DNA of 64,000 nucleotides from Lepidostoma basale (lineage: Eukaryota > Arthropoda > Insecta > Trichoptera > Lepidostomatidae). Below the pieces are notes generated by a model, which saw nothing but the letters and a program-made list of their open reading frames with translations, did no database searches and was not told the DNA's origin. The stretch is from contig JAHDVF020000001.1 in NCBI GenBank assembly GCA_022606425.2, forward strand, positions 868,001-932,000. The letters run 5' to 3'. How positions within the stretch are numbered: the first letter of the stretch is position 1; each line of letters starts with the position of its first letter. Shown here in pieces: positions 1 to 64,000 of this stretch. Both the position numbers and the translations under genes were made by a program.

Positions 1-63
1 TTAATAATTGATACTAAAAAAATAAAAAAAACACGGCATATGATTATATGATATTATAATTGA

Positions 64-103
64 TGCCAACTAGTTTTGCTTGGACCCAAGCTTCATCAGG
101 GCA
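64..103 (-). ncRNA. Hammerhead ribozyme-like motif, type I layout
   Basis: Read on the minus strand: helix I 5' strand TGCC, CTGATGA, helix II GCTTG/CAAGC, AAAAC, the palindrome CTAG for helix III, then TT and the helix I 3' strand GGCA, which pairs fully with TGCC. A second outer block (TTATA/TATAA) lies beyond an internal loop, as in natural hammerheads. G12 is A here (AAAA for GAAA), so this copy is probably weak or dead. Confidence 0.55.
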
Positions 104-145
104 GTATAACTTTTTTTTAAAATTATTTGTTGTTGTTGTTATACA

Positions 146-184
146 GCCCTGACGAAGCTTGGGTCCAAGCGAAACTAGTTGACA
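146..184 (+). ncRNA. Degenerate hammerhead-like motif
   Basis: Plus-strand partner of the motif at 64-103. CTGACGA (149-155), helix II GCTTG/CAAGC, GAAAC (171-175) and the CTAG palindrome are intact, but helix I has two mismatches. N7 of the hammerhead core tolerates any base, so CUGACGA is acceptable. Confidence 0.5.
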
Positions 185-190
185 TCAATT

Positions 191-620
191 ATAATAACCA
201 TACCGTGGTTAAATACAAAGTTTTTTATTTTATTTTATATTTTTAATGTCTTACCACAAAGTGAGTGCTTCATATGAAAATTTATTCTTTTTTCGTTTTT
301 AAATTCTGGTCGAAATAAATCTTTAGTCTGAGACCAATGACACGATTCATCAGGCTAATTTAAATCTATACCCACAAAAAGTTGCGCAGAACGCTAATCT
401 TTCCTTCGTGGAGGCAATCTTTGGAGAATCGGTTTCGAGAACAATTAATTATTGTGAATAATGTTTCGGGAGAAAATAACTCAGTATTCGCAATACAAAA
501 TAGAAAAACATCCACAAAACGCTATTGCGCACTTAACGGAAATTCAATCTTACTTTGTAATCATAATAATGTGCAATATGTACAGGTAATTCCGAGTTTA
601 TGAGAAAAAGATACAGGGGT
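191..620. other. AT-rich flank, no gene
   Basis: The only recognisable segment is about 250-285 (CACAAAGTGAGTGCTTCATA). It recurs near 31,385 and, altered, near 56,968, both beside hammerhead units, so it is probably part of the PLE terminal region. The short ORF at 382-603 resembles nothing I know. Confidence 0.4.
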
Positions 621-630
621 GATTTTTCGA

Positions 631-632
631 TT

Positions 633-672
<40 letters not shown>
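631..672. repeat. (CT)n microsatellite
   Basis: Uninterrupted CT dinucleotide run after TTTTCTCTTT. It creates the artificial RERERE-type peptide on the minus strand. Confidence 0.95.
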
Positions 673-674
<2 letters not shown>

Positions 675-751
675 GTGAAATGACGCTACAGACCAAATCG
701 AGCTTTGGCCTCCCACAACTTGTGCCTCCAACTCCACCACACCCTTTATGT

Positions 752-1165
752 AAGAATAAATGCTGTAGAAATGAGATCTCTATGACGAATGTGTAGTAAA
801 TCTGTATACGATAAAGTGTCAAATGCAAGTATAATAAGTGAATGCAGTGCGAATGAAAGCGCTGTGAACAAAATAATGAAAGGATCATTAAGTTGGTTAA
901 TACACGTGGAAAAAATGAATGAAGAAAGAATGGGGTAAAAGTATATGTTAACAATGTAAATGGAACTAGAAATATAGTGAGACCGAGGAAAACGTAGTTC
1001 GATCAAATAAATCAAATATTGAATATCGACAACGTGAGAAGTCGAAGAAGAATGCGTGCATGAGACACTATGTGTGAATGTTGAGGAATGAAGAGAAGTG
1101 TGTCTAGAAATAACAGTGTGGCAGTCCATTCTTTCTGGTTTACTCTTCGGGAAGACGGCGTGATG
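752..1165 (+). mobile_element. LINE-A fragment, badly decayed
   Basis: Matches the LINE-A C-terminal region from the RINAVEMRSLRRMCG segment to the 3' end, with many stops and frameshifts. The terminal GGCGTGATG is present but the tail is eroded. No intact reading frame. Confidence 0.75.
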
Positions 1166-1167
1166 TT

Positions 1168-2270
1168 AAATTAGTTTTTATTTATTTATAAAATCGCCTT
1201 TTATAAGAATTTCATTCTGTAAGAATGAATACGAATCTAGAAAAGTATATCAGAGAAAAAAAGTGTAATGATTCATCCTCTCTGTCTACCTCTTAATAAA
1301 TCGACGTGACGGTTAGGTTACGTTAGAAAAGGTTTTCAAAACCTTTATTTTAAAAATATACCGTTATAATGCAGTATGAGTATGCTTTCGAAAAATAGTC
1401 ATATTTAAATCTAAACAAATGTGAAATTATTTTAGTTTATGCGTGCGACGCCTACACTTCGTTAAGTCAGCATTGCCGCATTTGCAAATCGTGGTTCAGG
1501 AGAGTAATCTTCGATACCTATTCCTTGTCTGATGATATAATAGATCGCGTTTGATTTATCATTCCCTGCCTCCATTAACTCCGATTGGTTGGTTTGTGTC
1601 AGGTTTTTTATTGGTCGTATAAATAACACAACCATCAGGATACCTTTTTAATTATATAAAATATGTTTAAATGCGTTATTTATTATTATGTATCATCGTA
1701 AAAACTCTTATTTATGACGTAGACAAAATCTAATTTTATTTTTTTTGCACAAATTAGATACAACAAACATTTATCATTTAAGTGACTCATTTGGATACTT
1801 GTAATAATGACTATCAAATAGCATTTTGATAAAACAAATCGGTACTTTTGTGAAATTGAGTTAAATATGCAATCAGTATTATTTTTGCACACTTTATGTT
1901 TTGACAAAACGTTAGAGCTGTACTTTTTTTTTTTACATTTTTTATGTATTTTTTTTTATGTACAATTGCAATCAACCCCTATTTTTTTTAAATATATACA
2001 TATATTTTTTTTAATTTTAGTTACTGATATATCTTGTAGATAACTGTATGCTACGTAAATTGACATTTCAAATAAACAATTTGGAAAAAAAAAAAAAAAT
2101 TATAAATAATCAAAATTATGTAAAAATCTTATTTTAACTCTCCTGTAAAATTCATAAAAAAAGCAGTTGGTACCTTTTGCCAAATAGGTACCGAAATAAT
2201 AACATGTATAGAATAATCATAAAAGACAAAAATAATAATAATAATAAAACAATTTTATTTGTTTCTTGGA
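1168..2270. other. AT-rich stretch, no gene seen
   Basis: About 1,268-1,325 (CATCCTCTCTGTCTACCTC to GTGACGGTTAGG) is an eroded LINE-A 3' end. The rest is AT-rich, with poly-T at 1925-1934 and poly-A at 2083-2096. I see nothing else. Confidence 0.5.
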
Positions 2271-2274
2271 CAAT

Positions 2275-2530
2275 GAATGACGACGTTCGTGACAGAGTGT
2301 CAAGAGCTATAATTGCCACACCCAAGGCCCCGAGATTGATTCCTGGCGATTATTATTATAATTTGTAATGTGATTCTCGTATTGTCTTTGGTCTGGTGTA
2401 CAAAGCAAATGACAATAAAATGGCTGTAGATTAGCTATCTATTACATGTCATAAGAATCCATATAATAACTGAAAACAAATTGTATATACATAGCAATTG
2501 GGTTAAAAACAACATCTTGTATACAAGTAA
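2275..2530 (+). mobile_element. SINE1 (tRNA-derived), diverged copy
   Basis: A diverged tRNA-like head (GTTCGTGACAGAGTGTCAAGAGCT, then GAGATTGATTCCTGG at the B box) is followed by the SINE1 body (GTCTTTGGTCTGGTGTA, GACAATAAAATGGC, GAATC..ATAATA) and the tail with GCAATTGGGTT and TTGTATACAAG. Head and body can be aligned to the better copies at 24,172 and 25,385. Confidence 0.75.
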
Positions 2531-2589
2531 AAAATAATAACAATAATATAAAATCCACATTTAATATTAAATTTTAAGGATATTGTCCG

Positions 2590-2665
2590 TCCCCAGACAG
2601 GCGAAACATTTCATTCACATCAAATATAATAAAACTTCTTGAAAACATTTTCACACTTCTTGAAA
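2590..2665 (+). repeat. PLE arm (TGATAA class), split by LINE-A
   Basis: CAGGCGAAACATTTCATTC then AATATAATAAAACTTCTTG is the right arm of the common GCCTTAG-type unit. Its continuation (GCAGACGTTCTCATTCGTATTAATTATTTAA) lies at 3835-3885, beyond the LINE-A insertion. Confidence 0.6.
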
Positions 2666-3825
2666 ACTTTTTCTGTGCGTTTGTGGATCTGCAGAAAGCG
2701 TATGACCGAGTTGATAGGAAAAAACTTTGGAAGGTCTTGGCCGAGTATGGAGTGGGCACAAAACTGATACGCGCGGTCGCATCCCTCTATGAGGGAAGCA
2801 CCGCTTGTGTCAGGGTTAATGGGGCTGTCACATCTTGGTTTGACATCACCAAAAGTGTCAAACAGGGTTGTGTGATGTCCCCGTGGTTGTTCAATCTATA
2901 CTTGGACAAGTGTATGAAAGAACTTGAAGGCATAGACGCTGGTGCTAAGATGAATTGTTTGTCAGTCAGCTGTTTGTTATATGCAGACGATGCTGTGTTA
3001 ATTGCTGACAGTAAAGGCAATTTGCAAGTCTTAGTGGCAAGGATGTATGAGGCATGCAAAAAGAGTGACTTGGTGATGAATGTGTTTAAATCTAAAGTGA
3101 TGGTTTTCGAGAAAGAATAATGTATGACGATTTGTGATATAAGTGCGATGGGCGAGAAATTGGAGCAAGTTACTGAATTTACGTATCTGGGAAGCATGTT
3201 TACAAGAGACGGAAAAATGGAGAAAGACATCGAAAGGAGGGTTGGTGTTGGGAATAAAATAAATGGCGCACTCAAAGTCATTACTGCAAATAGAAATATA
3301 TCCACAGAAGCAAAGATGGCAGTACACAATGGAGTTCTAGTGCCAACCCTCATGTATGGAAGTGAAGCTTGGAGCTGGCAAAAGAATGATGAAAGCAGGA
3401 TAAACGCCGTAGAAATGAGATCACTAAGAAGAATGTGCGGGAAAACGTTGTATGATAGAATACTGAACGATGAAATAAGAAAGAAATGTAAGACAGATGA
3501 CTGCATCATGAATAAAATTAAAAAAGGATCCCTGAGATGGTTCGGACATATGGAACGAATGGATGAGAGTAGAATGGTTAAAAAGTTGTACACAAGCAGT
3601 GTGAGTGGGAAAAGAAGCCGAGGACGACTGAGGAAAACATGGCATGACCAAATTAACCAATTACTAAAAGGCGGCCACATTCGAAGTCGGAATAATCGAC
3701 GTGCGTGCATGGTGCGATGTATGAATGTGGAGGAAGCCCGAGAGGTGTGCCAGGACAGGCCAGTGTGGCGATCCATCCTCTCTGCCTACCCCTCCGGGGA
3801 AATGGCGTGATGGTTAGTTAGTTAG
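2666..3825 (+). mobile_element. LINE-A, 5'-truncated copy with target duplication
   Basis: Non-LTR retrotransposon fragment covering the middle of the reverse transcriptase to the 3' end. It is bounded by TTCTTGAAA at 2657-2665 and 3826-3834, a 9-bp target duplication within a PLE arm. It ends GGCGTGATGG(TTAG)n. It is nearly identical by eye to the copy at 61.2-62.7 kb, so both are fairly young. The clade is not certain: the post-RT region resembles a group common in insect genomes. Confidence 0.9.
2683..3810 (+). pseudogene. LINE-A reverse transcriptase, C-terminal part, one nonsense codon
   Basis: One reading frame encodes the RT palm from DLQKAYDRVDRKKLW through the catalytic YADD (2980-2991), then the post-RT region with YLGSMFT, MYGSEAW, MRSLRRMCG, RWFGHMERM and RGRLRKTWHDQI. 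It ends SAYPSGEMA and TGA at 3808-3810. A TAA at 3118-3120 interrupts it. The copy at 62 kb has GAA there, so this is a single G-to-T nonsense change. The N-terminal endonuclease and fingers are absent through 5' truncation. No promoter or start of its own, so not expected to be active. Confidence 0.85.
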
Positions 3826-3827
3826 TT
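3786..3827 (+). other. LINE-A 3' recognition end: hairpin and GTTA tail
   Basis: CCCC (3789-3792), loop TCC, GGGG (3796-3799) forms a short hairpin inside the last codons. The stop TGA (3808-3810) is followed by TGG and (TTAG)n. There is therefore essentially no 3' UTR. The hairpin recurs in most copies with changed loops (TTC, TGC, TCC), consistent with the 3' end bound by the element's own RT. Confidence 0.6.
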
Positions 3828-3895
3828 CTTGAAAGCAGACGTTCTCATTCGTATTAATTATTTAATAATGAGTTTTACATCAGCGTTTATGATAT

Positions 3896-4330
3896 AATAA
3901 ATAATTACAATTACTATTCCAGAATCGAAGAGTATTGCGGATCTTCCTGTCTACCTCTACCCCTTAAGAAAAAACAGATTTTCGGCTAGTTTTTTTCATG
4001 CAGCATTTTAGTGAAGTCTGTTTCGCATAAATTAAAAAGCAAAATGAACTAAACTCAACCGTAAAATTTGAAATCGTTAAATGAGTCCGGGGTCCATTTG
4101 ACCGTAACATTCCTTTCAAAGGGTACGGAAGAAGTTTTGGGATAACGCCGTCTCATTTCGTGGCAACAGGTTTGGGCGAGGGTGTGTGTGTGCCGTGAGG
4201 GACCGCGCGCGAGTGTGCGTGAGATCAGCATCCGACAGCATTCCTGGTACTTGATCACCGGATGTAAAAAAGTGTCCAATTAAGGCCCAGCTCGAGATGG
4301 CGAAAGAAAAAATGGTTAACGACGTGGGTC
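3896..4330. other. No gene seen
   Basis: About 3,930-3,965 (GAATCGAAGAG to CTGTCTACCTCTACCCCTTAAG) may be an eroded LINE-A end. The segment 4080-4320 has higher GC and a short GT run (4184-4192), but no recognisable coding or repeat identity. Confidence 0.4.
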
Positions 4331-4334
4331 GGCA

Positions 4335-4380
4335 ACCATGCATCCATGCATCCATACATCCATACAACCATACGGCCATG
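4335..4380. repeat. (CATC)n-like microsatellite
   Basis: Imperfect repeats of CATCCATG, CATACATC and CAACCATA. They generate an artificial repetitive minus-strand peptide. Confidence 0.85.
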
Positions 4381-4514
4381 CAGCTTTACTGGCTTCCTTC
4401 GTGCGTAACTTTATTTTATTTATTGTACATGTAATTAAATAATTCATCACTATTACTGCTAAAATTTAAAACACTGTTATAATATCACAATTTCTTTTTA
4501 TTCACTGAGAGTGT

Positions 4515-4556
4515 AGTGACATCTGTTTCGCCAACCGATGTAGGCATCATCAGTGG
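4515..4556 (-). ncRNA. Hammerhead ribozyme-like motif
   Basis: Minus strand: CTGATGA (4547-4553), helix II with TGCC..GGTTGGC (one side mutated), GAAAC (4525-4529), helix III ACA-GA-TGT and cleavage triplet GTC. All invariant core bases are present. Helix I pairing is poor near the core. Confidence 0.6.
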
Positions 4557-4604
4557 ATACAGTAAACTTCATTATATTCATTCATTATAATCAGTTTATT
4601 GTAA

Positions 4605-4648
4605 CACCTGATGATGCCAACATCGGTTGGCGAAACAGCTGTCGCGAC
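4605..4648 (+). ncRNA. Hammerhead ribozyme-like motif
   Basis: CTGATGA (4608-4614), helix II GCCAAC-ATCG-GTTGGC, GAAAC (4632-4636), self-complementary helix III ACAGCTGT and cleavage triplet GTC (4641-4643). The core is complete. Helix I pairs only partly (G-C, mismatch, G-C), so activity depends on how the outer strands pair. Confidence 0.65.
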
Positions 4649-4682
4649 ACTCTCAGTGAATAAAAAGAAATTGTGATATTAT

Positions 4683-4885
4683 AACTAACTAACTAACCAT
4701 CACGCCATCTCTCCGGAGGAGTAGGCAGAAATAATGGAACGCCACACTGTTCTATCCTGACATACTTCTATCGATTCCTCTACATTCATACATCTTGTCA
4801 TGCATCTTCACGCGACGGACATTTAATATTTTATTGATTTGATCGTGCCACGTTTTCCTCGGCCTTCCTCTATTTCTAGCTCCGT
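4683..4885 (-). mobile_element. LINE-A fragment
   Basis: Starts at the tail (TAACTAACTAACTAACC) and runs backwards through the 3' hairpin and the KTWHDQIN region to about RGR. Its tail abuts the hammerhead unit at 4685. Confidence 0.8.
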
Positions 4886-4895
4886 TCTCGTCCTA

Positions 4896-4978
4896 CCAAG
4901 TAGTGTGAAAGAAAAAATAAGTTGAGGAAGGCCAAGAAAGACTTGGCATGACCAAATTAATCATTTACTGAAAGGCGA
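4896..4978 (+). mobile_element. LINE-A fragment in opposite orientation
   Basis: GTGTGAAAGAAAAAATAAG to TTACTGAAAGGCG matches the SRGRPRKTWHDQINQLLKG region on the plus strand, directly after the minus-strand fragment. Head-to-head LINE-A pieces like this may be a rearrangement. Confidence 0.6.
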
Positions 4979-5069
4979 AAAATATAACGAATTAGGGAAC
5001 AAAACATACATTAACGTGTGTTAATTTAAAATTAATTGTCGAATATGATATATTATTATAACATGAGCC

Positions 5070-5160
5070 AGGATAGAAAAGTTTGGCGTCTTCGTGTGAA
5101 GAGGGTCGACCCCAGATGATGGGAAATGGCAAAAGAAATAAAGAGGAGAAGAAGATATGA
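5070..5160 (+). mobile_element. LINE-H tail remnant
   Basis: GATAGAAAAGTTTGGCGTC to GGAGAAGAAGATATG reads as a C-terminal DR..W..R..R.DP motif followed by an (AAG)-rich tail, as in several LINE 3' ends. Too short to place in a family. Confidence 0.4.
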
Positions 5161-5226
5161 TTTATTAACACTATTATAACATTATTTTAATACTACTAAC
5201 TTATTGTTTCTTGAACAATGATGCAA

Positions 5227-5763
5227 CAACAACAACAACAACAACAAACCATCACGCCGTTTCCCCGCAGGGGTAGGCAGAGAGAATGGACCGCCACACT
5301 ACTCTATCCTGGCACACCTCTCTAGCCTCCTCCACATTCATACATCGAGTCATACACGCACGTCGATTCTTCCGGCTTCTGACATGACCAACTTTTAATA
5401 TTTGATTAATTTTGTCATGCCATGTTTTCCTCGGTCTACCTCGACTCCTTACTCCATTTACATTGTTAACGTATACTTTTTTAACCATTCTTTCTTCACC
5501 CATGCGCTCCATATGTCCGAACCAACGAAGCGAACCTTTCATAATTGTGTTCATAATACCTTCTTTCGCTCTACACTCCTTCCTAATATCAGCATTTGAG
5601 ATTCTGTCGTACATCGTTCTACCACACATACGTCTTAGGGACCTCATCTCTACCGCATTTATTCTACTCTCATCCTTCTTCTGCCAGTTCCATGCTTCGC
5701 TTCCATACATTAGGGTTGGGACCAGAACTCCATTGTGAACGGCCGTTTTCGCTTTCAATTTGC
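5227..5763 (-). mobile_element. LINE-A, (GTT)n-tail subfamily, 13-bp target duplication
   Basis: Bounded by exact AACAATGATGCAA at 5214-5226 and 5764-5776. The coding frame from AVHNGVLVPTLMYGSEAW to SAYPCGETA and TGA is open throughout (5252-5750), so this copy shows little decay. The tail is (GTT)n rather than (GTTA)n. It lies inside the flank of the PLE unit that follows. By eye it is almost identical to 54,490-55,010. Confidence 0.9.
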
Positions 5764-6010
5764 AACAATGATGCAAAACTCCATATTAAATTATTAATAT
5801 GAATGAAAACGTTAGTTTTCTTGAAGTTTTATTATATTAAATGTGAATGACATGTTTCGCCTGTCTAAGGCAGTTTCACATTTGATAGGTAACAATGTCC
5901 CATTTGATAATGCCTTAGAGAGGGGAAACATGTCATTCACATAAAACATAATAAAACATCTAGAAAAAGAATTATTAATTATTTAATATATTGAGTTTTA
6001 TACCATTCTT
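5764..6010. repeat. PLE-type inverted pair, TGATAA class
   Basis: Left arm 5790-5872 and right arm 5904-5985 are inverted copies containing GCCTTAG..AGGC stems, GAAACATGTCATTC and ATAATAAAACTTCTAGAAAA. The position of the hammerhead CUGAUGA reads TTGATAA on the right and GTGAAAC on the left, so the core is broken. The same broken core recurs at 28335, 32610, 54240 and 60550. Confidence 0.6.
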
Positions 6011-6079
6011 CAAGAAAAAATAAATATTGATAATAATAATAATAAGTGAAAAATAAAAAAAATATATGTTAATGAAAAA

Positions 6080-6335
6080 AATTATATGTTAATGATGTAA
6101 ATGGTACCTGAAATAGAGGAAGACCAAGGAAAACGTGGCACGATCAAATAAATCAAATATTGAATGTCGGCCATGTGAGGAGTCAGAGAAATCGACGCGC
6201 GTGCATGACACGATGTATGAATGTTGAGGAATCGAGAGAAATATGTCAGGAAAGAAAGGTGTGGCAGTCCATTCTTTCTGCCTACCCCTTCGGGGAGACG
6301 GCGTGATGGTTAGTTAGTTAGTTAGTTAGTTATAA
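6080..6335 (+). mobile_element. LINE-A fragment, 3' end
   Basis: From VNDVNGT through RGRPRKTWHDQINQIL to GETA, GGCGTGATGG and (TTAG)n. The hairpin is CCCC-TTC-GGGG, i.e. it can form a UUCG tetraloop. Confidence 0.85.
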
Positions 6336-6539
6336 TAATAAGTGGTTTTTTTTTTCACTTTTTACTATTTTTTTCGAATTTCAGTTTTTGAGTTTTATAC
6401 ATTCAACATCTATGAAAATTCATTAGAACTTATCTAAAATCTATGTTTTTATAAATGTGTTTTATTATTACAATCAGAATGACCGCGGTCAGGACTATTG
6501 TAGAAATAGTGGAATAATTCTTAATATAATTTATAATAA

Positions 6540-6972
6540 TACAACAACAACAACAACAAACCATCACGCCGTTTCCCCGCAGAGGTAGGCAGAGAGAATG
6601 GACCGCCACACTTCTATATCCTGACACCTCTCTAGATTCCGCCAAATTCATACAACGAGTCACACACGCACGTCGATTTCTCCGAATTCTAACATGACCA
6701 ACCTTTAAAATCTGATTAATTTGGTCATCTTCTTCTTCTTCCTCTTTTGATAGATCTGACGATCTGTGACACAGAAATCATATCTCGTCGGATGATGAGA
6801 TCCAGCTGTCCCTCCATCTCTTAGGCGGTCTTCCAGGTGGGCGGTGTCCGGAAGGGATTTCATAGGTGGCTGTATATGCGAGTCTGTCACCATCCATTCG
6901 GGCTACATGGTCCCTCCAGTATCTTCTTCTGGATCTACTCCACTCCACATTTGGTCATGCCATTATAAAATT
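6540..6972 (-). mobile_element. LINE-A, (GTT)n tail, interrupted by LINE-D
   Basis: Segments 6540-6728 and 6959-6972 together read as one LINE-A 3' end. The break carries a LINE-D copy flanked by ATTTGGTCAT at 6719-6728 and 6949-6958. Confidence 0.8.
6729..6948 (-). mobile_element. LINE-D 3' end nested in LINE-A
   Basis: Minus-strand peptide with MARMDGDRLAYTATYE, GHRPPGRPPKRWRDSW and a GAA-rich tail. LINE-D copies with the same GRPPKRWRDSW motif lie at 40.8, 46.6 and 58.0 kb. A 10-bp target duplication (ATTTGGTCAT) proves insertion into LINE-A. Confidence 0.85.
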
Positions 6973-6974
6973 AT

Positions 6975-7299
6975 TTTTAAATCATTAATTAACCTCCCTA
7001 GAATGGGTTACCCCAGTTGGAAAGTATTAGTAACTACTTACTTGGTAAATGACTAATAAATAATAAATAAGTGAATTAATATTTACAATAATCTACTGCC
7101 GAGAACTTTCATTATCCAACATTAATATTTTGTCCATAACACTTCCGGCAGGCTCGTCTTAAATCTGCTTTCTACATATATTCTCACTTGTTAAGATTAA
7201 TGGCCAAATCATCCGCGAGTTCTCATTCAACTAATACCTTCTTCCTTCATTAGCCAGTTTTGTACATAAGCATTAAAATACACATACATAAAGTATAAC
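6975..7299. other. No gene seen
   Basis: AT-rich, no match to the families recognised elsewhere in the window. Confidence 0.4.
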
Positions 7300-8215
7300 C
7301 CTTCTTTGTACAACAGGCCGTTTGAACCCAATTACTGTATTCAAGTTATTTTTAGCTGCTATATTGATTCTCGTGATATATAATAGGTAGCTAATCTACC
7401 GCCAGTTTATTGTCACGTCAATGACGAAGAGGTTCATTACCGCATCAAGTCGGCCAGCGCTGCCTTCGGGCGGATGAGAAGGAGAATATTTGACAACCAC
7501 GACCTCAGAAAGGACACCAAGGTGCTTTTTTACAAGTCAGTTGTCCTCCTCGGAAACATGGACCCCATATAGAAGAAACCTAAAAACCCTAGAGCGATAC
7601 CACCAACGCTGTCTACGTAGGATCCTAAATGTGAAATGGCAGGACAAACGGACAAATGACAGCATACTTGCTGAGGTCAATATGATAAGTATTGAGGCTG
7701 CCATTATTCAGAGACAACTGCGCCGAGCTGGTCACGTCATCAGAATGCCTGAGACAAGACTCCCAAGGAAGATTATGTACTCTCAGCTTACCCAAGACTA
7801 ACAAACCTACAAAAGACTAGCATCGACTGTGATTGCTGGGAAAATACTGCAGAAGACAGACCTAGGTGGAGAACAGTAATACATAAAGGCACGCAAGACT
7901 TTGAGGCACAGCGCAGAGACGACTTCGCAGAGAGGAGGAGGAGGAGAAAGGAGAGACCACTGGGAGACGGTGACGGCTCCATTACAAGCAGCTTCCCCTG
8001 CCCCAGATGCCCCCGAATTTGTGGGTCCAGGATCGGACTCTTCAGTCACATGCAGACTCACAACCGTGAAGGACAGTCTTTCTCGGACACGAAAGACAGC
8101 CGATGATTGTCTCGTAAATTCTACACCAGACCAATGACCAATAATCACCGGGAATTGAATCCGGGACCTTCGGTATGGTAGTTAGAGCTCTTGCCGCGAA
8201 ATTCGTCTTGAGTAT
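7300..8215 (-). mobile_element. SINE1 split by LINE-C
   Basis: The 3' half (7300-7418) and the tRNA-like head (8106-8215; B box on minus GGATTCAATTCCC) form one SINE1 on the minus strand. LINE-C lies between them, flanked by ATTGTCACGT (7409-7418) and ATTGTCTCGT (8106-8115). Confidence 0.8.
7419..8105 (+). mobile_element. LINE-C, C-terminal region, frameshifted
   Basis: RT-distal fragment. Peptides in shifting frames read IKSASAAFGRMRRRIFDNHD, ETWTPYRRNLKTLERYHQRC, RRILNVKWQDKRTND and QLRRAGHVIRMPE. The C-terminus reads CPRCPRICGSRIGLFSHMQTH, a C2H2-like finger typical of this LINE group in animals. At least two frameshifts make it a dead copy. The 10-bp target duplication lies in SINE1. Confidence 0.85.
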
Positions 8216-8530
8216 TGAGTTTCTTGAGAAATCATTTCAATCATCTTACATTGCCGGGAGAGTGTTGGTTAACCTAGAAAAAGTTGTTGTCACATGAAGT
8301 GTTCCAAGGAAAATAAATAGAGGCAGATCTGCTGCGCGATAGTGTGATCAATGATCAGATTAAGGAATAACTGGAGGAGACCTCTAATCGGTGTCATTTT
8401 ATTTAGTCACGGGCAGCGCCATGGACCACGACTAGCAAAGAGGAAAAAAAGAAAGAAGAAGAATATAAGCATCATGATTTATTTTACTTTCTAACCGATC
8501 GCGAATATCAGATGCAGTATAATTAACTAC
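8216..8530. other. Possible LINE remnant, otherwise empty
   Basis: 8,320-8,465 (AATAGAGGCAGATCTGCTGC to AAGAAGAAGAAT) resembles a RGRPA..RW..DQI post-RT region with an (AAG)n tail, too eroded to be sure. Confidence 0.3.
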
Positions 8531-8690
8531 TCTTGACTTTGGAGAATATCTTGTATTCCTAATGTCGAACCATCTCTCATGCGTTCCTGGTATTATATAT
8601 TTTTATGTTTTACCTGTTCTCAATAGATGCCTTAAACTAAAATTGTTGTTTGTAATATCTTTTGAGAAAATAAATTGATTTGATTTGTCG
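8530..8690 (+). mobile_element. LINE-J 3' end remnant
   Basis: GGAGAATATCTTGTATTCCTAATGTCG matches the end of the LINE-J coding region at 45,270-45,300. It is followed by a 3' UTR and ATAAATTGATTTGATTTG. Confidence 0.5.
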
Positions 8691-8764
8691 TCTTAATATG
8701 CACTTGACGTGATTACATCGCAAAAACGACGCTTTAAAAGTTAGCATATTATTATTAATATTAT

Positions 8765-9056
8765 CATACCTTATGTATGGAAATGAAGCTTGGAGTTAGC
8801 AGAATGATTAAAGTAGGATAAATGGAACGAACGGATGATGTTAGAATGGTTAAGAATATACTCGTATACAAGTAGCGTGAACGGAAAAATAAGTCGAGGA
8901 AGTCCAAGGAAGACATGATAACAGAAAATTAATCTATTACCAAAAGGCGGCCATGCTAGAAGTCGGAACAATCGACGAGCGTTTCACGGTGTGTGAATGT
9001 TAAAACAGGAGCGCGAGAGTTTTGTCAGGATAGAACAGTGTCTATAACTCCGGGGA
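8765..9056 (+). mobile_element. LINE-A fragment with internal deletion
   Basis: MYGNEAW joins directly to the MERTDDVRMV region, so the MRSLRRMCG block is deleted. The copy ends before the usual tail, where SINE1 begins. Confidence 0.7.
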
Positions 9057-9057
9057 A

Positions 9058-9275
9058 ACAGAGTGGTAATTGCTTTGACTGCAACCCCAAAGGTTCCAGA
9101 TTCGATTCCCGGCGTTAGCAGTGTGATTATCACACTGCCTTTGATCTGGTGCAGAATTCACATGACAGCAAAATGGCAATAGATAAGTTACGAAATACAT
9201 GTCACGAGAATCAATATGATAGCTACACCCTTTACATAGATGTGGCTCGCGCTGTAATGATATAAAGAGCAATTT
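9058..9275 (+). mobile_element. SINE1, subfamily with CTTTACAT tail
   Basis: A box ACAGAGTGGTAA, B box GATTCGATTCC, then the common body. The tail reads CTACACCCTTTACATAGATG instead of CAGTAATTGGGTTC, a subfamily shared with 20,833-21,043. Confidence 0.8.
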
Positions 9276-9279
9276 AACT

Positions 9280-10125
9280 AAATAATAATAATGGTTAGTT
9301 AGTTGATTGGTTATCATCAGTATAAAATATTTTGCACTGCCATGTTAGCTTTTGTATTATAGAATGGCGCTTGTTTGCAATTTAACGCACAATGCCAGAA
9401 TAATTAAAGCTCGAAGAAAAAAACGAAACGGTAATGCGGAAAAAAGTTGCCCGAAACGTCTGTAGTAAGAAACCTTACAACTTCCAGCGAGAACCAGTTT
9501 GATAAATAAAAAAATAAAATAAAAACTTACTAACGGCTATCATACTGTGTCCCTGCAGCGATGGTGTTGAGGTTTAACAACCCAAATATCAGATCTGCCA
9601 GACAAAAATCATCTTTAAAGGCACGTCAAACTCTTATTTTATTTATGGTCCGATTAGTAAATCAATCTCGTGCGTTGTAGGGCGGTTTTGGCGTGCTTGG
9701 AGATGGGTAATTTTGTTTTGTCTTGAGGTATTTGATTAAGTCAGTTGGTAGCACTAATTCGAACATGAAGTATTTGAAATATTTCGTTCCATCCGCAGAT
9801 CGCATGCTGCCAGTTTTTGTATTGCTTTCCCACGTTTTCGTTCCATTTGCCATTTGGAATTTTGATTGTCCATATTTTTGATTAAGCATTTTTAAGGCTT
9901 AAAGCTTACATAAAAAATCATGTTAAGGTTATTGAATTTGAACAAAGTTTCAGATTAGATTTCAGAATTCCAGTCTTAGCTGAAAATCCATATTTTTCAT
10001 CTCTTATACCCAAATAAAAATTATATAAAGGCCGTTATGTAAGGTAATTTTGGTAATAGTAATTTTGGTAATATCCTCTTTTTATATTTACAATTATACA
10101 TTATACTTCCTTTCGAAGCAGTTTA
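9280..10125. other. No gene recognised
   Basis: The minus-strand ORF at 9662-9889 (75 codons) has no motif I recognise. The segment 9400-9530 contains GCCCGAAACGTC and a poly-(AAATA) run, which looks repetitive but is unplaced. Confidence 0.3.
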
Positions 10126-10129
10126 TTTT

Positions 10130-10260
10130 GTTTTCATCCCGCTTAGTGCGCGTTCAAGTCTCCGAGGCATATGTTAGGGGTGGTCTAATCAGCGTTTTAT
10201 ACATTGTGGTCTTTGTCTTTCTAGACAGTAAACGCGACTTGTTGTGCTTATTGATAATAT
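10130..10260 (-). mobile_element. LINE-I remnant
   Basis: The minus strand reads KSRLLSRKTKTTMYKTLIRP, PPLTYASET, then TKRDENK, the block just after the RT domain in several LINE groups. One stop in place of W. Confidence 0.6.
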
Positions 10261-10261
10261 T

Positions 10262-10690
10262 AATATAATAAATGGGATAATTTATAAAGCGCCATGTTTA
10301 TGAATTACTCATCTCAAGGGCGCTGTAGAAGATGCTCCGTTTTATCAACTAGATAATAATAATAATAATAATGATAAAACAAATTATAAACATATTTAGT
10401 ATGAGGGCTGCACCTGACGTAGTCGATCAGCCCTTCCTGTCAGGAAATGATAATTTGAAAAGGTGCGTTTTGAGTCTCGATCTAAACTCTGATTGATTCT
10501 CAAGGCTGAAGGGCCGGCTACCGCGAAGCCTCGGTCGCCAAAGTTTGTGCTTGGACAGCGTTTTGGCACAGTCAATCTACCGATCGCAGAAGACTTAGCT
10601 GATCGCAATGTAGACTGTCTAGCATTCAGGTTCTCGTTGATGCAGAGTTCAGATATATTATATAAGCTGGTGCCATTCCAAAGTAGCATC
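10262..10690 (-). mobile_element. CR1/L2-like fragment
   Basis: Minus peptide ARQSTLRSAKSSAIGRLTVP, NFGDRGFAVAGPSA is typical of the CR1/L2 post-RT region. The 3' end contains AGCGCC..GGCGCT arms at 10,276-10,324. An (AAT)n run sits internally at 10,354-10,372. Confidence 0.8.
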
Positions 10691-10724
10691 TGTTTGCTGC
10701 GAATATCATTTTTCCATCATCATT

Positions 10725-10900
10725 GACATCATCAGGTGTTACAATAAAACTGTTACCATAAAACTAGTGTTATTGTAACACCTGATGATGCCAACATCGG
10801 GTTGGCGAAACAGCTGTCGCGACACTCTCAGTGAATAAAAATAAATTGTGATATTATAACAGTGTTATAAATTTTAACAGTAATAATTTAGTGTTATATA
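10725..10900. repeat. Hammerhead unit, left arm truncated
   Basis: A short left arm (TCATCAGGTGTTACAATA) and a full right arm of the ATCGG class extend to ATATTATAACAGTGTTATAA. The left arm stops just before helix II. Confidence 0.6.
10779..10822 (+). ncRNA. Hammerhead ribozyme-like motif
   Basis: CTGATGA (10782-10788), helix II GCCAAC/GTTGGC with one extra loop G, GAAAC (10807-10811), ACAGCTGT and GTC. The core is complete. Confidence 0.6.
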
Positions 10901-11330
10901 TACAACGAAGTCTTAACAAATTTCTAAAATAAGTATGATTTCAACTTTGTGTTTCTGAACTAATTAACATTTAGTACTGAGGTTTAAAAGTGTTTTTTAA
11001 CGTGATGTAAGGATTGTAATTTATTCCCGCTTCAAGGATGCGAGCACACGGTTTTACTTTAGATTACCTGAATCTATTGTACCTTCACGTATCCTGTGGT
11101 CACTCCGATTCGTATGAGTGATCCTGTCATTGAAGCGAGGAGGGCGCTAAGGGCCATAATATCCTTTTTTTATAGTTGAAATCAGTGGTCCAACGTTGCT
11201 TAAAGGCATCATTTAAAAAAAGGGTCGCGTTCTGGACCAACGATTGCGATATACTCGTAGTTATATTGTTAAAATAAAAATAAAGATTGGAGTTACTAAT
11301 GACACTCGAGAATTAGATTTTTTGTGGAAT
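10900..11330. other. No gene seen
   Basis: Segment 11,030-11,160 is less AT-rich but has no recognisable identity. Confidence 0.4.
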
Positions 11331-11334
11331 AGAT

Positions 11335-11475
11335 CAAATATCGACCATTATGTATGGAAGCGAAGCATGGAAATGGCAAAAGATGGATGAAAGTAGAATA
11401 AATGCAGTAGAAATAAGATCTCTAAGACAAATGTGTGCTAAATCTGTATATGATAGTGTCAAATGCAAGTATAAG
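11335..11475 (+). mobile_element. LINE-A fragment
   Basis: MYGSEAWKWQKMDESRINAVE and the following RSLRQMCA block, broken off where LINE-F starts. Confidence 0.75.
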
Positions 11476-11478
11476 TGA

Positions 11479-11775
11479 AGGCTGGAGAGTGCGGCATAAT
11501 GACGAGCTGTACTATATTTATAAAGCTCCCAGTCTCTCCACACAGGTTAGACTGAATATACTAGGATGGGCCGGTCACGTGCAGAGGATGCCGTCATTGC
11601 GAACCCCAAAATGATTGCTAGAGTGGTACCCAGGTGGTAGAAGACCAATTGGACGACCAAGGCTGCGAGTGTCAGATTGGAGGGTCGAAGCGGTGGACAG
11701 GAGGAGTTGGAGGCGAAGAATACTGGAGGCTTAGGCTCGATATGGGCTGTAGGGCCATCAAAGAAGAAGATAATA
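11479..11775 (+). mobile_element. LINE-F 3' end
   Basis: Peptide RHNDELYYIYKAPSLSTQVR, LGWAGHVQRMPS, then GRRPIGRPRLR.SDWRVEAVD and an (AAG)n tail. This is a post-RT C-terminal region with a few stops. Confidence 0.7.
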
Positions 11776-11779
11776 CATT

Positions 11780-12690
11780 TTTCAAAAATTCTTGTCTTAT
11801 ATTCGTCATTTTATTCCGAAATAGTTAGATTAAAATTAATATAACTTTTTTGAGTGAGGTGATTTAGATATTTTATATAAAGCGACTATGATACGTGCCT
11901 GTTAGAGAATGACAAACCTTTGAAAAAGTAGTTCTTAGTAACTTTAGACGAGCAGAACCTCCACCCACCTGTAGCATGTTTACTGGAGTGCGGAGAAAGG
12001 AAATATCGTGTGGTTTCTTGGCTCAGTGAGTCAGTTCCATACACTTTTTGTAAGCTCACCATCATTGAATATTCGATACAGTAGCCTAGTACTTGGAATC
12101 CTTTGTCTCTGCAGGTATCATTATCCAGATGTTTTATTTTGTGATCCCAATGATTTGTTCTTTATGGAGGTACCAATGGAATAAACAACCTGTTTTTTTT
12201 TCGATAGGGTATGTATGTCTAAATTACGTAATTAATATAAACAACTTCTATTGCACACAATGGCAAAACATAAAACGGAAAATGTTTTCTTGTCATTACG
12301 TTTATTTATTGCCATTATTTTTAATCTTTGATACTGTGCACATCTTCAAACCTGAATTATTTATGATAAAAAATACGATCACTACTGAAATCTATTGGCA
12401 ATTGGCAAAAGTCATCAACGTTTCTGAAAACTTTGGAACTAGAACAAATTAACGATATGAATTATTCTATTTTAATTTATAAACACATTTTTTTTACTTA
12501 TTTTTTTGTAAATACGTTGCAGTCTCCATCTTCAGGGTGGTTATAAATGTGTGGCGGGTAATGTATGCTTATCTTCTTCTAAGCTGTGCCTCAGTTCTAG
12601 ACGTCTACAGCTCCAAACATCGGCCGAGAAAGACGAATCATATGGATTTTCCTAAAATTCTATAAATAGATAAAACAAAAAGAGTTATTT
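11780..12690. other. No gene recognised; one 119-codon ORF
   Basis: An ORF at 12093-12452 (plus) is hydrophobic and AT-rich, with no motif I recognise and no supporting context. It is probably chance. I see no repeat family here. Confidence 0.3.
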
Positions 12691-12746
12691 TTTAATTTGA
12701 ATAACTTTTTGAAAACATTGTATTTTCACAACACTTTTTTGCACCT

Positions 12747-12794
12747 TTCATAAACATGTTTCGGGACACAGACTTCCCTTCTTCAGTGTATGAA
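12747..12794 (-). ncRNA. Hammerhead ribozyme-like motif, CUGAAGA class
   Basis: Minus: TTCAT (outer helix I), CTGAAGA (12780-12786), helix II GGGA/TCCC, GAAAC, ACATGT with T as H17, then ATGAA pairing with TTCAT. Every invariant position is kept. Confidence 0.6.
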
Positions 12795-12798
12795 TTAA

Positions 12799-13337
12799 CG
12801 AAGACGTCAATAGTCGTATCCACCAGACTAAACTTGCCTTCAACAAGAAAGCTTAAATATTCGAGTCCAATAACATAGACCTAAACCTCCGAAAATAACA
12901 AAAAAAAATTGGTGTGAAGTGTTTTACTGTGCGGTTGCGAGACTTGGTGCCTGGGCGAAAGAGAGTGCAAAAGGCTGGAGGCGTTTGAAATGTGGACCTA
13001 CCGACGAATTGCCCAGGTTTCATGGAGGGACCACGTTGCAAATGAGAAGGTTCTCAGCAGAGTTGAAGAGATTAGGCACATGTTGAACACCATAGTGGAG
13101 AGGCGCGCGAAATGGATTGGTCATGTGTTGTGGCACGAATGTTTCCTGCATGATGTATTGGAGGGAATGGTCGAGGGATCGATTGGCAGAGGACGACCTG
13201 CCAGGAGTACCTAGACCAGATTTGCCAAGATATGAGCTGCACTTCTTAGGCGGAGTTAAAGAGAGTTGCCGAGGACCGAGCGGATTGAAAAACTTTCTAC
13301 AGACCAATCTTTAGATTGAGACCGGAGAATAAGAAAC
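12799..13337 (+). mobile_element. LINE-B, 5'-truncated, nested in hammerhead unit
   Basis: Reads NSRIHQTKLAFNKKA, GCETWCLGERECKRLEAFEM, MWTYRRIAQVSWRDHVANEK and RRAKWIGHVLWHE..LHDVLEGMVEG, with frameshifts and stops. The same family is at 15,523-16,463. The 9-bp target duplication is exact. Confidence 0.85.
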
Positions 13338-13403
13338 ATGAATTAAAAGTATATATTAGTGCGAGTACGCACATATTAGCAGTTATTTGCTCAAATTCAT
13401 TGA

Positions 13404-13450
13404 TTCATACACTGAAGAAGCGAAGTCTGTGTCCCGAAACATGTTTGTGA
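13404..13450 (+). ncRNA. Hammerhead-like motif, helix II weakened
   Basis: CTGAAGA (13412-13418), GAAAC (13436-13440) and ACATGT. Helix II has GCGA opposite TCCC, so one base pair is lost compared with the partner arm. Confidence 0.5.
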
Positions 13451-13519
13451 AAGATGCAAAAAAGTGTCGTGAAAATACAATGATTTCAAAAAGTTATTTA
13501 AATGTGAATCCATTTTAAA

Positions 13520-13995
13520 GATTGGGGCCTCCACTGCCAGCACCAATTCTGCAACTCTGTTATTACACTACGAAATATTATGAAAAGTTCATGTGCGAGT
13601 ATTTATTTTGTCGTGTTTATGAAAAGCTGAATCACTCCGACAGCCATAGAAGAGTTTAAACAATCCAGGTAAGTACTCGCCGGTTAAGGAGTACTTGTAA
13701 GACTTAACCGGACTTAAGCAAACAACACGGAAATCGGTAGACAGAAATCGATGTACAAAAAATACATGACATGTTATTTTTTCATCCCGACCGCTGATGC
13801 TATCTTCAATCAATTTGACACTTAGCATTAACAATGGTTCCTTAAGTACACCATTGTTCGTAGAGAGGATAGAATGACAATTACACATTGAAAGATGGAC
13901 GGTAGCAGCTGCCAAGACGTCGGATTTGAGGATCTTATCTGATGTAAAAATTTACAGGATGTTAGTATGACTTTAAATGAGTTAGTACTTTAAAT
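13520..13995. other. No gene recognised
   Basis: The minus ORF at 13589-13915 (108 codons) has no familiar motif. An inverted repeat GGTTAAG..CTTAACC lies at about 13,681-13,711. No assignment. Confidence 0.3.
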
Positions 13996-13999
13996 TTTT

Positions 14000-14135
14000 T
14001 AATTGTATCTCAATAGAGACGAAGAAACAAACTGGAAACTGAATATGGATGATCAAGGTGTTTACAGGACTTATGACCTGTCATTGGTTGGGTTAAGCGC
14101 ACGCTTTATGTAATTACAACATTCCCCATTCCACC
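14000..14135 (+). repeat. Dispersed repeat R1
   Basis: ATCTCAATAGAGACGAAGA to TTTACAGGACTTATGACCTG, TCATTGGTTGGGTTAAGCG matches 59,012-59,150 in the opposite orientation over about 140 bp. Family unknown. Confidence 0.7.
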
Positions 14136-14580
14136 ATTGTTATTATGATCATGTATGATACATTTTTGGAAGTTGTATATATACTCCAAATTCATACTTA
14201 TCTTCACGTGGCAGTTCCAGTTAGCCATCTATGTAGATTTGATTGTACTAATTAATTTTTTTAATATTAATCTATACAATCCATCCACTAACGCCATCTA
14301 TGAAGAATGATTGTTTAGCATTTAGCAAACTACTTTATTAACACAATGCGAAGAGGCTACCGCCTCCTATCGTACTGTTAGAAGTCGCCTGGAGTATCCA
14401 CTCCTATTTTATACGCCAAATAATTGACCAGAATATTTACAAATATTTGTGAAATGTATACTTACGTATACTTACATCGACTTATTACGAGTTAGTACTT
14501 CGCTCTCTGCCACATATTTTCTAAGTAGGTGTAGGTATTTGTCAGGTAACGGATTCTATGTATTTTTTTTACTTATCCAT
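14136..14580. other. No gene seen
   Basis: AT-rich with two similar short segments (GCCATCTATGTAG at 14,224 and GCCATCTATGAAG at 14,293). Otherwise nothing. Confidence 0.35.
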
Positions 14581-14582
14581 TT

Positions 14583-14675
14583 GTCTAAGATATCTTATTT
14601 CTACTGCATTTATTCTGCTTTCGTGCATCTTTTGCCAGTTCCGCATACATAAGGGTCGGCACAAGACCACAGTGT
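14583..14675 (-). mobile_element. LINE-A fragment
   Basis: Antisense of the MYAELAKDARKQNKCSRNKIS type block (MYGSEAW to MRSL), decayed. Confidence 0.65.
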
Positions 14676-14689
14676 GTAAATAATATACT

Positions 14690-14950
14690 TAGGAAATTGA
14701 AAAAAACTTTTTTTAATACATTTTTTTTTAAGTTAAAAAACACGACATGCTTCGGGGGATACCTCCATCTTTAGGTAAATTTATATTAAAAACTAAACAA
14801 GGATAATATAAAAAACTCATTTAAAATTCGGTACAATAATTTAAATTTAAAAATTGATCTGGGTTATTTGTTATAAGTACCTACTAATAATCATTTTTAA
14901 TCCTTAAGAACTAATAAATAACATGAAACGATAATAATACATGATGATAA
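14690..14950 (-). repeat. PLE-type repeat, GGAGG class
   Basis: Matches 53,770-54,230 over its length. A degenerate hammerhead (14,744-14,776, minus) has CTAAAGA, helix II GGAGG/CCCCC and GAAGC in place of GAAAC, so it is inactive. Confidence 0.6.
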
Positions 14951-15239
14951 TATAAAAAATATAAAATTGTATTTAGAAAAAAACATAGACGTTTAGTGTG
15001 TTGTGGATTTTGAAAATTTGGTTTGGTTCATGTGGTGCTCCTGTAAATTTGGAGACATTTCGTGTATAAGTGAATTGTTTTGGTCAATTTAACTGTTGCC
15101 GCACTTTATAATAGTTCATTGTGACAAGTAATACGTTTGTACTGTTTTGCTGTTAAAATTATATTAGTTTTATCGTTTTTATAAAGAATTTTGACAGGTG
15201 TAAAAATAAAATTTTCATTTTTCCAATGACAATTTGAAT

Positions 15240-15522
15240 AATTTCTTCAATATAATTTTAAAGTTCTTGCTGGTTAAGTGCCTAATTACAGCTAATGCAA
15301 AAAACGGTGGATACGTGTAACATAAATTAAATAAACACAAAAGTCCGGATCGTCCATGTCAACATGTGCAACATCGAAAAAAACATTATGTGTTATTACA
15401 TTATGTGCTAAATTAAAAAAAAAACGGTGGATTCATGGAACACAAATTAAATAGACAATATGTGCACCATCTAAAAAGAACATTTAGTGTTAAAATATTT
15501 TTATTTTGTTATTTTATTTTAT
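15240..15522 (+). mobile_element. Element X, 5' part
   Basis: Contains AAAACGGTGGATACGTG and GTCCGGATCGTCCATG. A second partial copy of this unit follows at 15,413-15,495. It is continuous with 16,464-16,695 once LINE-B is removed; the uninterrupted version is at 41,945-42,385. Confidence 0.65.
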
Positions 15523-16463
15523 ATCTCTCTTCTCTGGTTTCAATCCTGGGATTGGTTTGCAGCAATTTCCTCCATTATTCTCTTCCACTTTTCCCTGTCT
15601 TGTGCGGCTCTTTTGAGATCTGCATATGATGAGCAGCGTACGTCCACCAACAGGTCCTCCAGGTACTCTCGGCGTGGGCGTCCCCTAGAGTTTGTCCCCT
15701 CGATCATACCCTCCATTATGGCATGCAAGAGACCTTCTTGACGTATGACATGGCCGATCCATCTTGCACGCCTTTCGGACAAGGTCCTGAGCAGGTGCCT
15801 TCCTCCTTCGATTCCTTGAAGAACTTCCTCATTCGTGATGTGGTCTCTCCAGGAAATTCCAATAGTCTTCTATAGGACCACATCTCAAAAGCCTCTAGTC
15901 TCCGCTTATCTCTTTCGGATAGGCACCATGTCTCGCAGCCGTACATCAAGATACTCCATACATAGGTCTTGATGAGGAGTATTCTCAGTTTTAGGTCTAT
16001 ATTATTTGATTCTATTATTTTCGACCTTTTATTAAATGCAAGCCTAGCCTGATGTATACGGCTGTCGACCTCGCTCTTAGACCGACCGTCCCATGTTATT
16101 TTGCTCCCGAGGTAGACAAACTCCTTGGTGTTCTTTAGTGGAACTCCTGACATCACTACTCTCATCTGATGTTGCGTTCGGCCTACAGTCAGCAGCTTTG
16201 TTTTGTCCTTATTTATCTTCATGTTGTAGCTATCTTGAAGAATGTCTTGCAAAGTATCTAAGGCCTCCTGCAGTTCCTCCTCACTTTCAGCAACCATAGC
16301 AATATCGTCAGCAAACCTTATCATGTCTATCTTTTGCCCGTGTATCCTTACACCTTCTCTGTGACTCATTCTCTCTCTCAAGTCGTCAATCGCATTCTGT
16401 ATGTAAACGTTAAAAAGAGCAGGTGACAGAGAGCATCCCTGTCTTACCCCTTGTCTTATACTT
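15523..16463 (-). mobile_element. LINE-B reverse transcriptase fragment, nested in element X
   Basis: Minus strand. GVRQGCSLSPALFNVYIQNA and RFADD are RT motifs (FADD in place of YADD). Then come YLGSKITWDGRSKSEVDSRI, YGCETWCLSERDKRRLEAFE and, after a frameshift near 15,860, RRARWIGHVIRQEGLLHAIM and GRPRREYLEDL, ending at a stop after QDREKWKRIMEEIAANQSQD. The family resembles widespread insect LINEs of the RTE type, but I cannot fix the clade. The 5' end is truncated in the RT palm. Confidence 0.85.
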
Positions 16464-16695
16464 ATCATTGTATTTTATATTATTAGTTTTAGATTTATTT
16501 TGTGGGTGTTGGACGATCGAAGTGTGCGCGGGAGATGCCTATTGGTGGCGATGAGGTTCGCAACCCATCACACCGCGTCTCCCGCGGAGCGAAAAGAGAA
16601 GGATGGAGTGCCGCATCAGTAAAAGTGTAATAGTCCATTCTTTCTGCCTACCCTTTCGGAGAGACGGCGTGATGGTAAGTTAGTTAGTTAGTTAA
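16464..16695 (+). mobile_element. Element X, 3' part with LINE-A tail
   Basis: About 130 bp of unique body (GATGCCTATTGGTGGCGATG, AACCCATCACACCGCGTCTC) joins CCATTCTTTCTGCCTACCC, the hairpin, GGCGTGATGG and (TAAG/TTAG)n, the exact LINE-A 3' end. It carries no coding sequence, consistent with a non-autonomous element mobilised by LINE-A. Confidence 0.7.
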
Positions 16696-16734
16696 AAAAA
16701 AACATACATTTTAAAGAACATAATTTATATAGAA

Positions 16735-17165
16735 GATAATAAATGATTATGACATACCCTTCTCGATTACACAACATTCATACATCACGTCATGCACGCA
16801 CGTCGATTTCTCCGACTCCTCACGTGGCCGACATATAATACAATATTTGATTTTAATCGTGCCACGTTTTCCTCGCTCTTCCTCTATTTCTAGTTCCATC
16901 TACATCGTAATCATATACTTTTTTACCATTCTTTTCATTCATTCTTTCCATGCGTCCGAACCATCTTAATGATCCTTTCATTATTTTATTCATAACACTT
17001 TCATTCGCACCGCATTCACATCTTATATTTTCATTTGACATTCTATCATTCACTTTTTTTCTCATATTCGTCTAAGAGATCTCATTTCTACTGCATTTTT
17101 TCTATTGTACTTTTATCCTACTTTTGCCAGTTCCATGCTTCGCTTCCATATATAAGGGTCGGTGC
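16735..17165 (-). mobile_element. LINE-A fragment
   Basis: Antisense of the C-terminal region from MYGSEAW to the RRACMT block. Reads RWFGRMERMNEKNGKKVYDY and RGRARKTWHD on the minus strand, with frameshifts. Confidence 0.75.
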
Positions 17166-17169
17166 AAGT

Positions 17170-17550
17170 CTAGACAGGTAAAAAAATATTCCTTCCAGAA
17201 GTATAAAAGTTAACACACTTAAATATTTCAAAGAATCTGGAGACGCATATTTGTGGGTAATATGATATTTTATTTTCGACGATTAGGCCCGCTCTTTACA
17301 TTTCACGGAAGTTGTAAGAGATGAATGTGATACATCCATTTTTCTTTTACTTAAGTCAAATTCACACTTATTTTATTATTATTGGTTCAACTAATTTCTT
17401 GAATCCCTGTCTTCTTAATTAATATATCAGAAATTTGTTAATCTGCAAGGAATTTTAACTACCGTATTATTAAAAAATATATTTTCTTGGTAAAATCACA
17501 AAATCAGTCAAAAATTGTTCGACTGAATCGTGTTGTCAAATGCAACAAAC
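17170..17550. other. No gene seen
   Basis: AT-rich. No family recognised. Confidence 0.4.
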
Positions 17551-17554
17551 AAGA

Positions 17555-17860
17555 ATAACAAACCATCACGCCGTTTCCCCGCATGGGTATGCAGAGAGAA
17601 TGGACCGCCACACTATTCTATCCTGACATACCTGTCTAGATTCCTCCACATTCATACAGCGAGTCATACACGCACGTGGATTCTTCCGGCTTCTGACATG
17701 ACCAACTGACATAACCAACCTTTAAAATTTGATTAATTTGGTCATGCCACGTTTTCCTCGGTCCATCTCGACTTCGTACTCCATTTACATCGTTAATGTA
17801 AACTTTTTTAACAATTCTTTCTTCACCCATGCGCTCCATATGTCCGAACCAACATACTAT
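17555..17860 (-). mobile_element. LINE-A, (GTT)n-type subfamily fragment
   Basis: RRFGHMERMGEERIVKKVYI-like block to the 3' hairpin CCCC-ATG-GGGAA. A short internal duplication of ACATGACCAAC/ACATAACCAAC occurs at 17,695-17,719. The tail is interrupted (ACAAACAAGAATAACAAACC). Confidence 0.75.
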
Positions 17861-17984
17861 ACGAGTATACATACAACAACAATATTTTATTTTTAATTTA
17901 TAGTTTTGTTAAGATGCATAAATTGACTAGTACTTAATTTTTGTATTCATTTGGTTTGTGCTATATTGATGCAAAACTTTCATT

Positions 17985-18050
17985 TTTAAGAGGAGCTTTC
18001 CAGACGCAGAATGCCCTAGATGTGAATCTCTTAAAATTGGGCTATGAAAA
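17985..18050 (+). mobile_element. CR1/L2-like 3' remnant
   Basis: GAGGAGCTTTCCAGACGCAG to GTGAATCTCTTAAAATTGGGC aligns with the CR1 end at 44,448-44,510. The GCGCC stem is mutated. Confidence 0.5.
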
Positions 18051-18054
18051 TTTT

Positions 18055-18715
18055 CTATTATTATATATCTACACCTATCCTTGTTACCAATAGTCATTAA
18101 ATACAGCCATAAAGTTACCGTTTTAGTGTTGAAAGATATGATCAGATGTGGCACCTCTTCCTATTTTCTTAGAAAAAAAATAATTAGCAAAAGGAAATAA
18201 CAAAAACATTTATGTGGTCCAATTAAGCAAGCTGAAAAATGCTTTAAAACGTTCGTAATATATCAGGATCAATTTTCACCGATTTGTCAAATTCCAATTA
18301 ACGACTCAGTTGTGTATACTGTTTTTTTTAGTTTCTGCAGAATTTGCATTGATACATGTGAAGTGATATTTGATATATGCGAAGACTGCATTTATATTTG
18401 AATTAAGAGGAAAAAGATTCGTCCATAAATACTACAATATATTATGTAGTTGTAAAAAATATGTAGGTACATATGTTTTTCATACAAATTGTATATTACG
18501 ATATTTAATTTTTATTTCAGATAAACTACTTTAAAAAAAATATTATTGATATTTTTGGTCCAAAGATATTGTTGAACTTCCGAAGATTTTTTTTTTGGAG
18601 TACCATATTTCGCTTGCTGAGACATTAAATGTCAAATATATCAAAATTGATAATGCAGTAGCAAATTAAACACACCATTGCTTGACATATAGATTATTAC
18701 GGATAACAGATAAAT
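18055..18715. other. No gene seen
   Basis: AT-rich, no recognised family or coding signal. Confidence 0.4.
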
Positions 18716-18985
18716 ACACTCTTCTGGCTTACTGAGGTTCAGCTCATGTGGCTATTCCTCTTACGTCTGATGGGAACATTGTTGGAAGGTGATTTGGTGG
18801 GTTGTTGGTTTATGCGGGGGCATGATTTGTGTGGCCCGGAATGTTCCTCTGAAGAAGGAACGATTTTGGGCGCTCGTGACGGCTGGAGTTGTTTGGGTCG
18901 TAATTTGAGAGGTTTTTTATTGTGGGGTTAGGATGTGAAGGGAGTCCTATGTAAAAACGTTCGGTCAGTTTCAGAATGAATAGAT
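18716..18985 (-). mobile_element. Jockey-like LINE 3' end
   Basis: Matches 49,703-49,975 (minus) and 52,900-53,160 (plus). The antisense contains HPNPTIK-type and KRPKS-type C-terminal codons and the 3' segment GAGGAATAGCCACATGAGC. Confidence 0.75.
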
Positions 18986-19204
18986 TTAATACGTTTTCAT
19001 GAATATAAAAAATATAACTCTAATGTTTAAAAAAAATAACTTAAAGAGATGTTCACAGAAATGATATTATTTTTTTCATAATTTATTTGTAAAATATAAT
19101 ACATTTGCCGTTATTCAATTGATTCTGATTTTCTAGTTCTTTTTATTCTACGAGTAGTTGTTTTATTTTCACTATCATATAGTATAATAAATAATTTAAA
19201 AAAA

Positions 19205-19530
19205 AATTCAATATGCAAAGAAAAATCGCTATTTTTTTTGGTTTATTATCATATTTTTCAGAGGTGACTGAGGTGGCTCTGAGGATGGGCGGGCTAAAGT
19301 GGCGATGGGCTGGCCATATCTGTCGGAGAACCGACGGCCGATGGGGGAGACGGGTTCTGGAGTGGAGACCGCGTACAGGATTCCGCAGAGTTGGACGTCC
19401 CCCTGCCCGCTGGACCGACGATCTGAAGAGCATTGCTGGAGATGGATGGATGGGAGCGGCTATGGATAGAGGGCGGTAGCGTGCTTTGGGAGAGGCCTAC
19501 TTTCAGCAGTAGATGACAGACGGCTGATGA
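19205..19530 (+). mobile_element. LINE-E 3' end
   Basis: Reads MGGLKWRWAGHICRRTDGRW, VLEWRPRTGFRRVGRPPARW, TDDLKSIAGDGWM, then ALGEAYFQQ after a stop. This post-RT signature is common in insect LINEs. The 5' part is missing. Confidence 0.8.
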
Positions 19531-19639
19531 TGATTATATTTTCAATAAAATATCAATCCTGGCTAAAAAACCTTCGACAATGATTCAGTTGCAACACAAC
19601 ATTTCTGTTTAGAGCTGCTGTAGGTATCAATAGTAAAAA

Positions 19640-19950
19640 TAGCCATAATAATAATAATAATAATAATAATATGCTAACTTTTAAAGCGCCGTTTTTGTTA
19701 CGTAATACCTCAAGGGCGCATTATGACGTGTTTTAAATCTAAATGTGAATGCTGCATCTGATTGATATTCGAGATCAAACAAAATATGCAAGTTTTAAAT
19801 TAGGTACGAAATATGAAACAGATGTGTTTTCAGCATAGATCTGAAGTCTGTCGGATCATTTATGCATCTGAGGTGTAAAGGAAGATTGTTCCAAGCTGAT
19901 GGACCGGCTACTGCAAACGCTCGATCCCCGAGCTAAATGTGGATTTCTTT
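19640..19950 (-). mobile_element. CR1/L2-like fragment
   Basis: (AAT)n tail at 19,650-19,672, AGCGCC..GGGCGC arms at 19,684-19,721, then an antisense AVAGPSAWNNLPL-like region at about 19,875-19,930. Confidence 0.75.
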
Positions 19951-20124
19951 GGTATTGTCCAAGCTCTGAATGGAAAGGAACAAGAAAAAAGAAAAAAAAA
20001 TTCTGCTTAAACTGTAAGACGGGATGAGAGTCAATATTTAGTAATGTATTTGGTGTTTAATTGTGTTACAACGGCGGATAGCCTTTGGATAGTAAATTAA
20101 AGCGAAAAGAAGTCAAACAATGTA

Positions 20125-20285
20125 ACCGGTTGGCCGTTTGACCGATGGCGTCGTCAGGGCGGTCAATTGACCCCAGTTGACATCACTCCGCTCCCGGCCG
20201 CGGCGAGAGGACTCCCGCCCATTTGCACTCCGCGGCTTCACTTGTTGCTCTGCGGAAGTGACGTCACTAATAACGCGAGATCAAC
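20125..20285. promoter_or_regulatory. GC-rich islet with a CRE-type palindrome
   Basis: A sharp GC-rich, CpG-containing interval in AT-rich surroundings. TGACGTCA at 20,259-20,266 is a perfect CRE/ATF-type palindrome. It could be a promoter or the 5' end of an unknown repeat. No ORF starts convincingly beside it. Confidence 0.25.
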
Positions 20286-20379
20286 CACACTTCAAACGAG
20301 AGAAGATAAAACTTTGCTTTAAAATTCAATGAATTCATTTAGAAACTCGTTTATTCAAAGGACTCCATTAACACCATAA

Positions 20380-20600
20380 CCCCCAAAATAAAAGACCTCT
20401 TATATTACCAACCAACCACCACAGGAGTCCAAAATCGATCTTCTTTCAAAGAAATACTACGGGTCACAAATCAAGCCCCCGCAAAAACCAAACAACCCAC
20501 CAAATCACTTTTCCAAAATTGTTTCCATCAGACGTAAGAATAATAGCCACAATAGCTGAACCTCTAACCTAAAACGATACAGCTCCAAGTCTAAATCATG
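20380..20600 (+). mobile_element. Jockey-like LINE 3' remnant
   Basis: AAAATCGATCTTCTTTCAAAG to CATCAGACGTAAGAATAATAG aligns with 53,005-53,160. The coding part is full of stops. Confidence 0.7.
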
Positions 20601-20832
20601 GCTAAAAGAGTAAATTGGTCAACTCAACTTTTGCATGCTATTGTTCTATAATCTTGAATATATTATACTTCTATATCGAAAATGGTATCTTCAAAACAAG
20701 TCCTCATCATTTACCTATATAACTATTATATGTAAATAAAATGCAATGTTTGTAAATGTGTGTTCAACAAACTCAAAATCTACTAAAACGATTTCTATGA
20801 AAATTTCATTGTTATATTTGTTCTTAATTATG

Positions 20833-21043
20833 CTTAGCGCGAGCCAAATCGATGTAAAGGGTATAGCTATCATTTCAATTCTTGTGACATGTGATAGGTA
20901 GCTAATCTATCGCCATTTTATTGTCACATGAATTCTGCACCAGAACAAAGCAATGTGACAATCACACTGCCATCGCCGGGAATCGAACCCGAAACCTTCG
21001 GGGTGGCAGTCAAAGCACTTACCACTTGGCCACGAAGGTCGTC
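20833..21043 (-). mobile_element. SINE1, CTTTACAT-tail subfamily
   Basis: Minus strand: A box TGGCCAAGTGGT, B box GGTTCGATTCC (read from 20,982 leftwards), complete body, and tail TATACCCTTTACATCGAT. Confidence 0.85.
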
Positions 21044-21154
21044 TGAGCATATAAGCATCTGAAGATTTAAATATTTATTTCTGAAGCATATTGCGGGATT
21101 CAAATATACATAATGATTTATATTATACATAAAATTTTAATTATGAAATAATTA

Positions 21155-21305
21155 CAACAACTAACAAACTCATCATGACGTTTTCTGGAGGGGTAGGCAG
21201 AGAGGATGGACCGCAGTATTGCTGTATCCTGACATACCTCTCGAGCTTCCTCTATATTCAAACATTATAACATCCCGTTAGCGACTTCGAATCAGGCCGC
21301 CTAAT
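21155..21305 (-). mobile_element. LINE-A 3' fragment
   Basis: 3' hairpin with GGAGGGG and an eroded tail. Ends within the HIRSRN block. Confidence 0.7.
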
Positions 21306-21389
21306 ATAATATATAATAATAATAATAATAATTTGATTCATTTGTATAATCCTATACATATTTCGTGAGTTACTCTTTAGTTTATAAAT

Positions 21390-21610
21390 AACTAACTAAC
21401 CATCACGCCATTTCCCCGGAGGGGTAGGCAGAGAGGATGGATCGCCACAATAGCCTGTCCTGGCATACCTCTCGGGCATACTCTACATTCATACATGCAC
21501 GCACGTCGATTATTCCGACTTCGAATGTGGCTGCCTTTTGATTGATTAATTTGGTCATGCCATGTTTTCCTCGGTCGTCCTCGGCTTCTGTTCCCACTCA
21601 CGCTGCTTGT
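21390..21610 (-). mobile_element. LINE-A 3' fragment
   Basis: (GTTA)n tail, CCCC-TCC-GGGG hairpin, and RSILSAYPSGEMA then stop. Small deletions shift the frame in the RACM..NVE region. Confidence 0.85.
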
Positions 21611-21614
21611 GTAC

Positions 21615-22137
21615 AGCTATTATTTAGTTTATTGTTGAACTTTAAGGATTCCTCCTTATTATTAAGCTCTCGAAAAAATCAATAAACTTAAATTTTTTTC
21701 TAGACGTAGAAACCTAATACGTAAATGCTTACGTAAGAAATAAGCATCAAATCAAAGCGATTAAAATTCAAACAATATGATTAGACGGTCATTCTCGTAT
21801 AAGGTCAAAGTGATAAAAAAAATCGTTCTTTATTCTAAGATTTGATATTCAAATTCGGGACAGTTACAACGGAAAAAAATGTCTGTTCCGCGTGAGCGCA
21901 GTGAGCACCACACGGAAGTCCTGCTGCCTTCCACCTCCCGCTAACAAGATTCATTTGCGACTTGTAAAAATAGATTTGATTATTCAGCAATTTGGAAGTC
22001 AGAATACGTAGGAAGCTTACATCGCACTAGTGCTTAGACCACAGTTTCCCAAACTTATCTGACACGCAAACTCTTTTTCATAAAAACATTGCACACTGCA
22101 AAATTGGATGCATACAATTTTTGAATTAAACAAAACA
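21615..22137. other. No gene seen; weak hAT-like end
   Basis: CAGTTTCCCAAACTTATC at 22,040-22,057 resembles a hAT MITE end, but I found no partner. The rest is unassigned. Confidence 0.3.
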
Positions 22138-22462
22138 GAAAAATGTAGTAATTAAAAATGATAATCTTATAAATGAGATAAGCTGAAATTTTCATTGTTG
22201 ATGTATTTATTAAATCATACTTATAAGATGGATGGACCTTAATATACTACCATCAATCTATTAAGGGGTTGCAGTTTGCTATGTCGGTAGATAATAGTTC
22301 GTAATTTTTAAAGTGAAAAATATAGTGATTAAAAATGATAATGTTATGAATGAGATATGCTGAAATTTAAATTGTTGATGTATTTATTCAATCATACTAA
22401 TAAGAAAGATGGACCTGATGTAATGCCATCAATTTATTAAGGGGTTGCAGTTTGCTATGTAC
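22138..22462. repeat. Tandem duplication, period about 176 bp
   Basis: Two copies sharing TTAAAAATGATAAT, TTGTTGATGTATTTATT and AAGGGGTTGCAGTTTGCTAT, offset by 176-177 bp. They have diverged at many sites. Confidence 0.8.
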
Positions 22463-22474
22463 ATCTTCTTCGTC

Positions 22475-22650
22475 TTCTTCTTTTTGTCATGTCACACCTC
22501 CGTGGTGCATAAGGCCTCAAGGAACCTTCTCCACCCGATTCTATCGCATGCCTGATGCCTAACATCATCCCAAGTCAGGCCTACCGCCTTAACCTCGTCC
22601 TGCAGGGTTCTTCTCCAGGTGGCTCTAGGTCTGCCTCGCTAGAGAAGCAG
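22475..22650 (-). mobile_element. LINE-G 3' end
   Basis: The antisense reads a RP.ATWR.TLQDEV, TWDDVRHQ, DRIGWRRFLEAL-like C-terminus ending in an (AAG)n-type tail. An independent remnant lies at 31,880-31,921. Confidence 0.65.
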
Positions 22651-22959
22651 ATGAAATTCTTTTACCCAGAAGCGTGTAAATTTTCTCTGGCGACAGTTGG
22701 AATAATAAAGTTTTAAGTGTAAATGAATCCTTCTTAAGTGAATCGTGTGTTTTGAATGATCAAATAGAACTTGATTATTTTCGTAACATCAAAATGATGA
22801 TACTATTATATGTTTTTTTTAATTGTACGTATAGATAAGGTTAGTAAGAACCCTTTTCACGAAAAAAAACCAAATGTGAAATTTTGTTAGTTGAAACCCT
22901 CTTACTCTCAGGTGACGATAAGTCAAGAAATATGAATTGCACGTATATTAGATACTAAT

Positions 22960-23130
22960 TCTTCTTCAAGGTTACAATCCTGAGGATTGGTCTGCAACAA
23001 ACTTCACTCGTTTCCTCCATTTAGTCCTGTCTTCATCTCTGTGTAACTGCCATAGCGCATCTCCCTAATCACCTGGTCCATATTAGCGTCCCTTGGATGG
23101 CCTCTGCAGAGGGAATGAATGGTCGAGGGC
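22960..23130 (-). mobile_element. LINE-B-like 3' remnant
   Basis: Resembles the LINE-B end (CAATCCTGAGGATTGGTCTGC compared with CAATCCTGGGATTGGTTTGC at 15,541). Confidence 0.55.
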
Positions 23131-23239
23131 ATGAACTGCAGAGTTACTAATTATTATTGAATGATATCCATTTTTTATTAATAAGCGTGGAATTCCACAA
23201 TGGTAATTTTTTTATGAATTAAAGTGAGTTTATTTTAGA

Positions 23240-23605
23240 ATACCAAACGATGAAATAAGAAAGAAATGTAAAGCAGCTGACTGCATCATGGATAAAATTA
23301 AAAAAAAAAGTATCCCTGAGATGGTTTGGACATATGGAACGAATGGATGAGAGTAGAATGGTTAAAAAGTTGTACACAAGCAGCGTGAGTGGAAAAAGAA
23401 TCCGAGGACGACCGAGAAAAACATGGCATGACCAAATTAATCAATCACATTCGAAGTCGGAATAATCGACGTGCGTGTATGGTTCGATGTATGAATCTAG
23501 AGGAAGCCCGAGAGGTATGCCAGGACAGAGCATTGTGGCGATCCATCCTCTCTGCCTACCCCTCCGGGGAAATGGCGTGATGGTTAGTTAATTAGTTAGT
23601 TAGTT
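23240..23605 (+). mobile_element. LINE-A 3' fragment
   Basis: From NDEIRKKCKAADCIMDKIKK through RWFGHMERMDESRMVKKLY to SAYPSGEMA, TGA and (TTAG)n. Frameshifts in the poly-A tract near 23,305 and a deletion in the QLLKGG block. Confidence 0.85.
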
Positions 23606-23902
23606 TCGAATGTTTTATACATTATCATCGGGAGAACGATAAAAAACTCAATATACTCGTATATAATATAGGTATACTCGTACGTCGAGAAAAATATACT
23701 CAAAATCGGAAAAAAACAATCTTTTCATTTAACAAAATCGTTTAGAGGAACATAACTGATACAATTTGTTTTTAAGGCGAGTTCATCGACTATATTCGAC
23801 ACACCGCAAGCCAGTGTTTCCACCTTCCTGTTTATCGCACTAATTACGCTCATAGTGCGGCAATATACCAGATTTGCGACAACTACGAGATATTTATGCG
23901 TT
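23606..23902. other. No gene seen
   Basis: Unassigned AT-rich sequence. Confidence 0.3.
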
Positions 23903-24112
23903 CCACCTGAACGAGCGACGTATTAGAAAACATATTGGAGCAACCTTTTGGCGTGGATGAAACCATAAAGATACATTTTTTTTTCATTTAACTTAAATTT
24001 GTCTTAGTTTATCTTCAATTTCGTTTCATACTGTCGTTTGTTAACTATTCTATTAATTTATAGTTGTAGTAGCAAGTAATTTTCCTTACTTTATTTTTTA
24101 TAAAATATGTTA
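23903..24112 (+). repeat. Dispersed repeat R2
   Basis: Shares CCACCTGAACGA, GGAGCAACCTTT, GGCGTGGATGA, CTTCAATTTCGTTTCATAC and GTTAACTATTCTATTAATTT with 30,762-31,015 in the same orientation. Family unknown. Confidence 0.7.
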
Positions 24113-24171
24113 TTGATATCGCTGCATGTAATCCTTAATAAATCAATAAATGAATGAATAACTACGTATTT

Positions 24172-24420
24172 GACGACCTTCGTGGCAGAGTGGTTACGAG
24201 CTCTGACTTCCATGCCGAAGGTCCTGGGTTCGATTCCCGGCGATGGCAGTGTGATTGTCACACTGTCTTTAGTCTGGTGTAGAATTCACGTGACAATAAA
24301 ATGGCGATAGATTGGCTACCTATCGCATGTCACGAGAATCAATATAATAGCTAAAAAATAAAAATTGTTTACAGTAATTGGGTCCAAACGAGCTGTTGTG
24401 TACAAAAAAATAATATAATA
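24172..24420 (+). mobile_element. SINE1, best-preserved copy
   Basis: tRNA-derived SINE. A box TGGCAGAGTGG (24183-24193) and B box GGTTCGATTCC (24227-24237) form an internal pol III promoter. The body reads GTGTGATTGTCACACTGTC, TGGTGTAGAATTCACGTGAC, AATAAAATGGCGATAGATTG, then a tail with CAGTAATTGGGTCCAAACGA and TTGTGTACAA. No coding capacity. Mobilisation would need a partner LINE, and none of the LINE 3' ends here clearly matches its tail. Confidence 0.9.
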
Positions 24421-24439
24421 ATAAAAATAATAAAAAAAC

Positions 24440-24955
24440 AAAAAAATTAGAAACATATGACACTGTTTAATTGAGAGTATGATGATGATTTTAACACTTT
24501 ATAAGGTTAATAAACGTTAAGAACTCATGGCCATTTGATTTATTATTCTATTTTCCCCATAGCCAGTATTTCACCCTAAATTCCATACAGTTCTTCAAAG
24601 AGAGCCAATGGATGCACTTTGAAAACCTATGGTTTATTCAAACAAATCTCATGTTGACATAAAAAACCATTTAAAGTCCGCGAAAAAAATATTCTGCTCA
24701 TCCTTTGCCATCTGATCAATATGCTAACGGAAATTCGTTTTTATTAAAGTTGTTTGTTGGAAAAAAAAACTGTAAAGTTACTCGTATTACAAGCTCAACG
24801 ATAAGGATTTAACTTTGTGGTACTGCAGTGTAGTTATAGTTAAAATTGTAATAAAACACAAAAAAAAACTATTAAAAATACCAAGTAAATAATCAAATGA
24901 TTTTACTGAAATCTCTTGATGGAAATTCATTTTAAATAATAATTAAATACAATGA
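24440..24955. other. No gene seen
   Basis: AT-rich. CTGAAATCTCTTGATGGAA at 24,906 recurs near 49,620, so it belongs to an unplaced repeat. Confidence 0.35.
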
Positions 24956-24959
24956 TGTT

Positions 24960-25240
24960 TATTAACTACTTCCACTTTTGTCTTAATTTTAACAGCGACC
25001 GGTTTCGCAAGGCTCGCTGTCGAAATAAAGACAAATGTGGAAGTACTTAAAAATATCGTTTTATTTCATTATTATTTAAAGTAACTTATAAAGATAAAAC
25101 GATGTTTTTAAAAAGTTTCTTCCTTTTTATCTTTATTTCGACAGCTATCGAGCCAGTCTGGTCCCGTCTGTCGATGCCAACTTACTTGGGGAAACCGCAT
25201 GCTTTCGAAATAAAGCAAAAGTGGAGGTAGCTATTAGAAA
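24960..25240. repeat. Two palindromic units, uncertain family
   Basis: Inverted arms ACTTCCACTTTTGTCTTA/TAAAGACAAATGTGGAAGT (24,968-25,049) enclose GACCGGTTTCGC. A second pair, CTTTATTTCGA/TCGAAATAAAG (25,130-25,218), encloses GGGGAAACCGCATG. The layout recalls the hammerhead units, but no CUGANGA is present. Confidence 0.5.
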
Positions 25241-25384
25241 ACATAGTTTTGTCCGTTTAAAATTAACTTACTTCAAAAGATATTTCAGTAAAATCATTAA
25301 ATTATCTTAAAAACATATAATTAAAATTACATAACTTTAATACAATTTTCATTCAATTTATAGCTATAGAATATAGCTATAGTG

Positions 25385-25640
25385 TTGACTTTAGTGGCAG
25401 AGTGGTAAGAGCTCTGACTTCCATACCGAAGGTCCCGGGTTCGATTCCCGGCGATGGCAGTGTGATTGTCACACTGTCTTTGGTCTGGTGTAGAATTCGC
25501 GTTACAATAAAATGGCGATAGAATGGCTACCTATCACATGTCATGAGAATCATCAATATAATAGCTAAAAATAATGTGAATACAGTAATTGGGTTCAAAC
25601 GACCTGTTGTATACAAGAAAAAAAATAGGATATGATTTTC
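25385..25640 (+). mobile_element. SINE1
   Basis: A box 25,395-25,405 and B box 25,438-25,448 are perfect, with complete body and tail (GTATACAAG). It ends just before the piggyBac insertion. Confidence 0.9.
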
Positions 25641-25648
25641 GTGATTAA

Positions 25649-26776
25649 CCCTAGAAAGATAACGTGCGCCTCGGAGGCGCCCGCGAAACAAATATATCGC
25701 TGTCTTTTTCTAACCGACGCGCGTGCAAGCTTGTGTTGCCAAACCAACTCAGTCGTCGATCAACCCCGCAGAGTGACAACTGCTTCTGCTCGGTAAGTAC
25801 CACAGTTTTCTTGCTATGACAATGCGTTGCGCTCGAGAGGCGCATGTTTATCTTTTGTGTAACTTTTATGCATTTCATTGTGATTATGTTTTTGTTACTT
25901 TTTACTTTTGTACGCTATATATTAAAGTAGGTTATTGTTATTTATTAATTTACAACACCACTTGAAAATCCCAGAGATGATACCTCTACATCTGAAAATG
26001 GCGGAGATGACACCTCAACACCTGAAAATCCCGGACTTGACCACCGCATCGTTATTCCGCCACATAGGGTAATTCGAGGTAAGAATAGACATGTCTGGTC
26101 TACTACTAAAGGCCAAAGTAGTGGAAGAACATCCGCCATCAATATAGTTCGCTCTAATAAGCGTCCTAGTTGCATGTGTAGAAATATTGTTGAACCACTT
26201 TTATGCTTTCAATTATTCATCACGGACGAAATCATTCAAGAGCTTGTACAATGGAGAAATGTTGAAATATCCAAATCTCCTGAACCTCCGGCTAAATTTC
26301 GACGTTATTGTGGCTTGTGTACCACAAAAAAGAAAAGAATGTCTAAAATGACGTGCATAAAATGAAAAAAACAGTGTGTGGAGAGCACAAAAATGATGTT
26401 TGCAACAATTGTATATAAACATTATTTTTTTGTGTATTTCAGGGTTTTTGAGACTGATTATCTCATAATTAATTAGTTTGTAAGATAAAATACTATAGAT
26501 GTTACCTGTTTAAAAAAAATTACCTAAATACAGAAGACTGCTGAATTTAGTAACTTTTTGTAAAGGGTTTATAATATCCTACATATGTTTCTTAAAATGA
26601 AATTTTAAAAATGAACATTGTGTTTTATTTTCTTATTAATAATATTACAATTCATTTAGGTTATAGAAAATATTTAATTATTTTAATTTATCGAATAAAT
26701 AGGTTTTAAATATTGTGCGCCTCTCCGGCGCTAGTTTATCTTTTCAGTACTAAAAAATAAGGTTATCTCTCTAGGG
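25649..26776 (+). mobile_element. piggyBac-type element, internally deleted
   Basis: Flanked by TTAA at 25645-25648 and 26777-26780. Terminal inverted repeats are CCCTAGAAAGATAAC on the left and CCCTAGAGAGATAAC on the right (complement). Subterminal GC-rich hairpins (GCGCCTC/GAGGCGC) lie near both ends. TTAA duplication and CCCTAG ends are diagnostic of piggyBac. At 1,128 bp it is too short for a full transposase. Confidence 0.92.
25947..26415 (+). pseudogene. piggyBac transposase remnant: N-terminal part joined to C-terminal Cys-rich tail
   Basis: A single frame from an acidic Ser/Thr-rich start (DDTSTSENGGDDTSTPE) continues through KNRHVWSTTKG and VEPLLCFQLFITDEIIQELV, the start of the DDE_Tnp_1_7 domain. 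After VEIS it jumps to RYCGLC, TCIK, VCGEH and VCNNC, the C-terminal zinc-binding tail. The catalytic Asp-containing core is missing. TGA at 26,363-26,365 replaces the Cys codon expected in the zinc tail. No ATG opens the frame; a splice-donor-like CGGTAAGT lies upstream at 25,794. Confidence 0.8.
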
Positions 26777-26780
26777 TTAA

Positions 26781-27640
26781 AACATCTTTATTTGTAATAC
26801 GTTTAATTAAGTTAGTCCGTCTTTTAAGTAATTCATATAACAAACAGAGTCGTTTTAATCTTCAAAATCGTTTCCTGTTATTTAGCTATAAATTGAATAA
26901 AAGGAATCTTGCAAACTTGATTCTGAAACATCCGCTTTTGAATATACGAGTATCTGAACATACACTAATACTACGAACTTTTGTCTGGTGTACGAAAGAT
27001 ATAAGCTTATACATAAAAAAAACGACACGGTGTCGAGTCAGCATCAATCCTACGCGCTATCACAGATGTAGCGTAATATTTAATGACTATATTTCTGAAA
27101 AAAGGCGAACGTTTGCGTCAGAAGACGAAAAATGTGTTTCGTCTGAAAAAAGCCAACAAAAAGCCGAGACTCACGTGTGACCTCATGCTGAGAATCTCGG
27201 ATTTGAAACGAGGTTATTTTTACTGGATGTGCGCGGGGAAGAGCTCAGCTCGGCACGTTATGTCGGGCCCACTTCGAACAAAGCGGGTTCCTATGAAAAA
27301 GAATACAAATAACTATGAAGTAGTGAAAACACTGGTAGCGTACAAAGAAACACAAATAAACTAAATGTTATGTTATGCTGCGCTTCTGATTATATATTAT
27401 ACCAAACCGGCGATGATTAATGTTACACTATGGAGTTTCAATTCACGTATCGATTTTTTTATTAATTTATCATTAAAGTGTTGAATAAAAAAGCTAAGGT
27501 ATCAGTGTACAATGGTGTTCTTGTACGGACTCTTATTGATTGAAACAAAGCATGGAACTGGTAAAAGTACGATAGAATGAAATTATTTTTTAAAATATAC
27601 AATAGTATATTTAAAAAAATAAAGTGATATAAAGTGCAAA
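26781..27640. other. No gene recognised
   Basis: Overlapping ORFs at 26893-27180 and 27083-27364 have no motif I know. A LINE-A trace (TCTTATTGATTGAAACAAAGC to TGGTAAAAG) lies at about 27,515-27,570. Confidence 0.3.
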
Positions 27641-27644
27641 TGTT

Positions 27645-27720
27645 AATAATAATAATAATAAATTGGATATTTATTAAAGCGCCATTTTTATGAATTACTC
27701 ATCTCAAGGGTTCCATCGCT
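27645..27720 (-). mobile_element. CR1/L2-like 3' end
   Basis: (AAT)n tail then AAGCGCCATTTTTATGAAT and CTCATCTCAAGG, the conserved 3' stem region with its second arm truncated. Confidence 0.7.
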
Positions 27721-27764
27721 ATATACTTATATACTTCATTTATATATACTACATAATTAACTAA

Positions 27765-27920
27765 CTAACTAACCATCACGCCGTCTCCCCGAAAGGGTAG
27801 GCAGAAAGAATGGACTGTCACACTTTTACTGATGCGGCACTCCATCCTTCTCTTTTCGCTCCGTGGGAGACGCGGTGTTATGGGTTGCGAACCTCATCGC
27901 CACCAATAGGCATCTCCCGC
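27765..27920 (-). mobile_element. Element X 3' part
   Basis: Antisense copy of 16,495-16,690: (GTTA)n tail, LINE-A-type hairpin, then CGCGGTG..TGGGTTGCGAACC and CACCAATAGGCATCTCCCGC. Confidence 0.75.
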
Positions 27921-27976
27921 ATATTTATAACTATAATGTTCCAATTGGCATATTTATAACTATAATGTTCCAATTG
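27919..27976. repeat. Perfect 29-bp tandem duplication
   Basis: Two units of GCATATTTATAACTATAATG plus TTCCAATTG, back to back at the 5' edge of element X. Confidence 0.9.
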
Positions 27977-28334
27977 CCAGTATATACTCAATAATATTTA
28001 TAAATTCATTCAGAGCTAAAAAACATCCCTTTCCGTCATTCAGACAAGTATTCTAGAAATAAAAAAATAAAAACAATTATAGAAATTAAAAAGTCATCTG
28101 ATTGAAATAAGATAATTATTATAATTAGGTATAGAGATAATAAATTAAACATCATTCAAAGTATGCCAAGGAAATTAAATGCCTATTTTGCAAAGTGCAA
28201 AATTTATAATCTAATGTAGAATAATAGTTACAGTTTCTTGTTTTTCTTATCAGCAGTCACCATTTCTGAACTCTCCCAAAGCAGTGCAGATATATATTAA
28301 ACATTATTTTACTAATATAAATGAAAACGGCTGT
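27977..28334. other. No gene seen
   Basis: AT-rich. No family recognised. Confidence 0.35.
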
Positions 28335-28555
28335 CTTCTAGGAGTATTATTAAATTTGATATGGAATGACATTTTCGTCCTTCTAAGGCATTATTAAATG
28401 TTTCAATATCAAAACATTTGATAATACCTTAGAAAGGAATAAGGCCTCCATATAAAATTTAATAAAACTCCGAGAAGATAGACGTTTTTAATTACATTAA
28501 TTAATTAATATGGAGTTTTACACCATTGTTCAAGATACAATAAATCGTTAATTTA
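28335..28555. repeat. PLE-type inverted pair, TGATAA class, decayed
   Basis: Left arm with TTCTAAGGCATTATTAAATG and right arm with CATTTGATAATACCTTAGAAAGG, followed by the usual AATATGGAGTTTTAC flank. GAAAC is lost on both sides. Confidence 0.55.
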
Positions 28556-28623
28556 TTTATTTCTATTTTTATTTTTTATACACTTTGTATATACAACACT
28601 GATATTAAACAACAAATTATATA

Positions 28624-28657
28624 GGCATGATTCAGACAAACAGTCCTTCTTCAGTAA
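28624..28657 (-). ncRNA. Degenerate hammerhead-like motif in PLE 3' region
   Basis: Minus: CTGAAGA (28,648-28,654), helix II GGACTG/TGTCT-like, then GAATC in place of GAAAC. Same position relative to the GIY-YIG ORF as the intact motif at 52,093-52,131. Confidence 0.5.
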
Positions 28658-28825
28658 AGATCCATATTTATAAAAATATTTTTAAATTGTTGTTGTTTAC
28701 ATGATCTGACAGATGTTATAAAGATTTATTTTGGAAAGTTTATGTTTCTGTTATAACAAATATTATGATTCAATTTAAATTTTAAAAGAATAATTTAGAG
28801 TTCTAATTGGGGTTCAGGTAATAAC

Positions 28826-29282
28826 TTACAACAAAGGAAATAATTCAAAGATTGGACTTGACGTTAAATTTATTTGATTATTTATAATATTTTCTTTATT
28901 TTTAATAGCTTTTTTAATTTCTAAAATTTTGAGATTGCTCAAAGTTAAATTACTACTACTATGAACATGCAAAATTTCAACGCCCATATCATTATTAAAT
29001 AAATGATATTTTTTTATGAGGTGGTTAGCAAATTCAGAAAAAATATTATTAGAGAGACATCGTATGTGCTCTTATATTCTTAATTTAAAATAACGCCTTG
29101 TTTTACCAATGTAAAAAGATGAGCAATCATTACATTTCAGTTTATAAATCCCTGATTGAGAAAATTGATCTTCCATGTCTTTATTATATTTTATTAATTT
29201 ACCTAATTTATTGTTTTCATAAAACGCGGGTCTAATGTCACATGGGAGTTGTTTTGAAATTATATTTGTTAAATTATTAATA
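28826..29282 (-). pseudogene. PLE GIY-YIG endonuclease domain remnant
   Basis: About 152 codons in one frame: NNLTNIISKQLPCDIRPAF, DQFSQSGIYKLKCNDCSSFY, YIGKTRRYFKLRI, then a TAA, EHIRC, FSEFANHLIKKYH, EILHVHSSSNLTLSNLKILE and NNQINL. GIY..FYIG and the Cys pair CNDC are hallmarks of the Penelope GIY-YIG endonuclease. The RT domain is absent. One nonsense codon sits where the family usually has a residue before EH. The frame ends at TAA (28,826-28,828). Confidence 0.85.
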
Positions 29283-29404
29283 TATAAAAAATATTATTTA
29301 TATTATTATTGATGGGAGCTGGAGAATACAAGATTGCTTAAATAAATTTATTTTTGATTTTTCTTTTTAAAATATTATATATTAAATTATTACTGTAAAC
29401 ATTA

Positions 29405-29660
29405 TTAAATGTCGTCACGTGAGGAGTCGGAGAAATCGACGTGCGTGCATGACAAGGTGTATAAATTTAGAGGAAGCGAGAGAAGTATGTCAGGACAGAA
29501 CAAAATTGTCAAAGCGCCCTTGAGGTGAGCTATTCACGAAAACGGCGCTATACAAATTAGCCTAATTATTATTATTATTATTATTATATATAACAGTGTG
29601 GCGGTCCATTATTTCTGCCTAACCCTCCGGGGAGAAGGTGTGGTGGTTAGTTAGTTAGTT
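29405..29660 (+). mobile_element. LINE-A 3' fragment interrupted by CR1 tail
   Basis: RRACMTRCINLEEAREVCQDRT and the SAYP..hairpin, (TTAG)n end are separated by a CR1 3' end at 29,503-29,588. Confidence 0.8.
29503..29588 (+). mobile_element. CR1/L2-like 3' end nested in LINE-A
   Basis: AGCGCC CTTGAGGTGAGC..GGCGCT then TACAAATTAGCC and (TTA)n. It is an extremely 5'-truncated insertion of about 85 bp. Flanks share AACA. Confidence 0.75.
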
Positions 29661-29666
29661 CTTCAT

Positions 29667-29725
29667 CATTCTGTCTTCATTCATTCTTTCCATGTGTACA
29701 AATCATCTTAACGACCTTTTTTATT
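29667..29725 (-). mobile_element. LINE-A fragment
   Basis: Antisense of the SLRWFGHMERM..MVK block, adjacent to the previous LINE-A tail. Confidence 0.55.
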
Positions 29726-29729
29726 TTTT

Positions 29730-30170
29730 TTTACCAGTTTCTATATTATCCATTTACCTGGGACGACAGAAGTGATAAATGAAAATTAAGTATGTAATGA
29801 TTTGAGTGATCATCCTGACGAATTAAAAAAAAATAGCGAGTCATTGTCTTTGTGAAAATTACGTAAATATTTATATAAAAATACGGAATTTACGCCAATA
29901 TCTTGTAAATATTATGATTACTTCAAAGTGGTGGGTTCTTCCAGTACAATATACCAGTATTTAACTTCCTACGTCAATATTTTAATTAATTAAACACTTA
30001 TCATGCTTACTCATGTATAAAAAAAAATTGGGAATTTCGTGGTTTTCCACAGAGATAAGTAGATTACGCAGTAATATCAAAAATGGAGGAAAAATCCCAC
30101 TTCTTGACAAGAAACCATATTTATATTTGTCAACTAATATTAACATAATCTCATGTACATTTTGCTTAAA
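29730..30170. other. No gene seen
   Basis: Unassigned AT-rich sequence. Confidence 0.35.
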
Positions 30171-30171
30171 C

Positions 30172-30318
30172 TGGAGGTTGTCTAGGAGATAAAATGCTTG
30201 GCTTTTGATCCAGGGTGTTTGGGTTCATTTCTGGAGACACACAAAATAAAAAGTTTTTTCTGCTCAAATTGAAGATTGTATCCTAGATTCAATTCAATTC
30301 AATTTAATACAATACAAT
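30172..30318 (+). mobile_element. SINE2, diverged copy
   Basis: GAGGTTGTCTAGGAGATAAAATGC (A box region), GGGTTCATTTCTGG (B box), then TCTGCTCAAATTGAAGATTG. Better copies lie at 40,515 and 51,236. Confidence 0.7.
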
Positions 30319-30690
30319 CAATGGTTTCCAAAGTGATCCGTACGGAGCCCCAAGAATCCCTGGGATCATTCAGGGGGTCCGTGGAAAATTGATTTGGGGG
30401 TTCGTAAACAACGTCAGGGGGTTAAATAAAAAAAATTGTGACACATTTTTACTATTATGAAAGTTATAATAAATAATTACGGATATTTATCGCTGTCACC
30501 CTTTTTTTGCTCATTTGTGAAAATCAGATCCAGAATGAGCAAAAATAAATTAAGAGACAACGAATTCCAGATTATTTTTTCTATTGGCCTAATTTTGCTC
30601 GAAAACTCATATTAAAATTAAGGGGTCTGCACAAAATAAAAAAAATCAGCAGGGGGTCCACGGCATAAAAAAGTTTGGGAACCACTGATC
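30319..30690. mobile_element. hAT-like MITE
   Basis: Left end AATGGTTTCCAAAGTG and right end (complement) AGTGGTTCCCAAACTT are imperfect inverted repeats of the kind seen in hAT-related MITEs. CAGGGGGTCCG and CAGGGGGTCCA occur near both ends. No 8-bp target duplication is clear. Confidence 0.55.
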
Positions 30691-30761
30691 TAAATCATTG
30701 GTGTTATTATTTAAAAAAATATATCACTATAAACGAACATAGGTGATAGATAATTATATTC

Positions 30762-31015
30762 AGATCCACCTGAACGAACGAAGTTTAAAACAATGATAGG
30801 AGCAACCTTTCGGCGTGGATGAGACCATAATCTTACATAACTTTTTTTTTACACTGTGATTATTATTTTTAAATCTTAAATATTTTGTTTAACCTCAATT
30901 TGTCTTCGTTTAACTTCAATTTCGTTTCATACTTATGTCTGTTAACTATTCTATTAATTTTTATTTGTGGGAGCATGTAATGGCCTTACTTTATTTATTT
31001 CGCCTTACTTTATTT
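30762..31015 (+). repeat. Dispersed repeat R2, second copy
   Basis: Same order of conserved blocks as 23,903-24,112, with an AT-rich insertion after GACCATAATC. Confidence 0.65.
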
Positions 31016-31254
31016 AACAAATAAATATCGAAAATGGGACTTATGGTCAAAATTAGTTTGTTTATATTTATTTAAATAAATATGAATGTTTAAAAGAATA
31101 TAATATAGCCACTAAATGTTAATTAGTAGTTTCGCATGTACTGAAAGCTTAATCAAGCCAAAATAGAACTTTTTTTCTTCTTAAATATTCGCCATAACTT
31201 TGTGTTGCGGATTCATTCAACAATGTTTTTTTAAACTGTGTATACAACACGATC

Positions 31255-31400
31255 TTAATTTTTTTTAAATACAAACATGTTTCGGACACAATCCCTTCAT
31301 CATTATTATAAATATTTTAACAATCTTTTTCATTAATGTAAGAACTTTATATTTATATTCATATATTTAAAATCTCTTATCACAAAGTGAGTGCTACATA
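31255..31400 (-). repeat. PLE-type unit with hammerhead-like motif
   Basis: Minus motif (31,270-31,305): ATGATGA at the CUGAUGA position, helix II GGGA/TGTCC-like, GAAAC, ACATGT. C3 is A, so it is inactive as written. CACAAAGTGAGTGCTACATATG at about 31,381 recurs at 250. Confidence 0.5.
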
Positions 31401-31879
31401 TGGAATAAAAATTGGCCAACTCTTTGATGCTCGTCAATCGATCCTTTAATCTAGTAATTTAATTTGTATTTTGTATTTTAAAAATGTCATTTAAATCAAT
31501 AAAATTATTCTGTTTGATCTGTAAGCTGACTATTGTTACTGGAAACCAAAATAAAAGGACGAATGTTTAAGGTACTATTGTAGGTAGCATCATACTAATC
31601 CTTTTTCGGGTTCGAAAAAAAAAATACGGGAGTACAGATTGCCCCTACAAAAAACAAAAAAAAGTCCGGTGAAGTCTTGAAACCAATAAAATGTTGGGTC
31701 TTCATAACAAAGAGGGCATTGCCATGGGGAGATTTAAACATTTCTACGTGTCTGTTTTCAGAGATTTATTAAGTACTTTAATAATCTGATATGTAAAATA
31801 AATATAGATAGAAAATTTTGGTTGATGGAACTGAGTTCTGTTCAAATATTATCGTTAAAACAAAAAAAAATATTCACTG
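31401..31879. other. No gene seen
   Basis: Unassigned AT-rich sequence. Confidence 0.35.
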
Positions 31880-31921
31880 TACCCTGCAAAAATTTTCTCC
31901 AGGTGACTCTAGGTCTGAATC
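31880..31921 (-). mobile_element. LINE-G remnant
   Basis: TTTTCTCCAGGTGACTCTAGG compared with TTCTTCTCCAGGTGGCTCTAGG at 22,609. Confidence 0.45.
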
Positions 31922-31944
31922 GACATTTTCATAAATATTAATTA

Positions 31945-32180
31945 TTTTCAACTGTTAAAATTGTTATAATATCAAAAGTTTTATTATTAACATTTTTAGG
32001 GAGTGTTACGACAGCTATTTCACCGACCGATGTTGGCATCCTCGGGTGTAACAAACGACAAGTTGTTTGTAACACCTGAAGATTCCAACATCGGTTGGCA
32101 AAACATCTGTCTCAACACACTCAAAAAGTGAATATTAAAAATTGTAATATAATAAAAGTTTTATAAATTTTAAATGTAAA
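31945..32180. repeat. Inverted hammerhead pair, ATCGG class
   Basis: Left motif (minus, 32,008-32,048): CCGAGGA and GAAAT. Right motif (plus, 32,073-32,115): CTGAAGA, helix II CCAAC/GTTGG and AAAAC with GTC. Arms extend to AATATTAAAAATTGTAATAT. Both cores carry at least one damaging change. Confidence 0.6.
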
Positions 32181-32609
32181 TAATGCTGAAATATCAATGT
32201 GTTTCTGCCAAAGTAATAGACTGCTAAATAACAAAATACAAGTTGATGTAACAGGAAAAAGAAACACAACGAAAACGTGACAATAATAAGATTTGAGTGT
32301 TTTTAAATATTAAAACGAAATAAAAAAAAGCTCGATCTTAATAGCACTCAAATATAATTATTGAAAAGGTAGTGGGAACATGGAAACTCCTCGTGTCATC
32401 CCGTTTCCCGGCAAATGACAGTAGTGGGTGAGGCGAGACATTAGAGGAGTCGGAAGGGCGGCGTTCGGCGTAACTCGAGAATCGAAGACCACAGTTTACC
32501 ACTGCTGGATGGAGGCGAGGAATGCCCGCATCAGAAGGGATAGGGAACTGTCAGTGCAGGGATAAGGTGACAAGGTGCGTCAACTGGTATGCGCGTTATC
32601 AGTTGTAAA
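32181..32609. other. No gene recognised
   Basis: 32,370-32,590 is GC-richer (GGAGTCGGAAGGGCGGCGTTCG) but carries no recognisable coding block. Confidence 0.3.
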
Positions 32610-32835
32610 CAATACGAATGAAAACGTTTTTTTTCTAGAAGTTTTATTATAATTTATGGGAACGACATATTTCGCTTTTCTAAGGCATTATCATATGTCT
32701 TTGAAAGGCGAAACATGTCATTTCTATCAATTGAAATAAAATCTTTAGAAAGCAGATGTCTTCATTCTTATTAATTATTTTATGTGGAGTTTTACATCAT
32801 TGATCAAGAAACAATTAAGAATTTATACTTATAAT
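32610..32835. repeat. PLE-type inverted pair, TGATAA class
   Basis: TTTTCTAGAAGTTTTATTATA..ACATATTTCGC..CTAAGGCA on the left and GAAAGGCGAAACATGTCATT on the right, then GGAGTTTTACATCATTG. The CUGAUGA position reads TATCATA. Confidence 0.6.
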
Positions 32836-33785
32836 ATAAACTTCTTAATAGTATTTAATTTGGAAATGTTTTTAATGTTTTGTTTTCAATTACGATCCGT
32901 CGATCGATCATTTTATCAACTTATTTTTTTAAATTCTGATAAAGTTGTCTCAATTTTTTGAAAAAGGCAAATGGAATCCATTCCAGTAACACCATAGTGA
33001 TCGCTAAAGTCAGAGTATCTGATACGGCAAAATAATAATAAGAAGAAAGTTGCTCGAGGGGGAGAAAATCATGAAATAACTAACCTATAAATTAAATATT
33101 TCAGGCGAATGTGTCAAACTTTATACAATAGAATGTCAAACCCCAAAATAAAATTAGGATGCAGGGTGGACAATAGCTTTATTAGCAAAATAACGAAAGA
33201 ATCTTTCCGATAGTTCGGGCTTAGGAGAGGAATGGTGAAAAATGTTCAGAGTGTGAATAATAGGGAAATTGTTTAACCCATTGCACCACTAATAAAGTTG
33301 ACATAATTTGTTCATACAACACACTATTTGATTTTGACTCATTTTTTTATTACAATAACATTAAGACTAAATTACACACAAAATAAAAATGGTGAAACAT
33401 AAAAGCATAATTTTTTTTTGTTCGTAAGCTAGACCATTATGGCTCATCCCCAATAGAGTGTGATAAGCTTTAAAGCATTCTGGCAGGTGATAAATCCAAT
33501 TTTAATAATCGGGCATGTAAATGATACGATTAATTGACGTGTGTTTATAACACCCATCGTAAATGTAGAGAATATCACTTAAATAAGTCTAGATATAAGG
33601 GTGTGACTAACTATTTTCTCTGCCTACCCTTTTAGAAGTGGGCATGGGATGAAACGGTAAGTTAAGAAACGGTAAGGGAAGAAGCGGTAAGTCGTTTATT
33701 TGTTTTATTTGATATTAACGTTAATGCCATACTACAATATTTACGGGGTAATATTTTTTCCGAAAATCTAAGAAAAATCTTTAAT
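32836..33785. other. No gene seen before the LTR element
   Basis: 33,610-33,650 (ACTATTTTCTCTGCCTACCC) is an eroded LINE-A end. GAAACGGTAAG is repeated three times at 33,653-33,690. Otherwise unassigned. Confidence 0.4.
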
Positions 33786-33790
33786 AAGAC

Positions 33791-34450
33791 TGTACGGGAC
33801 AGATTGCTCCCCCCGTACTATTAATATTTATTTTGGCCGCTGACTGCTGCTCGTCTCCGATGTGGTGTGAATGGTTAAACGGAGAATACGGCGTGATGAT
33901 GATTGTGTAATAAAACAAAGTTTTATTATATTATATGCGGCAATCGGTGCAGGGTAGAAGCAAAGAGAAGTTTACAGTAGCTCAAATACTGGTTTTTACG
34001 TAATTAAGAGCGCCAAGCCTCTTACGCGCAGCGTGTCCACGCGTGTCAGAATTTGAAGGAAGAGAGAAGGCCGAGTCCTTACAAGACCCGCTTATATAGT
34101 CTCCGCAAACTAGAAAAAACGGTTATTCAACGCTTTTTCCAATTCCGGAGAAATTTAGTCAGCCGATGTGTTGCCAAGGCCTCTGATTGGCTTTAACATC
34201 GCGCGATCAACCGCAAAATTATTCCAAGAATAATCTCGATTGAGCTACTGCATGTATCTCGTTGCTAAGCGCTACCGATTGCCTTATTTATTTTAACATA
34301 AACAAATTAAACTTAAACGAATTAAACTTAAATTAACACAAAATACAAACATGAATTAAATAATAAAATTAGTATAGTTAAAATCAAATAAAAATTAATA
34401 AAATAATAAAAAATTATTAAAATTAAAACTACTCGCATACGTCCGATACA
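33791..34450 (-). repeat. 3' LTR (BEL/Pao)
   Basis: Same ends (TGT..ACA). It carries the extra ATTAT at about 33,935 and lacks the GT found in the partner. Confidence 0.95.
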
Positions 34451-34462
34451 CTCCCCCCGTGC
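34451..34462 (-). other. Polypurine tract
   Basis: ACGGGGGGAG on the minus strand directly precedes the 3' LTR, the expected plus-strand primer. Confidence 0.75.
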
Positions 34463-34475
34463 AGTCTCGGCTGTA

Positions 34476-35160
34476 CTACAATACTCGGGCGTATCTCGGG
34501 CGGTGAGTCCTTCGTCGTTGGGTCGTCTTTAGCTGCTGTGGGGCGCCTCCTGGAGCGCCGGGGGCGGTCGCGAGTGGAGAGGTGGTCGGCGTCTCTGGCT
34601 CCGGCTGGAACACTGCGACTCGGACAGCAGGTCGTATGTATTTCCTGCTGCTGGTCTGGACCGCTACGGTCCGTGTCTGGCCGTCAGCTGCCGGGGTGGC
34701 CTCGACGACCCATCCGCGTGGCCATGTGTTCCGTGGCAGCGATGGGTCGGTGAGCAGCACTAGGTCCCCCACCTTGATGGGTGGGCGCTGATGGTGCCAC
34801 TTCTGCCGATTGCCGATGGTTGGAATGTATTCCCGGAACCAGTGTCTCCAGAAGCCGTCCGCGAGCTGCTGGCTGATGCGCCATCGCTCGCGCAGACAAG
34901 CATCTGGTTTGCCCTTCGCCTGGCGTGTGAGGTGCGGTTGCCTCGAGGCTCTCCCCATCAGGAAATGGTTGGGGGTCAGCGGCTCTTCGTCCTGCGGGTC
35001 CAGTGCGACGTGGGTCAGGGAGCGATTGTTGACGGTGTGCTCCACCTCTGCTAGTGCGGTCAGCAAAGTCCAGCCGCATGTCCTGTGGCTCCTCTTCCTG
35101 CCGTAGTGCCAGAGGTGTCTCATGACTCGTCGTGCCCTGCGAACCACCGCAGGCGAGCCA
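34476..35160 (-). pseudogene. Integrase C-terminal remnant (DUF5641)
   Basis: Minus strand, frame different from gag-protease. VMRHLWHYGRKRSHRTCGW, EVEHTVNNRSLTHVALDPQD, LTPNHFLMGRASRQPHL, RERWRISQQLADGFWRHW, then REYIPTIGNRQKWH, VGDLVLLTDPSLPRNTWPRG and VRVAVFQPE. This is the BEL/Pao integrase tail with its terminal DUF5641 domain. The integrase core with its Asp/Glu residues is absent. The upstream ORF start at 35,237 reads protease DNA out of frame. The junction lies at about 35,130-35,170. Confidence 0.85.
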
Positions 35161-38100
35161 GCCAAGCGCCGTCCGTAATTTGATGGATTCGCCTGGCCTT
35201 TCCACTCCACCACTCCAATCCACTTCTCGGGAGACAATCAGGTGAGCGTTGTCCATCCCGATTAGCAGGCGTGGGCGGACAAGTTCTCCGCTGCTGAGTA
35301 ACTGCTCGGGGAGGTTCAGCTTTCGGATTGTGCGGGCGTTGATGGTGTATGACCGGCCCTCGGCGCTGCGGATGCCAACCTGCACGAGTCGAGCTTGCGT
35401 CTCTGCGTGGCATGGTCCTAACGCCCCGTGCAAGTGGAGTGTCTGGAGCGTTCCGCTTGTCTTGGCGCCGATTCTTTTCGCTGTTCCAGCGTCAATCAGC
35501 GTCAGCGTTGATCCTTCATCCAGGAGGGCGTGAGCGGGTTCTGTGCCATCTGGGCCGCTGATTTCTATTTCTACGACTTTCAGGAGGATGCTTGATGATG
35601 GACTCGTTATATGTGCGACCGTCTCTGTGGCGGTTCTGGGTCTGTGCAGGAGGGCATGATGGTTCCCTCCGCATCCCTCGGCGGCACATACTTTCGTGCA
35701 CTGACCTTTGTGGAAGGAGAGGCACCGAGCGCAAGCGCTCGTCATCTTGATCAGTTTCCATCGTCGTTTGATGTCACTGGCTGAGAATTCGGGGCACTGC
35801 TTCATCATGTGCTGAGGAGAGTAACAGACTGCGCATGCGCCCCTGATATCCTTTCTGGTTGGCTCGTCAGGATGTTTTTTTGCTAGTGGCGCTTGCTGCG
35901 GTACATCGTATGTGGTGTGTACCGTAGCGTGCCGATCCCGTCCTGTTTGGGATCTTCCTTTCACTGCGCAGCCACCGTGGGTCATTCCGTTCATGATCTG
36001 CCGGAGGAAGTCTGCGAAGTGGTGGACGGTAACGGGTGCCGCAATCTGGTTGGCGACCCATACCCACATCACCCGAAACATGAGTGGCAGTTTCGAGGTC
36101 ATGTCGTTCAGTAGTGACGGGTGGCCGAGGTAGTCCACTGGCAGGAGCTTCAGCGATGCCACCATGTTCTGCACAGCTAGGCAGAAGTCCACAAGCTGCT
36201 CGTTGGTGCTGGTGTCCATCAGGGATGGCAACTTCCGCACCTTCTCCAGCATCAGTGTAGCGATGGCGTTTGGGTCCCCGAAGCGGCGTCCAAGCACATC
36301 AATGATGAAAGGCACTTGTGATGGCTGGAGCAGGAGGGTTGCTACGGCCTCCCGGGCCCTCCCAGTGAGGGCGCGCTGCAGTCGGAGGAGATTCTCGGCA
36401 TTGGTCATCCCGCAGGTGGCGGTTGACTGCTGGAACTGAGCGTGCCAGGACGGCCACTCGAGAGGATCGCCAGAGAAATTCGGCAGGTCCTTTCCTAGGG
36501 TCTGCCGAGCCATGAAGGTCGCCATTTGATGTCCCTGCTCCGCAGACATCTGAGATGAGTGGTTGCGTGCGCCTAGGAGCGCCTCTGTCATCAGTGCGGC
36601 TAGTTGGGCGATGGGCTCCGATCCTGGAGCGCGTCCTGCTCCCGGCGCGTTATCCGTGGTGGGGGTATCAGCAGGTGGCCCCTGCCACCCGCCGTTTGCG
36701 GCTGCTGTGCTCGTGGAGGCGGCAGGTCCCCACTGCGTGCTGCCCAGCGCCAGGCCCTGCAGGCCGGCTGCTGGAGCGGCGTTGTATGCATTGATTGGCT
36801 GCCACGGCGTGCCGCCCGGCGCCAGGCCCTGCAGGCCGGCCGCTGGAGCGGAGCTGGTGACATTGATTGGCTGCCACGGCGTACCGCCCGGCGCCAGGCC
36901 CTGCAGGCCGGCCGCTGGAGCGGAGCTGGTGACATTGATTGGCTGCCACGGCGTACCGCCCGGCGCCAGGCCCTGCAGGCCGGCCGCTGGAGCGGAGCTG
37001 GTGACATTGATTGGCTGCCACGGCGTACCGCCCGGCGCCAGGCCCTGCAGGCCGGCCGCTGGAGCGGAGCTGGTGACATTGATTGGCTGCCACGGCGTAC
37101 CGCCCGGCGCCAGGCCCTGCAGGCCGGCCGCTGGAGCGGAGCTGGTGACATTGATTGGCTGCCACGGCGTACCGCCCGGCGCCAGGCCCTGCAGGCCGGC
37201 CGCTGGAGCGGAGCTGGTGACATTGATTGGCTGCCACGGCGTACCGCCCGGCGCCAGGCCCTGCAGGCCGGCCGCTGGAGCGGAGCTGGTGACATTGATT
37301 GGCTGCCACGGCGTACCGCCCGGCGCCAGGCCCTGCAGGCCGGCCGCTGGAGCGGAGCTGGTGACATTGATTGGCTGCCACGGCGTACCGCCCGGCGCCA
37401 GGCCCTGCAGGCCGGCCGCTGGAGCGGAGCTGGTGACATTGATTGGCTGCCACGGCGTACCGCCCGGCGCCAGGCCCTGCAGGCCGGCCGCTGGAGCGGA
37501 GCTGGTGACATTGATTGGCTGCCACGGCGTACCGCCCGGCGCCAGGCCCTGCAGGCCGGCCGCTGGAGCGGAGCTGGTGACATTGATTGGCTGCCACGGC
37601 GTACCGCCCGGCGCCAGGCCCTGCAGGCCGGCCGCTGGAGCGGAGCTGGTGACATTGATTGGCTGCCACGGCGTACCGCCCGGCGCCAGGCCCTGCAGGC
37701 CGGCCGCTGGAGCGGAGCTGGTTGGCTGCCCTCTGTATCCACTGTTGATATTCTCCCACAGCGATCCACTGTGAGAGAGATGATCGGTGCCTCTGGCTGG
37801 ATACATGTCGTAGGACGGCAATCCACCGTCCTTTGCGGGATCTGCACATCCCCACTGCGCGCCGCTGGGTGGCGGGTCTCCTCGACCGGCCGCCGGCTCG
37901 CCAAAGTGAGGTTGCTTCCCTTGTTGGTGTCCACTGGTCAGCGTGGAATATGTGGACTGCAGTAGCTGCTGTGGAGGACTGGGCTGGGCCGGCAATGCTC
38001 CGGCTTTAGTCGTGGTCCCCTGGAGCAGCAGCGAGGCCTGAAGCTGCTCAATGCGTCGGTCAAAGGCGAGCCGCTGTGATCGCAGCTCGCTGCGCAGTAA

Positions 38101-38502
38101 GCGGACGACGTCCTCTGTTGGAGGTGCAGACAGGTCCTCATCCTCGCTGTCCGAGTTACTACTCGGCCATGGTGCAGTTTTAGTAAGAGCGGCCCCGCCG
38201 ACCGGCTGGTCGGCTCGTCGCTCTGATGCGTCACTTCTTCCAGTCATTTCCAGACGTTGAGCTACTTCTTCGCTGTAGAGGGGCGAAGGCGAGCACTCCT
38301 GAAGCCACTCGGAGGCTGGCTGGTCTCTAGAAGGGATCCGGCCAGCGGGCGCAGGCTGCTCGATTGCGATGAGGGAGGCTGCCGGGGGCGCTAGGCCCTG
38401 GTCGGCAGCGCTGGCAGGTGGTGCAGTCTCTCCGGCGGCGGTTATAGAAGGTCCAGCGGGCCCACTGGAAACTTCCTTCCCGGAGCGGAGTGAAGGCGAC
38501 AT
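34684..38502 (-). CDS. BEL/Pao gag-protease polyprotein, with out-of-frame end
   Basis: 1,272 codons from ATG at 38,502. Order: acidic Ser-rich N-terminus; residues 261-572 are 13 tandem copies of a 24-residue unit (TSSAPAAGLQGLAPGGTPWQ then PINV) plus one diverged copy; DUF1759 gag core from about 672 (LPNFSGDPLEWPSWHAQF); Cys clusters CAVCYSPQHMMKQC and CARCLSFHKGQC..GCGGNHHALLH at about 889-950; aspartic protease region with ALLDEGSTLTLIDA at about 990; and LGWLACGG near 1,114. After that the frame crosses a deletion junction and reads integrase DNA in the wrong frame, so roughly the last 155 residues are not natural. The repeat is Pro/Gly/Ala-rich and probably disordered. Gag and protease may be functional; pol is lost. 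Confidence 0.85.
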   Translation of the reverse strand: MSPSLRSGKEVSSGPAGPSITAAGETAPPASAADQGLAPPAASLIAIEQPAPAGRIPSRDQPASEWLQECSPSPLYSEEVAQRLEMTGRSDASERRADQPVGGAALTKTAPWPSSNSDSEDEDLSAPPTEDVVRLLRSELRSQRLAFDRRIEQLQASLLLQGTTTKAGALPAQPSPPQQLLQSTYSTLTSGHQQGKQPHFGEPAAGRGDPPPSGAQWGCADPAKDGGLPSYDMYPARGTDHLSHSGSLWENINSGYRGQPTSSAPAAGLQGLAPGGTPWQPINVTSSAPAAGLQGLAPGGTPWQPINVTSSAPAAGLQGLAPGGTPWQPINVTSSAPAAGLQGLAPGGTPWQPINVTSSAPAAGLQGLAPGGTPWQPINVTSSAPAAGLQGLAPGGTPWQPINVTSSAPAAGLQGLAPGGTPWQPINVTSSAPAAGLQGLAPGGTPWQPINVTSSAPAAGLQGLAPGGTPWQPINVTSSAPAAGLQGLAPGGTPWQPINVTSSAPAAGLQGLAPGGTPWQPINVTSSAPAAGLQGLAPGGTPWQPINVTSSAPAAGLQGLAPGGTPWQPINAYNAAPAAGLQGLALGSTQWGPAASTSTAAANGGWQGPPADTPTTDNAPGAGRAPGSEPIAQLAALMTEALLGARNHSSQMSAEQGHQMATFMARQTLGKDLPNFSGDPLEWPSWHAQFQQSTATCGMTNAENLLRLQRALTGRAREAVATLLLQPSQVPFIIDVLGRRFGDPNAIATLMLEKVRKLPSLMDTSTNEQLVDFCLAVQNMVASLKLLPVDYLGHPSLLNDMTSKLPLMFRVMWVWVANQIAAPVTVHHFADFLRQIMNGMTHGGCAVKGRSQTGRDRHATVHTTYDVPQQAPLAKKHPDEPTRKDIRGACAVCYSPQHMMKQCPEFSASDIKRRWKLIKMTSACARCLSFHKGQCTKVCAAEGCGGNHHALLHRPRTATETVAHITSPSSSILLKVVEIEISGPDGTEPAHALLDEGSTLTLIDAGTAKRIGAKTSGTLQTLHLHGALGPCHAETQARLVQVGIRSAEGRSYTINARTIRKLNLPEQLLSSGELVRPRLLIGMDNAHLIVSREVDWSGGVERPGESIKLRTALGWLACGGSQGTTSHETPLALRQEEEPQDMRLDFADRTSRGGAHRQQSLPDPRRTGPAGRRAADPQPFPDGESLEATAPHTPGEGQTRCLSARAMAHQPAARGRLLETLVPGIHSNHRQSAEVAPSAPTHQGGGPSAAHRPIAATEHMATRMGRRGHPGS
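36787..37722 (-). repeat. 13 x 72-bp in-frame minisatellite in gag
   Basis: Thirteen units of exactly 72 bp, nearly identical, with a diverged fourteenth at about 36,728-36,786. Because 72 is divisible by three and the unit is GC-rich, long artificial ORFs open in other frames on both strands. Confidence 0.97.
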
Positions 38503-38521
38503 CGGAGATGAGACTGATCCG

Positions 38522-38536
38522 CGGCTCGAAGGACCA
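38522..38536 (-). other. Primer-binding site
   Basis: On the minus strand TGGTCCTTCGAGCCG lies two bases after the 5' LTR. It is complementary to a tRNA 3' end CGGCTCGAAGGACCA. I do not assign the amino acid. The gag ATG follows only about 19 bases later. Confidence 0.75.
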
Positions 38537-38538
38537 AA

Positions 38539-39195
38539 TGTACGGGACAGATTGCTCCCCCCGTACTATTAATATTTATTTTGGCCGCTGACTGCTGCTC
38601 GTCTCCGATGTGGTGTGAATGGTTAAACGGAGAATACGGCGTGATGATGATTGTGTAATAAAACAAAGTTTTATTATATGCGGCAATCGGTGCAGGGTAG
38701 AAGCAAAGAGAAGTTTACAGTAGCTCAAATACTGGTTTTTACGTAATTAAGAGCGCCAAGCCTCTTACGCGCAGCGTGTCCACGCGTGTCAGAATTTGAA
38801 GGAAGAGAGAAGGCCGAGTCCTTACAAGACCCGCTTATATAGTCTCCGCAAACTAGAAAAAACGGTTATTCAACGCTTTTTCCAATTCCGGAGAAATTTA
38901 GTCAGCCGATGTGTTGCCAAGGCCTCTGATTGGCTGTTTAACATCGCGCGATCAACCGCAAAATTATTCCAAGAATAATCTCGATTGAGCTACTGCATGT
39001 ATCTCGTTGCTAAGCGCTACCGATTGCCTTATTTATTTTAACATAAACAAATTAAACTTAAACGAATTAAACTTAAATTAACACAAAATACAAACATGAA
39101 TTAAATAATAAAATTAGTATAGTTAAAATCAAATAAAAATTAATAAAATAATAAAAAATTATTAAAATTAAAACTACTCGCATACGTCCGATACA
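38539..39195 (-). repeat. 5' LTR (BEL/Pao)
   Basis: Read on the minus strand it begins TGTATCGGACG and ends GTCCCGTACA. It differs from the other LTR by two indels (5 bp absent near the TTTTATTATAT run; GT present in GGCTGTTTAAC). No other difference was seen by eye. Confidence 0.95.
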
Positions 39196-39334
39196 AAGAC
39201 AAATTAGGTACTTTAAAAAAGTCTATAGTTGGAATGGCTTCGGGAAAGCAACATTTCCATTTTTTTGCGACTTATGTTTTAAATGCGCCGTTTTGTAAAA
39301 TCAATTAATCCAAGGTACACTAGGAAATGACTGA

Positions 39335-39650
39335 CAGAACAGTGGAATCTTTAGAAGTTTCTTAAATTTAACGTCACTATCTTTATATTTAATACATGAC
39401 GGCTATTCCACGCCAATCGACCCGCAATGCTGAAAGCGCGATCATAGAAACTTGCTTTATTGGCTCTGACTGGAATTGTAATGTTGTTTGCACTTGTTTC
39501 TACTGATCGGATTGAACGTTGCCTTTCCGTTGGCATGGATGTCATGCAGAGGTCCGATATATACGCTGGCGCTCTCTGGTGTCGAGCCTTAAACACTGTC
39601 AAACACACTTGTATTTTACTCGCTCTCAGATTTTAAGCCAGTGAAGTTCC
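39335..39650 (-). mobile_element. CR1/L2-like fragment
   Basis: Minus peptide MCLTVFKARHQRAPAYISDL, RSVETSANNITIPVRANKAS, FYDRAFSIAGRLAWNSRHV is the CR1/L2 post-RT region. Confidence 0.75.
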
Positions 39651-40514
39651 TTCAAGAACGGCGTGATTGACAGTATTTTTGTTGACCCATAATTAAGCAT
39701 TGAATACGCTTTGTATTCTATTTACAGGAGTAAAACTAAATTAGGTGAAATAAAACACATTTAAGGATTAAAAAAGGCAGTATCTATTGGTTTACATTTT
39801 ACTACTTTTTAAATCACAGTGTTGCGCAACCTAACTAACGGACGTAACCGAAAGTAAAGGGGTCATATTAATATTTTAGATAGTGTTTGGAGCTTGGTGT
39901 ATGGAAGAGTGAGGCGGAGCGCCGCACAATGGCCGCTCCTCACACAATCCTGTAAGAAACTTATCTCCGACGCATTTACATTCGGGAGTATTAAATTTCA
40001 CGTGTTCCCCTTTTCGAGGCGGGATCAAAAAACAACCTGTACAATTTGTAGGGCAAAAAACTCCTTATGTATTCAGGCATGTGTAAACACTCGCCTGCTA
40101 ACCACTCATGCTCCTATTTATAGGTAGGTACCTACTCCGGGATATGCACGCAGAGAGCGCTCGAGACCTTGAACTCTTGAATTATTCAGCACTTCCAAAT
40201 GTATACAGATGTTTGCACAATACTTTATTTAAATAGCTCATAAACATATCGTGGAAATATACGTTTCCGATAACTCGTTGATCTATAATGGGTCGTTTCG
40301 AACAGAGTGTAAAAAAGCAAAGGGGATGATTTCGTTGCAAAAACTGAAAGAGATATTAATTATCTTTTTAAGTTTTATAATCTTCATATTAATCTTAAGA
40401 GACGTTCAAATGTCAACTGATCATCGATAACACACCCATTGAGCAAGTCATGCGTTACACTTACCTAGGTGTAAAGATAGCCACAGATACTTGTAGGATG
40501 GATGGTGGATAGGA
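39651..40514. other. No gene recognised
   Basis: 39,890-40,130 has moderate GC and a 77-codon ORF with no known motif. CACGTG at 39,999 is a lone E-box-like site. Nothing firm. Confidence 0.3.
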
Positions 40515-40705
40515 TGGACGGGTGGTGGTCTAGGGGATAGAACGCTTGACTTCTGATCAAGGGAACTTGGGTTCGAACCTGGACACGGCCAGATTCCTTC
40601 TTCGTAATAATGAGCTATTGTCTGCTCACATTGAAGATTGTAAAATAAATTATAATATCATTGATTTAAATCTTTGGTGTTAGTCTTTTTAAAAAAAAAA
40701 ATGTG
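40515..40705 (+). mobile_element. SINE2 (tRNA-derived)
   Basis: A box TGGTCTAGGGG (40,526-40,536) and B box GGTTCGAACCT (40,570-40,580), then GGACACGGCCAGATTCCTTC, GAGCTATTGTCTGCTCACAT, TGAAGATTGTAAA and a poly-A end. A second tRNA-derived SINE, unrelated in body to SINE1. Confidence 0.85.
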
Positions 40706-40784
40706 AGGACAAACTAACAAAGCGACAGCCGTGGCTGGCTGCTTGCGCGACGCCATATGGAGGAACAAATAACATGCTAACCTA

Positions 40785-41135
40785 AAGTAAAGTCAAGATA
40801 TACAAGGCATACGTCAGCCCCATCATGATGTATGGAATAGAGATCAGAGCTGATACCAATAGAACTAAGAACCTTCTTAGAGTAGCAGAAATGCTAACCC
40901 TACGCTCCATCGCAGGCAAAACCCTCAGAGATCGGATCAGAAATGAGACGAAAAGGTCTGTATGTGGTGTTGAGGACATAGTAAGATGGGGAAGAAGCAG
41001 AAGGCGCTTTAGGAGAGACCACGTGGACCGTGGAGAAGTGCAAAAATTGTTAAAGATGAAAACCTAAGCAGCAAGAGACTACCAGGATGGCCGCCAAAAA
41101 GTTGGAGAGATGGCCATACATCATCATCCCAGGAC
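40785..41135 (+). mobile_element. LINE-D fragment
   Basis: VKIYKAYVSPIMMYGIEIRA, TLRSIAGKTLRDRIRNETKR, CGVEDIVRWGRSRRRFRRDH, then a frameshift and LPGWPPKSWRDG. Post-RT region, dead copy. Confidence 0.8.
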
Positions 41136-41139
41136 AACT

Positions 41140-41944
41140 CACCGTCACAAACAGGTCAAACGACCTATAGCTTAGTGTGGTGTCTTATGTGAGTTTTTCT
41201 GTGGTCTCATAAACATACAGAGGAAATATATTTTGATAACTCCTTGATCTATGTAGAATTCATGTGGAAAGCAACTGGAAACATTAAATACCTAAGTGGG
41301 ATCTCAAGAGCCAGCAAAGATATTAGACATTGCTGCAAACCAATCCCTAAGATTGAAACTGTATAAAAAAAATTAATATTCGTTTATGCACTCATTCTTA
41401 TTCAATAACATTTTTAAAGTTAATATTATATTTAATATTATCCATCAACTATACTAGTTATTTATCATAATTACTAACGTCGCGTCGATTGGCTCTTGAA
41501 GAATGTTGATACTTTTCCAAGCTTCTATGTTGATACTTTTCCAAGCTTCTCGATCCTGCGTCATATGCAACCAACAGTCCTTTTCACCCAGCAGCACAAC
41601 AGCTAGAATTGTTTATTTACGCTATCTAGACATTTCTAGAGGTCTTTAGCTTCTCCAGCATTGCATGTGTCCAAATTAGGCGAGGCAACTGGTCTTCGTG
41701 GTTATAAGGGGCTGCTGTTGAATTATACTGATCTCTTGGTTGCTCTAATGCCTCCAAGTTCCCACTATAATACTTTGACTGGACCGCAGGACTATTCTTT
41801 GAATACTTTTTCCAAACCAGTAGTTTTATAGTTGCTATTTTAGAGACATTATCCAAAAATATTGGCTTGATGGTAGTGATATTAATACTTCATATGGAGG
41901 GTGTAATACATAGAACTTTTTTAAATTGTGTATTATATCCAAAA
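41140..41944. other. No gene; small repeats only
   Basis: 41,262-41,345 (TGGAAAGCAACTGG to CATTGCTGCAAACCAAT) recurs at 48,073-48,168 and looks like a LINE remnant. A perfect 24-bp tandem duplication (ATGTTGATACTTTTCCAAGC plus TTCT) spans 41,503-41,550. Confidence 0.5.
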
Positions 41945-42385
41945 AACTCAATACACATTTGATAACATTTTGAAGTTCTTGCTTAGTTGGATTGTTTTAA
42001 GTGCCTAATTCAGTTATTTAAAAGAACGGTGGATACGTAGAATTTAAATTAAATATAAAACAAAAGTCTGGATCGTCCTGCTGACAAGATGTAGGTACAC
42101 CATCTAAAAGAACATTATATGTTTTATTATTTGCATTTTTGATATTTTATTTTATATCATTGTATTTTATATTATTTGTTTTAGATTTTTTGTGGACGTT
42201 GGACTATCGAAATGTGCACGAGAGATGCCTATTGGTGGCGATGAGGCTCGCAACCCATCACACCGCGTCTCCCACAGGGGCGAAAAGAGAAGAATGGAGT
42301 GCCGCATCGGTTAAAGTGTGGCAATCCATTCTTTCAACCTACCCATTCGGAGAGACGGCGTGTTGGTTAGTTTGTTAGTTAGTAA
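41945..42385 (+). mobile_element. Element X, uninterrupted copy
   Basis: Contains AGAACGGTGGATACGTAG, GTCTGGATCGTCCTG, then TATATCATTGTATTTTATAT (the intact site that LINE-B entered at 15,522). The body CGATGAGGCTCGCAACCCAT leads to the LINE-A-type 3' end with GGCGTGTTGG(TTAG)n. Confidence 0.75.
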
Positions 42386-42424
42386 ACAAAATAATTTAAC
42401 AAAAAAAGGTTAAACTGTTAAATT

Positions 42425-42600
42425 AAATTACTTTGTTTCTGTATCACAATTATATTTTATTTTACGCGACAGCTGTTTCATCAACCTATGTTGACATCAT
42501 CAGGTGCTACAATAATATATCAACTGACAAATTTTCTAATTTTGCGGTTCTTGCTGAAAATTAGTAAGGTACCTAAATATTTTAATTAAAAGAACGGTTA
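42425..42600. repeat. Hammerhead unit, single arm
   Basis: The left arm of the ATCGG class (GTATCACAATTATA to TCATCAGGTGCTACAAT) is present. The right arm is replaced by AACTGACAAATTTTC. Confidence 0.55.
42465..42506 (-). ncRNA. Hammerhead ribozyme-like motif, complete core
   Basis: Minus: CTGATGA (42,497-42,503), helix II TCAAC-ATAG-GTTGA, GAAAC (42,475-42,479), ACAGCTGT and GTC. Compared with the 4,605 motif, helix II has changed on both strands but still pairs. Confidence 0.65.
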
Positions 42601-43587
42601 GTTACTATTTATAGGAGAAAATATTATAAGTGGAAAATGTTTAGATATCATAGTGTTTCGGCCAAAACAATGGACTATTTAAAAAAATGGGATAATATTT
42701 TATTTTCTGTTTCTTTAAAAATAATATTGACTGCCACTGATTACAAGCATATTTAAATAATTATGCGTAAGTACAACTGCAACATGCTAAAATCTTTATA
42801 AATATGGACCACACATACATGTTTTTATTTTTTTTATACACGTTTAATTATATGCACACGGAAACCTTAAACAAAACAATCTCTTTCATTAAATGAAATT
42901 TCCGCAATGCATAAGTTCAACACATTGTATATCAATAGTCCGTTTGGCAATATGCAAATTAACCTTACTTTTAACCGGTATGCAAATATTTACACAAGTT
43001 GAATGAAGGTATTATGTAACATAACTTCTATTTATTACACTATTTATTACAAGTTACAAGCTTATTCATAATAAATAGTGATGCCTATCTCACTCATTCC
43101 ATTATAAAGAGTAATGCTTTGTTATCACGAACAGAGCGGGTACCAGAACGTTAAATCTTAGTATAATGTTGCCAGTTTAGAAGAAATTTAATTTAATTTG
43201 TAAATCACGGTTTCGTAAGCGGTCACGCGATTTTTCTATCTTTGCAAATATTTCACATTCTCCGGTTTGGGCGTATGGAAGAGTGTTAGAAATACGTTCT
43301 CACCATTAACTGGTAGCGTGAAAGAATTTGTGGAGATTCCTCTACCAGTTGTTATAACGTTGTCTCATGTACACCCCTAATCGTTCATCACGCGTCAAAT
43401 CTGAGACAAAGGTGAGCGAGATTATGAAATTTCGATGGTATTTCTACTCCACGAAAAAGCTAATTTTGGGCACGCGAGGGAAAATTCGTGGAGTGGAAAT
43501 ACCATTCAAAAATCTAGTATTTAATGTTGAATTAATGTTGTATTTTGATGAATGATGTAAAATTCCATGTTAAACAGTTAATACGGA
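42601..43587. other. No gene recognised
   Basis: AT-rich. The ORF at 43367-43555 (62 codons) shows no motif. Inverted copies GGTATTTCTACTCCACG and CGTGGAGTGGAAATACC at 43,437-43,505 form a long stem. Confidence 0.35.
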
Positions 43588-43668
43588 TGACTTGGACTTG
43601 GACTTGGATCTTCTGGCTTACAAAGGTTCAGCTCTAATGACTTTTCCTCTTACGTCTGTAGAAATATA
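43588..43668 (-). mobile_element. Jockey-like tail remnant
   Basis: (GGACTT)n followed by GATCTTCTGGCTTACAAAGG, the antisense of the Jockey 3' end with its AAGTCC repeats. Confidence 0.7.
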
Positions 43669-43796
43669 TATGTCATACGACCTAAACTAAGAGGAAGAAG
43701 AAGAAGAAGAAAATATTTTTTTCTAACATACTAAATATCAAATCTGACTACATGAATTTAGAATATTTTTTAATATGTATGCAATTGTTTATATTT

Positions 43797-43834
43797 GCAC
43801 TGATGAAGGGTTTCTCTGTCCCGAAATATGTTTT
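43797..43834 (+). ncRNA. Hammerhead ribozyme-like motif
   Basis: CTGATGA (43,800-43,806), helix II GGG/CCC with a 10-base loop, GAAA (43,823-43,826), then TATGTT. C15.2 is T, weakening helix III. Flanked by a poly-T run and by TTGTGTCAAAAAGTTAAAAA, related to the 12.7 kb class. Confidence 0.5.
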
Positions 43835-43910
43835 TTTTTTTCAATAAAATGTTGTGTCAAAAAGTTAAAAACACTTTTTTTTACTTTGCATACAAACACA
43901 TTTTTAAACA

Positions 43911-44525
43911 ATGAGGTTACTGTTGACTAGTATTCCTTATGGCTCACCTCTTTTTCGTGCTTTAATAAATTCCTTTGTCATCTCACGTGTCGACTACTGC
44001 AACTCACTATATGCCGGACAACCCAAGAAGCAACTGGATAGACTGCAATCCATAATGAATGCTGCAGCAAGATTGAATTTTGGTGCATCAAAATTCACCC
44101 ATATAAACTCAATGCTTTATCGACTTCACTGCCTAAGGTTACCTGAGCGAATCGATTATAAACTGTGTCTACTTGTTCACAAGGCCTTACATTGACGAGC
44201 GCCCCACTACCTCACAGAACTTTGCAAGCGGATAGATTTAAACCCTCGGCAGTCAACTCTACGATCCTCGAAGGAAGAAGCAACACACAAACTTCTCGTC
44301 CCGCGGCGCCAAGGAGCTTAAAACTTCGCAGATCGCGCTTTTGGCATCGCGGGACCGACGCGACGGCGTGGAACAGCTGCCCTATAATATCCGCAATCAA
44401 GATGACGAAGGAGTGTTCAGAAGCTCTCTTAAAACTTTTCTTTTAAAGAGAAGCTTTCCGGACGTTGAGCGCCTTTGAAGTGAATCTCTCACAAAAATGG
44501 CGCTATACAAATCATCATCATAATT
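43911..44525 (+). mobile_element. CR1/L2-like LINE, 3' end of RT to tail
   Basis: RALINSFVISRVDYCNSLYA, QLDRLQSIMNAAARLNFG, LPERIDYKLCLLVHKALH, then after frameshifts LNPRQSTLRS and the tail. The 3' stem AGCGCC (44,469)..GGCGCT (44,503) precedes TACAAATCATCATCATAATT. Best CR1-like copy in the window. Confidence 0.85.
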
Positions 44526-44980
44526 AGACCATACTACAATGTGATTGCGTCCCAAATATCAAACGATTCCATTTTCAAAATATTAAAACGCGATACGGGG
44601 TTTGTTAAAAACGGATTTATTTTCACAGGGGAATGAAATATCTATATCGGGACGCTCTTCTAATCCTTCAACGAGATAGTTAATCATTCGTTCAGTTTTG
44701 TTTTAGTTATTCCAACTAGGAATCGCGTTTCAACGCCCGCGTGTCAAACAACTGGAATAATATACAAGTCTATTACTAACTGACAGTAAGGTATTTACGA
44801 CCAAATTTTGGGATACCGTAATCTTATAAAGTAACATACACTATTAAATAAACGAATAAGTATGCAATATTAATAGGTAACACAATGGTAAATTATATCG
44901 TTGATAAATTGGCAAAATAATAACAATAATAAATACATATGGAACGAACGAATGACAGAAAAAAATAAATAAAAAGGGAA
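44526..44980. other. No gene seen
   Basis: Unassigned AT-rich sequence. Confidence 0.35.
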
Positions 44981-44982
44981 TG

Positions 44983-45300
44983 CTTGGGGCCAACTCTCTG
45001 CAGCTTCGAAGAGGTGGGCATCTCATAACCCATTTCTTTAGATTACTCAGGGGATATTTCGAGAACTCGGCCGTGCTGGAGGGTGTTCGGCTTTTTGTCC
45101 CTGATAGATATCTCCGACAGCGAGAGCTTAGATTGTTTTACCTTCCGGCCGCCAGAACCACTGGTGACACCGGTGGGAAGAGCAATTAATCTGCTAAATG
45201 CGATCTACTCGGAGATCGACGTCTATCATATTAGTGAAAGTACGTTCAGGAGGCAAATACTCTTAATTCTGGAGAGTATTCTATCTTCCTAATGTCGAAC
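44983..45300 (+). mobile_element. LINE-J C-terminal fragment
   Basis: LGANSLQLRRGGHLITHFFR, LLRGYFENSAVLEG, LFVPDRYLRQRELRLFYLPA, then a frameshift into INLLNAIYSEIDVYHISEST, FRRQILLILE. This is the region after the RT in R1/Jockey-like LINEs. Confidence 0.75.
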
Positions 45301-45885
45301 CATCTTAGCCACACTGTTCTATTCTGACATAAGTCTCGCTTCTTCTCCACATTCATACACCGTGACACGCACGCTCGTCGATTGTTCCTAATAATAATAA
45401 TGGCGCTATACAAATTAGTTTAATAATAATAATTAAACTAATTTGTATAGCGCCGTTTTCGTGAAAAGCTCACCTCAAGGGCGCTTTTACAATGTTTTTA
45501 GTTATGAAAGCTGCATCGTTGTGTACATTTTATACGATATTTTGAAAAGGTGGGTTTAAGGTGATATTTAAAATCTGTCAGATAGTCAATGCATCTGTGC
45601 CGTGCAGGAAGCATATTCCAGGCGGACGGACCTGCCACAGCGAATGTCCGATCTCCGAAATTTGTCCGGGGGTTGCGCTTTGGCTCAACTAATCTGCCTA
45701 TTGCTATGGAGTTTGCTGATCGAAGCGTAGATTGCCGCAAGTTAGGCCTATCAGTAATACAAAGTTCAGATATATACTATCCTACTTCGAAGATGGATAC
45801 CTTTCAGTAATTGATTAATTTGGTCATGCCATGTCTTCCTTGGCCTTCCTCGGCTTCTTTTTCCATTCACACTACTTGTGGTGAT
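45296..45885 (-). mobile_element. LINE-A split by a CR1 element
   Basis: LINE-A antisense segments 45,296-45,392 and 45,810-45,885 flank a CR1 copy. About 20 bp of LINE-A expected between them is missing, so the insertion came with a small deletion. Confidence 0.65.
45395..45805 (-). mobile_element. CR1/L2-like fragment with inverted tail
   Basis: Minus peptide RQSTLRSANSIAIGRLVEPK, TNFGDRTFAVAGPSAWNMLP. The 3' stem region at 45,434-45,484 is preceded by an inverted copy of the tail (45,402-45,422), a 21-bp perfect hairpin. Confidence 0.8.
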
Positions 45886-46615
45886 TCTTGAAATTTAAAT
45901 TGATTTTTTTAACCATATAACATGTTACCAGGCAACGGTAGATTTTTTAAAAATATAGGTTAAAAAAACCCATTCAGTTAAAACAAAATCAAGAACAAGC
46001 ATATTGGACAAAATGTACAGTAAATTCTCTAGCACAAAAGCACCCGCAAAATGTGTTAAAGTGTTATTAAATAATCTGTGAAAACGATATGATGTTAATA
46101 GTGACCTAACGAAGATACATAAAGTTTTGAAACCGGTTAATAGTAGCTTTAAAAACATTGGTTAAAATGCGCTAGAAAATTATGAGTAATGGAAACTTTT
46201 ACTATTCGTTGTTTAGACTATTGATCTTATGTAAGATATCCCTATTATTGGATCAATTACAAAGAGACAATTCCAACACGAACACACACAAGCCGTCATC
46301 TGGCGACGATCTCGCCCACAAGATGGCGTCTCCTTTGTGTGGAGCTATTCCCGTCCGCCACTCCGGCTGGTGTTTCGGTGTAAATATTTTCAAAAGCGAA
46401 TGTGAAATGGGTGACATAATTACCACGGGGCTGAATGACGAATGTCAGTGGTCGCTCGATAATTTAGTGCCGAAATGCCGGGAATTCGAATGGCGCGAAA
46501 TGAAAATTATTGTCTATTATTAGCAATACATTCCTATCAGATTCATATGCATAGGTGAACTATTAACATCTCAGTTGCACTTTAGTTTTTATATATTATA
46601 TAGGGAAAATACTCA
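45886..46615. other. Unassigned; one 113-codon ORF
   Basis: The ORF at 46182-46523 (plus) covers a GC-richer stretch and is not similar to any repeat in the window. It has 5 Cys but no motif I know. It is the best candidate here for single-copy or exonic sequence, though weak. Confidence 0.25.
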
Positions 46616-46935
46616 GCACGAGTCTTCAAGATAAAATATGAAATAAAGAAACTAGACGCCGGACCAGAGACACTAAGAACAGTAGCAGGCAAGACACTGA
46701 GAGATTCTGCAAGGATCGCCAGAATAAGATAAATATGTAAGGTTTAGGATATTATAAGATAGATTAGACAGCGAAGAAGGAACTAGTGCGGTCATGTCCA
46801 AAGAATGGACACCACCAGACTCCCTTATATTTCACTACAAAATCAGCCTCGTGGAAGACCTCCTAAAAGATGAAAGGACAGCTGGGAATCTACCTCACAG
46901 AAAGAGCAACCCTCTGGAGAACAGACCGCATAGGA
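46616..46935 (+). mobile_element. LINE-D fragment
   Basis: TLRTVAGKTLRDS.RIARIR-like block, CGHVQRMDTTRLPYISLQNQ, PRGRPPKR, KDSWESTSQKEQ, with stops. Continues into LINE-E. Confidence 0.7.
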
Positions 46936-46939
46936 CAGA

Positions 46940-47290
46940 CGACAGAGGAAACACGAAAGAGCCATGCTTACACTTAAGGCTCTCAGAGCGGATAAGAAAT
47001 ACTGAAATACGTAGAAGATCGGGAGTAACAGATGTCGTCGCAAGGGTAGCGAAGCTTAAATGGTCATTTGAGGGACATGTTGCCAGATTGGTAGACGATA
47101 GATGGACCAGAAGGGCGGTAGAGTGGAGACCCCGCGAAGACAAACGAAACAGAGGGAGACCCCCCACACGATGGTCCGATGACATTAAAAGAATTGCTTG
47201 TGATTGGATGCAAAAGGCACAAGACAGAGATACGTGGAGAAGTATGAGGGAGGCCTATGTCCAGCAGTGGAAGACAACGGCTGTCTAAGT
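46940..47290 (+). mobile_element. LINE-E 3' end
   Basis: LRLSERIRNTEIRRRSGVTD, VVARVAKLKWSFEGHVARLV, VEWRPREDKRNRGRPPTRWS, DDIKRIACDWMQKAQDRDTW, REAYVQQWKTTAV then stop. The final 115 or so codons are open. Tail AATTAAGTAAGTAAG. Confidence 0.85.
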
Positions 47291-47392
47291 AATTAAGTAA
47301 GTAAGTAATCACACTGTAATCGCCGATATTCGAACCTGGGACCTTCGGTGTGGCAGTCATAGCTCTGGCCACTCTGCCACGAAGGCCGTTAA
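47291..47392 (-). mobile_element. SINE1 head
   Basis: Minus: A box TGGCAGAGTGGCC, B box GGTTCGAATATCG. Stops after GTGTGATT, joined to the LINE-E tail. Confidence 0.75.
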
Positions 47393-47394
47393 AA

Positions 47395-47867
47395 GTGTAT
47401 GAGATCGTAAATGTTTTAATATAAATATTTTCAGTGCGGTAAGCTAACGGAAATCCTGTTTTAGTATGTTTCTCACAATAATGTGAGAAAAGAATGGGTA
47501 AATTGTGAAAACAGACATTCAAGAGGATTTATGTATAATTTCCAATACCAGTCAAGGCTGAGCCGAGCGAACAAGAAACATTTTTCATTCCTTTGTTTCA
47601 ACTTTCGATCTATTTCCGTTTCCTGGTATGTTCACATAATATACATACATATCTCTTCCGGCTTTGTACTGTACCGCCGCAGTGTTAGATCTTTACACTA
47701 ACATGACAGACGTATTCATTCTGTTTTCTAAGACTTCTTTCTTTCAAACGCAAATAATAATCTGTATGTAATATAATTCTTAACGGCTTTATGTTTTGTG
47801 TTATCGATTGATATAGAGACTGAAAACGAAAAATTAAAAAAAAGTCTTCTTCTTCGTCTCAATGGGA
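47395..47867. other. No gene seen
   Basis: Unassigned. Confidence 0.35.
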
Positions 47868-47904
47868 AGCTACGTAACTAACTAACTAACTAACGATCAC
47901 GGGG

Positions 47905-48075
47905 AGATAGCGATGGCAGTGTGATTATCGCACTGTCTTTGATCTGGTGTAGAATTCACATGACGATAAAATGGCTATAGATCAGCTACCTATCACACAG
48001 GTCAAGAGAATCAGTAACTAAATAAAGATATGCAGTAATTGGGTTCTAATTGTAACTTGTTGTATTTAAAAATGT
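47905..48075 (+). mobile_element. SINE1 without head
   Basis: Body from GATGGCAGTGTGATTATCGC to GCAGTAATTGGGTTC. A LINE-A (GTTA)n tail and hairpin piece (47,876-47,903, minus) replaces the tRNA-like head. Confidence 0.75.
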
Positions 48076-48235
48076 GGAAAGCAACAAGAAAACTACCATA
48101 TTAAATAGGCCTATGAGGCATCCTAAGAATCAGCAAAGATATCAATATATTATACTTTGCTGCAAACCAATAAAAATAAATCGCTTTGGATATGTTCGAC
48201 AACACTTAAAACTAATTTTTGCACCAAATGAGGTC

Positions 48236-48330
48236 ATTTGAAAACCTAGGTTTTGAGTCTCGATCTAAACTCTGACTGGTTCTCAATGCACTTGAGGTAT
48301 GTATAAAGATTGTTCCAGACAGATTGGTGG
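48236..48330 (-). mobile_element. CR1/L2-like remnant
   Basis: TTTTGAGTCTCGATCTAAAC is shared with 10,468 and AAGATTGTTCCAGACAG with 19,891. Confidence 0.6.
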
Positions 48331-48385
48331 GTTATACAATCTTTTATCTCAACCTCAACATTTCAGCGTAAATAATCTACTTTAT

Positions 48386-48800
48386 GTCAGGAAAGAACAG
48401 TGTGGCCGTCCATTCTTTAAGAATGGACTGCAACACAGTTCTGTCCTGACATACTTCTCTCGATTTCTCTACATTCATACATCTTGTCATGCACGCACGT
48501 CGATTTCTCCGACTCCTTACGTGACCGACATTTTTATTTGATTGATTTGATCGTGCCACGTTTTCCTCGGCCTTCCTCTATTTCTAGCTCCGTTCATGTC
48601 GTTAACTTACTTACCGTTTACCTTTTAAACCTTCTTTACCATTCTGTCTTATCTTATTCTCTCCATGTTATTCTCTCCATGAAACCTTCTTTACCATCCT
48701 GTCTTCTCTTATTCTCTCCATGTGTCCGAAGTCCGAATTCCATGTGTCTGAATAATTCGATGTATGAATGTGGAGGAAGTTAGGCAGGTGTATCAGAAAT
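48386..48800 (-). mobile_element. LINE-A with inverted 3' piece
   Basis: 48,386-48,418 (plus, GTCAGGAAAGAACAGTGTGG) is the inverse of 48,419-48,450 (minus), a palindrome with almost no spacer. The minus copy continues to about 48,740. A short plus piece (48,758-48,800) follows. The MVKKV segment is partly duplicated at 48,629-48,720. Confidence 0.7.
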
Positions 48801-48824
48801 AAATTAAAATATAAACGTGATTGT

Positions 48825-49045
48825 TTAATCGGTTTTACAGAGATTATTTTATTTATATATTGTATAAAAATAAAAATATTAAAAAAATGTTTCGCTTTAT
48901 GAGGGCATTTGGCGATTCGGTTAAGTTTGTGACTGCTCACACGAGACGAAACAAATTTGTAATAAGTATTCATATTTTTATGTGTAAATAAAAAAATCTC
49001 TGTGAAACTGATAAAATTATAATTTATAATGGAGTTTTACAACCA
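48825..49045. repeat. PLE-type palindromic unit, decayed
   Basis: Arms GGTTTTACAGAGATTATTTT and AAAAAATCTCTGTGAAACTG flank ATGTTTCGCTTTATGAGGGCA and ACGAAACAAATTTG. The hammerhead core is not recognisable. The ATAATGGAGTTTTAC flank matches other units. Confidence 0.45.
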
Positions 49046-49062
49046 TCAATCATCAATCAGTT

Positions 49063-49142
49063 GTGTCAGGATAGTGTGGCGGTCCATTTGCTCTGCCTAT
49101 CCTTCGAGAAAACGGCGTGATGGTGTATTTGTTTGTTTGTTT
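49063..49142 (+). mobile_element. LINE-A 3' end with (GTTT)n tail
   Basis: GTCAGGATAGTGTGGCGGTC to GGCGTGATGG then TGTATTTGTTTGTTTGTTT. Confidence 0.7.
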
Positions 49143-49649
49143 ATACAATATACTCGAGCATTAAAATCGACACGAAGATTTCATCTCACGACTTTACCCT
49201 TCGTAAGACAATGAAGAACCCTCCGAAATATGTCAGGGAGATTGACTATTCAGTTTCTAACCACTTTGTAACGGAATGTCCCTTCATTAAGACCCTGAAT
49301 TATTCTTTGCATATTGTTACGGTGACTTTAATGTATTCAGTGGAATTAAAATAAACACGTACGCTAATTAGTTAATTAGTAAAGAAAGAAAACATATACT
49401 TCTATAGCCATTTGCTCTCCCATAAAATGCTCCCAAAGGCGGTTTTATAATCCTTTAAGTGGTAAAACAATCTTAAAGGGTAATGGGCTAGGCGAATTCC
49501 ATATTATATGATCTCATTAAAACGAGAGACAAAAGAGTATCCAGGGAAATATGAAACGATTGGAAATATTTTTATGTACAATTGCTTACGAGTGTTTCAA
49601 AGACAATACATTTTTTTAACTGAAATCTCTTGATGGAACGTCATTTCAG
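49143..49649. other. No gene seen
   Basis: Unassigned AT-rich sequence; 49,618-49,648 recalls 24,903. Confidence 0.35.
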
Positions 49650-50390
49650 ACTCTAGGTTCTCAAAGTGGGCGATAACGCCCCCTTGTGGGCATTTGAGAC
49701 TTTCTTGGACTTGGATCTTCTGGCTTACAGAGGTTCAGCTCATGTGGCTATTCCTCTTACGTCTGATGGGAACATTGTTGGAAGGTGATTTGGTGGATTG
49801 TTAGTTTATTCGGGGGCATGATTTGTGTGGTCCGGAGTGTTCCTCTGAAGGAGAATCGATTTTGGGCGCTTGGGGCGGCTGGAAGTGTTTGGGTCGTAAT
49901 TTGAGAGGTATTTTATTGTGGGGTTGGGATGTAAAGGGAGTCCTTTGTAAAAACGTTCGGCAAGTTTCAGAATGAATTCATCTCTCATCGGGATTCCCGA
50001 TTCTAGGTGCAGTTGTGTAATCCTGGTCCATGAAGGGGCACCAAGCGATAAACGGATAGGCTTATTTTGCAGGATTTGGAGTTTTAATATGTGACTCGAA
50101 GCTGCATAGCCCCAGATTGGAGCTGCATAAGTGAAGATCGGCCTTATAGTGAAGAGTGGGCAGTAGAAAACCAAGAAAAAATAGAGAGTCTAAAAAGACA
50201 AGAAAAAACACGCTAATCACGTAGGTACTAATAAAGCAAATTTAACTTAAATATTGGTTTATTTTGTTACTGTGTGTATTGTAATCATTTTCTTATATTT
50301 CAAATAACTTTTATGGGAGGGGGCGTTAAACGTTTATTTTTATTGTAAAGGGGGCGGTGGCCCAGAAAAAATTGGAAACCTATGTTTAGA
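49650..50390. mobile_element. hAT-like MITE split by Jockey-like LINE
   Basis: Left end CTAGGTTCTCAAAGTGGGCG, GCCCCCTTGTGGGC and right end (complement) ATAGGTTTCCAATTTTTTC, TGGGCCACCGCCCCC. The middle is occupied by the LINE at 49,703-50,180. Confidence 0.5.
49703..50180 (-). mobile_element. Jockey-like LINE fragment
   Basis: Minus peptide RPIFTYAAPIWGYAASSHIL, KLQILQNKPIRLSLGAPSWT, LHLESGIPMRDEFILKLAER, FYKGLPLHPNPTIKYLSNYD, KRPKSILLQRNTPDHTNHAP. This is the Jockey-type RT C-terminal region. The tail is TCCAAG. Confidence 0.85.
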
Positions 50391-50454
50391 CACTTATGAA
50401 TGGAATTAAAGTATGAAAGTAAAATAATGACGGTAAAAATAGATGTTGTGTGTT

Positions 50455-51015
50455 ATGTCTACTCGTATATATGATAGAGTGCCAAATGCAGATGAAAAAA
50501 AAGAAATACAGTGCGAATAAAATCGTAACAAAATAATTAAATGTTCATTTAGATGATTTGGATACATGGAAATAATTAAAAATTAGTGGTTAAGAAAGCA
50601 TGCGTTAATAATGTGAATGCAGCAAGAAATAGGGGAAGACAGAGGAAAACGTGACATGTTCAAATCAATTAAATTTTATTAACTCTTAAATTATAAAACG
50701 CAGTTTATGGTGTCATAATTTTACTCGTTTTATTTTTCGCGGCAGCTGTTTCGTCAACCTGTGTTGACATAACAGCATTTTATAATTTAACAGTTAATAA
50801 TGTATATAATAATGTATCGGCCAAAACTATGAACTATTTAATTATTTTTTTTAAATCGGCCAAGTGAAATGTCGGAAAAGGGGACGTGCGTGCATGCCAC
50901 GATGTATAAATATTGATAAAGCGATTGAGTATATCAGGAAATAAGAGTATGACCGTTTTTCCTTTCTGCCTACCCATCGGAGAAATGGCGTGATGGTTAT
51001 TTGGTTAGGTAGTTG
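50455..51015 (+). mobile_element. LINE-A split by a hammerhead unit
   Basis: LINE-A 50,455-50,690 and 50,858-51,015 are decayed but collinear, ending GGCGTGATGG(TTAT). A hammerhead arm lies between them, so here the PLE unit is the younger insertion. Confidence 0.65.
50690..50857 (-). repeat. Hammerhead unit, truncated
   Basis: Minus: helix II TGTCAACACAGGTTGAC, GAAAC, AGCTGCC. The CTGATGA is replaced by GCTGTTA, so no ribozyme remains. Flanks share ATTATAAAACGC/GCATTTTATAATTT. Confidence 0.5.
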
Positions 51016-51235
51016 CGCAAGAAAATCATTTGACCTGCCTATATAGTACTAGCTGACACAATTTCAAAATATTTCATTCAAATTTATGGTTATTGAATTA
51101 CACATTGAGCAAGTACTCAAAGTTATTTGGTACCTAATTTCTGATTTTAAAACATCTTTGTAAGCTGCAATGTACAAATATGTAGGAAGAAGTAATACAT
51201 TTTATATTTAGTTAGTCTCGGGGTTAATACAATCG

Positions 51236-51420
51236 GGTGGTGGTCTAGGGGATAGAACGCTTGGCTCCTGATCCAGGGGACATGGGTTCAAGCCTGGACA
51301 CGACCAGATTCCTTCTTCATAATAATGAGCTATTTTCTGCTCACATTGAAGATTGTAAAAATAAATTCTAATATAATTGATTTAAATCCTTGGAATTAGT
51401 CTAATCAAAAAAAAAAAAAA
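51236..51420 (+). mobile_element. SINE2
   Basis: A box TGGTCTAGGGG (51,241-51,251), B box GGTTCAAGCCT (51,285-51,295), same body as 40,515 and a poly-A end. Confidence 0.85.
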
Positions 51421-51429
51421 TACATTATT

Positions 51430-52010
51430 TAACTGGGAAGCATGCTTACAAGAGATGGGAAAATGGAAAAAGATATCAGAAGAACGGATGGAGCTGGACA
51501 CAAAATAAATGGTGCACTCAAAATCATTACCGCAAATAGAAATATATCGACTGAAGCAAAGATGGCAGTTCACAATGGAGTTCCAGTGCCGACCATTATG
51601 TATGGAAGTGAAGCTTAGAGTTGGCAGAAGAAGTATGAAAGTAGAATATATGCAGAAATGAGGTCACTAAAACGATTGTGCGGAAAAACAACGTATGATA
51701 GAATATCCAATGATGAAATAAGAAAGGTATGTCAGTCGGATGAATGCGTGATAAATAAAATTAAAAAAGGGTCACTAAGATGGTTTGGACATATGGAACG
51801 ATTGGATGAGGGAAAAATAATATACAAGTAGTGTGAATGGAAAAAGAAGTCGAGGAAGGCCAAGGAAGACATGGCATAACCAAATTAATCAATTACTGAA
51901 AGGCGGTCATGTTCGAAGTAGAAACAATGCATGTCACGACGTGTGAATGTAGAAGAGAAGCGAGAATTGTCAGGATAGAACAGTGTGTATAACCAGGAGT
52001 TGACAAAAGA
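51430..52010 (+). mobile_element. LINE-A fragment, post-RT region
   Basis: From LGSMLTRDGKMEKDIRRT through NGALKIITANRNISTEAKMA and MYGSEA (TAG for W) to RWFGHMERLDEG and RGRPRKTWH. The 3' hairpin is missing. Confidence 0.8.
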
Positions 52011-52027
52011 AGAACAAATAATAAATA

Positions 52028-52565
52028 TTTTTCTTTTTCTTTTTTATATACTTTGTATATACAACTAACTAAATTTTTTTTTTACTTTACAAATCAGACA
52101 TGTTTCGGACAACCGGTCCTTCCTCAGTGATATTATAAAGATACATATTTCAAATATTATAAAATTGTTTACAAATTTGATCAGTTTGGACGGATGTTAT
52201 GAAGATTTATTTTGGAACGTTTATGCTTTTGTTAGAACAAATATTATTAATCAATCAAAAATAATATGGTTCTTATTGGGGTTCAGGTAATTACTTACAA
52301 CAAAGGAAATAAATCAATGATTGGACTTAAATTTATTTGATTATTTATATTATTATTTTTATTTTAAATAGCTGTTTTAATTTCTGAAATGTCGAGATTG
52401 CTCAAAGTTATATTTTTATTATTAACATGCAAAATTTCAATGCCATTATCTTTATTAAATTAATGATCTTTTTCAATGAGGTGGTTAGTAAATTCAAAAT
52501 AAAAATTCTAATTAAAGTTAGTGTTGTATTATATATACTAAGTATATAAAAAAGAAAAAGACAAA
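52028..52565 (-). mobile_element. Penelope-like element 3' fragment with hammerhead
   Basis: Flanked by inverted TTTTTATATACTTTGTATAT and ATATACTAAGTATATAAAAAAG. The minus strand encodes the tail of the GIY-YIG protein (FTNHLIEKDH, GIEILHVNNKNITLSNLDIS, NNQINL..DLFPLL then stop), aligned to 28,826-29,050. It is followed by a UTR and the hammerhead at 52,093-52,131. Coding part decayed. Confidence 0.8.
52093..52131 (-). ncRNA. Hammerhead ribozyme, best candidate
   Basis: Minus: helix I ATCA (four pairs with TGAT, 52,093-52,096), CTGAGGA (52,121-52,127), helix II GGAC-CGGTT-GTCC, GAAAC (52,102-52,106), helix III A-C-AT-G-T, cleavage triplet GTC (C17 at 52,097). Every invariant base is present and three helices can form. 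The 2-bp, 2-nt-loop helix III suggests action as a dimer, as described for PLE and satellite hammerheads. Confidence 0.75.
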
Positions 52566-52639
52566 TAAAACATCTACAACACAAAGTATGGCGTACATAG
52601 AATAAATAATAAATACATTAAAACATCAAAATATTATAA

Positions 52640-53177
52640 TTAAATAAACCAAGGGAATAGAGTGTGGCCCAATATTAGCTAGAAACAGTAAACTAAGTAA
52701 TAAACTCCTGATATACAAAACGGTCATAAGGCCGATCTTAACTTATGCAGTCCCAGTCTAGGGCTATGCAGCTTCGAGTCATATACGAAAACTCCAAATC
52801 CTGCAAAACATGGCTATCCGTTTATCACTTGGTGCGCCTTTCTGGACCAGGATCACACAACTGCACCTAGAATTCGGAATCCCGAGGATAGATGAATTCA
52901 TTCTGAAACTTGACGAACGTTTTTACAAAGCACTCCCTTCACATCCTAACCCCACAATAAAAGCCCTCTCAAATTACGACCCAAACACCTCCAGCCGCCA
53001 CAAGCGCCCAAAATCGATCCTCCTTCAGAGGAAAACTCCAGGCCACACAAATCACGCCCTCGCATAAACTAACAACCCACCACATCACCTTCCAACAACG
53101 TTCCCATCCGACGTAAGAGGAATAGTCACATGAGCTGAACCTCTGTAAGCCAGAAGATCCAAGTCCAAGTCCAAGTG
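52640..53177 (+). mobile_element. Jockey-like LINE fragment with hexamer tail
   Basis: NSKLSNKLLIYKTVIRPILT, YAVPV*GYAASS (one stop), LQNMAIRLSLGAPFWTRITQ, FILKLDERFYKALPSHPNPT, KRPKSILLQRKTPGHTNHAL, then a 3' UTR and AAGTCCAAGTCCAAGT. Confidence 0.85.
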
Positions 53178-53769
53178 TTTATTATTCATCTTGCTGTGGA
53201 AACGGGTTGATGATTATTTAGTTCGTTATATTAATAATCGTGCAATATTGATTTATATTTCTTATTCTTTTATTAAGTTTTCGAATGATATGATCATCTG
53301 GAAACTTCAAGAATTTTTTGAATATGTAAAAATACGTTTTAAAACGTTTGCGATACGAAATTTTAATTAATTTTCCTGAAACAGAAGAGCATTATCTTGC
53401 TGTTTTTATTTAGGGCAATAAATTATGTCGACCAGCCGGTTATCCTTCATTTCTCATAATAAAAAGAGGAACACAGTTTGGGCTGCAGGAATTTTGATGG
53501 CATTATTCCCAAACACCAAATCACATAAACAACTAAGAAATATTTTAATAAAACGAAGATAGAAACTATTCCGTTCCATTATGTCAGAGTGCCCGAGGTT
53601 GTCCGCCCTGTCGACTATAGAGGGGCTTGCAAATGATGCATGGCTGACTTTAAAAGACCTAATCAATTTTTTAAATGGTTTGTTTAAGCATATTAAATAT
53701 AAACCTGTACAAATTTCAGTAAAAATTTATTTTTCTACACGGGTTTCGAAAAAAAAAAACATATTTTCT
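53178..53769. other. No gene recognised
   Basis: 53,575-53,680 is less AT-rich with an ORF on each strand but no motif. Otherwise empty. Confidence 0.3.
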
Positions 53770-53830
53770 ATTATACTTAGGAAATTGAAAAACTTTCTTT
53801 TTCCCCTATTTAAAAAAGTAATTAAAAAAT

Positions 53831-53866
53831 ACGACATGTTTCGGAGGATACCTCCATCTTCAAGTG
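53831..53866 (-). ncRNA. Hammerhead-like motif, C3 changed
   Basis: Minus: TTGAAGA, perfect helix II GGAGG-TAT-CCTCC, GAAAC, ACATGT, GTC. Only C3 (T here) departs from the consensus; that change normally abolishes cleavage. Confidence 0.55.
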
Positions 53867-53901
53867 TAAAAATATAATAAAAACTAAACAAAGAAAAACT
53901 A

Positions 53902-54088
53902 TACGTCAATGATGTAAATGGAACCAGAAATAGAGGAAGACCGAGGAAAACGTGGCACGATCAAATAAATCAAATATTGAATGTCGGCCATGTGAAAAAG
54001 AAAAGTGAAAAGAAAGAAAAGTGTGGCAGTCCATTCTTTCTGCCTACCCCTTCGGGGAGACGGCGTGATGGTTAGTTAGTTAGTTAGT
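53902..54088 (+). mobile_element. LINE-A, short insertion with 13-bp duplication
   Basis: VNDVNGTRNRGRPRKTWHDQ..ILNVGHV then a deletion to the CCATTCTTTCTGCC hairpin end and (TTAG)n. Target duplication as given for the enclosing repeat, one mismatch. Confidence 0.85.
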
Positions 54089-54239
54089 CAAAGAAAGACT
54101 AATAAATAACGCATTTAAAATTCGATACAATAATTCAAATTTTAAAATTATCTTGTGTTATTTGTAATAAGTAGGTACTAACAATTATTTTTTAACAGTA
54201 AGAACTAATAAAAAATCATAAATAATAATAATACATTAT

Positions 54240-54375
54240 GATTAACAGTAACGAGCTGAAATTTTGTAACATTTGATAATGCCTTAGAAGGGCGAAACAT
54301 GTCATTCCCATAAAATATAATAAAACTTCTAGAAAACTGACGTTTCCGTATTAAATAATTTTCATTCGTATTAAT
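54240..54375 (+). repeat. PLE arm, TGATAA class
   Basis: TTTGATAATGCCTTAGAAGG, GCGAAACATGTCATTC, TATAATAAAACTTCTAGAAAA, ending with ATTCGTATTAATTAT. Only the right arm is present. Confidence 0.6.
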
Positions 54376-54409
54376 TATAAAATAAATTGTTCATTTAATC
54401 TTACCTTAA

Positions 54410-55690
54410 TAACTAACTAACGATCACGCCATTTTCAGAAAGGTTAGGCAGAGAGAATGGTCCGTCATACTTATCTGTCACTCAACAACAACAACAAAAA
54501 CAACAAACCATCACGCCGTTTCCCCGCAGGGGTAGGCAGAGAGAATGGACCGCCACACTACTCTATCCTGGCACACCTCTCTAGCTTCCTCCACATTCAT
54601 ACATCGAGTCATACACGCACGTCGATTCTTCCGGCTTCTGACATGACCAACTTTTAATATTTGGTTAATTTGGTCATGCCATGTTTTCCTCGGTCTACCT
54701 CGACTCCTTACTCCATTTACATTGTTAACGTATACTTTTTAACCATTCTTTCTTCACCCATGCGCTCCATATGTCCGAACCAACGAAGCGAACCTTTCAT
54801 AATTTTGTTCATAATACCTTCTTTCGCTCTACACTCCTTCCTAATATCAGCATTTGAGATTCTGTCGTACATCGTTCTACCACACATACGTCTTAGGGAC
54901 CTCATCTCTACCGCATTTATTCTGCTCTCATCTTTCTTCTGCCAGTTCCATGCTTCGCTTCCATACATAAGGGTTGGAACCAGAACTCCATTGTGAACGG
55001 CCATTTTCGCTTTCATTGATAAATTCTTGTTTCCAATAACTACTTTTAAAGCTCCATTCACTTTGTTACCCGCACCAACCCTTCTTTCAATATCACTGTC
55101 CGTTCGGCCATCCGCTGTGAACATGCTACCTAAATACACAAATTCGCTCACCTGTTCCAAGTTCTCTTCATTTACACTTATATTACAAACTGTCATTTGC
55201 TCTTCCCTTTCAAAAACTAACACCTTTGACTTTCGGACATTCATCATTAAATCGTTTGACTTGCATACCTTATACATTCTCGACACCAAGACTTGTAATT
55301 CTAACTATCCGCAACGAGAACGGCATCGTTCGCGTAAAGCAGACAGTTTACAGACAGATCACTCATCTTAGCACCAGTATTTATACCTTTAAGTTCTTTC
55401 ATACACTTGTCCATATACAGATTGAACAACCAAAGGGACATCACGCAGCCCTGCTTAACACCCTTCGTGATATCAACCCAGGGCGTGATGTCCCCATTTA
55501 CCCTAACACTGGCAGTGCTCCCTTCGTAGAGAGAAGCAACCGCCCGTATCAGTTTTGTGCTCACTCCGTATTCGGACAAGATTGATCACAGTTTTTCTCT
55601 GTTCACTTTGTTCTCTGTTCACTGTCACTCAAGTTTCCTCTACATTCATACATCGTAACACGAACGTTCGTCGATTTTTCAAGGAAAATA
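54410..55690 (-). mobile_element. LINE-A (outer copy) hosting another LINE-A
   Basis: 54,410-54,485 (tail, hairpin, QDR region) and 55,622-55,690 (antisense of the RCMNVEE/RRNIDERS block) join into one 3' fragment once the inner copy is removed. CTGTCACTCAA is duplicated at 54,475-54,485 and 55,622-55,632. Confidence 0.8.
54486..55621 (-). mobile_element. LINE-A, (GTT)n-tail subfamily, inner copy
   Basis: Exact 11-bp duplication. The minus frame reads EYGVSTKLIRAVASLYEGST, VKQGCVMSLWLFNLYMDKCM, YAND (YADD mutated), a frameshift near 55,300, then MYKVCKSNDLMMNVRKSKV through RWFGHMERMGEERMVKK, a one-base loss near 54,737, and RGRPRKTWHDKINQIL to SAYPCGETA. Confidence 0.88.
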
Positions 55691-55694
55691 TTTG

Positions 55695-56216
55695 TGTGTT
55701 GGAGTAACAGAGTTTCGATAATTATTATGTATCAGAAAATTTATAATCATCCGGTGAAATCTTTGTTGGAAGGGTGTGCCACACATCAGATAACATCCAT
55801 TGGTAAGAATATCAAGGCGTTGAAATTATGCAAACACATAAAGGCAAAGTAATTTGCGTGCGGTGACACTCACACATACGAGCGGGGGCTATTCTTGATT
55901 GTCTACCTCATTTAAATACGAAATTTATTACTTGGTTTGTATCGGAATGCATCTCATTTATTTTATAGTTTCGTGTAAAATCGAATACAAAATTACTACC
56001 AATAAAATCTATGAATAAAAATGTTTTAAAGATCACTAAAACAATGAAAACCGAAGCCATCTAAAATGTTTAATATCGAAACACTTTGAAATTTCATAAT
56101 CAAATCTCTATTACAATGTTCATTGGTTTAGAAAAAGATATCATTACCTGTATAATTTAAAATACTTAAACACAAAAATACTTTTTTTATAAAATCGTGG
56201 TGACAAACCTAACTTT
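55695..56216. other. No gene seen
   Basis: Unassigned AT-rich sequence. Confidence 0.35.
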
Positions 56217-56377
56217 ACCAAAATCGATCCTCCTTCAGATGACTACGCAAACCAAGCCGCCATGTAAATTAACAACTCACCAAACTAACATTTGAACAAT
56301 GATTCCAATAGACGTGAGAGGAATAGCCACAAGAACTGAACATCCGTAAGCCGAAAGATCTTAGTCCAAGTTTCCCC
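56217..56377 (+). mobile_element. Jockey-like 3' remnant
   Basis: CCAAAATCGATCCTCCTTCAG, GACGTGAGAGGAATAGCCAC, AGCCGAAAGATC align with 53,007-53,155. Confidence 0.7.
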
Positions 56378-56539
56378 TCTTTCATTGTTATGATCATTTG
56401 TATGTATTTTCTCTTAACATTATTATAAGAATCTTCACGTGTTTTATTACACCTAAGACCGATCATAATAATAAGTTTTCCAATCCATGTAAATAAAGTC
56501 TGGAGATGGAGAGACTAGATGTTTATCTCCAGATGGGTG

Positions 56540-56700
56540 CCACGTTAAAAGAGACCAAGAAACAGAACAAGAATACGATGAGGGGATTGCGTGTAAGACC
56601 ACTGAAAGAAACTAGAAAGACCTGGAAAATTGAGAGAAATAGCCAAGGACAGGAGCGAGTGGATAATATCCACACCGAAATGTAGCCCCGAGAAGAAGAA
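56540..56700 (+). mobile_element. LINE-K 3' remnant
   Basis: LREIAKDRSEWIISTPKCSP then EKKNF and (AAT)n: a DR..W C-terminal motif as in other LINE ends. Confidence 0.5.
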
Positions 56701-56724
56701 TTTTAAATAAAATAATAATACACT

Positions 56725-57010
56725 TTTAGTAATTTGTATCTACACCACTTTATTTGGTAACACTAACCGGTTACGCTCCCGCCGGAGCTTCGTCAGGGTG
56801 AGAAAGTAAACTAAATATAAAATCAGAGAACATCATATGAATAAAGAAATATAAAATGGAGGGGAGAAAGAAGGGTAGGAGAAAGTGGACGAATAGAATG
56901 CTAGAACGGTGAGTCATGCTCATTAGGGAAATTACCAAAAGTGTATTATTATTTTTTTCAATAATGTCACACCACAAATTTAGTGCTTCATACGAAAGTT
57001 TAGAAGAATT
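56725..57010. repeat. PLE-type inverted unit with hammerhead-like motif
   Basis: CACTTTTAGTAATTTG (56,727) and ATTACCAAAAGTG (56,933) are inverted. The minus motif at 56,763-56,800 has CTGACGA, helix II GCTCC/GGGAGC, GTAAC for GAAAC, ACCGGT and T as H17. Same helix II class as 58,455. A13 to U would inactivate it. Confidence 0.55.
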
Positions 57011-57770
57011 TTGGTTCATTGTAACACCAATGCTAGCATCAATATACAATTTTGTAAAAGTAAAATAAATAAATACTATATACGAGTGTTTATACAATAT
57101 AATAAATTATACTCTAATACCTTGTTTAAAATAATGTTCAAGTATCATACTCGTAGTGTTTCCGCCAAAACAATGAATTATCTAAGTATACTTAAGAAGG
57201 ATTTAGATTTAATCTTTCCGTCGATGATAATGAAGTAGGCTCTTTAAACTCATATACATGTGAGGAAAAATTATTTGATTACTGATGTAGCAATCTTACA
57301 TTTTCTTTATTTATCTCTATATAGAGTTTCTCTAACGACTTACTTTGAATCCTAATATTTAAATAAAACTAAATTTGGGTGTAATTAAAATAAATTCCAA
57401 CTGTTGTTCACTTAGCAGTATATTTATAAGAAAAAAAAACACTCAAGGCTCTTGATCGAGCATTGCGAGATTTGCGTGGAAACATCAGACGATTTGGAAA
57501 TGTATTAATATTACATGCAGGAGATTTTAGAAACATTACCTGTAAATCCTCAATCGACACCAGCAAGTATTTCGTTGGGAAGTTTTTCTACGGTTAGATT
57601 ATTTCGTGTAGTCTGTTTTCAATTGAAATAACATTTTTGCAGAGTTTGCCACACGTCCAATATTTTTTTCTTTTTGCCATCATCCTTGGTTAAAGGAAAT
57701 AAAATAACCTTAAAGCAATTTAATTATCATTAAATATTTTTAATGCCAGCAGAATTTAGAATTTTAAGTT
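57011..57770. other. No gene seen
   Basis: AT-rich. The 75-codon ORF at 57011-57238 has no motif. Confidence 0.35.
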
Positions 57771-57812
57771 TATTGGCTACATGGTCCCTCCAATAACTTC
57801 TTCTGAATCTAA
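57771..57812 (-). mobile_element. LINE-D trace
   Basis: GGCTACATGGTCCCTCCAAT compared with GGGCTACATGGTCCCTCCAGT at 6,900. Confidence 0.5.
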
Positions 57813-58014
57813 TAAATAATAAATCACATTTTTCTACGGTAAACATACGTATGGTTTAGCAAAGAGAATGATTGAATCTTGATAGTTATATGTAAGATAT
57901 ACGCATCGCCTCGAGTTACTTACTATATTTATTTTATAATACTTTCATATAAAACACTTGATTAGTGGCGCATCGTATTATAAATAAATTAGAAAGCTAA
58001 CAAAAAATCTCCTA

Positions 58015-58345
58015 AGAACCACAGAAATGAAGACTCTCCGATCCGTTGCGGGAACGACACTCCGAGACAGAATAAGAAATTCTGAAATAAGAAAGATCTG
58101 CAATGTGGAAGATGTCGTGCGATGGGGAAGACTGAGAAGACGGTACTGGAGAGATCATGTGGAAAGAGCATGTTCTGAAAGAGTGATAAATATAGCCGCA
58201 AATAAAGTACCAACAGGAAATCGACCTGCAGGAAGACCACCTAAAAGATGGCGAGACAGTTGGACATCTGCATCCCAGGAACAGGCTCCGAGAAATAACA
58301 GGATACAGTCCTAAATAAAGCAGAAGAAGAAGAAGAATAATGTTA
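58015..58345 (+). mobile_element. LINE-D 3' end
   Basis: KTLRSVAGTTLRDRIRNSEI, CNVEDVVRWGRLRRRYWRDH, VPTGNRPAGRPPKRWRDSWT, SASQEQAPRNNRIQS then stop and (GAA)n. The final 95 codons are open, the best LINE-D end. Confidence 0.85.
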
Positions 58346-58399
58346 ATGTATTTTGTTTTTTTACTGCCATATTTTGTGTCTTTAACTTCCAATCAGTTT

Positions 58400-58500
58400 C
58401 ATTACGACCGGTGGTCATCAGAAAAACAAATCAAGCTGAGTTTGTTTTGTTATCCCGATGAAGCTCCGGTTGGAGTAAACTGATTGGCTGTTAAAAAAAC
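58400..58500 (+). repeat. Degenerate hammerhead-like arm, GCTCC class
   Basis: CCGATGA, helix II GCTCC-GGTT-GGAGT, AAAC, TGATT at 58,455-58,485. Two core changes. Confidence 0.45.
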
Positions 58501-58805
58501 AATTCAATATGTGTACTATGTTTATTATTCAATTTCTAAGTACGTTGTACAAGCTTTCTGAAGAGGTATTTTAAAGCATTATGTATGTGGCCTGGGTCCT
58601 TCTTGTTTTTCTTTAATCACAACCCCAGTAACGTAAGTCCCATATGGACGAGGGTCGGGCCTAGGGATAGATAGAGCAAAGCTGAAGAAAGGCGACGCGA
58701 CGTCCGCCTATAATAGCTTCGGGAAAGCGGTGGGACTCCTCTAAGTCCTTTTTTAAAATAGTATTATGTGTACAATTAAGAAACAGGAAACTATTTTTTT
58801 TTTAT
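58501..58805. other. No gene recognised
   Basis: 58,600-58,760 is GC-richer (AGTCCCATATGGACGAGGGT, GGCGACGCGACGTCC) but has no open reading frame of note. Confidence 0.3.
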
Positions 58806-58809
58806 ATAA

Positions 58810-58925
58810 CTAACTCACTAACTTAAATTACGCCGTTTCCTTGAAAGCTTGGGTATAAAGGATAGAACGATACCACTGTTCTTTCCTGATATACTTTTTC
58901 GCCTCCTTAACATTCAAACATAATT
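58810..58925 (-). mobile_element. LINE-A 3' fragment, decayed
   Basis: AACTAACTCACTAACTT tail, eroded hairpin, then antisense of QDRT..EEAR. Confidence 0.6.
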
Positions 58926-59011
58926 GTTTTGTAGAATTTGTTTTTTTGTGTACAAATATTTTTTTTTGTATGCAAGTTCCAAGTTGTCAGACGTGGTGTC
59001 GTAAGAAGGGC

Positions 59012-59150
59012 GAAATGGTGAATGTTGTTAACATAAAGTGATCGCTTAACCCAACCAATGACAGGTCATAAGTCCTGTAAACGCCTCGACTACCATATTC
59101 TGTTTCCAAATAATTTACATCTTCGTCTCTATTGAGATAGAATTAATCCT
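59012..59150 (-). repeat. Dispersed repeat R1, inverse copy
   Basis: Reverse complement of 14,000-14,135, with CCCAACCAATGACAGGTCAT and CTTCGTCTCTATTGAGATAG. Confidence 0.7.
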
Positions 59151-59219
59151 TAATTATTTTGTTCATTCAATTTAGATTCAGTGCTTTTGACACTCATATA
59201 AAGATTTAACTTACAATCG

Positions 59220-59455
59220 TCTGGGAGATCTAATTTCCAAAATATTTATTTTACTTAGATCTTTATTTTATCAGTTCCATGCATCATATTCATATACATA
59301 AGAATTGGTACAAATGCACTACCATATTGGCTTTTGTAGATAGTAACTAACTAACCATTACGTAGATAGAATGAAAGGACTGTCACAACATTATTCCATG
59401 AAATTCTTCTTTCGATTCCTCCACATTCAAACGTCGTGTCATGACTACGCACTGG
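59220..59455 (-). mobile_element. Two LINE-A fragments
   Basis: 59,220-59,330 matches the MYGSEAW/MRSL region and 59,342-59,455 is a 3' end with a TAACTAACTAACC tail. Both are decayed and collinear on the minus strand but not joined normally. Confidence 0.6.
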
Positions 59456-59904
59456 TAATTTAATTTAGAATTGGTAATTTAATTTAGAAATTATGGAATA
59501 TGTACTCCATTGGATAGTCCATCGCTCTCATGAGAACTCCGCTAATATTAGGAGCACGTGTGCTCGGCCCGCGGCCGTAGTAACTAGTAACCTTGCAGAT
59601 AAAAATACCATCTGTTTACTCAGATGCTGTGATACTGTCCTTTGTCTACTCCTCTCAAACGTTTCTTGTTTGTGGTCCAGATTAACTAATGAGCGCTTAT
59701 TTCGATAGCGGATTCTTTGATGATTCCTGCCAATAAATTTTATGTGAGTGTAAGAAATAAATACATCTTATTGCCTCAACAAAAAAATACCTCGCATTCA
59801 TTATGAAATACATATTATATTGTATAATTTACAAAGCATAAAATAATTTCGTAATAAAAATCTTTTTCAATAGCTCTTTTGGCAAAAGCCAATAGAAATT
59901 AGTA
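59456..59904. other. No gene seen
   Basis: TGGTAATTTAATTTAGAA is duplicated at 59,454-59,489. The remainder is unassigned. Confidence 0.35.
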
Positions 59905-60670
59905 AATGCTAATGAAAATGTCTGTTTTCTACACGTTTTATCACATTTTATGAGAAAGAAATATTTCACCTCAAGGCAATCAAATATGCCTTATATGTTT
60001 TTTTTTAATTTTTTTTATTAACTTAAAATAGTACATATGTATATACATATGTCCTAATAAGAACAGAACATTACAAAAAACACAATCTTCATTTTACAGT
60101 GTGGTTACATATTTACTTAATTCCATTCTAAATCTACACATTTTCTTCTCACTTCTGATCTCCTGCGGAACATCCTCGTACATCTTCAGTGCCTTGTACA
60201 TTTCTTTGTATGTCTGAATGGAAGCCTCAATTTGTCTTTATTTCTTGTCCCATAAGAATGTTCATGCTGGTTACTCTTAATCTTCCTCAAGAATTCTAGG
60301 GAGGTGTGTCCATTAACAATCTTATGCACAAGAAACAACACATTAAAGATAATTATTTTTTTTAAACGGCACCATTTTCAGTTCTTTCAGCATCACTCTT
60401 ATCTTGGTGTATCTGCTTCTTCGTAGGATTATTCTTAGTGATTTATTTTGGAGAACAGTTAATTTTTTCATATCTTCTTCGTTAGCCAGAAACAGAATGC
60501 TGCTACCGTATGCTAATGTTTTAGCAAGGCAAATCATAAGCATACGTATCGTATGATAATGTTTTAGCAAGGCAAAACATGTCATTCCAGTAAAATATAT
60601 TGTAAGTTTTCATTCGTTTTAATTATTTAATATGGAGTTTTATATCTTAGATAATTTAAATAAAATAAAA
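59905..60670. repeat. PLE-type arms around LINE-L
   Basis: A decayed left arm (59,905-59,995) and a right arm (60,545-60,670: GATAATGTTTTAGCAAGG, CAAAACATGTCATTCC, AATATGGAGTTTTAT) suggest a TGATAA-class unit split by LINE-L. Confidence 0.5.
60005..60545 (-). mobile_element. LINE-L RT C-terminal fragment
   Basis: Minus peptide MICLAKTLAYGSSILFLANE, DMKKLTVLQNKSLRIILRRS, YTKIRVMLKELKMVPFK, then after a shift IFNVLFLVHKIVNGHTSLEF, HEHSYGTRNKDKLRLP. This resembles the CR1/Jockey RT C-terminal region. Confidence 0.75.
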
Positions 60671-60679
60671 ATGGATATT

Positions 60680-61065
60680 TAACTAACTAACTAACCATCA
60701 CGCCTCCTCGACATTCATACATCGTAGCATGCACGCGCGTCGATTTCTCTGACTCCTCACGTGGCCGACATTCAATATTTTATTTATTTGATCGTGTAAT
60801 GTTTTCCTCGATTTTCCTCTATTTCTAGTTCCGTTTACATCGTTAACATATACTTTTTTACCATTCTTTCTTCATTCGTTTTTTTCATGTGTCCAAAACA
60901 TCTTAACGGTCCTTGATAATTTTGTTCATAACACCATCACTCGCAACGCATTCACTTCTAATATTTTCATTCGACACTATCATATACAGAGTATCGACAC
61001 ACTTCTACTACATTTATTCTACTTTCATCCTTCTTTTCCTAGTTCCGTGCTTTGCTTCCATATAT
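60680..61065 (-). mobile_element. LINE-A fragment, decayed
   Basis: Tail AACTAACTAACTAACC, but the hairpin is deleted (CACGCC joins CTCCTCGACATTC). Continues to the MYGSKA region. Confidence 0.75.
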
Positions 61066-61098
61066 GTATGTAAACCTATTAATATTTAGTCTAACTAA

Positions 61099-61170
61099 CT
61101 AATAATAATAATAAATTGGATAATTTATAAAGCGCCATTTTTATGAATTACTCATCTCAAGGGCGCTGAA
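61099..61170 (-). mobile_element. CR1/L2-like 3' end
   Basis: (AAT)n then AAGCGCCATTTTTATGAAT, CTCATCTCAAGGGCGCT. About 70 bp in total, next to the LINE-A tail. Confidence 0.75.
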
Positions 61171-62700
61171 ACTAACTAACCATCACGCCATTTCCCCGGA
61201 GAGGTAGGCAGAGAGGATGGATAGCCACACTGGCCTGTCCTGGCACACCTCTCGGGCTTCCTCCACATTCATACATCGCACCATGCCCGCACGTCGATTA
61301 TTCCGACTTCGAATGTGGCCGCCTTTTAGTAATTGGTTAATTTGGTCATGCCATGTTTTCCTCGGTCGTCCTCGGCTTCTTTTCCCACTCACATTGCTTG
61401 TGTACAACTTTTTAACCATTCTACTCTCATCCATTCGTTCCATATGTCCGAACCATCTCAGGGATCATTTTTTAATTTTATTCATGATGCAGTCATCTGT
61501 CTTACATTTCTTTCTTATTTCATCGTTCGGTATTCTATCATACAACGTTTTCCCGCACATTCTTCTTAGTGATCTCATTTCTACGGCGTTTATCCTACTT
61601 TCATCCTTCTTTTGCCAGCTCCAAGCTTCACTTCCATACATGAGGGTTGGCACTAGAACTCCATTGTGTACTGCCATCTTTGCTTCTGTAGATATATTTC
61701 TATTTGCAGTAATGACTTTGAGTGCGCCATTTATTTTATTCCCAGCATCAACCCTCCTTTCGATGTCTTTCTCCATTTTTCCGTCTCTTGTAAACATGCT
61801 TCCCAGATACGTATATTCAGTAACTTGCTCCAATTTCTCGCCCATCGCACTTATATCACAAATCGTCATACATTCTTCTTTCTCGAAAACCATCACTTTA
61901 GATTTAGACACATTCATCACCAAGTCACTCTTTTTGCATGCCTCATACATCCTTGCTACTAAGACTTGCAAATTGTCTTTACTGTCAGCGATTAACACAG
62001 CATCGTCTGCATATAACAAACAGCTGACTGACAAACAATTCATCTTAGCACCAGCGTCTATGCCTTCAAGTTCTTTCATACACTTGTCCAAGTATAGATT
62101 GAACAACCACGGGATCACACAACCCTGTTTGACACCTTTGGTGATGTCAAACCAAGATGTGACAGCCCCATTAACCCTGACACAAGCGGTGCTTCCCTCA
62201 TAGAGGGATGCGACCGCGCGTATCAGTTTTGTGCCCACTCCATACTCGGCCAAGACCTTCCAAAGTTTTTTCCTATCAACTCGGTCATACGCTTTCTGCA
62301 GATCCACAAACGCACAGAAAAGTTTTCGGTCCTTGGCCAATACCTTCTCTGTTAGACTGCGGAGTACGAAAATCTAGTCCATGCATCCACGTCCACTCAT
62401 AAAGGCTCCTTGTACATCCCAAATCTTTCCAGATGTCACTTTCCTCACTCATTCTATCAGTATCCTGCCGTATAGTTTACCAACGGAGCTCAGCAGACTG
62501 ATGGCCCTGTGGCTCCCACAGTCTACACGGGCTCCCTTACCCTTGTAAAGAGGCATGATAACTGCTCTTCTCCAGTCCAGCGGAGTATACCCCTCCTCCA
62601 AACATCGGTTAAGGAGTCCGCAAAGCCATGCAAGAACCACCTGGCCACCACTCTTGACAAACTCTATTGCAACGCAATGATGCCGAAACCTTTCGAACCC
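61168..62700 (-). mobile_element. LINE-A, longest copy
   Basis: About 1.5 kb, from the RT fingers to the 3' hairpin and a short TTAG tail. Truncated at the 5' end; the endonuclease domain is missing. It serves as the reference for other LINE-A copies. Confidence 0.92.
61183..62690 (-). pseudogene. LINE-A reverse transcriptase, three nonsense codons
   Basis: A single frame of about 500 codons: FVKSGGQVVLAWLCGLLNRC, RAVIMPLYKGKGARVDCGSH, RAISLLSSVGKLYGRILIE (RT fingers), VDLQKAYDRVDRKKLWKVLA, the catalytic YADD (62,002-62,013), YLGSMFTRDGKMEKDIERRV, MYGSEAWSWQKKDE, MRSLRRMCGKTLYDR, RWFGHMERMDESR, RGRPRKTWHDQINQLLKGGH and the stop after SAYLSGEMA. TGA at 62,449-62,451, TAG at 62,374-62,376 and TGA at 61,465-61,467 interrupt it. 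One codon is lost at GCVIPWLF (GCVMSPWLF elsewhere). Otherwise unshifted, hence relatively young. Confidence 0.88.
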
Positions 62701-62799
62701 ATAAAACAAAAGCGGAATTAACGAAATATACATTTTTTTTAAATACTTTATTTTATTTTCATTATTTGTTCAAAAAACAATAATTAAAATATAAATTAT

Positions 62800-62960
62800 T
62801 AAGGCATTATTAAATCTTATGTTGCTAATGCCCTAGTAAGGCGAAACATGTCATAACCATAAAATATAATAAAACTTCTAGAAACAGACGTTTTCATTCG
62901 TATTAATTATTTAATATGGAGTTATATACTTCATTGTTCAATAAACAAACAAATACAATA
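62800..62960 (+). repeat. PLE arm, TGATAA class
   Basis: TTGCTAATGCCCTAGTAAGG, GCGAAACATGTCATAACC, AATATAATAAAACTTCTAGA, then AATATGGAGTTATATAC. The left arm is reduced to AAGGCATTATTAAATC. Confidence 0.6.
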
Positions 62961-63364
62961 GAAAATGTTTGAAAATGATACTTTTTGTTTAAAGTTCTGA
63001 AGTGTTTGCCCTTTTGTTTTTAAATTATCACATATACCATATATTCAGTAAAAAAAACTGGTTTATTAACAATTTTGTAAATCACTTCGTTCTTTGAAAT
63101 CGATATCTAAACACTGAACTTGTAAAATTTACACAAAATTTGCATTACAGACAAATATCTGTCTTACTGCAAATTATAATACGTTGTATATATTGCTGCT
63201 CTTGCGGCATTTGACAAGTCGTATCGCGTGTTAAATGCTTATCAAGTTATACGTTATTCTCATGAATATTTGCATTAATCTCAAGAAAAGTTGCGCAGTA
63301 ATCATAATTATTCATACAGGTAAACATATATTTAAATATGATTCCTTTTTTCATTAAAATTTTT
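62961..63364. other. No gene seen
   Basis: AT-rich, unassigned. Confidence 0.35.
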
Positions 63365-63790
63365 TTAACAAAAACTAACTAACAGTAGAAATAATGGACG
63401 ACCACACTGTTCTTTTCTGAAATATTTCTCTCGATTCCTCAACATTCAAACATCATGCTATGCACGCACGTCGCATTCGCCGACTCCTCGTGTAGCTGTA
63501 TCGTGCCATTTTTTCCTCTATTTAATGTTCTTTGTTACATCGTTCACATATACTTTCTTCACCATTCTCTCTTCATTCATTCTTTCCATGTATCCAAACC
63601 ATCTTTATGGTCCTTTCATAATTTTGTTCATAACACTTCATTCGCACTACATTCACTTCTTGTATTTGAATTTGACAATCTACACACATTTCGTCTACGA
63701 AATCAATCTAATAATAAGTTCAATCTACGAAAATGTATTCTACTATCATCATTTTTCTTTTTTTATCCAATATGTCGTTTGACATGCAAC
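63365..63790 (-). mobile_element. LINE-A fragment, decayed
   Basis: Antisense from QDR..EESREI through RGKK and MKR..FGYMERMNEER to the SNSNT and RINA region. CTAACTAACAG marks the tail; the hairpin is deleted. Confidence 0.7.
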
Positions 63791-63796
63791 ATGTCT

Positions 63797-63893
63797 CCTT
63801 ATATGGAAGGACAGCTGGAAGTCTACCTCACAGGAGGAGCAACACTCTGAAGAACAGACCACATAGGTCTACGACAAAGAAAAAGAAGAATAA
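63797..63893 (+). mobile_element. LINE-D 3' end
   Basis: WKDSWKSTSQEEQHSEEQTT-like peptide and a (GAA)n-like tail. Matches 46,870-46,935. Confidence 0.6.
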
Positions 63894-64000
63894 GATGTCG
63901 TTAGAACCCAATCACTAAATACAATTTGTTTTTTTTTCTATTATTTCATATTTATTCTCATGACATGTGAGAGATAGCTAATCTATCGCCATTTTACTGT
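63894..64000 (-). mobile_element. SINE1, cut by window end
   Basis: Tail GTTAGAACCCAATCACT (antisense of AGTGATTGGGTTC), then TCTCATGACATGTGAGAGATAGCTAATCTATCGCC. The head lies beyond 64,000. Confidence 0.85.

What the first reader, a model, noticed from the sequence alone, without database searches (positions are those of the whole stretch)
61..56800. A family of short inverted-repeat units each built from two opposed hammerhead-ribozyme motifs
At least 15 sites read CUGANGA, helix II, GAAA, a tiny palindromic helix III (CATG, CAGCTG, CTAG or CCGG) and UH. Several pair as minus-motif, 50-65 bp spacer, plus-motif within inverted arms of 50-110 bp (61, 4473, 12695, 31945). Helix II sequences differ between classes (GCTTG, GCCAAC, GGGA, GGAC, GGAGG, GCTCC) yet still pair, so structure rather than sequence is kept. 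Hammerheads in Penelope-like elements are known. Opposed pairs mean that a transcript from either strand carries a sense ribozyme, which I have not seen described for such compact units.
Basis: partly seen in the sequence, partly recalled or inferred. Interest (0 to 1): 0.88.

Follow-up and report, generated by a model that had tools for sequence, protein, structure and literature searches.

The report
Head-to-head Penelope retroelement pieces with hammerheads
The paired inverted ribozyme motifs are broken, back-to-back copies of a very abundant retroelement (Penelope-like) that carries a small hammerhead ribozyme; the arrangement was described before, but this genome holds a very large natural record of how such copies form and how the ribozyme core varies.

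Summary
The motifs are real. In 64 kb, 8 exact-core motifs with helix II (one probably spurious) stand against 0.17 per shuffle. The genome (769 Mb) holds 17,686 exact CATG-type motifs, reversed-pattern control 0.

They are the hammerhead of Penelope-like elements (PLEs): a GIY-YIG endonuclease frame lies upstream, a frame start lies downstream in 20 of 79 copies, and RT-endonuclease relatives abound in the genome.

Opposed pairs are head-to-head, 5'-truncated PLE copies: of 79 motifs, 40 have an inverted partner upstream and 1 downstream. Junctions differ; 13 of 33 units close on a 3-11 nt loop. The 3' tail sits on one arm in 20 of 33 units, on both in none. A few units have target-site duplications. 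Inverted pLTRs, one-sided tails and palindromic junctions are in print (PMC3846280), so the arrangement is not new.

Two features stand out: one extra base between CUGANGA and helix II (5,787 against 5 without, for one helix), and massive C3-G8/U3-A8 covariation. Whether compact units cleave is doubtful: they fold into long hairpins.

The parts
52..196 (.). Head-to-head unit, class A (helix II GCTTG/CAAGC, helix III CTAG); arms 52-110 and 138-196
   Evidence: 93% complementary arms; a second copy C1:1540534-1540678 aligns over nearly the whole unit at 81.5%
68..99 (-). Hammerhead-like motif with AAAA in place of GAAA (probably dead)
149..180 (+). Hammerhead-like motif CTGACGA-A-GCTTGGGTCCAAGC-GAAA-CTAG-TT
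4440..4685 (.). Head-to-head unit, class B (helix II GCCAAC/GTTGGC, helix III CAGCTG)
   Evidence: 91% complementary 93-nt arms; 4476-4685 folds as one hairpin, -139.5 kcal/mol
4608..4643 (+). Class B hammerhead-like motif
10723..10900 (.). Class B unit with a nearly complete right arm and a truncated left arm; plus motif at 10782-10818
12695..13503 (.). Head-to-head unit, helix II GGGA class; arms 12695-12802 and 13396-13503 around 593 nt
12747..12792 (-). Hammerhead-like motif with stem I
   Evidence: covariance model E 1.8e-9
13406..13451 (+). Hammerhead-like motif with stem I
   Evidence: covariance model E 1e-7
14738..14780 (-). Single motif, GGAGG class, decayed
   Evidence: covariance model E 2.6e-5; pLTR similarity 14679-14812
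28549..29390 (-). 5'-truncated PLE copy: endonuclease frame fragment 29290-28832, then a decayed motif 28660-28618, then the pLTR end
   Evidence: tblastn 70.6% over 153 aa, E 8.6e-65; model E 2.8e-8; sequence; outer bounds by eye
31268..31309 (-). Single motif with core ATGATGA
   Evidence: model E 4.9e-8
31963..32193 (.). Decayed class B head-to-head unit
42465..42515 (-). Class B motif, single
43794..43838 (+). Single motif (CTGATGA...GAAATATG)
   Evidence: model E 1.1e-8
52017..52620 (-). PLE copy: inverted pLTR fragment (about 52503-52620), endonuclease end 52489-52301, motif 52133-52091, pLTR end; the 12-nt word TATTTATTATTT is seen by eye at both ends
53754..53901 (-). pLTR piece, GGAGG class, motif 53869-53827 with core TTGAAGA
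5807..5967 (.). Head-to-head pair of the UUGAUAA (U3-A8) class, GCCTT helix II; further similar pieces at 28325-28487, 32622-32759, 54240-54345, 59916-59985, 60546-60599 and 62822-62893, several with a mutated core

Best explanation
The motifs are the hammerhead of the pseudo-LTR (pLTR) of Penelope-like retroelements. The order read along an element is: endonuclease end, stop codon, hammerhead, about 60-100 nt, start codon of the next copy. A copying event starts reverse transcription just inside the reading frame (the 'tail'), runs back through the hammerhead, and often stops early. In about half of the sampled copies the new strand then folds back or is self-primed and is copied again from its own truncated end. 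That leaves two arms joined head to head, with the hammerheads pointing outward. Supported by sequence: the PLE context, the head-to-head bias, junctions that differ from unit to unit, near-perfect palindromes in many units, the one-sided tail, and a few target-site duplications. Inferred: that fold-back priming makes the second arm. The opposed ribozymes are therefore a by-product of insertion. The ribozyme is a trait of the parent element; its self-complementary ACAUGU stem III suits cleavage as a dimer (the 2017 title by Lunse and others says PLE hammerheads cleave as dimers; title seen in a reference list only).
For: PLE: the L031 palindrome encodes a GIY-YIG domain before the motif (Pfam E 7.3e-5). 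The window has two endonuclease fragments upstream of motifs on the same strand. A homologue carrying YVDD and GIY-YIG finds 117 scored places in the genome, best E 5.1e-119, open frames up to 873 aa. Arrangement: 40 of 79 motifs have an inverted partner upstream, 1 of 79 downstream, 4 of 79 a direct partner. Neighbours within 1 kb: 7 -/+, 1 +/-, 0 same-strand of 100 listed; 6, 1 and 4 of 100; 14, 0 and 1 of 100. Exact cores 20-50 nt apart head to head: 873 strand matches, control 0. Independent junctions: arm alignments start 0-574 nt upstream of the core in 33 units; 40 of 40 spacers differ. Palindromes: 13 of 33 units (32 folded) form one hairpin that closes on 3-11 nt; 31 compact spacers are 76% complementary end to end against 35% shuffled. 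Arms share one template: helix II and loop identical in 11 of 14 pairs, chance mean 2.7. Tail: on one arm in 20 of 33 units, on both in 0, on neither in 13, 0 hits in 66 reversed flanks. Repeats of 11 nt or more at both ends of 5 of 33 units against 0.7% in mismatched flanks.
Against: A plain fold-back copy of the whole first strand should carry the tail on both arms; it does so in none of the 20 units where a tail is seen (P about 0.02 if the arms were independent). 19 of 32 folded units have larger or unequal interiors, which fits joining of two separately primed strands as well. Short loops in compact spacers are not evidence: shuffled spacers give loops of 10 nt or less in 78% of cases (observed 26 of 31). 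Only 8 of 33 units have a terminal repeat of 9 nt or more (null 5.9%), and two of the five longest are simple sequence (ACTAACTAACT, AAAAATAAAATT). 37 of 79 motifs have no partner. Class A could not be tied to a reading frame. No RNA or activity data were available.
Confidence: 0.9

Rival explanations
1. One reading: compact units with two opposed ribozymes are a functional design kept so that transcripts of either strand self-cleave.
For: Both strands of a unit do carry a sense motif by geometry; stem I and the 3-8 core pair covary, so the element's ribozyme looks constrained.
Against: Units fold as long hairpins (-89 and -139.5 kcal/mol against -12 and -18 for the motif regions alone). Spacers and arm starts are not conserved. 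37 of 79 motifs have no partner nearby. One arm can be mutated (window -99).
Confidence: 0.05
2. The units are MITEs: DNA transposons with long terminal inverted repeats moved by a transposase.
For: Long inverted arms, compact size; the class A unit aligns over nearly its whole length to one other copy, 81.5% over 146 columns.
Against: Arms end in PLE endonuclease sequence and in an element frame start. The 3' tail is asymmetric. Candidate TSDs vary in length. Junctions differ in every unit sampled.
Confidence: 0.04
3. Same PLE origin (a sub-question of the best explanation), but the two arms come from twin priming: both target strands prime reverse transcription on PLE RNA near its 3' end and the two strands are joined at their inner ends, without fold-back copying.
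For: Explains why only one arm has the tail and why 19 of 32 folded units have unequal or large interiors. The Anolis PLE protein acts on both target strands in vitro (PMC11167929, passages read, one of them cut off).
Against: Two separately primed strands should rarely stop at the same base, yet 13 of 33 units have equal arms within 11 nt, and compact spacers are 76% complementary end to end against 35% shuffled.
Confidence: 0.3
4. The motif is only a conserved DNA or RNA structure of the pLTR and no longer, or never, a cleaving ribozyme (also compatible with the PLE origin).
For: Rfam hammerhead models do not see it in the window; a fixed extra base in the core strand; in 25 of 33 units the shared arm runs 53-79 nt past the motif and in the other 8 at least 10 nt, so the copied RNA was not cleaved there.
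Against: The other conserved core positions are kept, and 93% of 38,194 motifs keep a 3-8 Watson-Crick pair; stem I covaries.
Confidence: 0.25

Closest known systems
Penelope retroelements of Adineta vaga (PMC3846280; start of abstract, passages)
   Same: Inverted pLTR next to direct pLTR, head to head; palindromes at the inverted junction, read by the authors as self-priming; optional short 'tail' (31 bp there) on one of the inverted pLTRs; pLTR reaches into the first codons of the reading frame; TSD of 8-10 bp.
   Different: Low copy number there; tens of thousands of motifs here; truncation often leaves only the pLTR part. The word hammerhead has 0 occurrences in that paper's main text.
Anolis Poseidon element PAc (PMC11167929; passages read)
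   Same: GIY-YIG PLE with a hammerhead at the pLTR-ORF junction; reverse transcription starts internally, in an AC-rich stem loop; unprocessed RNA is the main template.
   Different: Described there as tandem repeats; I saw no head-to-head units in the passages; its ribozyme showed no cleavage without protein.
Minimal type I hammerheads of PLEs and Terminons (PMC6155905, PMC7229834; passages read; Lunse 2017 seen as a title only)
   Same: Short or absent helix III, few tertiary contacts, PLE location.
   Different: Here one extra base after CUGANGA is nearly universal. I could not check whether the published PLE hammerheads have it; the sequences are not in the text I could read.
Natural hammerheads with U3-A8 (PMC3088659, section 8 read)
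   Same: The same compensated core pair.
   Different: 'Several' examples there; 17,745 exact matches here, mostly one helix II family in the 100 listed.
Metazoan retrozymes (PMC7229834; abstract and passages read)
   Same: Non-autonomous repeats of about 170-400 nt with type I hammerheads, PLEs named as strong candidates for their mobilisation; an axolotl form has a palindromic tetraloop and works better as a dimer.
   Different: Retrozymes are described as direct tandem repeats; these units are inverted and truncated.

Membership tests
Penelope-like element (PLE) | Reverse transcriptase and GIY-YIG endonuclease in one frame | tested here: met
   P0004 (YVDD by eye, GIY-YIG) matches over residues 1-345 with open frames up to 873 aa in this genome; the endonuclease end adjoins the motif. 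RT and motif were not read in one single copy.
Penelope-like element (PLE) | Direct and inverted pLTRs, partial tandems | tested here: met
   Head-to-head 40 of 79; protein matches 2,954-2,961 bp apart in direct repeat on C308, C499, C502 and 12 inverted neighbour pairs on 11 contigs, by eye
Penelope-like element (PLE) | Optional one-sided tail | tested here: met
   20 one-sided, 0 two-sided, 13 none of 33; 0 of 66 reversed flanks
Penelope-like element (PLE) | Target-site duplication of variable length | tested here: inconclusive
   Repeats of 11 nt or more at 5 of 33 (null 0.7%), two of them simple sequence; 9 nt or more at 8 of 33 (null 5.9%); no empty sites examined
Hammerhead ribozyme | Core CUGANGA, GAAA, A15.1-U16.1, GUH | tested here: met
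   built into the search pattern, so the count, not the match, is the evidence
Hammerhead ribozyme | Stems I and II pair; stem I covaries | tested here: met
   60 double changes against 31 (sd 4.3) shuffled; covariation 0.398 against 0.202; slid structures at most 0.150. Helix II pairs 1-3 do not exceed shuffles, pair 4 does
Hammerhead ribozyme | Helix II directly follows CUGANGA | tested here: not met
   One extra base: 5,787 against 5; 63 of 64 motifs with a helix of 3 bp or more. [quoted passage not shown]
Hammerhead ribozyme | Rfam score above the cut-off | tested here: not met
   No hammerhead hit in the window at E<=10; 1 doubtful hit in the genome, 73 of 94,533 candidates scored
Hammerhead ribozyme | Self-cleavage | not testable with these tools
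   No bench data
MITE / DNA transposon | Fixed TIR ends and fixed TSD length, unit copied whole | tested here: not met
   Asymmetric tail, candidate TSDs of 9-14 nt, 40 of 40 spacers differ
Retrozyme | Direct tandem units with a hammerhead at each boundary | tested here: not met
   Direct partner in 4 of 79

The most novel reading that the evidence does not exclude
The palindromic stem III (ACAUGU) of the PLE hammerhead serves mainly to hold two PLE RNAs or nascent strands together at the pLTR, and this pairing, rather than cleavage, sets up the self-primed second strand that makes head-to-head units. The fixed extra base after A9 would mark a slow, dimer-dependent hammerhead subclass tuned for this, and the hairpin units would be natural sources of double-stranded RNA against the element.
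Probability: 0.1. Interest if true: 0.8.

Novelty: new member of a known kind. Interest (0 to 1): 0.5.

Why it matters
How PLEs make head-to-head inverted copies is open; PMC3846280 offers self-priming on an antisense template as an inference and asks for experiments. This one genome holds hundreds of exact compact junctions (873 strand matches in one spacer range) and probably many more decayed ones, with one-sided tails, so models of priming can be tested by counting. The tens of thousands of core sequences, with a 3-8 base-pair swap and a fixed extra base, are also a large natural mutagenesis set for the hammerhead core. Rfam's models miss the class in the window, so its abundance in animal genomes may be underestimated.

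Tried and rejected
Rejected: microRNA precursors. Rfam gives miRNA-family matches on the hairpins (MIR6217 72 bits against a cut-off of 110, mir-964 34.3 against 100), both below cut-off; I read them as reflecting the hairpin, not homology.

Rejected: the one Rfam hammerhead hit reported in the genome (L001, 38.7 bits) as a canonical example; the alignment needs a 72-nt insertion in loop II, and the locus is itself an inverted repeat.

Rejected: chance. Shuffles, the reversed-pattern control, and 53 exact pattern matches in IMG/VR of which 7 have helix II of 4 bp or more, all in the canonical register.

Rejected on its control: short loops at the centre of compact units. One search gave 36 of 40 with loops of 10 nt or less, but shuffled spacers do so in 78% of cases, so I count only that the spacers differ and that they are end-to-end complementary.

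Led nowhere: helix II covariation at the first three pairs is not informative. The IMG/VR pattern scan gave no motif in the +1 register with a helix II of 4 bp or more. The paper that would settle the extra base (PMC5785218) is not held. PF01541 in the own genome did not complete.

Selection to know of: 79 of the 100 places listed were analysed; 21 were not fetched. One of 40 inverted-partner motifs gave no arm alignment; 39 reduced to 33 distinct units. One search used 40 of the 100 rows listed (plus strand, not cut off; I left out two such rows by oversight); one search typed 29 of those 40 spacers plus the two left out. The tail search allows 6 edits in 27 letters; one of the 20 motif hits lies at 186 nt and at least one other lacks a clear ATG. 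The 3-8 table is dominated by few families, so its copies are not independent events; one search counts come from segments chosen for C3-G8 motifs. Wherever I say 'by eye' no script checked it.

Full report
The finding. The window is a 64-kb piece (G000:C1:868001-932000) of a 769-Mb genome in 1572 contigs; the species is not given. Of 10 open frames given to Pfam, 3 match a reverse transcriptase, 1 matches DUF5641 and 6 match nothing.

Is the motif there? Yes. CTGANGA, a helix II of at least 4 bp and GAAA occur 8 times with an exact core (one probably spurious), against 0.17 per Markov-shuffled window; with one core mismatch it is 14 against 5.3. But a covariance model that I trained on 37 motifs from outside the window finds 8 in the window at E<1e-4. 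The pattern CTGANGAN{9,25}CGAAACATGTY has 17,686 matches in the genome and none when read backwards.

What kind of RNA? All parts of a type I hammerhead are present. Stem I pairs and covaries: 60 double changes against 31 (sd 4.3) in shuffles, covariation score 0.398 against 0.202, and at most 0.150 when the partner is slid. Related copies inflate such numbers, but stem I differs between families (for example ATATCA/TGATAT, TTACAC/GTGTAG, TTTCTC/GAGAAA). Helix II is paired but its first three pairs are too constant to be informative. The core pair 3-8 swaps: C-G 17,686, U-A 17,745, U-G 1,412, C-A 1,351, so 93% keep a Watson-Crick pair. In the 100 rows listed the U-A copies are mostly one helix II family (GCCTT) with a second (GGTTA) among them, so this is a few events and many copies. 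U3-A8 in natural hammerheads is already reported (PMC3088659, section 8).

Two departures. First, helix II starts one base later than in the textbook core: 63 of 64 motifs with a helix of 3 bp or more; CATG 56 of 57, CAGCTG 7 of 7 and CTAG 2 of 2 with 4 bp or more. Genome-wide for the GGAC/GTCC helix it is 5,787 with and 5 without the extra base. Hammerheads on viral contigs found with the same pattern have no extra base (7 of 7 with a helix of 4 bp or more, of 53 matches). [quoted passage not shown] Second, helix III is the six-base palindrome ACAUGU; a monomer can form only one pair with a CAUG loop, so two strands would pair much better than one.

What carries it? L031 is a near-palindrome of about 1.56 kb whose inner part encodes a GIY-YIG domain that ends shortly before the motif. 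In the window, endonuclease fragments lie upstream of motifs on the same strand at 29290-28832 and 52489-52301. After the motif, 20 of 79 copies have a close match to ACAACACAAAGTATGGCGAACATAGAA, the start of a reading frame, 19 of them 76-109 nt on, and then the flank begins. A homologue with YVDD and GIY-YIG in one chain matches 117 scored places (of 5,959 first-look candidates), with open frames of up to 873 aa. This is the anatomy of a PLE: pLTR with hammerhead, reading frame start inside the repeat, internal start of reverse transcription (PMC11167929, PMC3846280, passages read).

Why opposed pairs? Of 79 motifs, 40 have an inverted partner upstream within 1.5 kb, 1 has one downstream, 4 a direct one, 37 none. 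Three listings of 100 places each repeat the bias. In one search, by eye, 12 pairs on 11 contigs are minus then plus within about 5 kb, and I saw none plus then minus. Exact head-to-head cores 20-50 nt apart give 873 strand matches, many sites counted on both strands, control 0. The units do not look like copies of one unit: arm alignments start 0 to 574 nt upstream of the core, and 40 of 40 spacers differ. Helix II plus loop is identical between the two arms in 11 of 14 pairs against 2.7 by chance, so both arms most likely come from one template. In 13 of 33 units (32 folded) the arms run as one hairpin to within 3-11 nt of each other, and 31 compact spacers are 76% complementary end to end against 35% when shuffled. 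Loop size itself proves nothing, since shuffled compact spacers also close on short loops. The tail is on one arm in 20 units, on both in none, on neither in 13, and the tail search finds nothing in 66 reversed flanks; three further units of the GGAGG class show another frame start on one arm, by eye. Direct repeats of 11 nt or more flank 5 of 33 units, 0.7% expected from mismatched flanks, but two of the five are simple sequence. Class B of the window follows the same plan, with differing spacers and, by eye, a tail on one side; class A has differing but similar spacers and no visible frame.

Mechanism. Supported: one insertion gives two arms of one template, head to head, one arm longer at its 3' end. 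Inferred: reverse transcription starts at the tail, stops early, and the strand folds back at a few bases and is copied. PMC3846280 infers self-priming from the same pattern and prefers an antisense template. The missing tail on the second arm does not follow from simple fold-back; either copying stops before the tail or the second arm is primed at the other target strand. Twin priming explains the tail but not the equal arms. Both may occur.

Does the ribozyme matter here? The shared arm runs 53-79 nt past the motif in 25 of 33 units and at least 10 nt in the rest, so the copied RNA was not cleaved at that motif. PMC11167929 likewise suggests that unprocessed RNA is the main template. In compact units the motif is predicted to be locked in a long hairpin. 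So the opposed pair is best seen as a scar of insertion. The sequence evidence for constraint on the ribozyme concerns the parent element.

Novelty. PLE hammerheads, head-to-head pLTRs, one-sided tails and U3-A8 cores are each in print. My searches (listings, with passages of only a few papers opened) showed no paper that ties opposed hammerheads to the head-to-head junction, but the library lacks most subscription journals, including the main PLE hammerhead papers, so absence is not shown. I therefore file it as a new member of a known kind, with an unusual, possibly undescribed, fixed extra base.

Noticed in passing
window 5904, 54273; many copies elsewhere in G000: A hammerhead-like class whose core is UUGAUAA, i.e. 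C3-G8 replaced by U3-A8; as abundant genome-wide as the C3-G8 form (17,745 exact matches).
   Followed up: partly
L074, L089, L092, L094, L096, L099, L119 (IMG/VR): Seven viral contigs carry nearly the same canonical hammerhead (CTGAAGAGTCTTAAAGATAGACGAAACATGTT or one change from it), perhaps one phage family.
   Followed up: no
window 36730-37722: A 72-bp tandem repeat, 13.8 copies, 98% matches, inside a 1293-aa open frame on the minus strand, next to a DUF5641 match at 34476-35237; local GC is 67%.
   Followed up: no
G000:C308:2096130-2108000: Nested PLE arrangement: two minus matches 2,954 bp apart followed by two plus matches 2,954 bp apart, with frames of 831-861 aa.
   Followed up: no
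G000:C1:1464007, 1464276, 1464545: Three U3-A8 motifs in direct repeat at 269-bp spacing, a possible retrozyme-like tandem.
   Followed up: no
window 24176-24248 and 20968-21039: ARAGORN calls a tRNA-Gly (TCC) and a second odd tRNA-like sequence; the second is just under Rfam's tRNA cut-off (27.3 against 29 bits). Possibly SINE heads.
   Followed up: no
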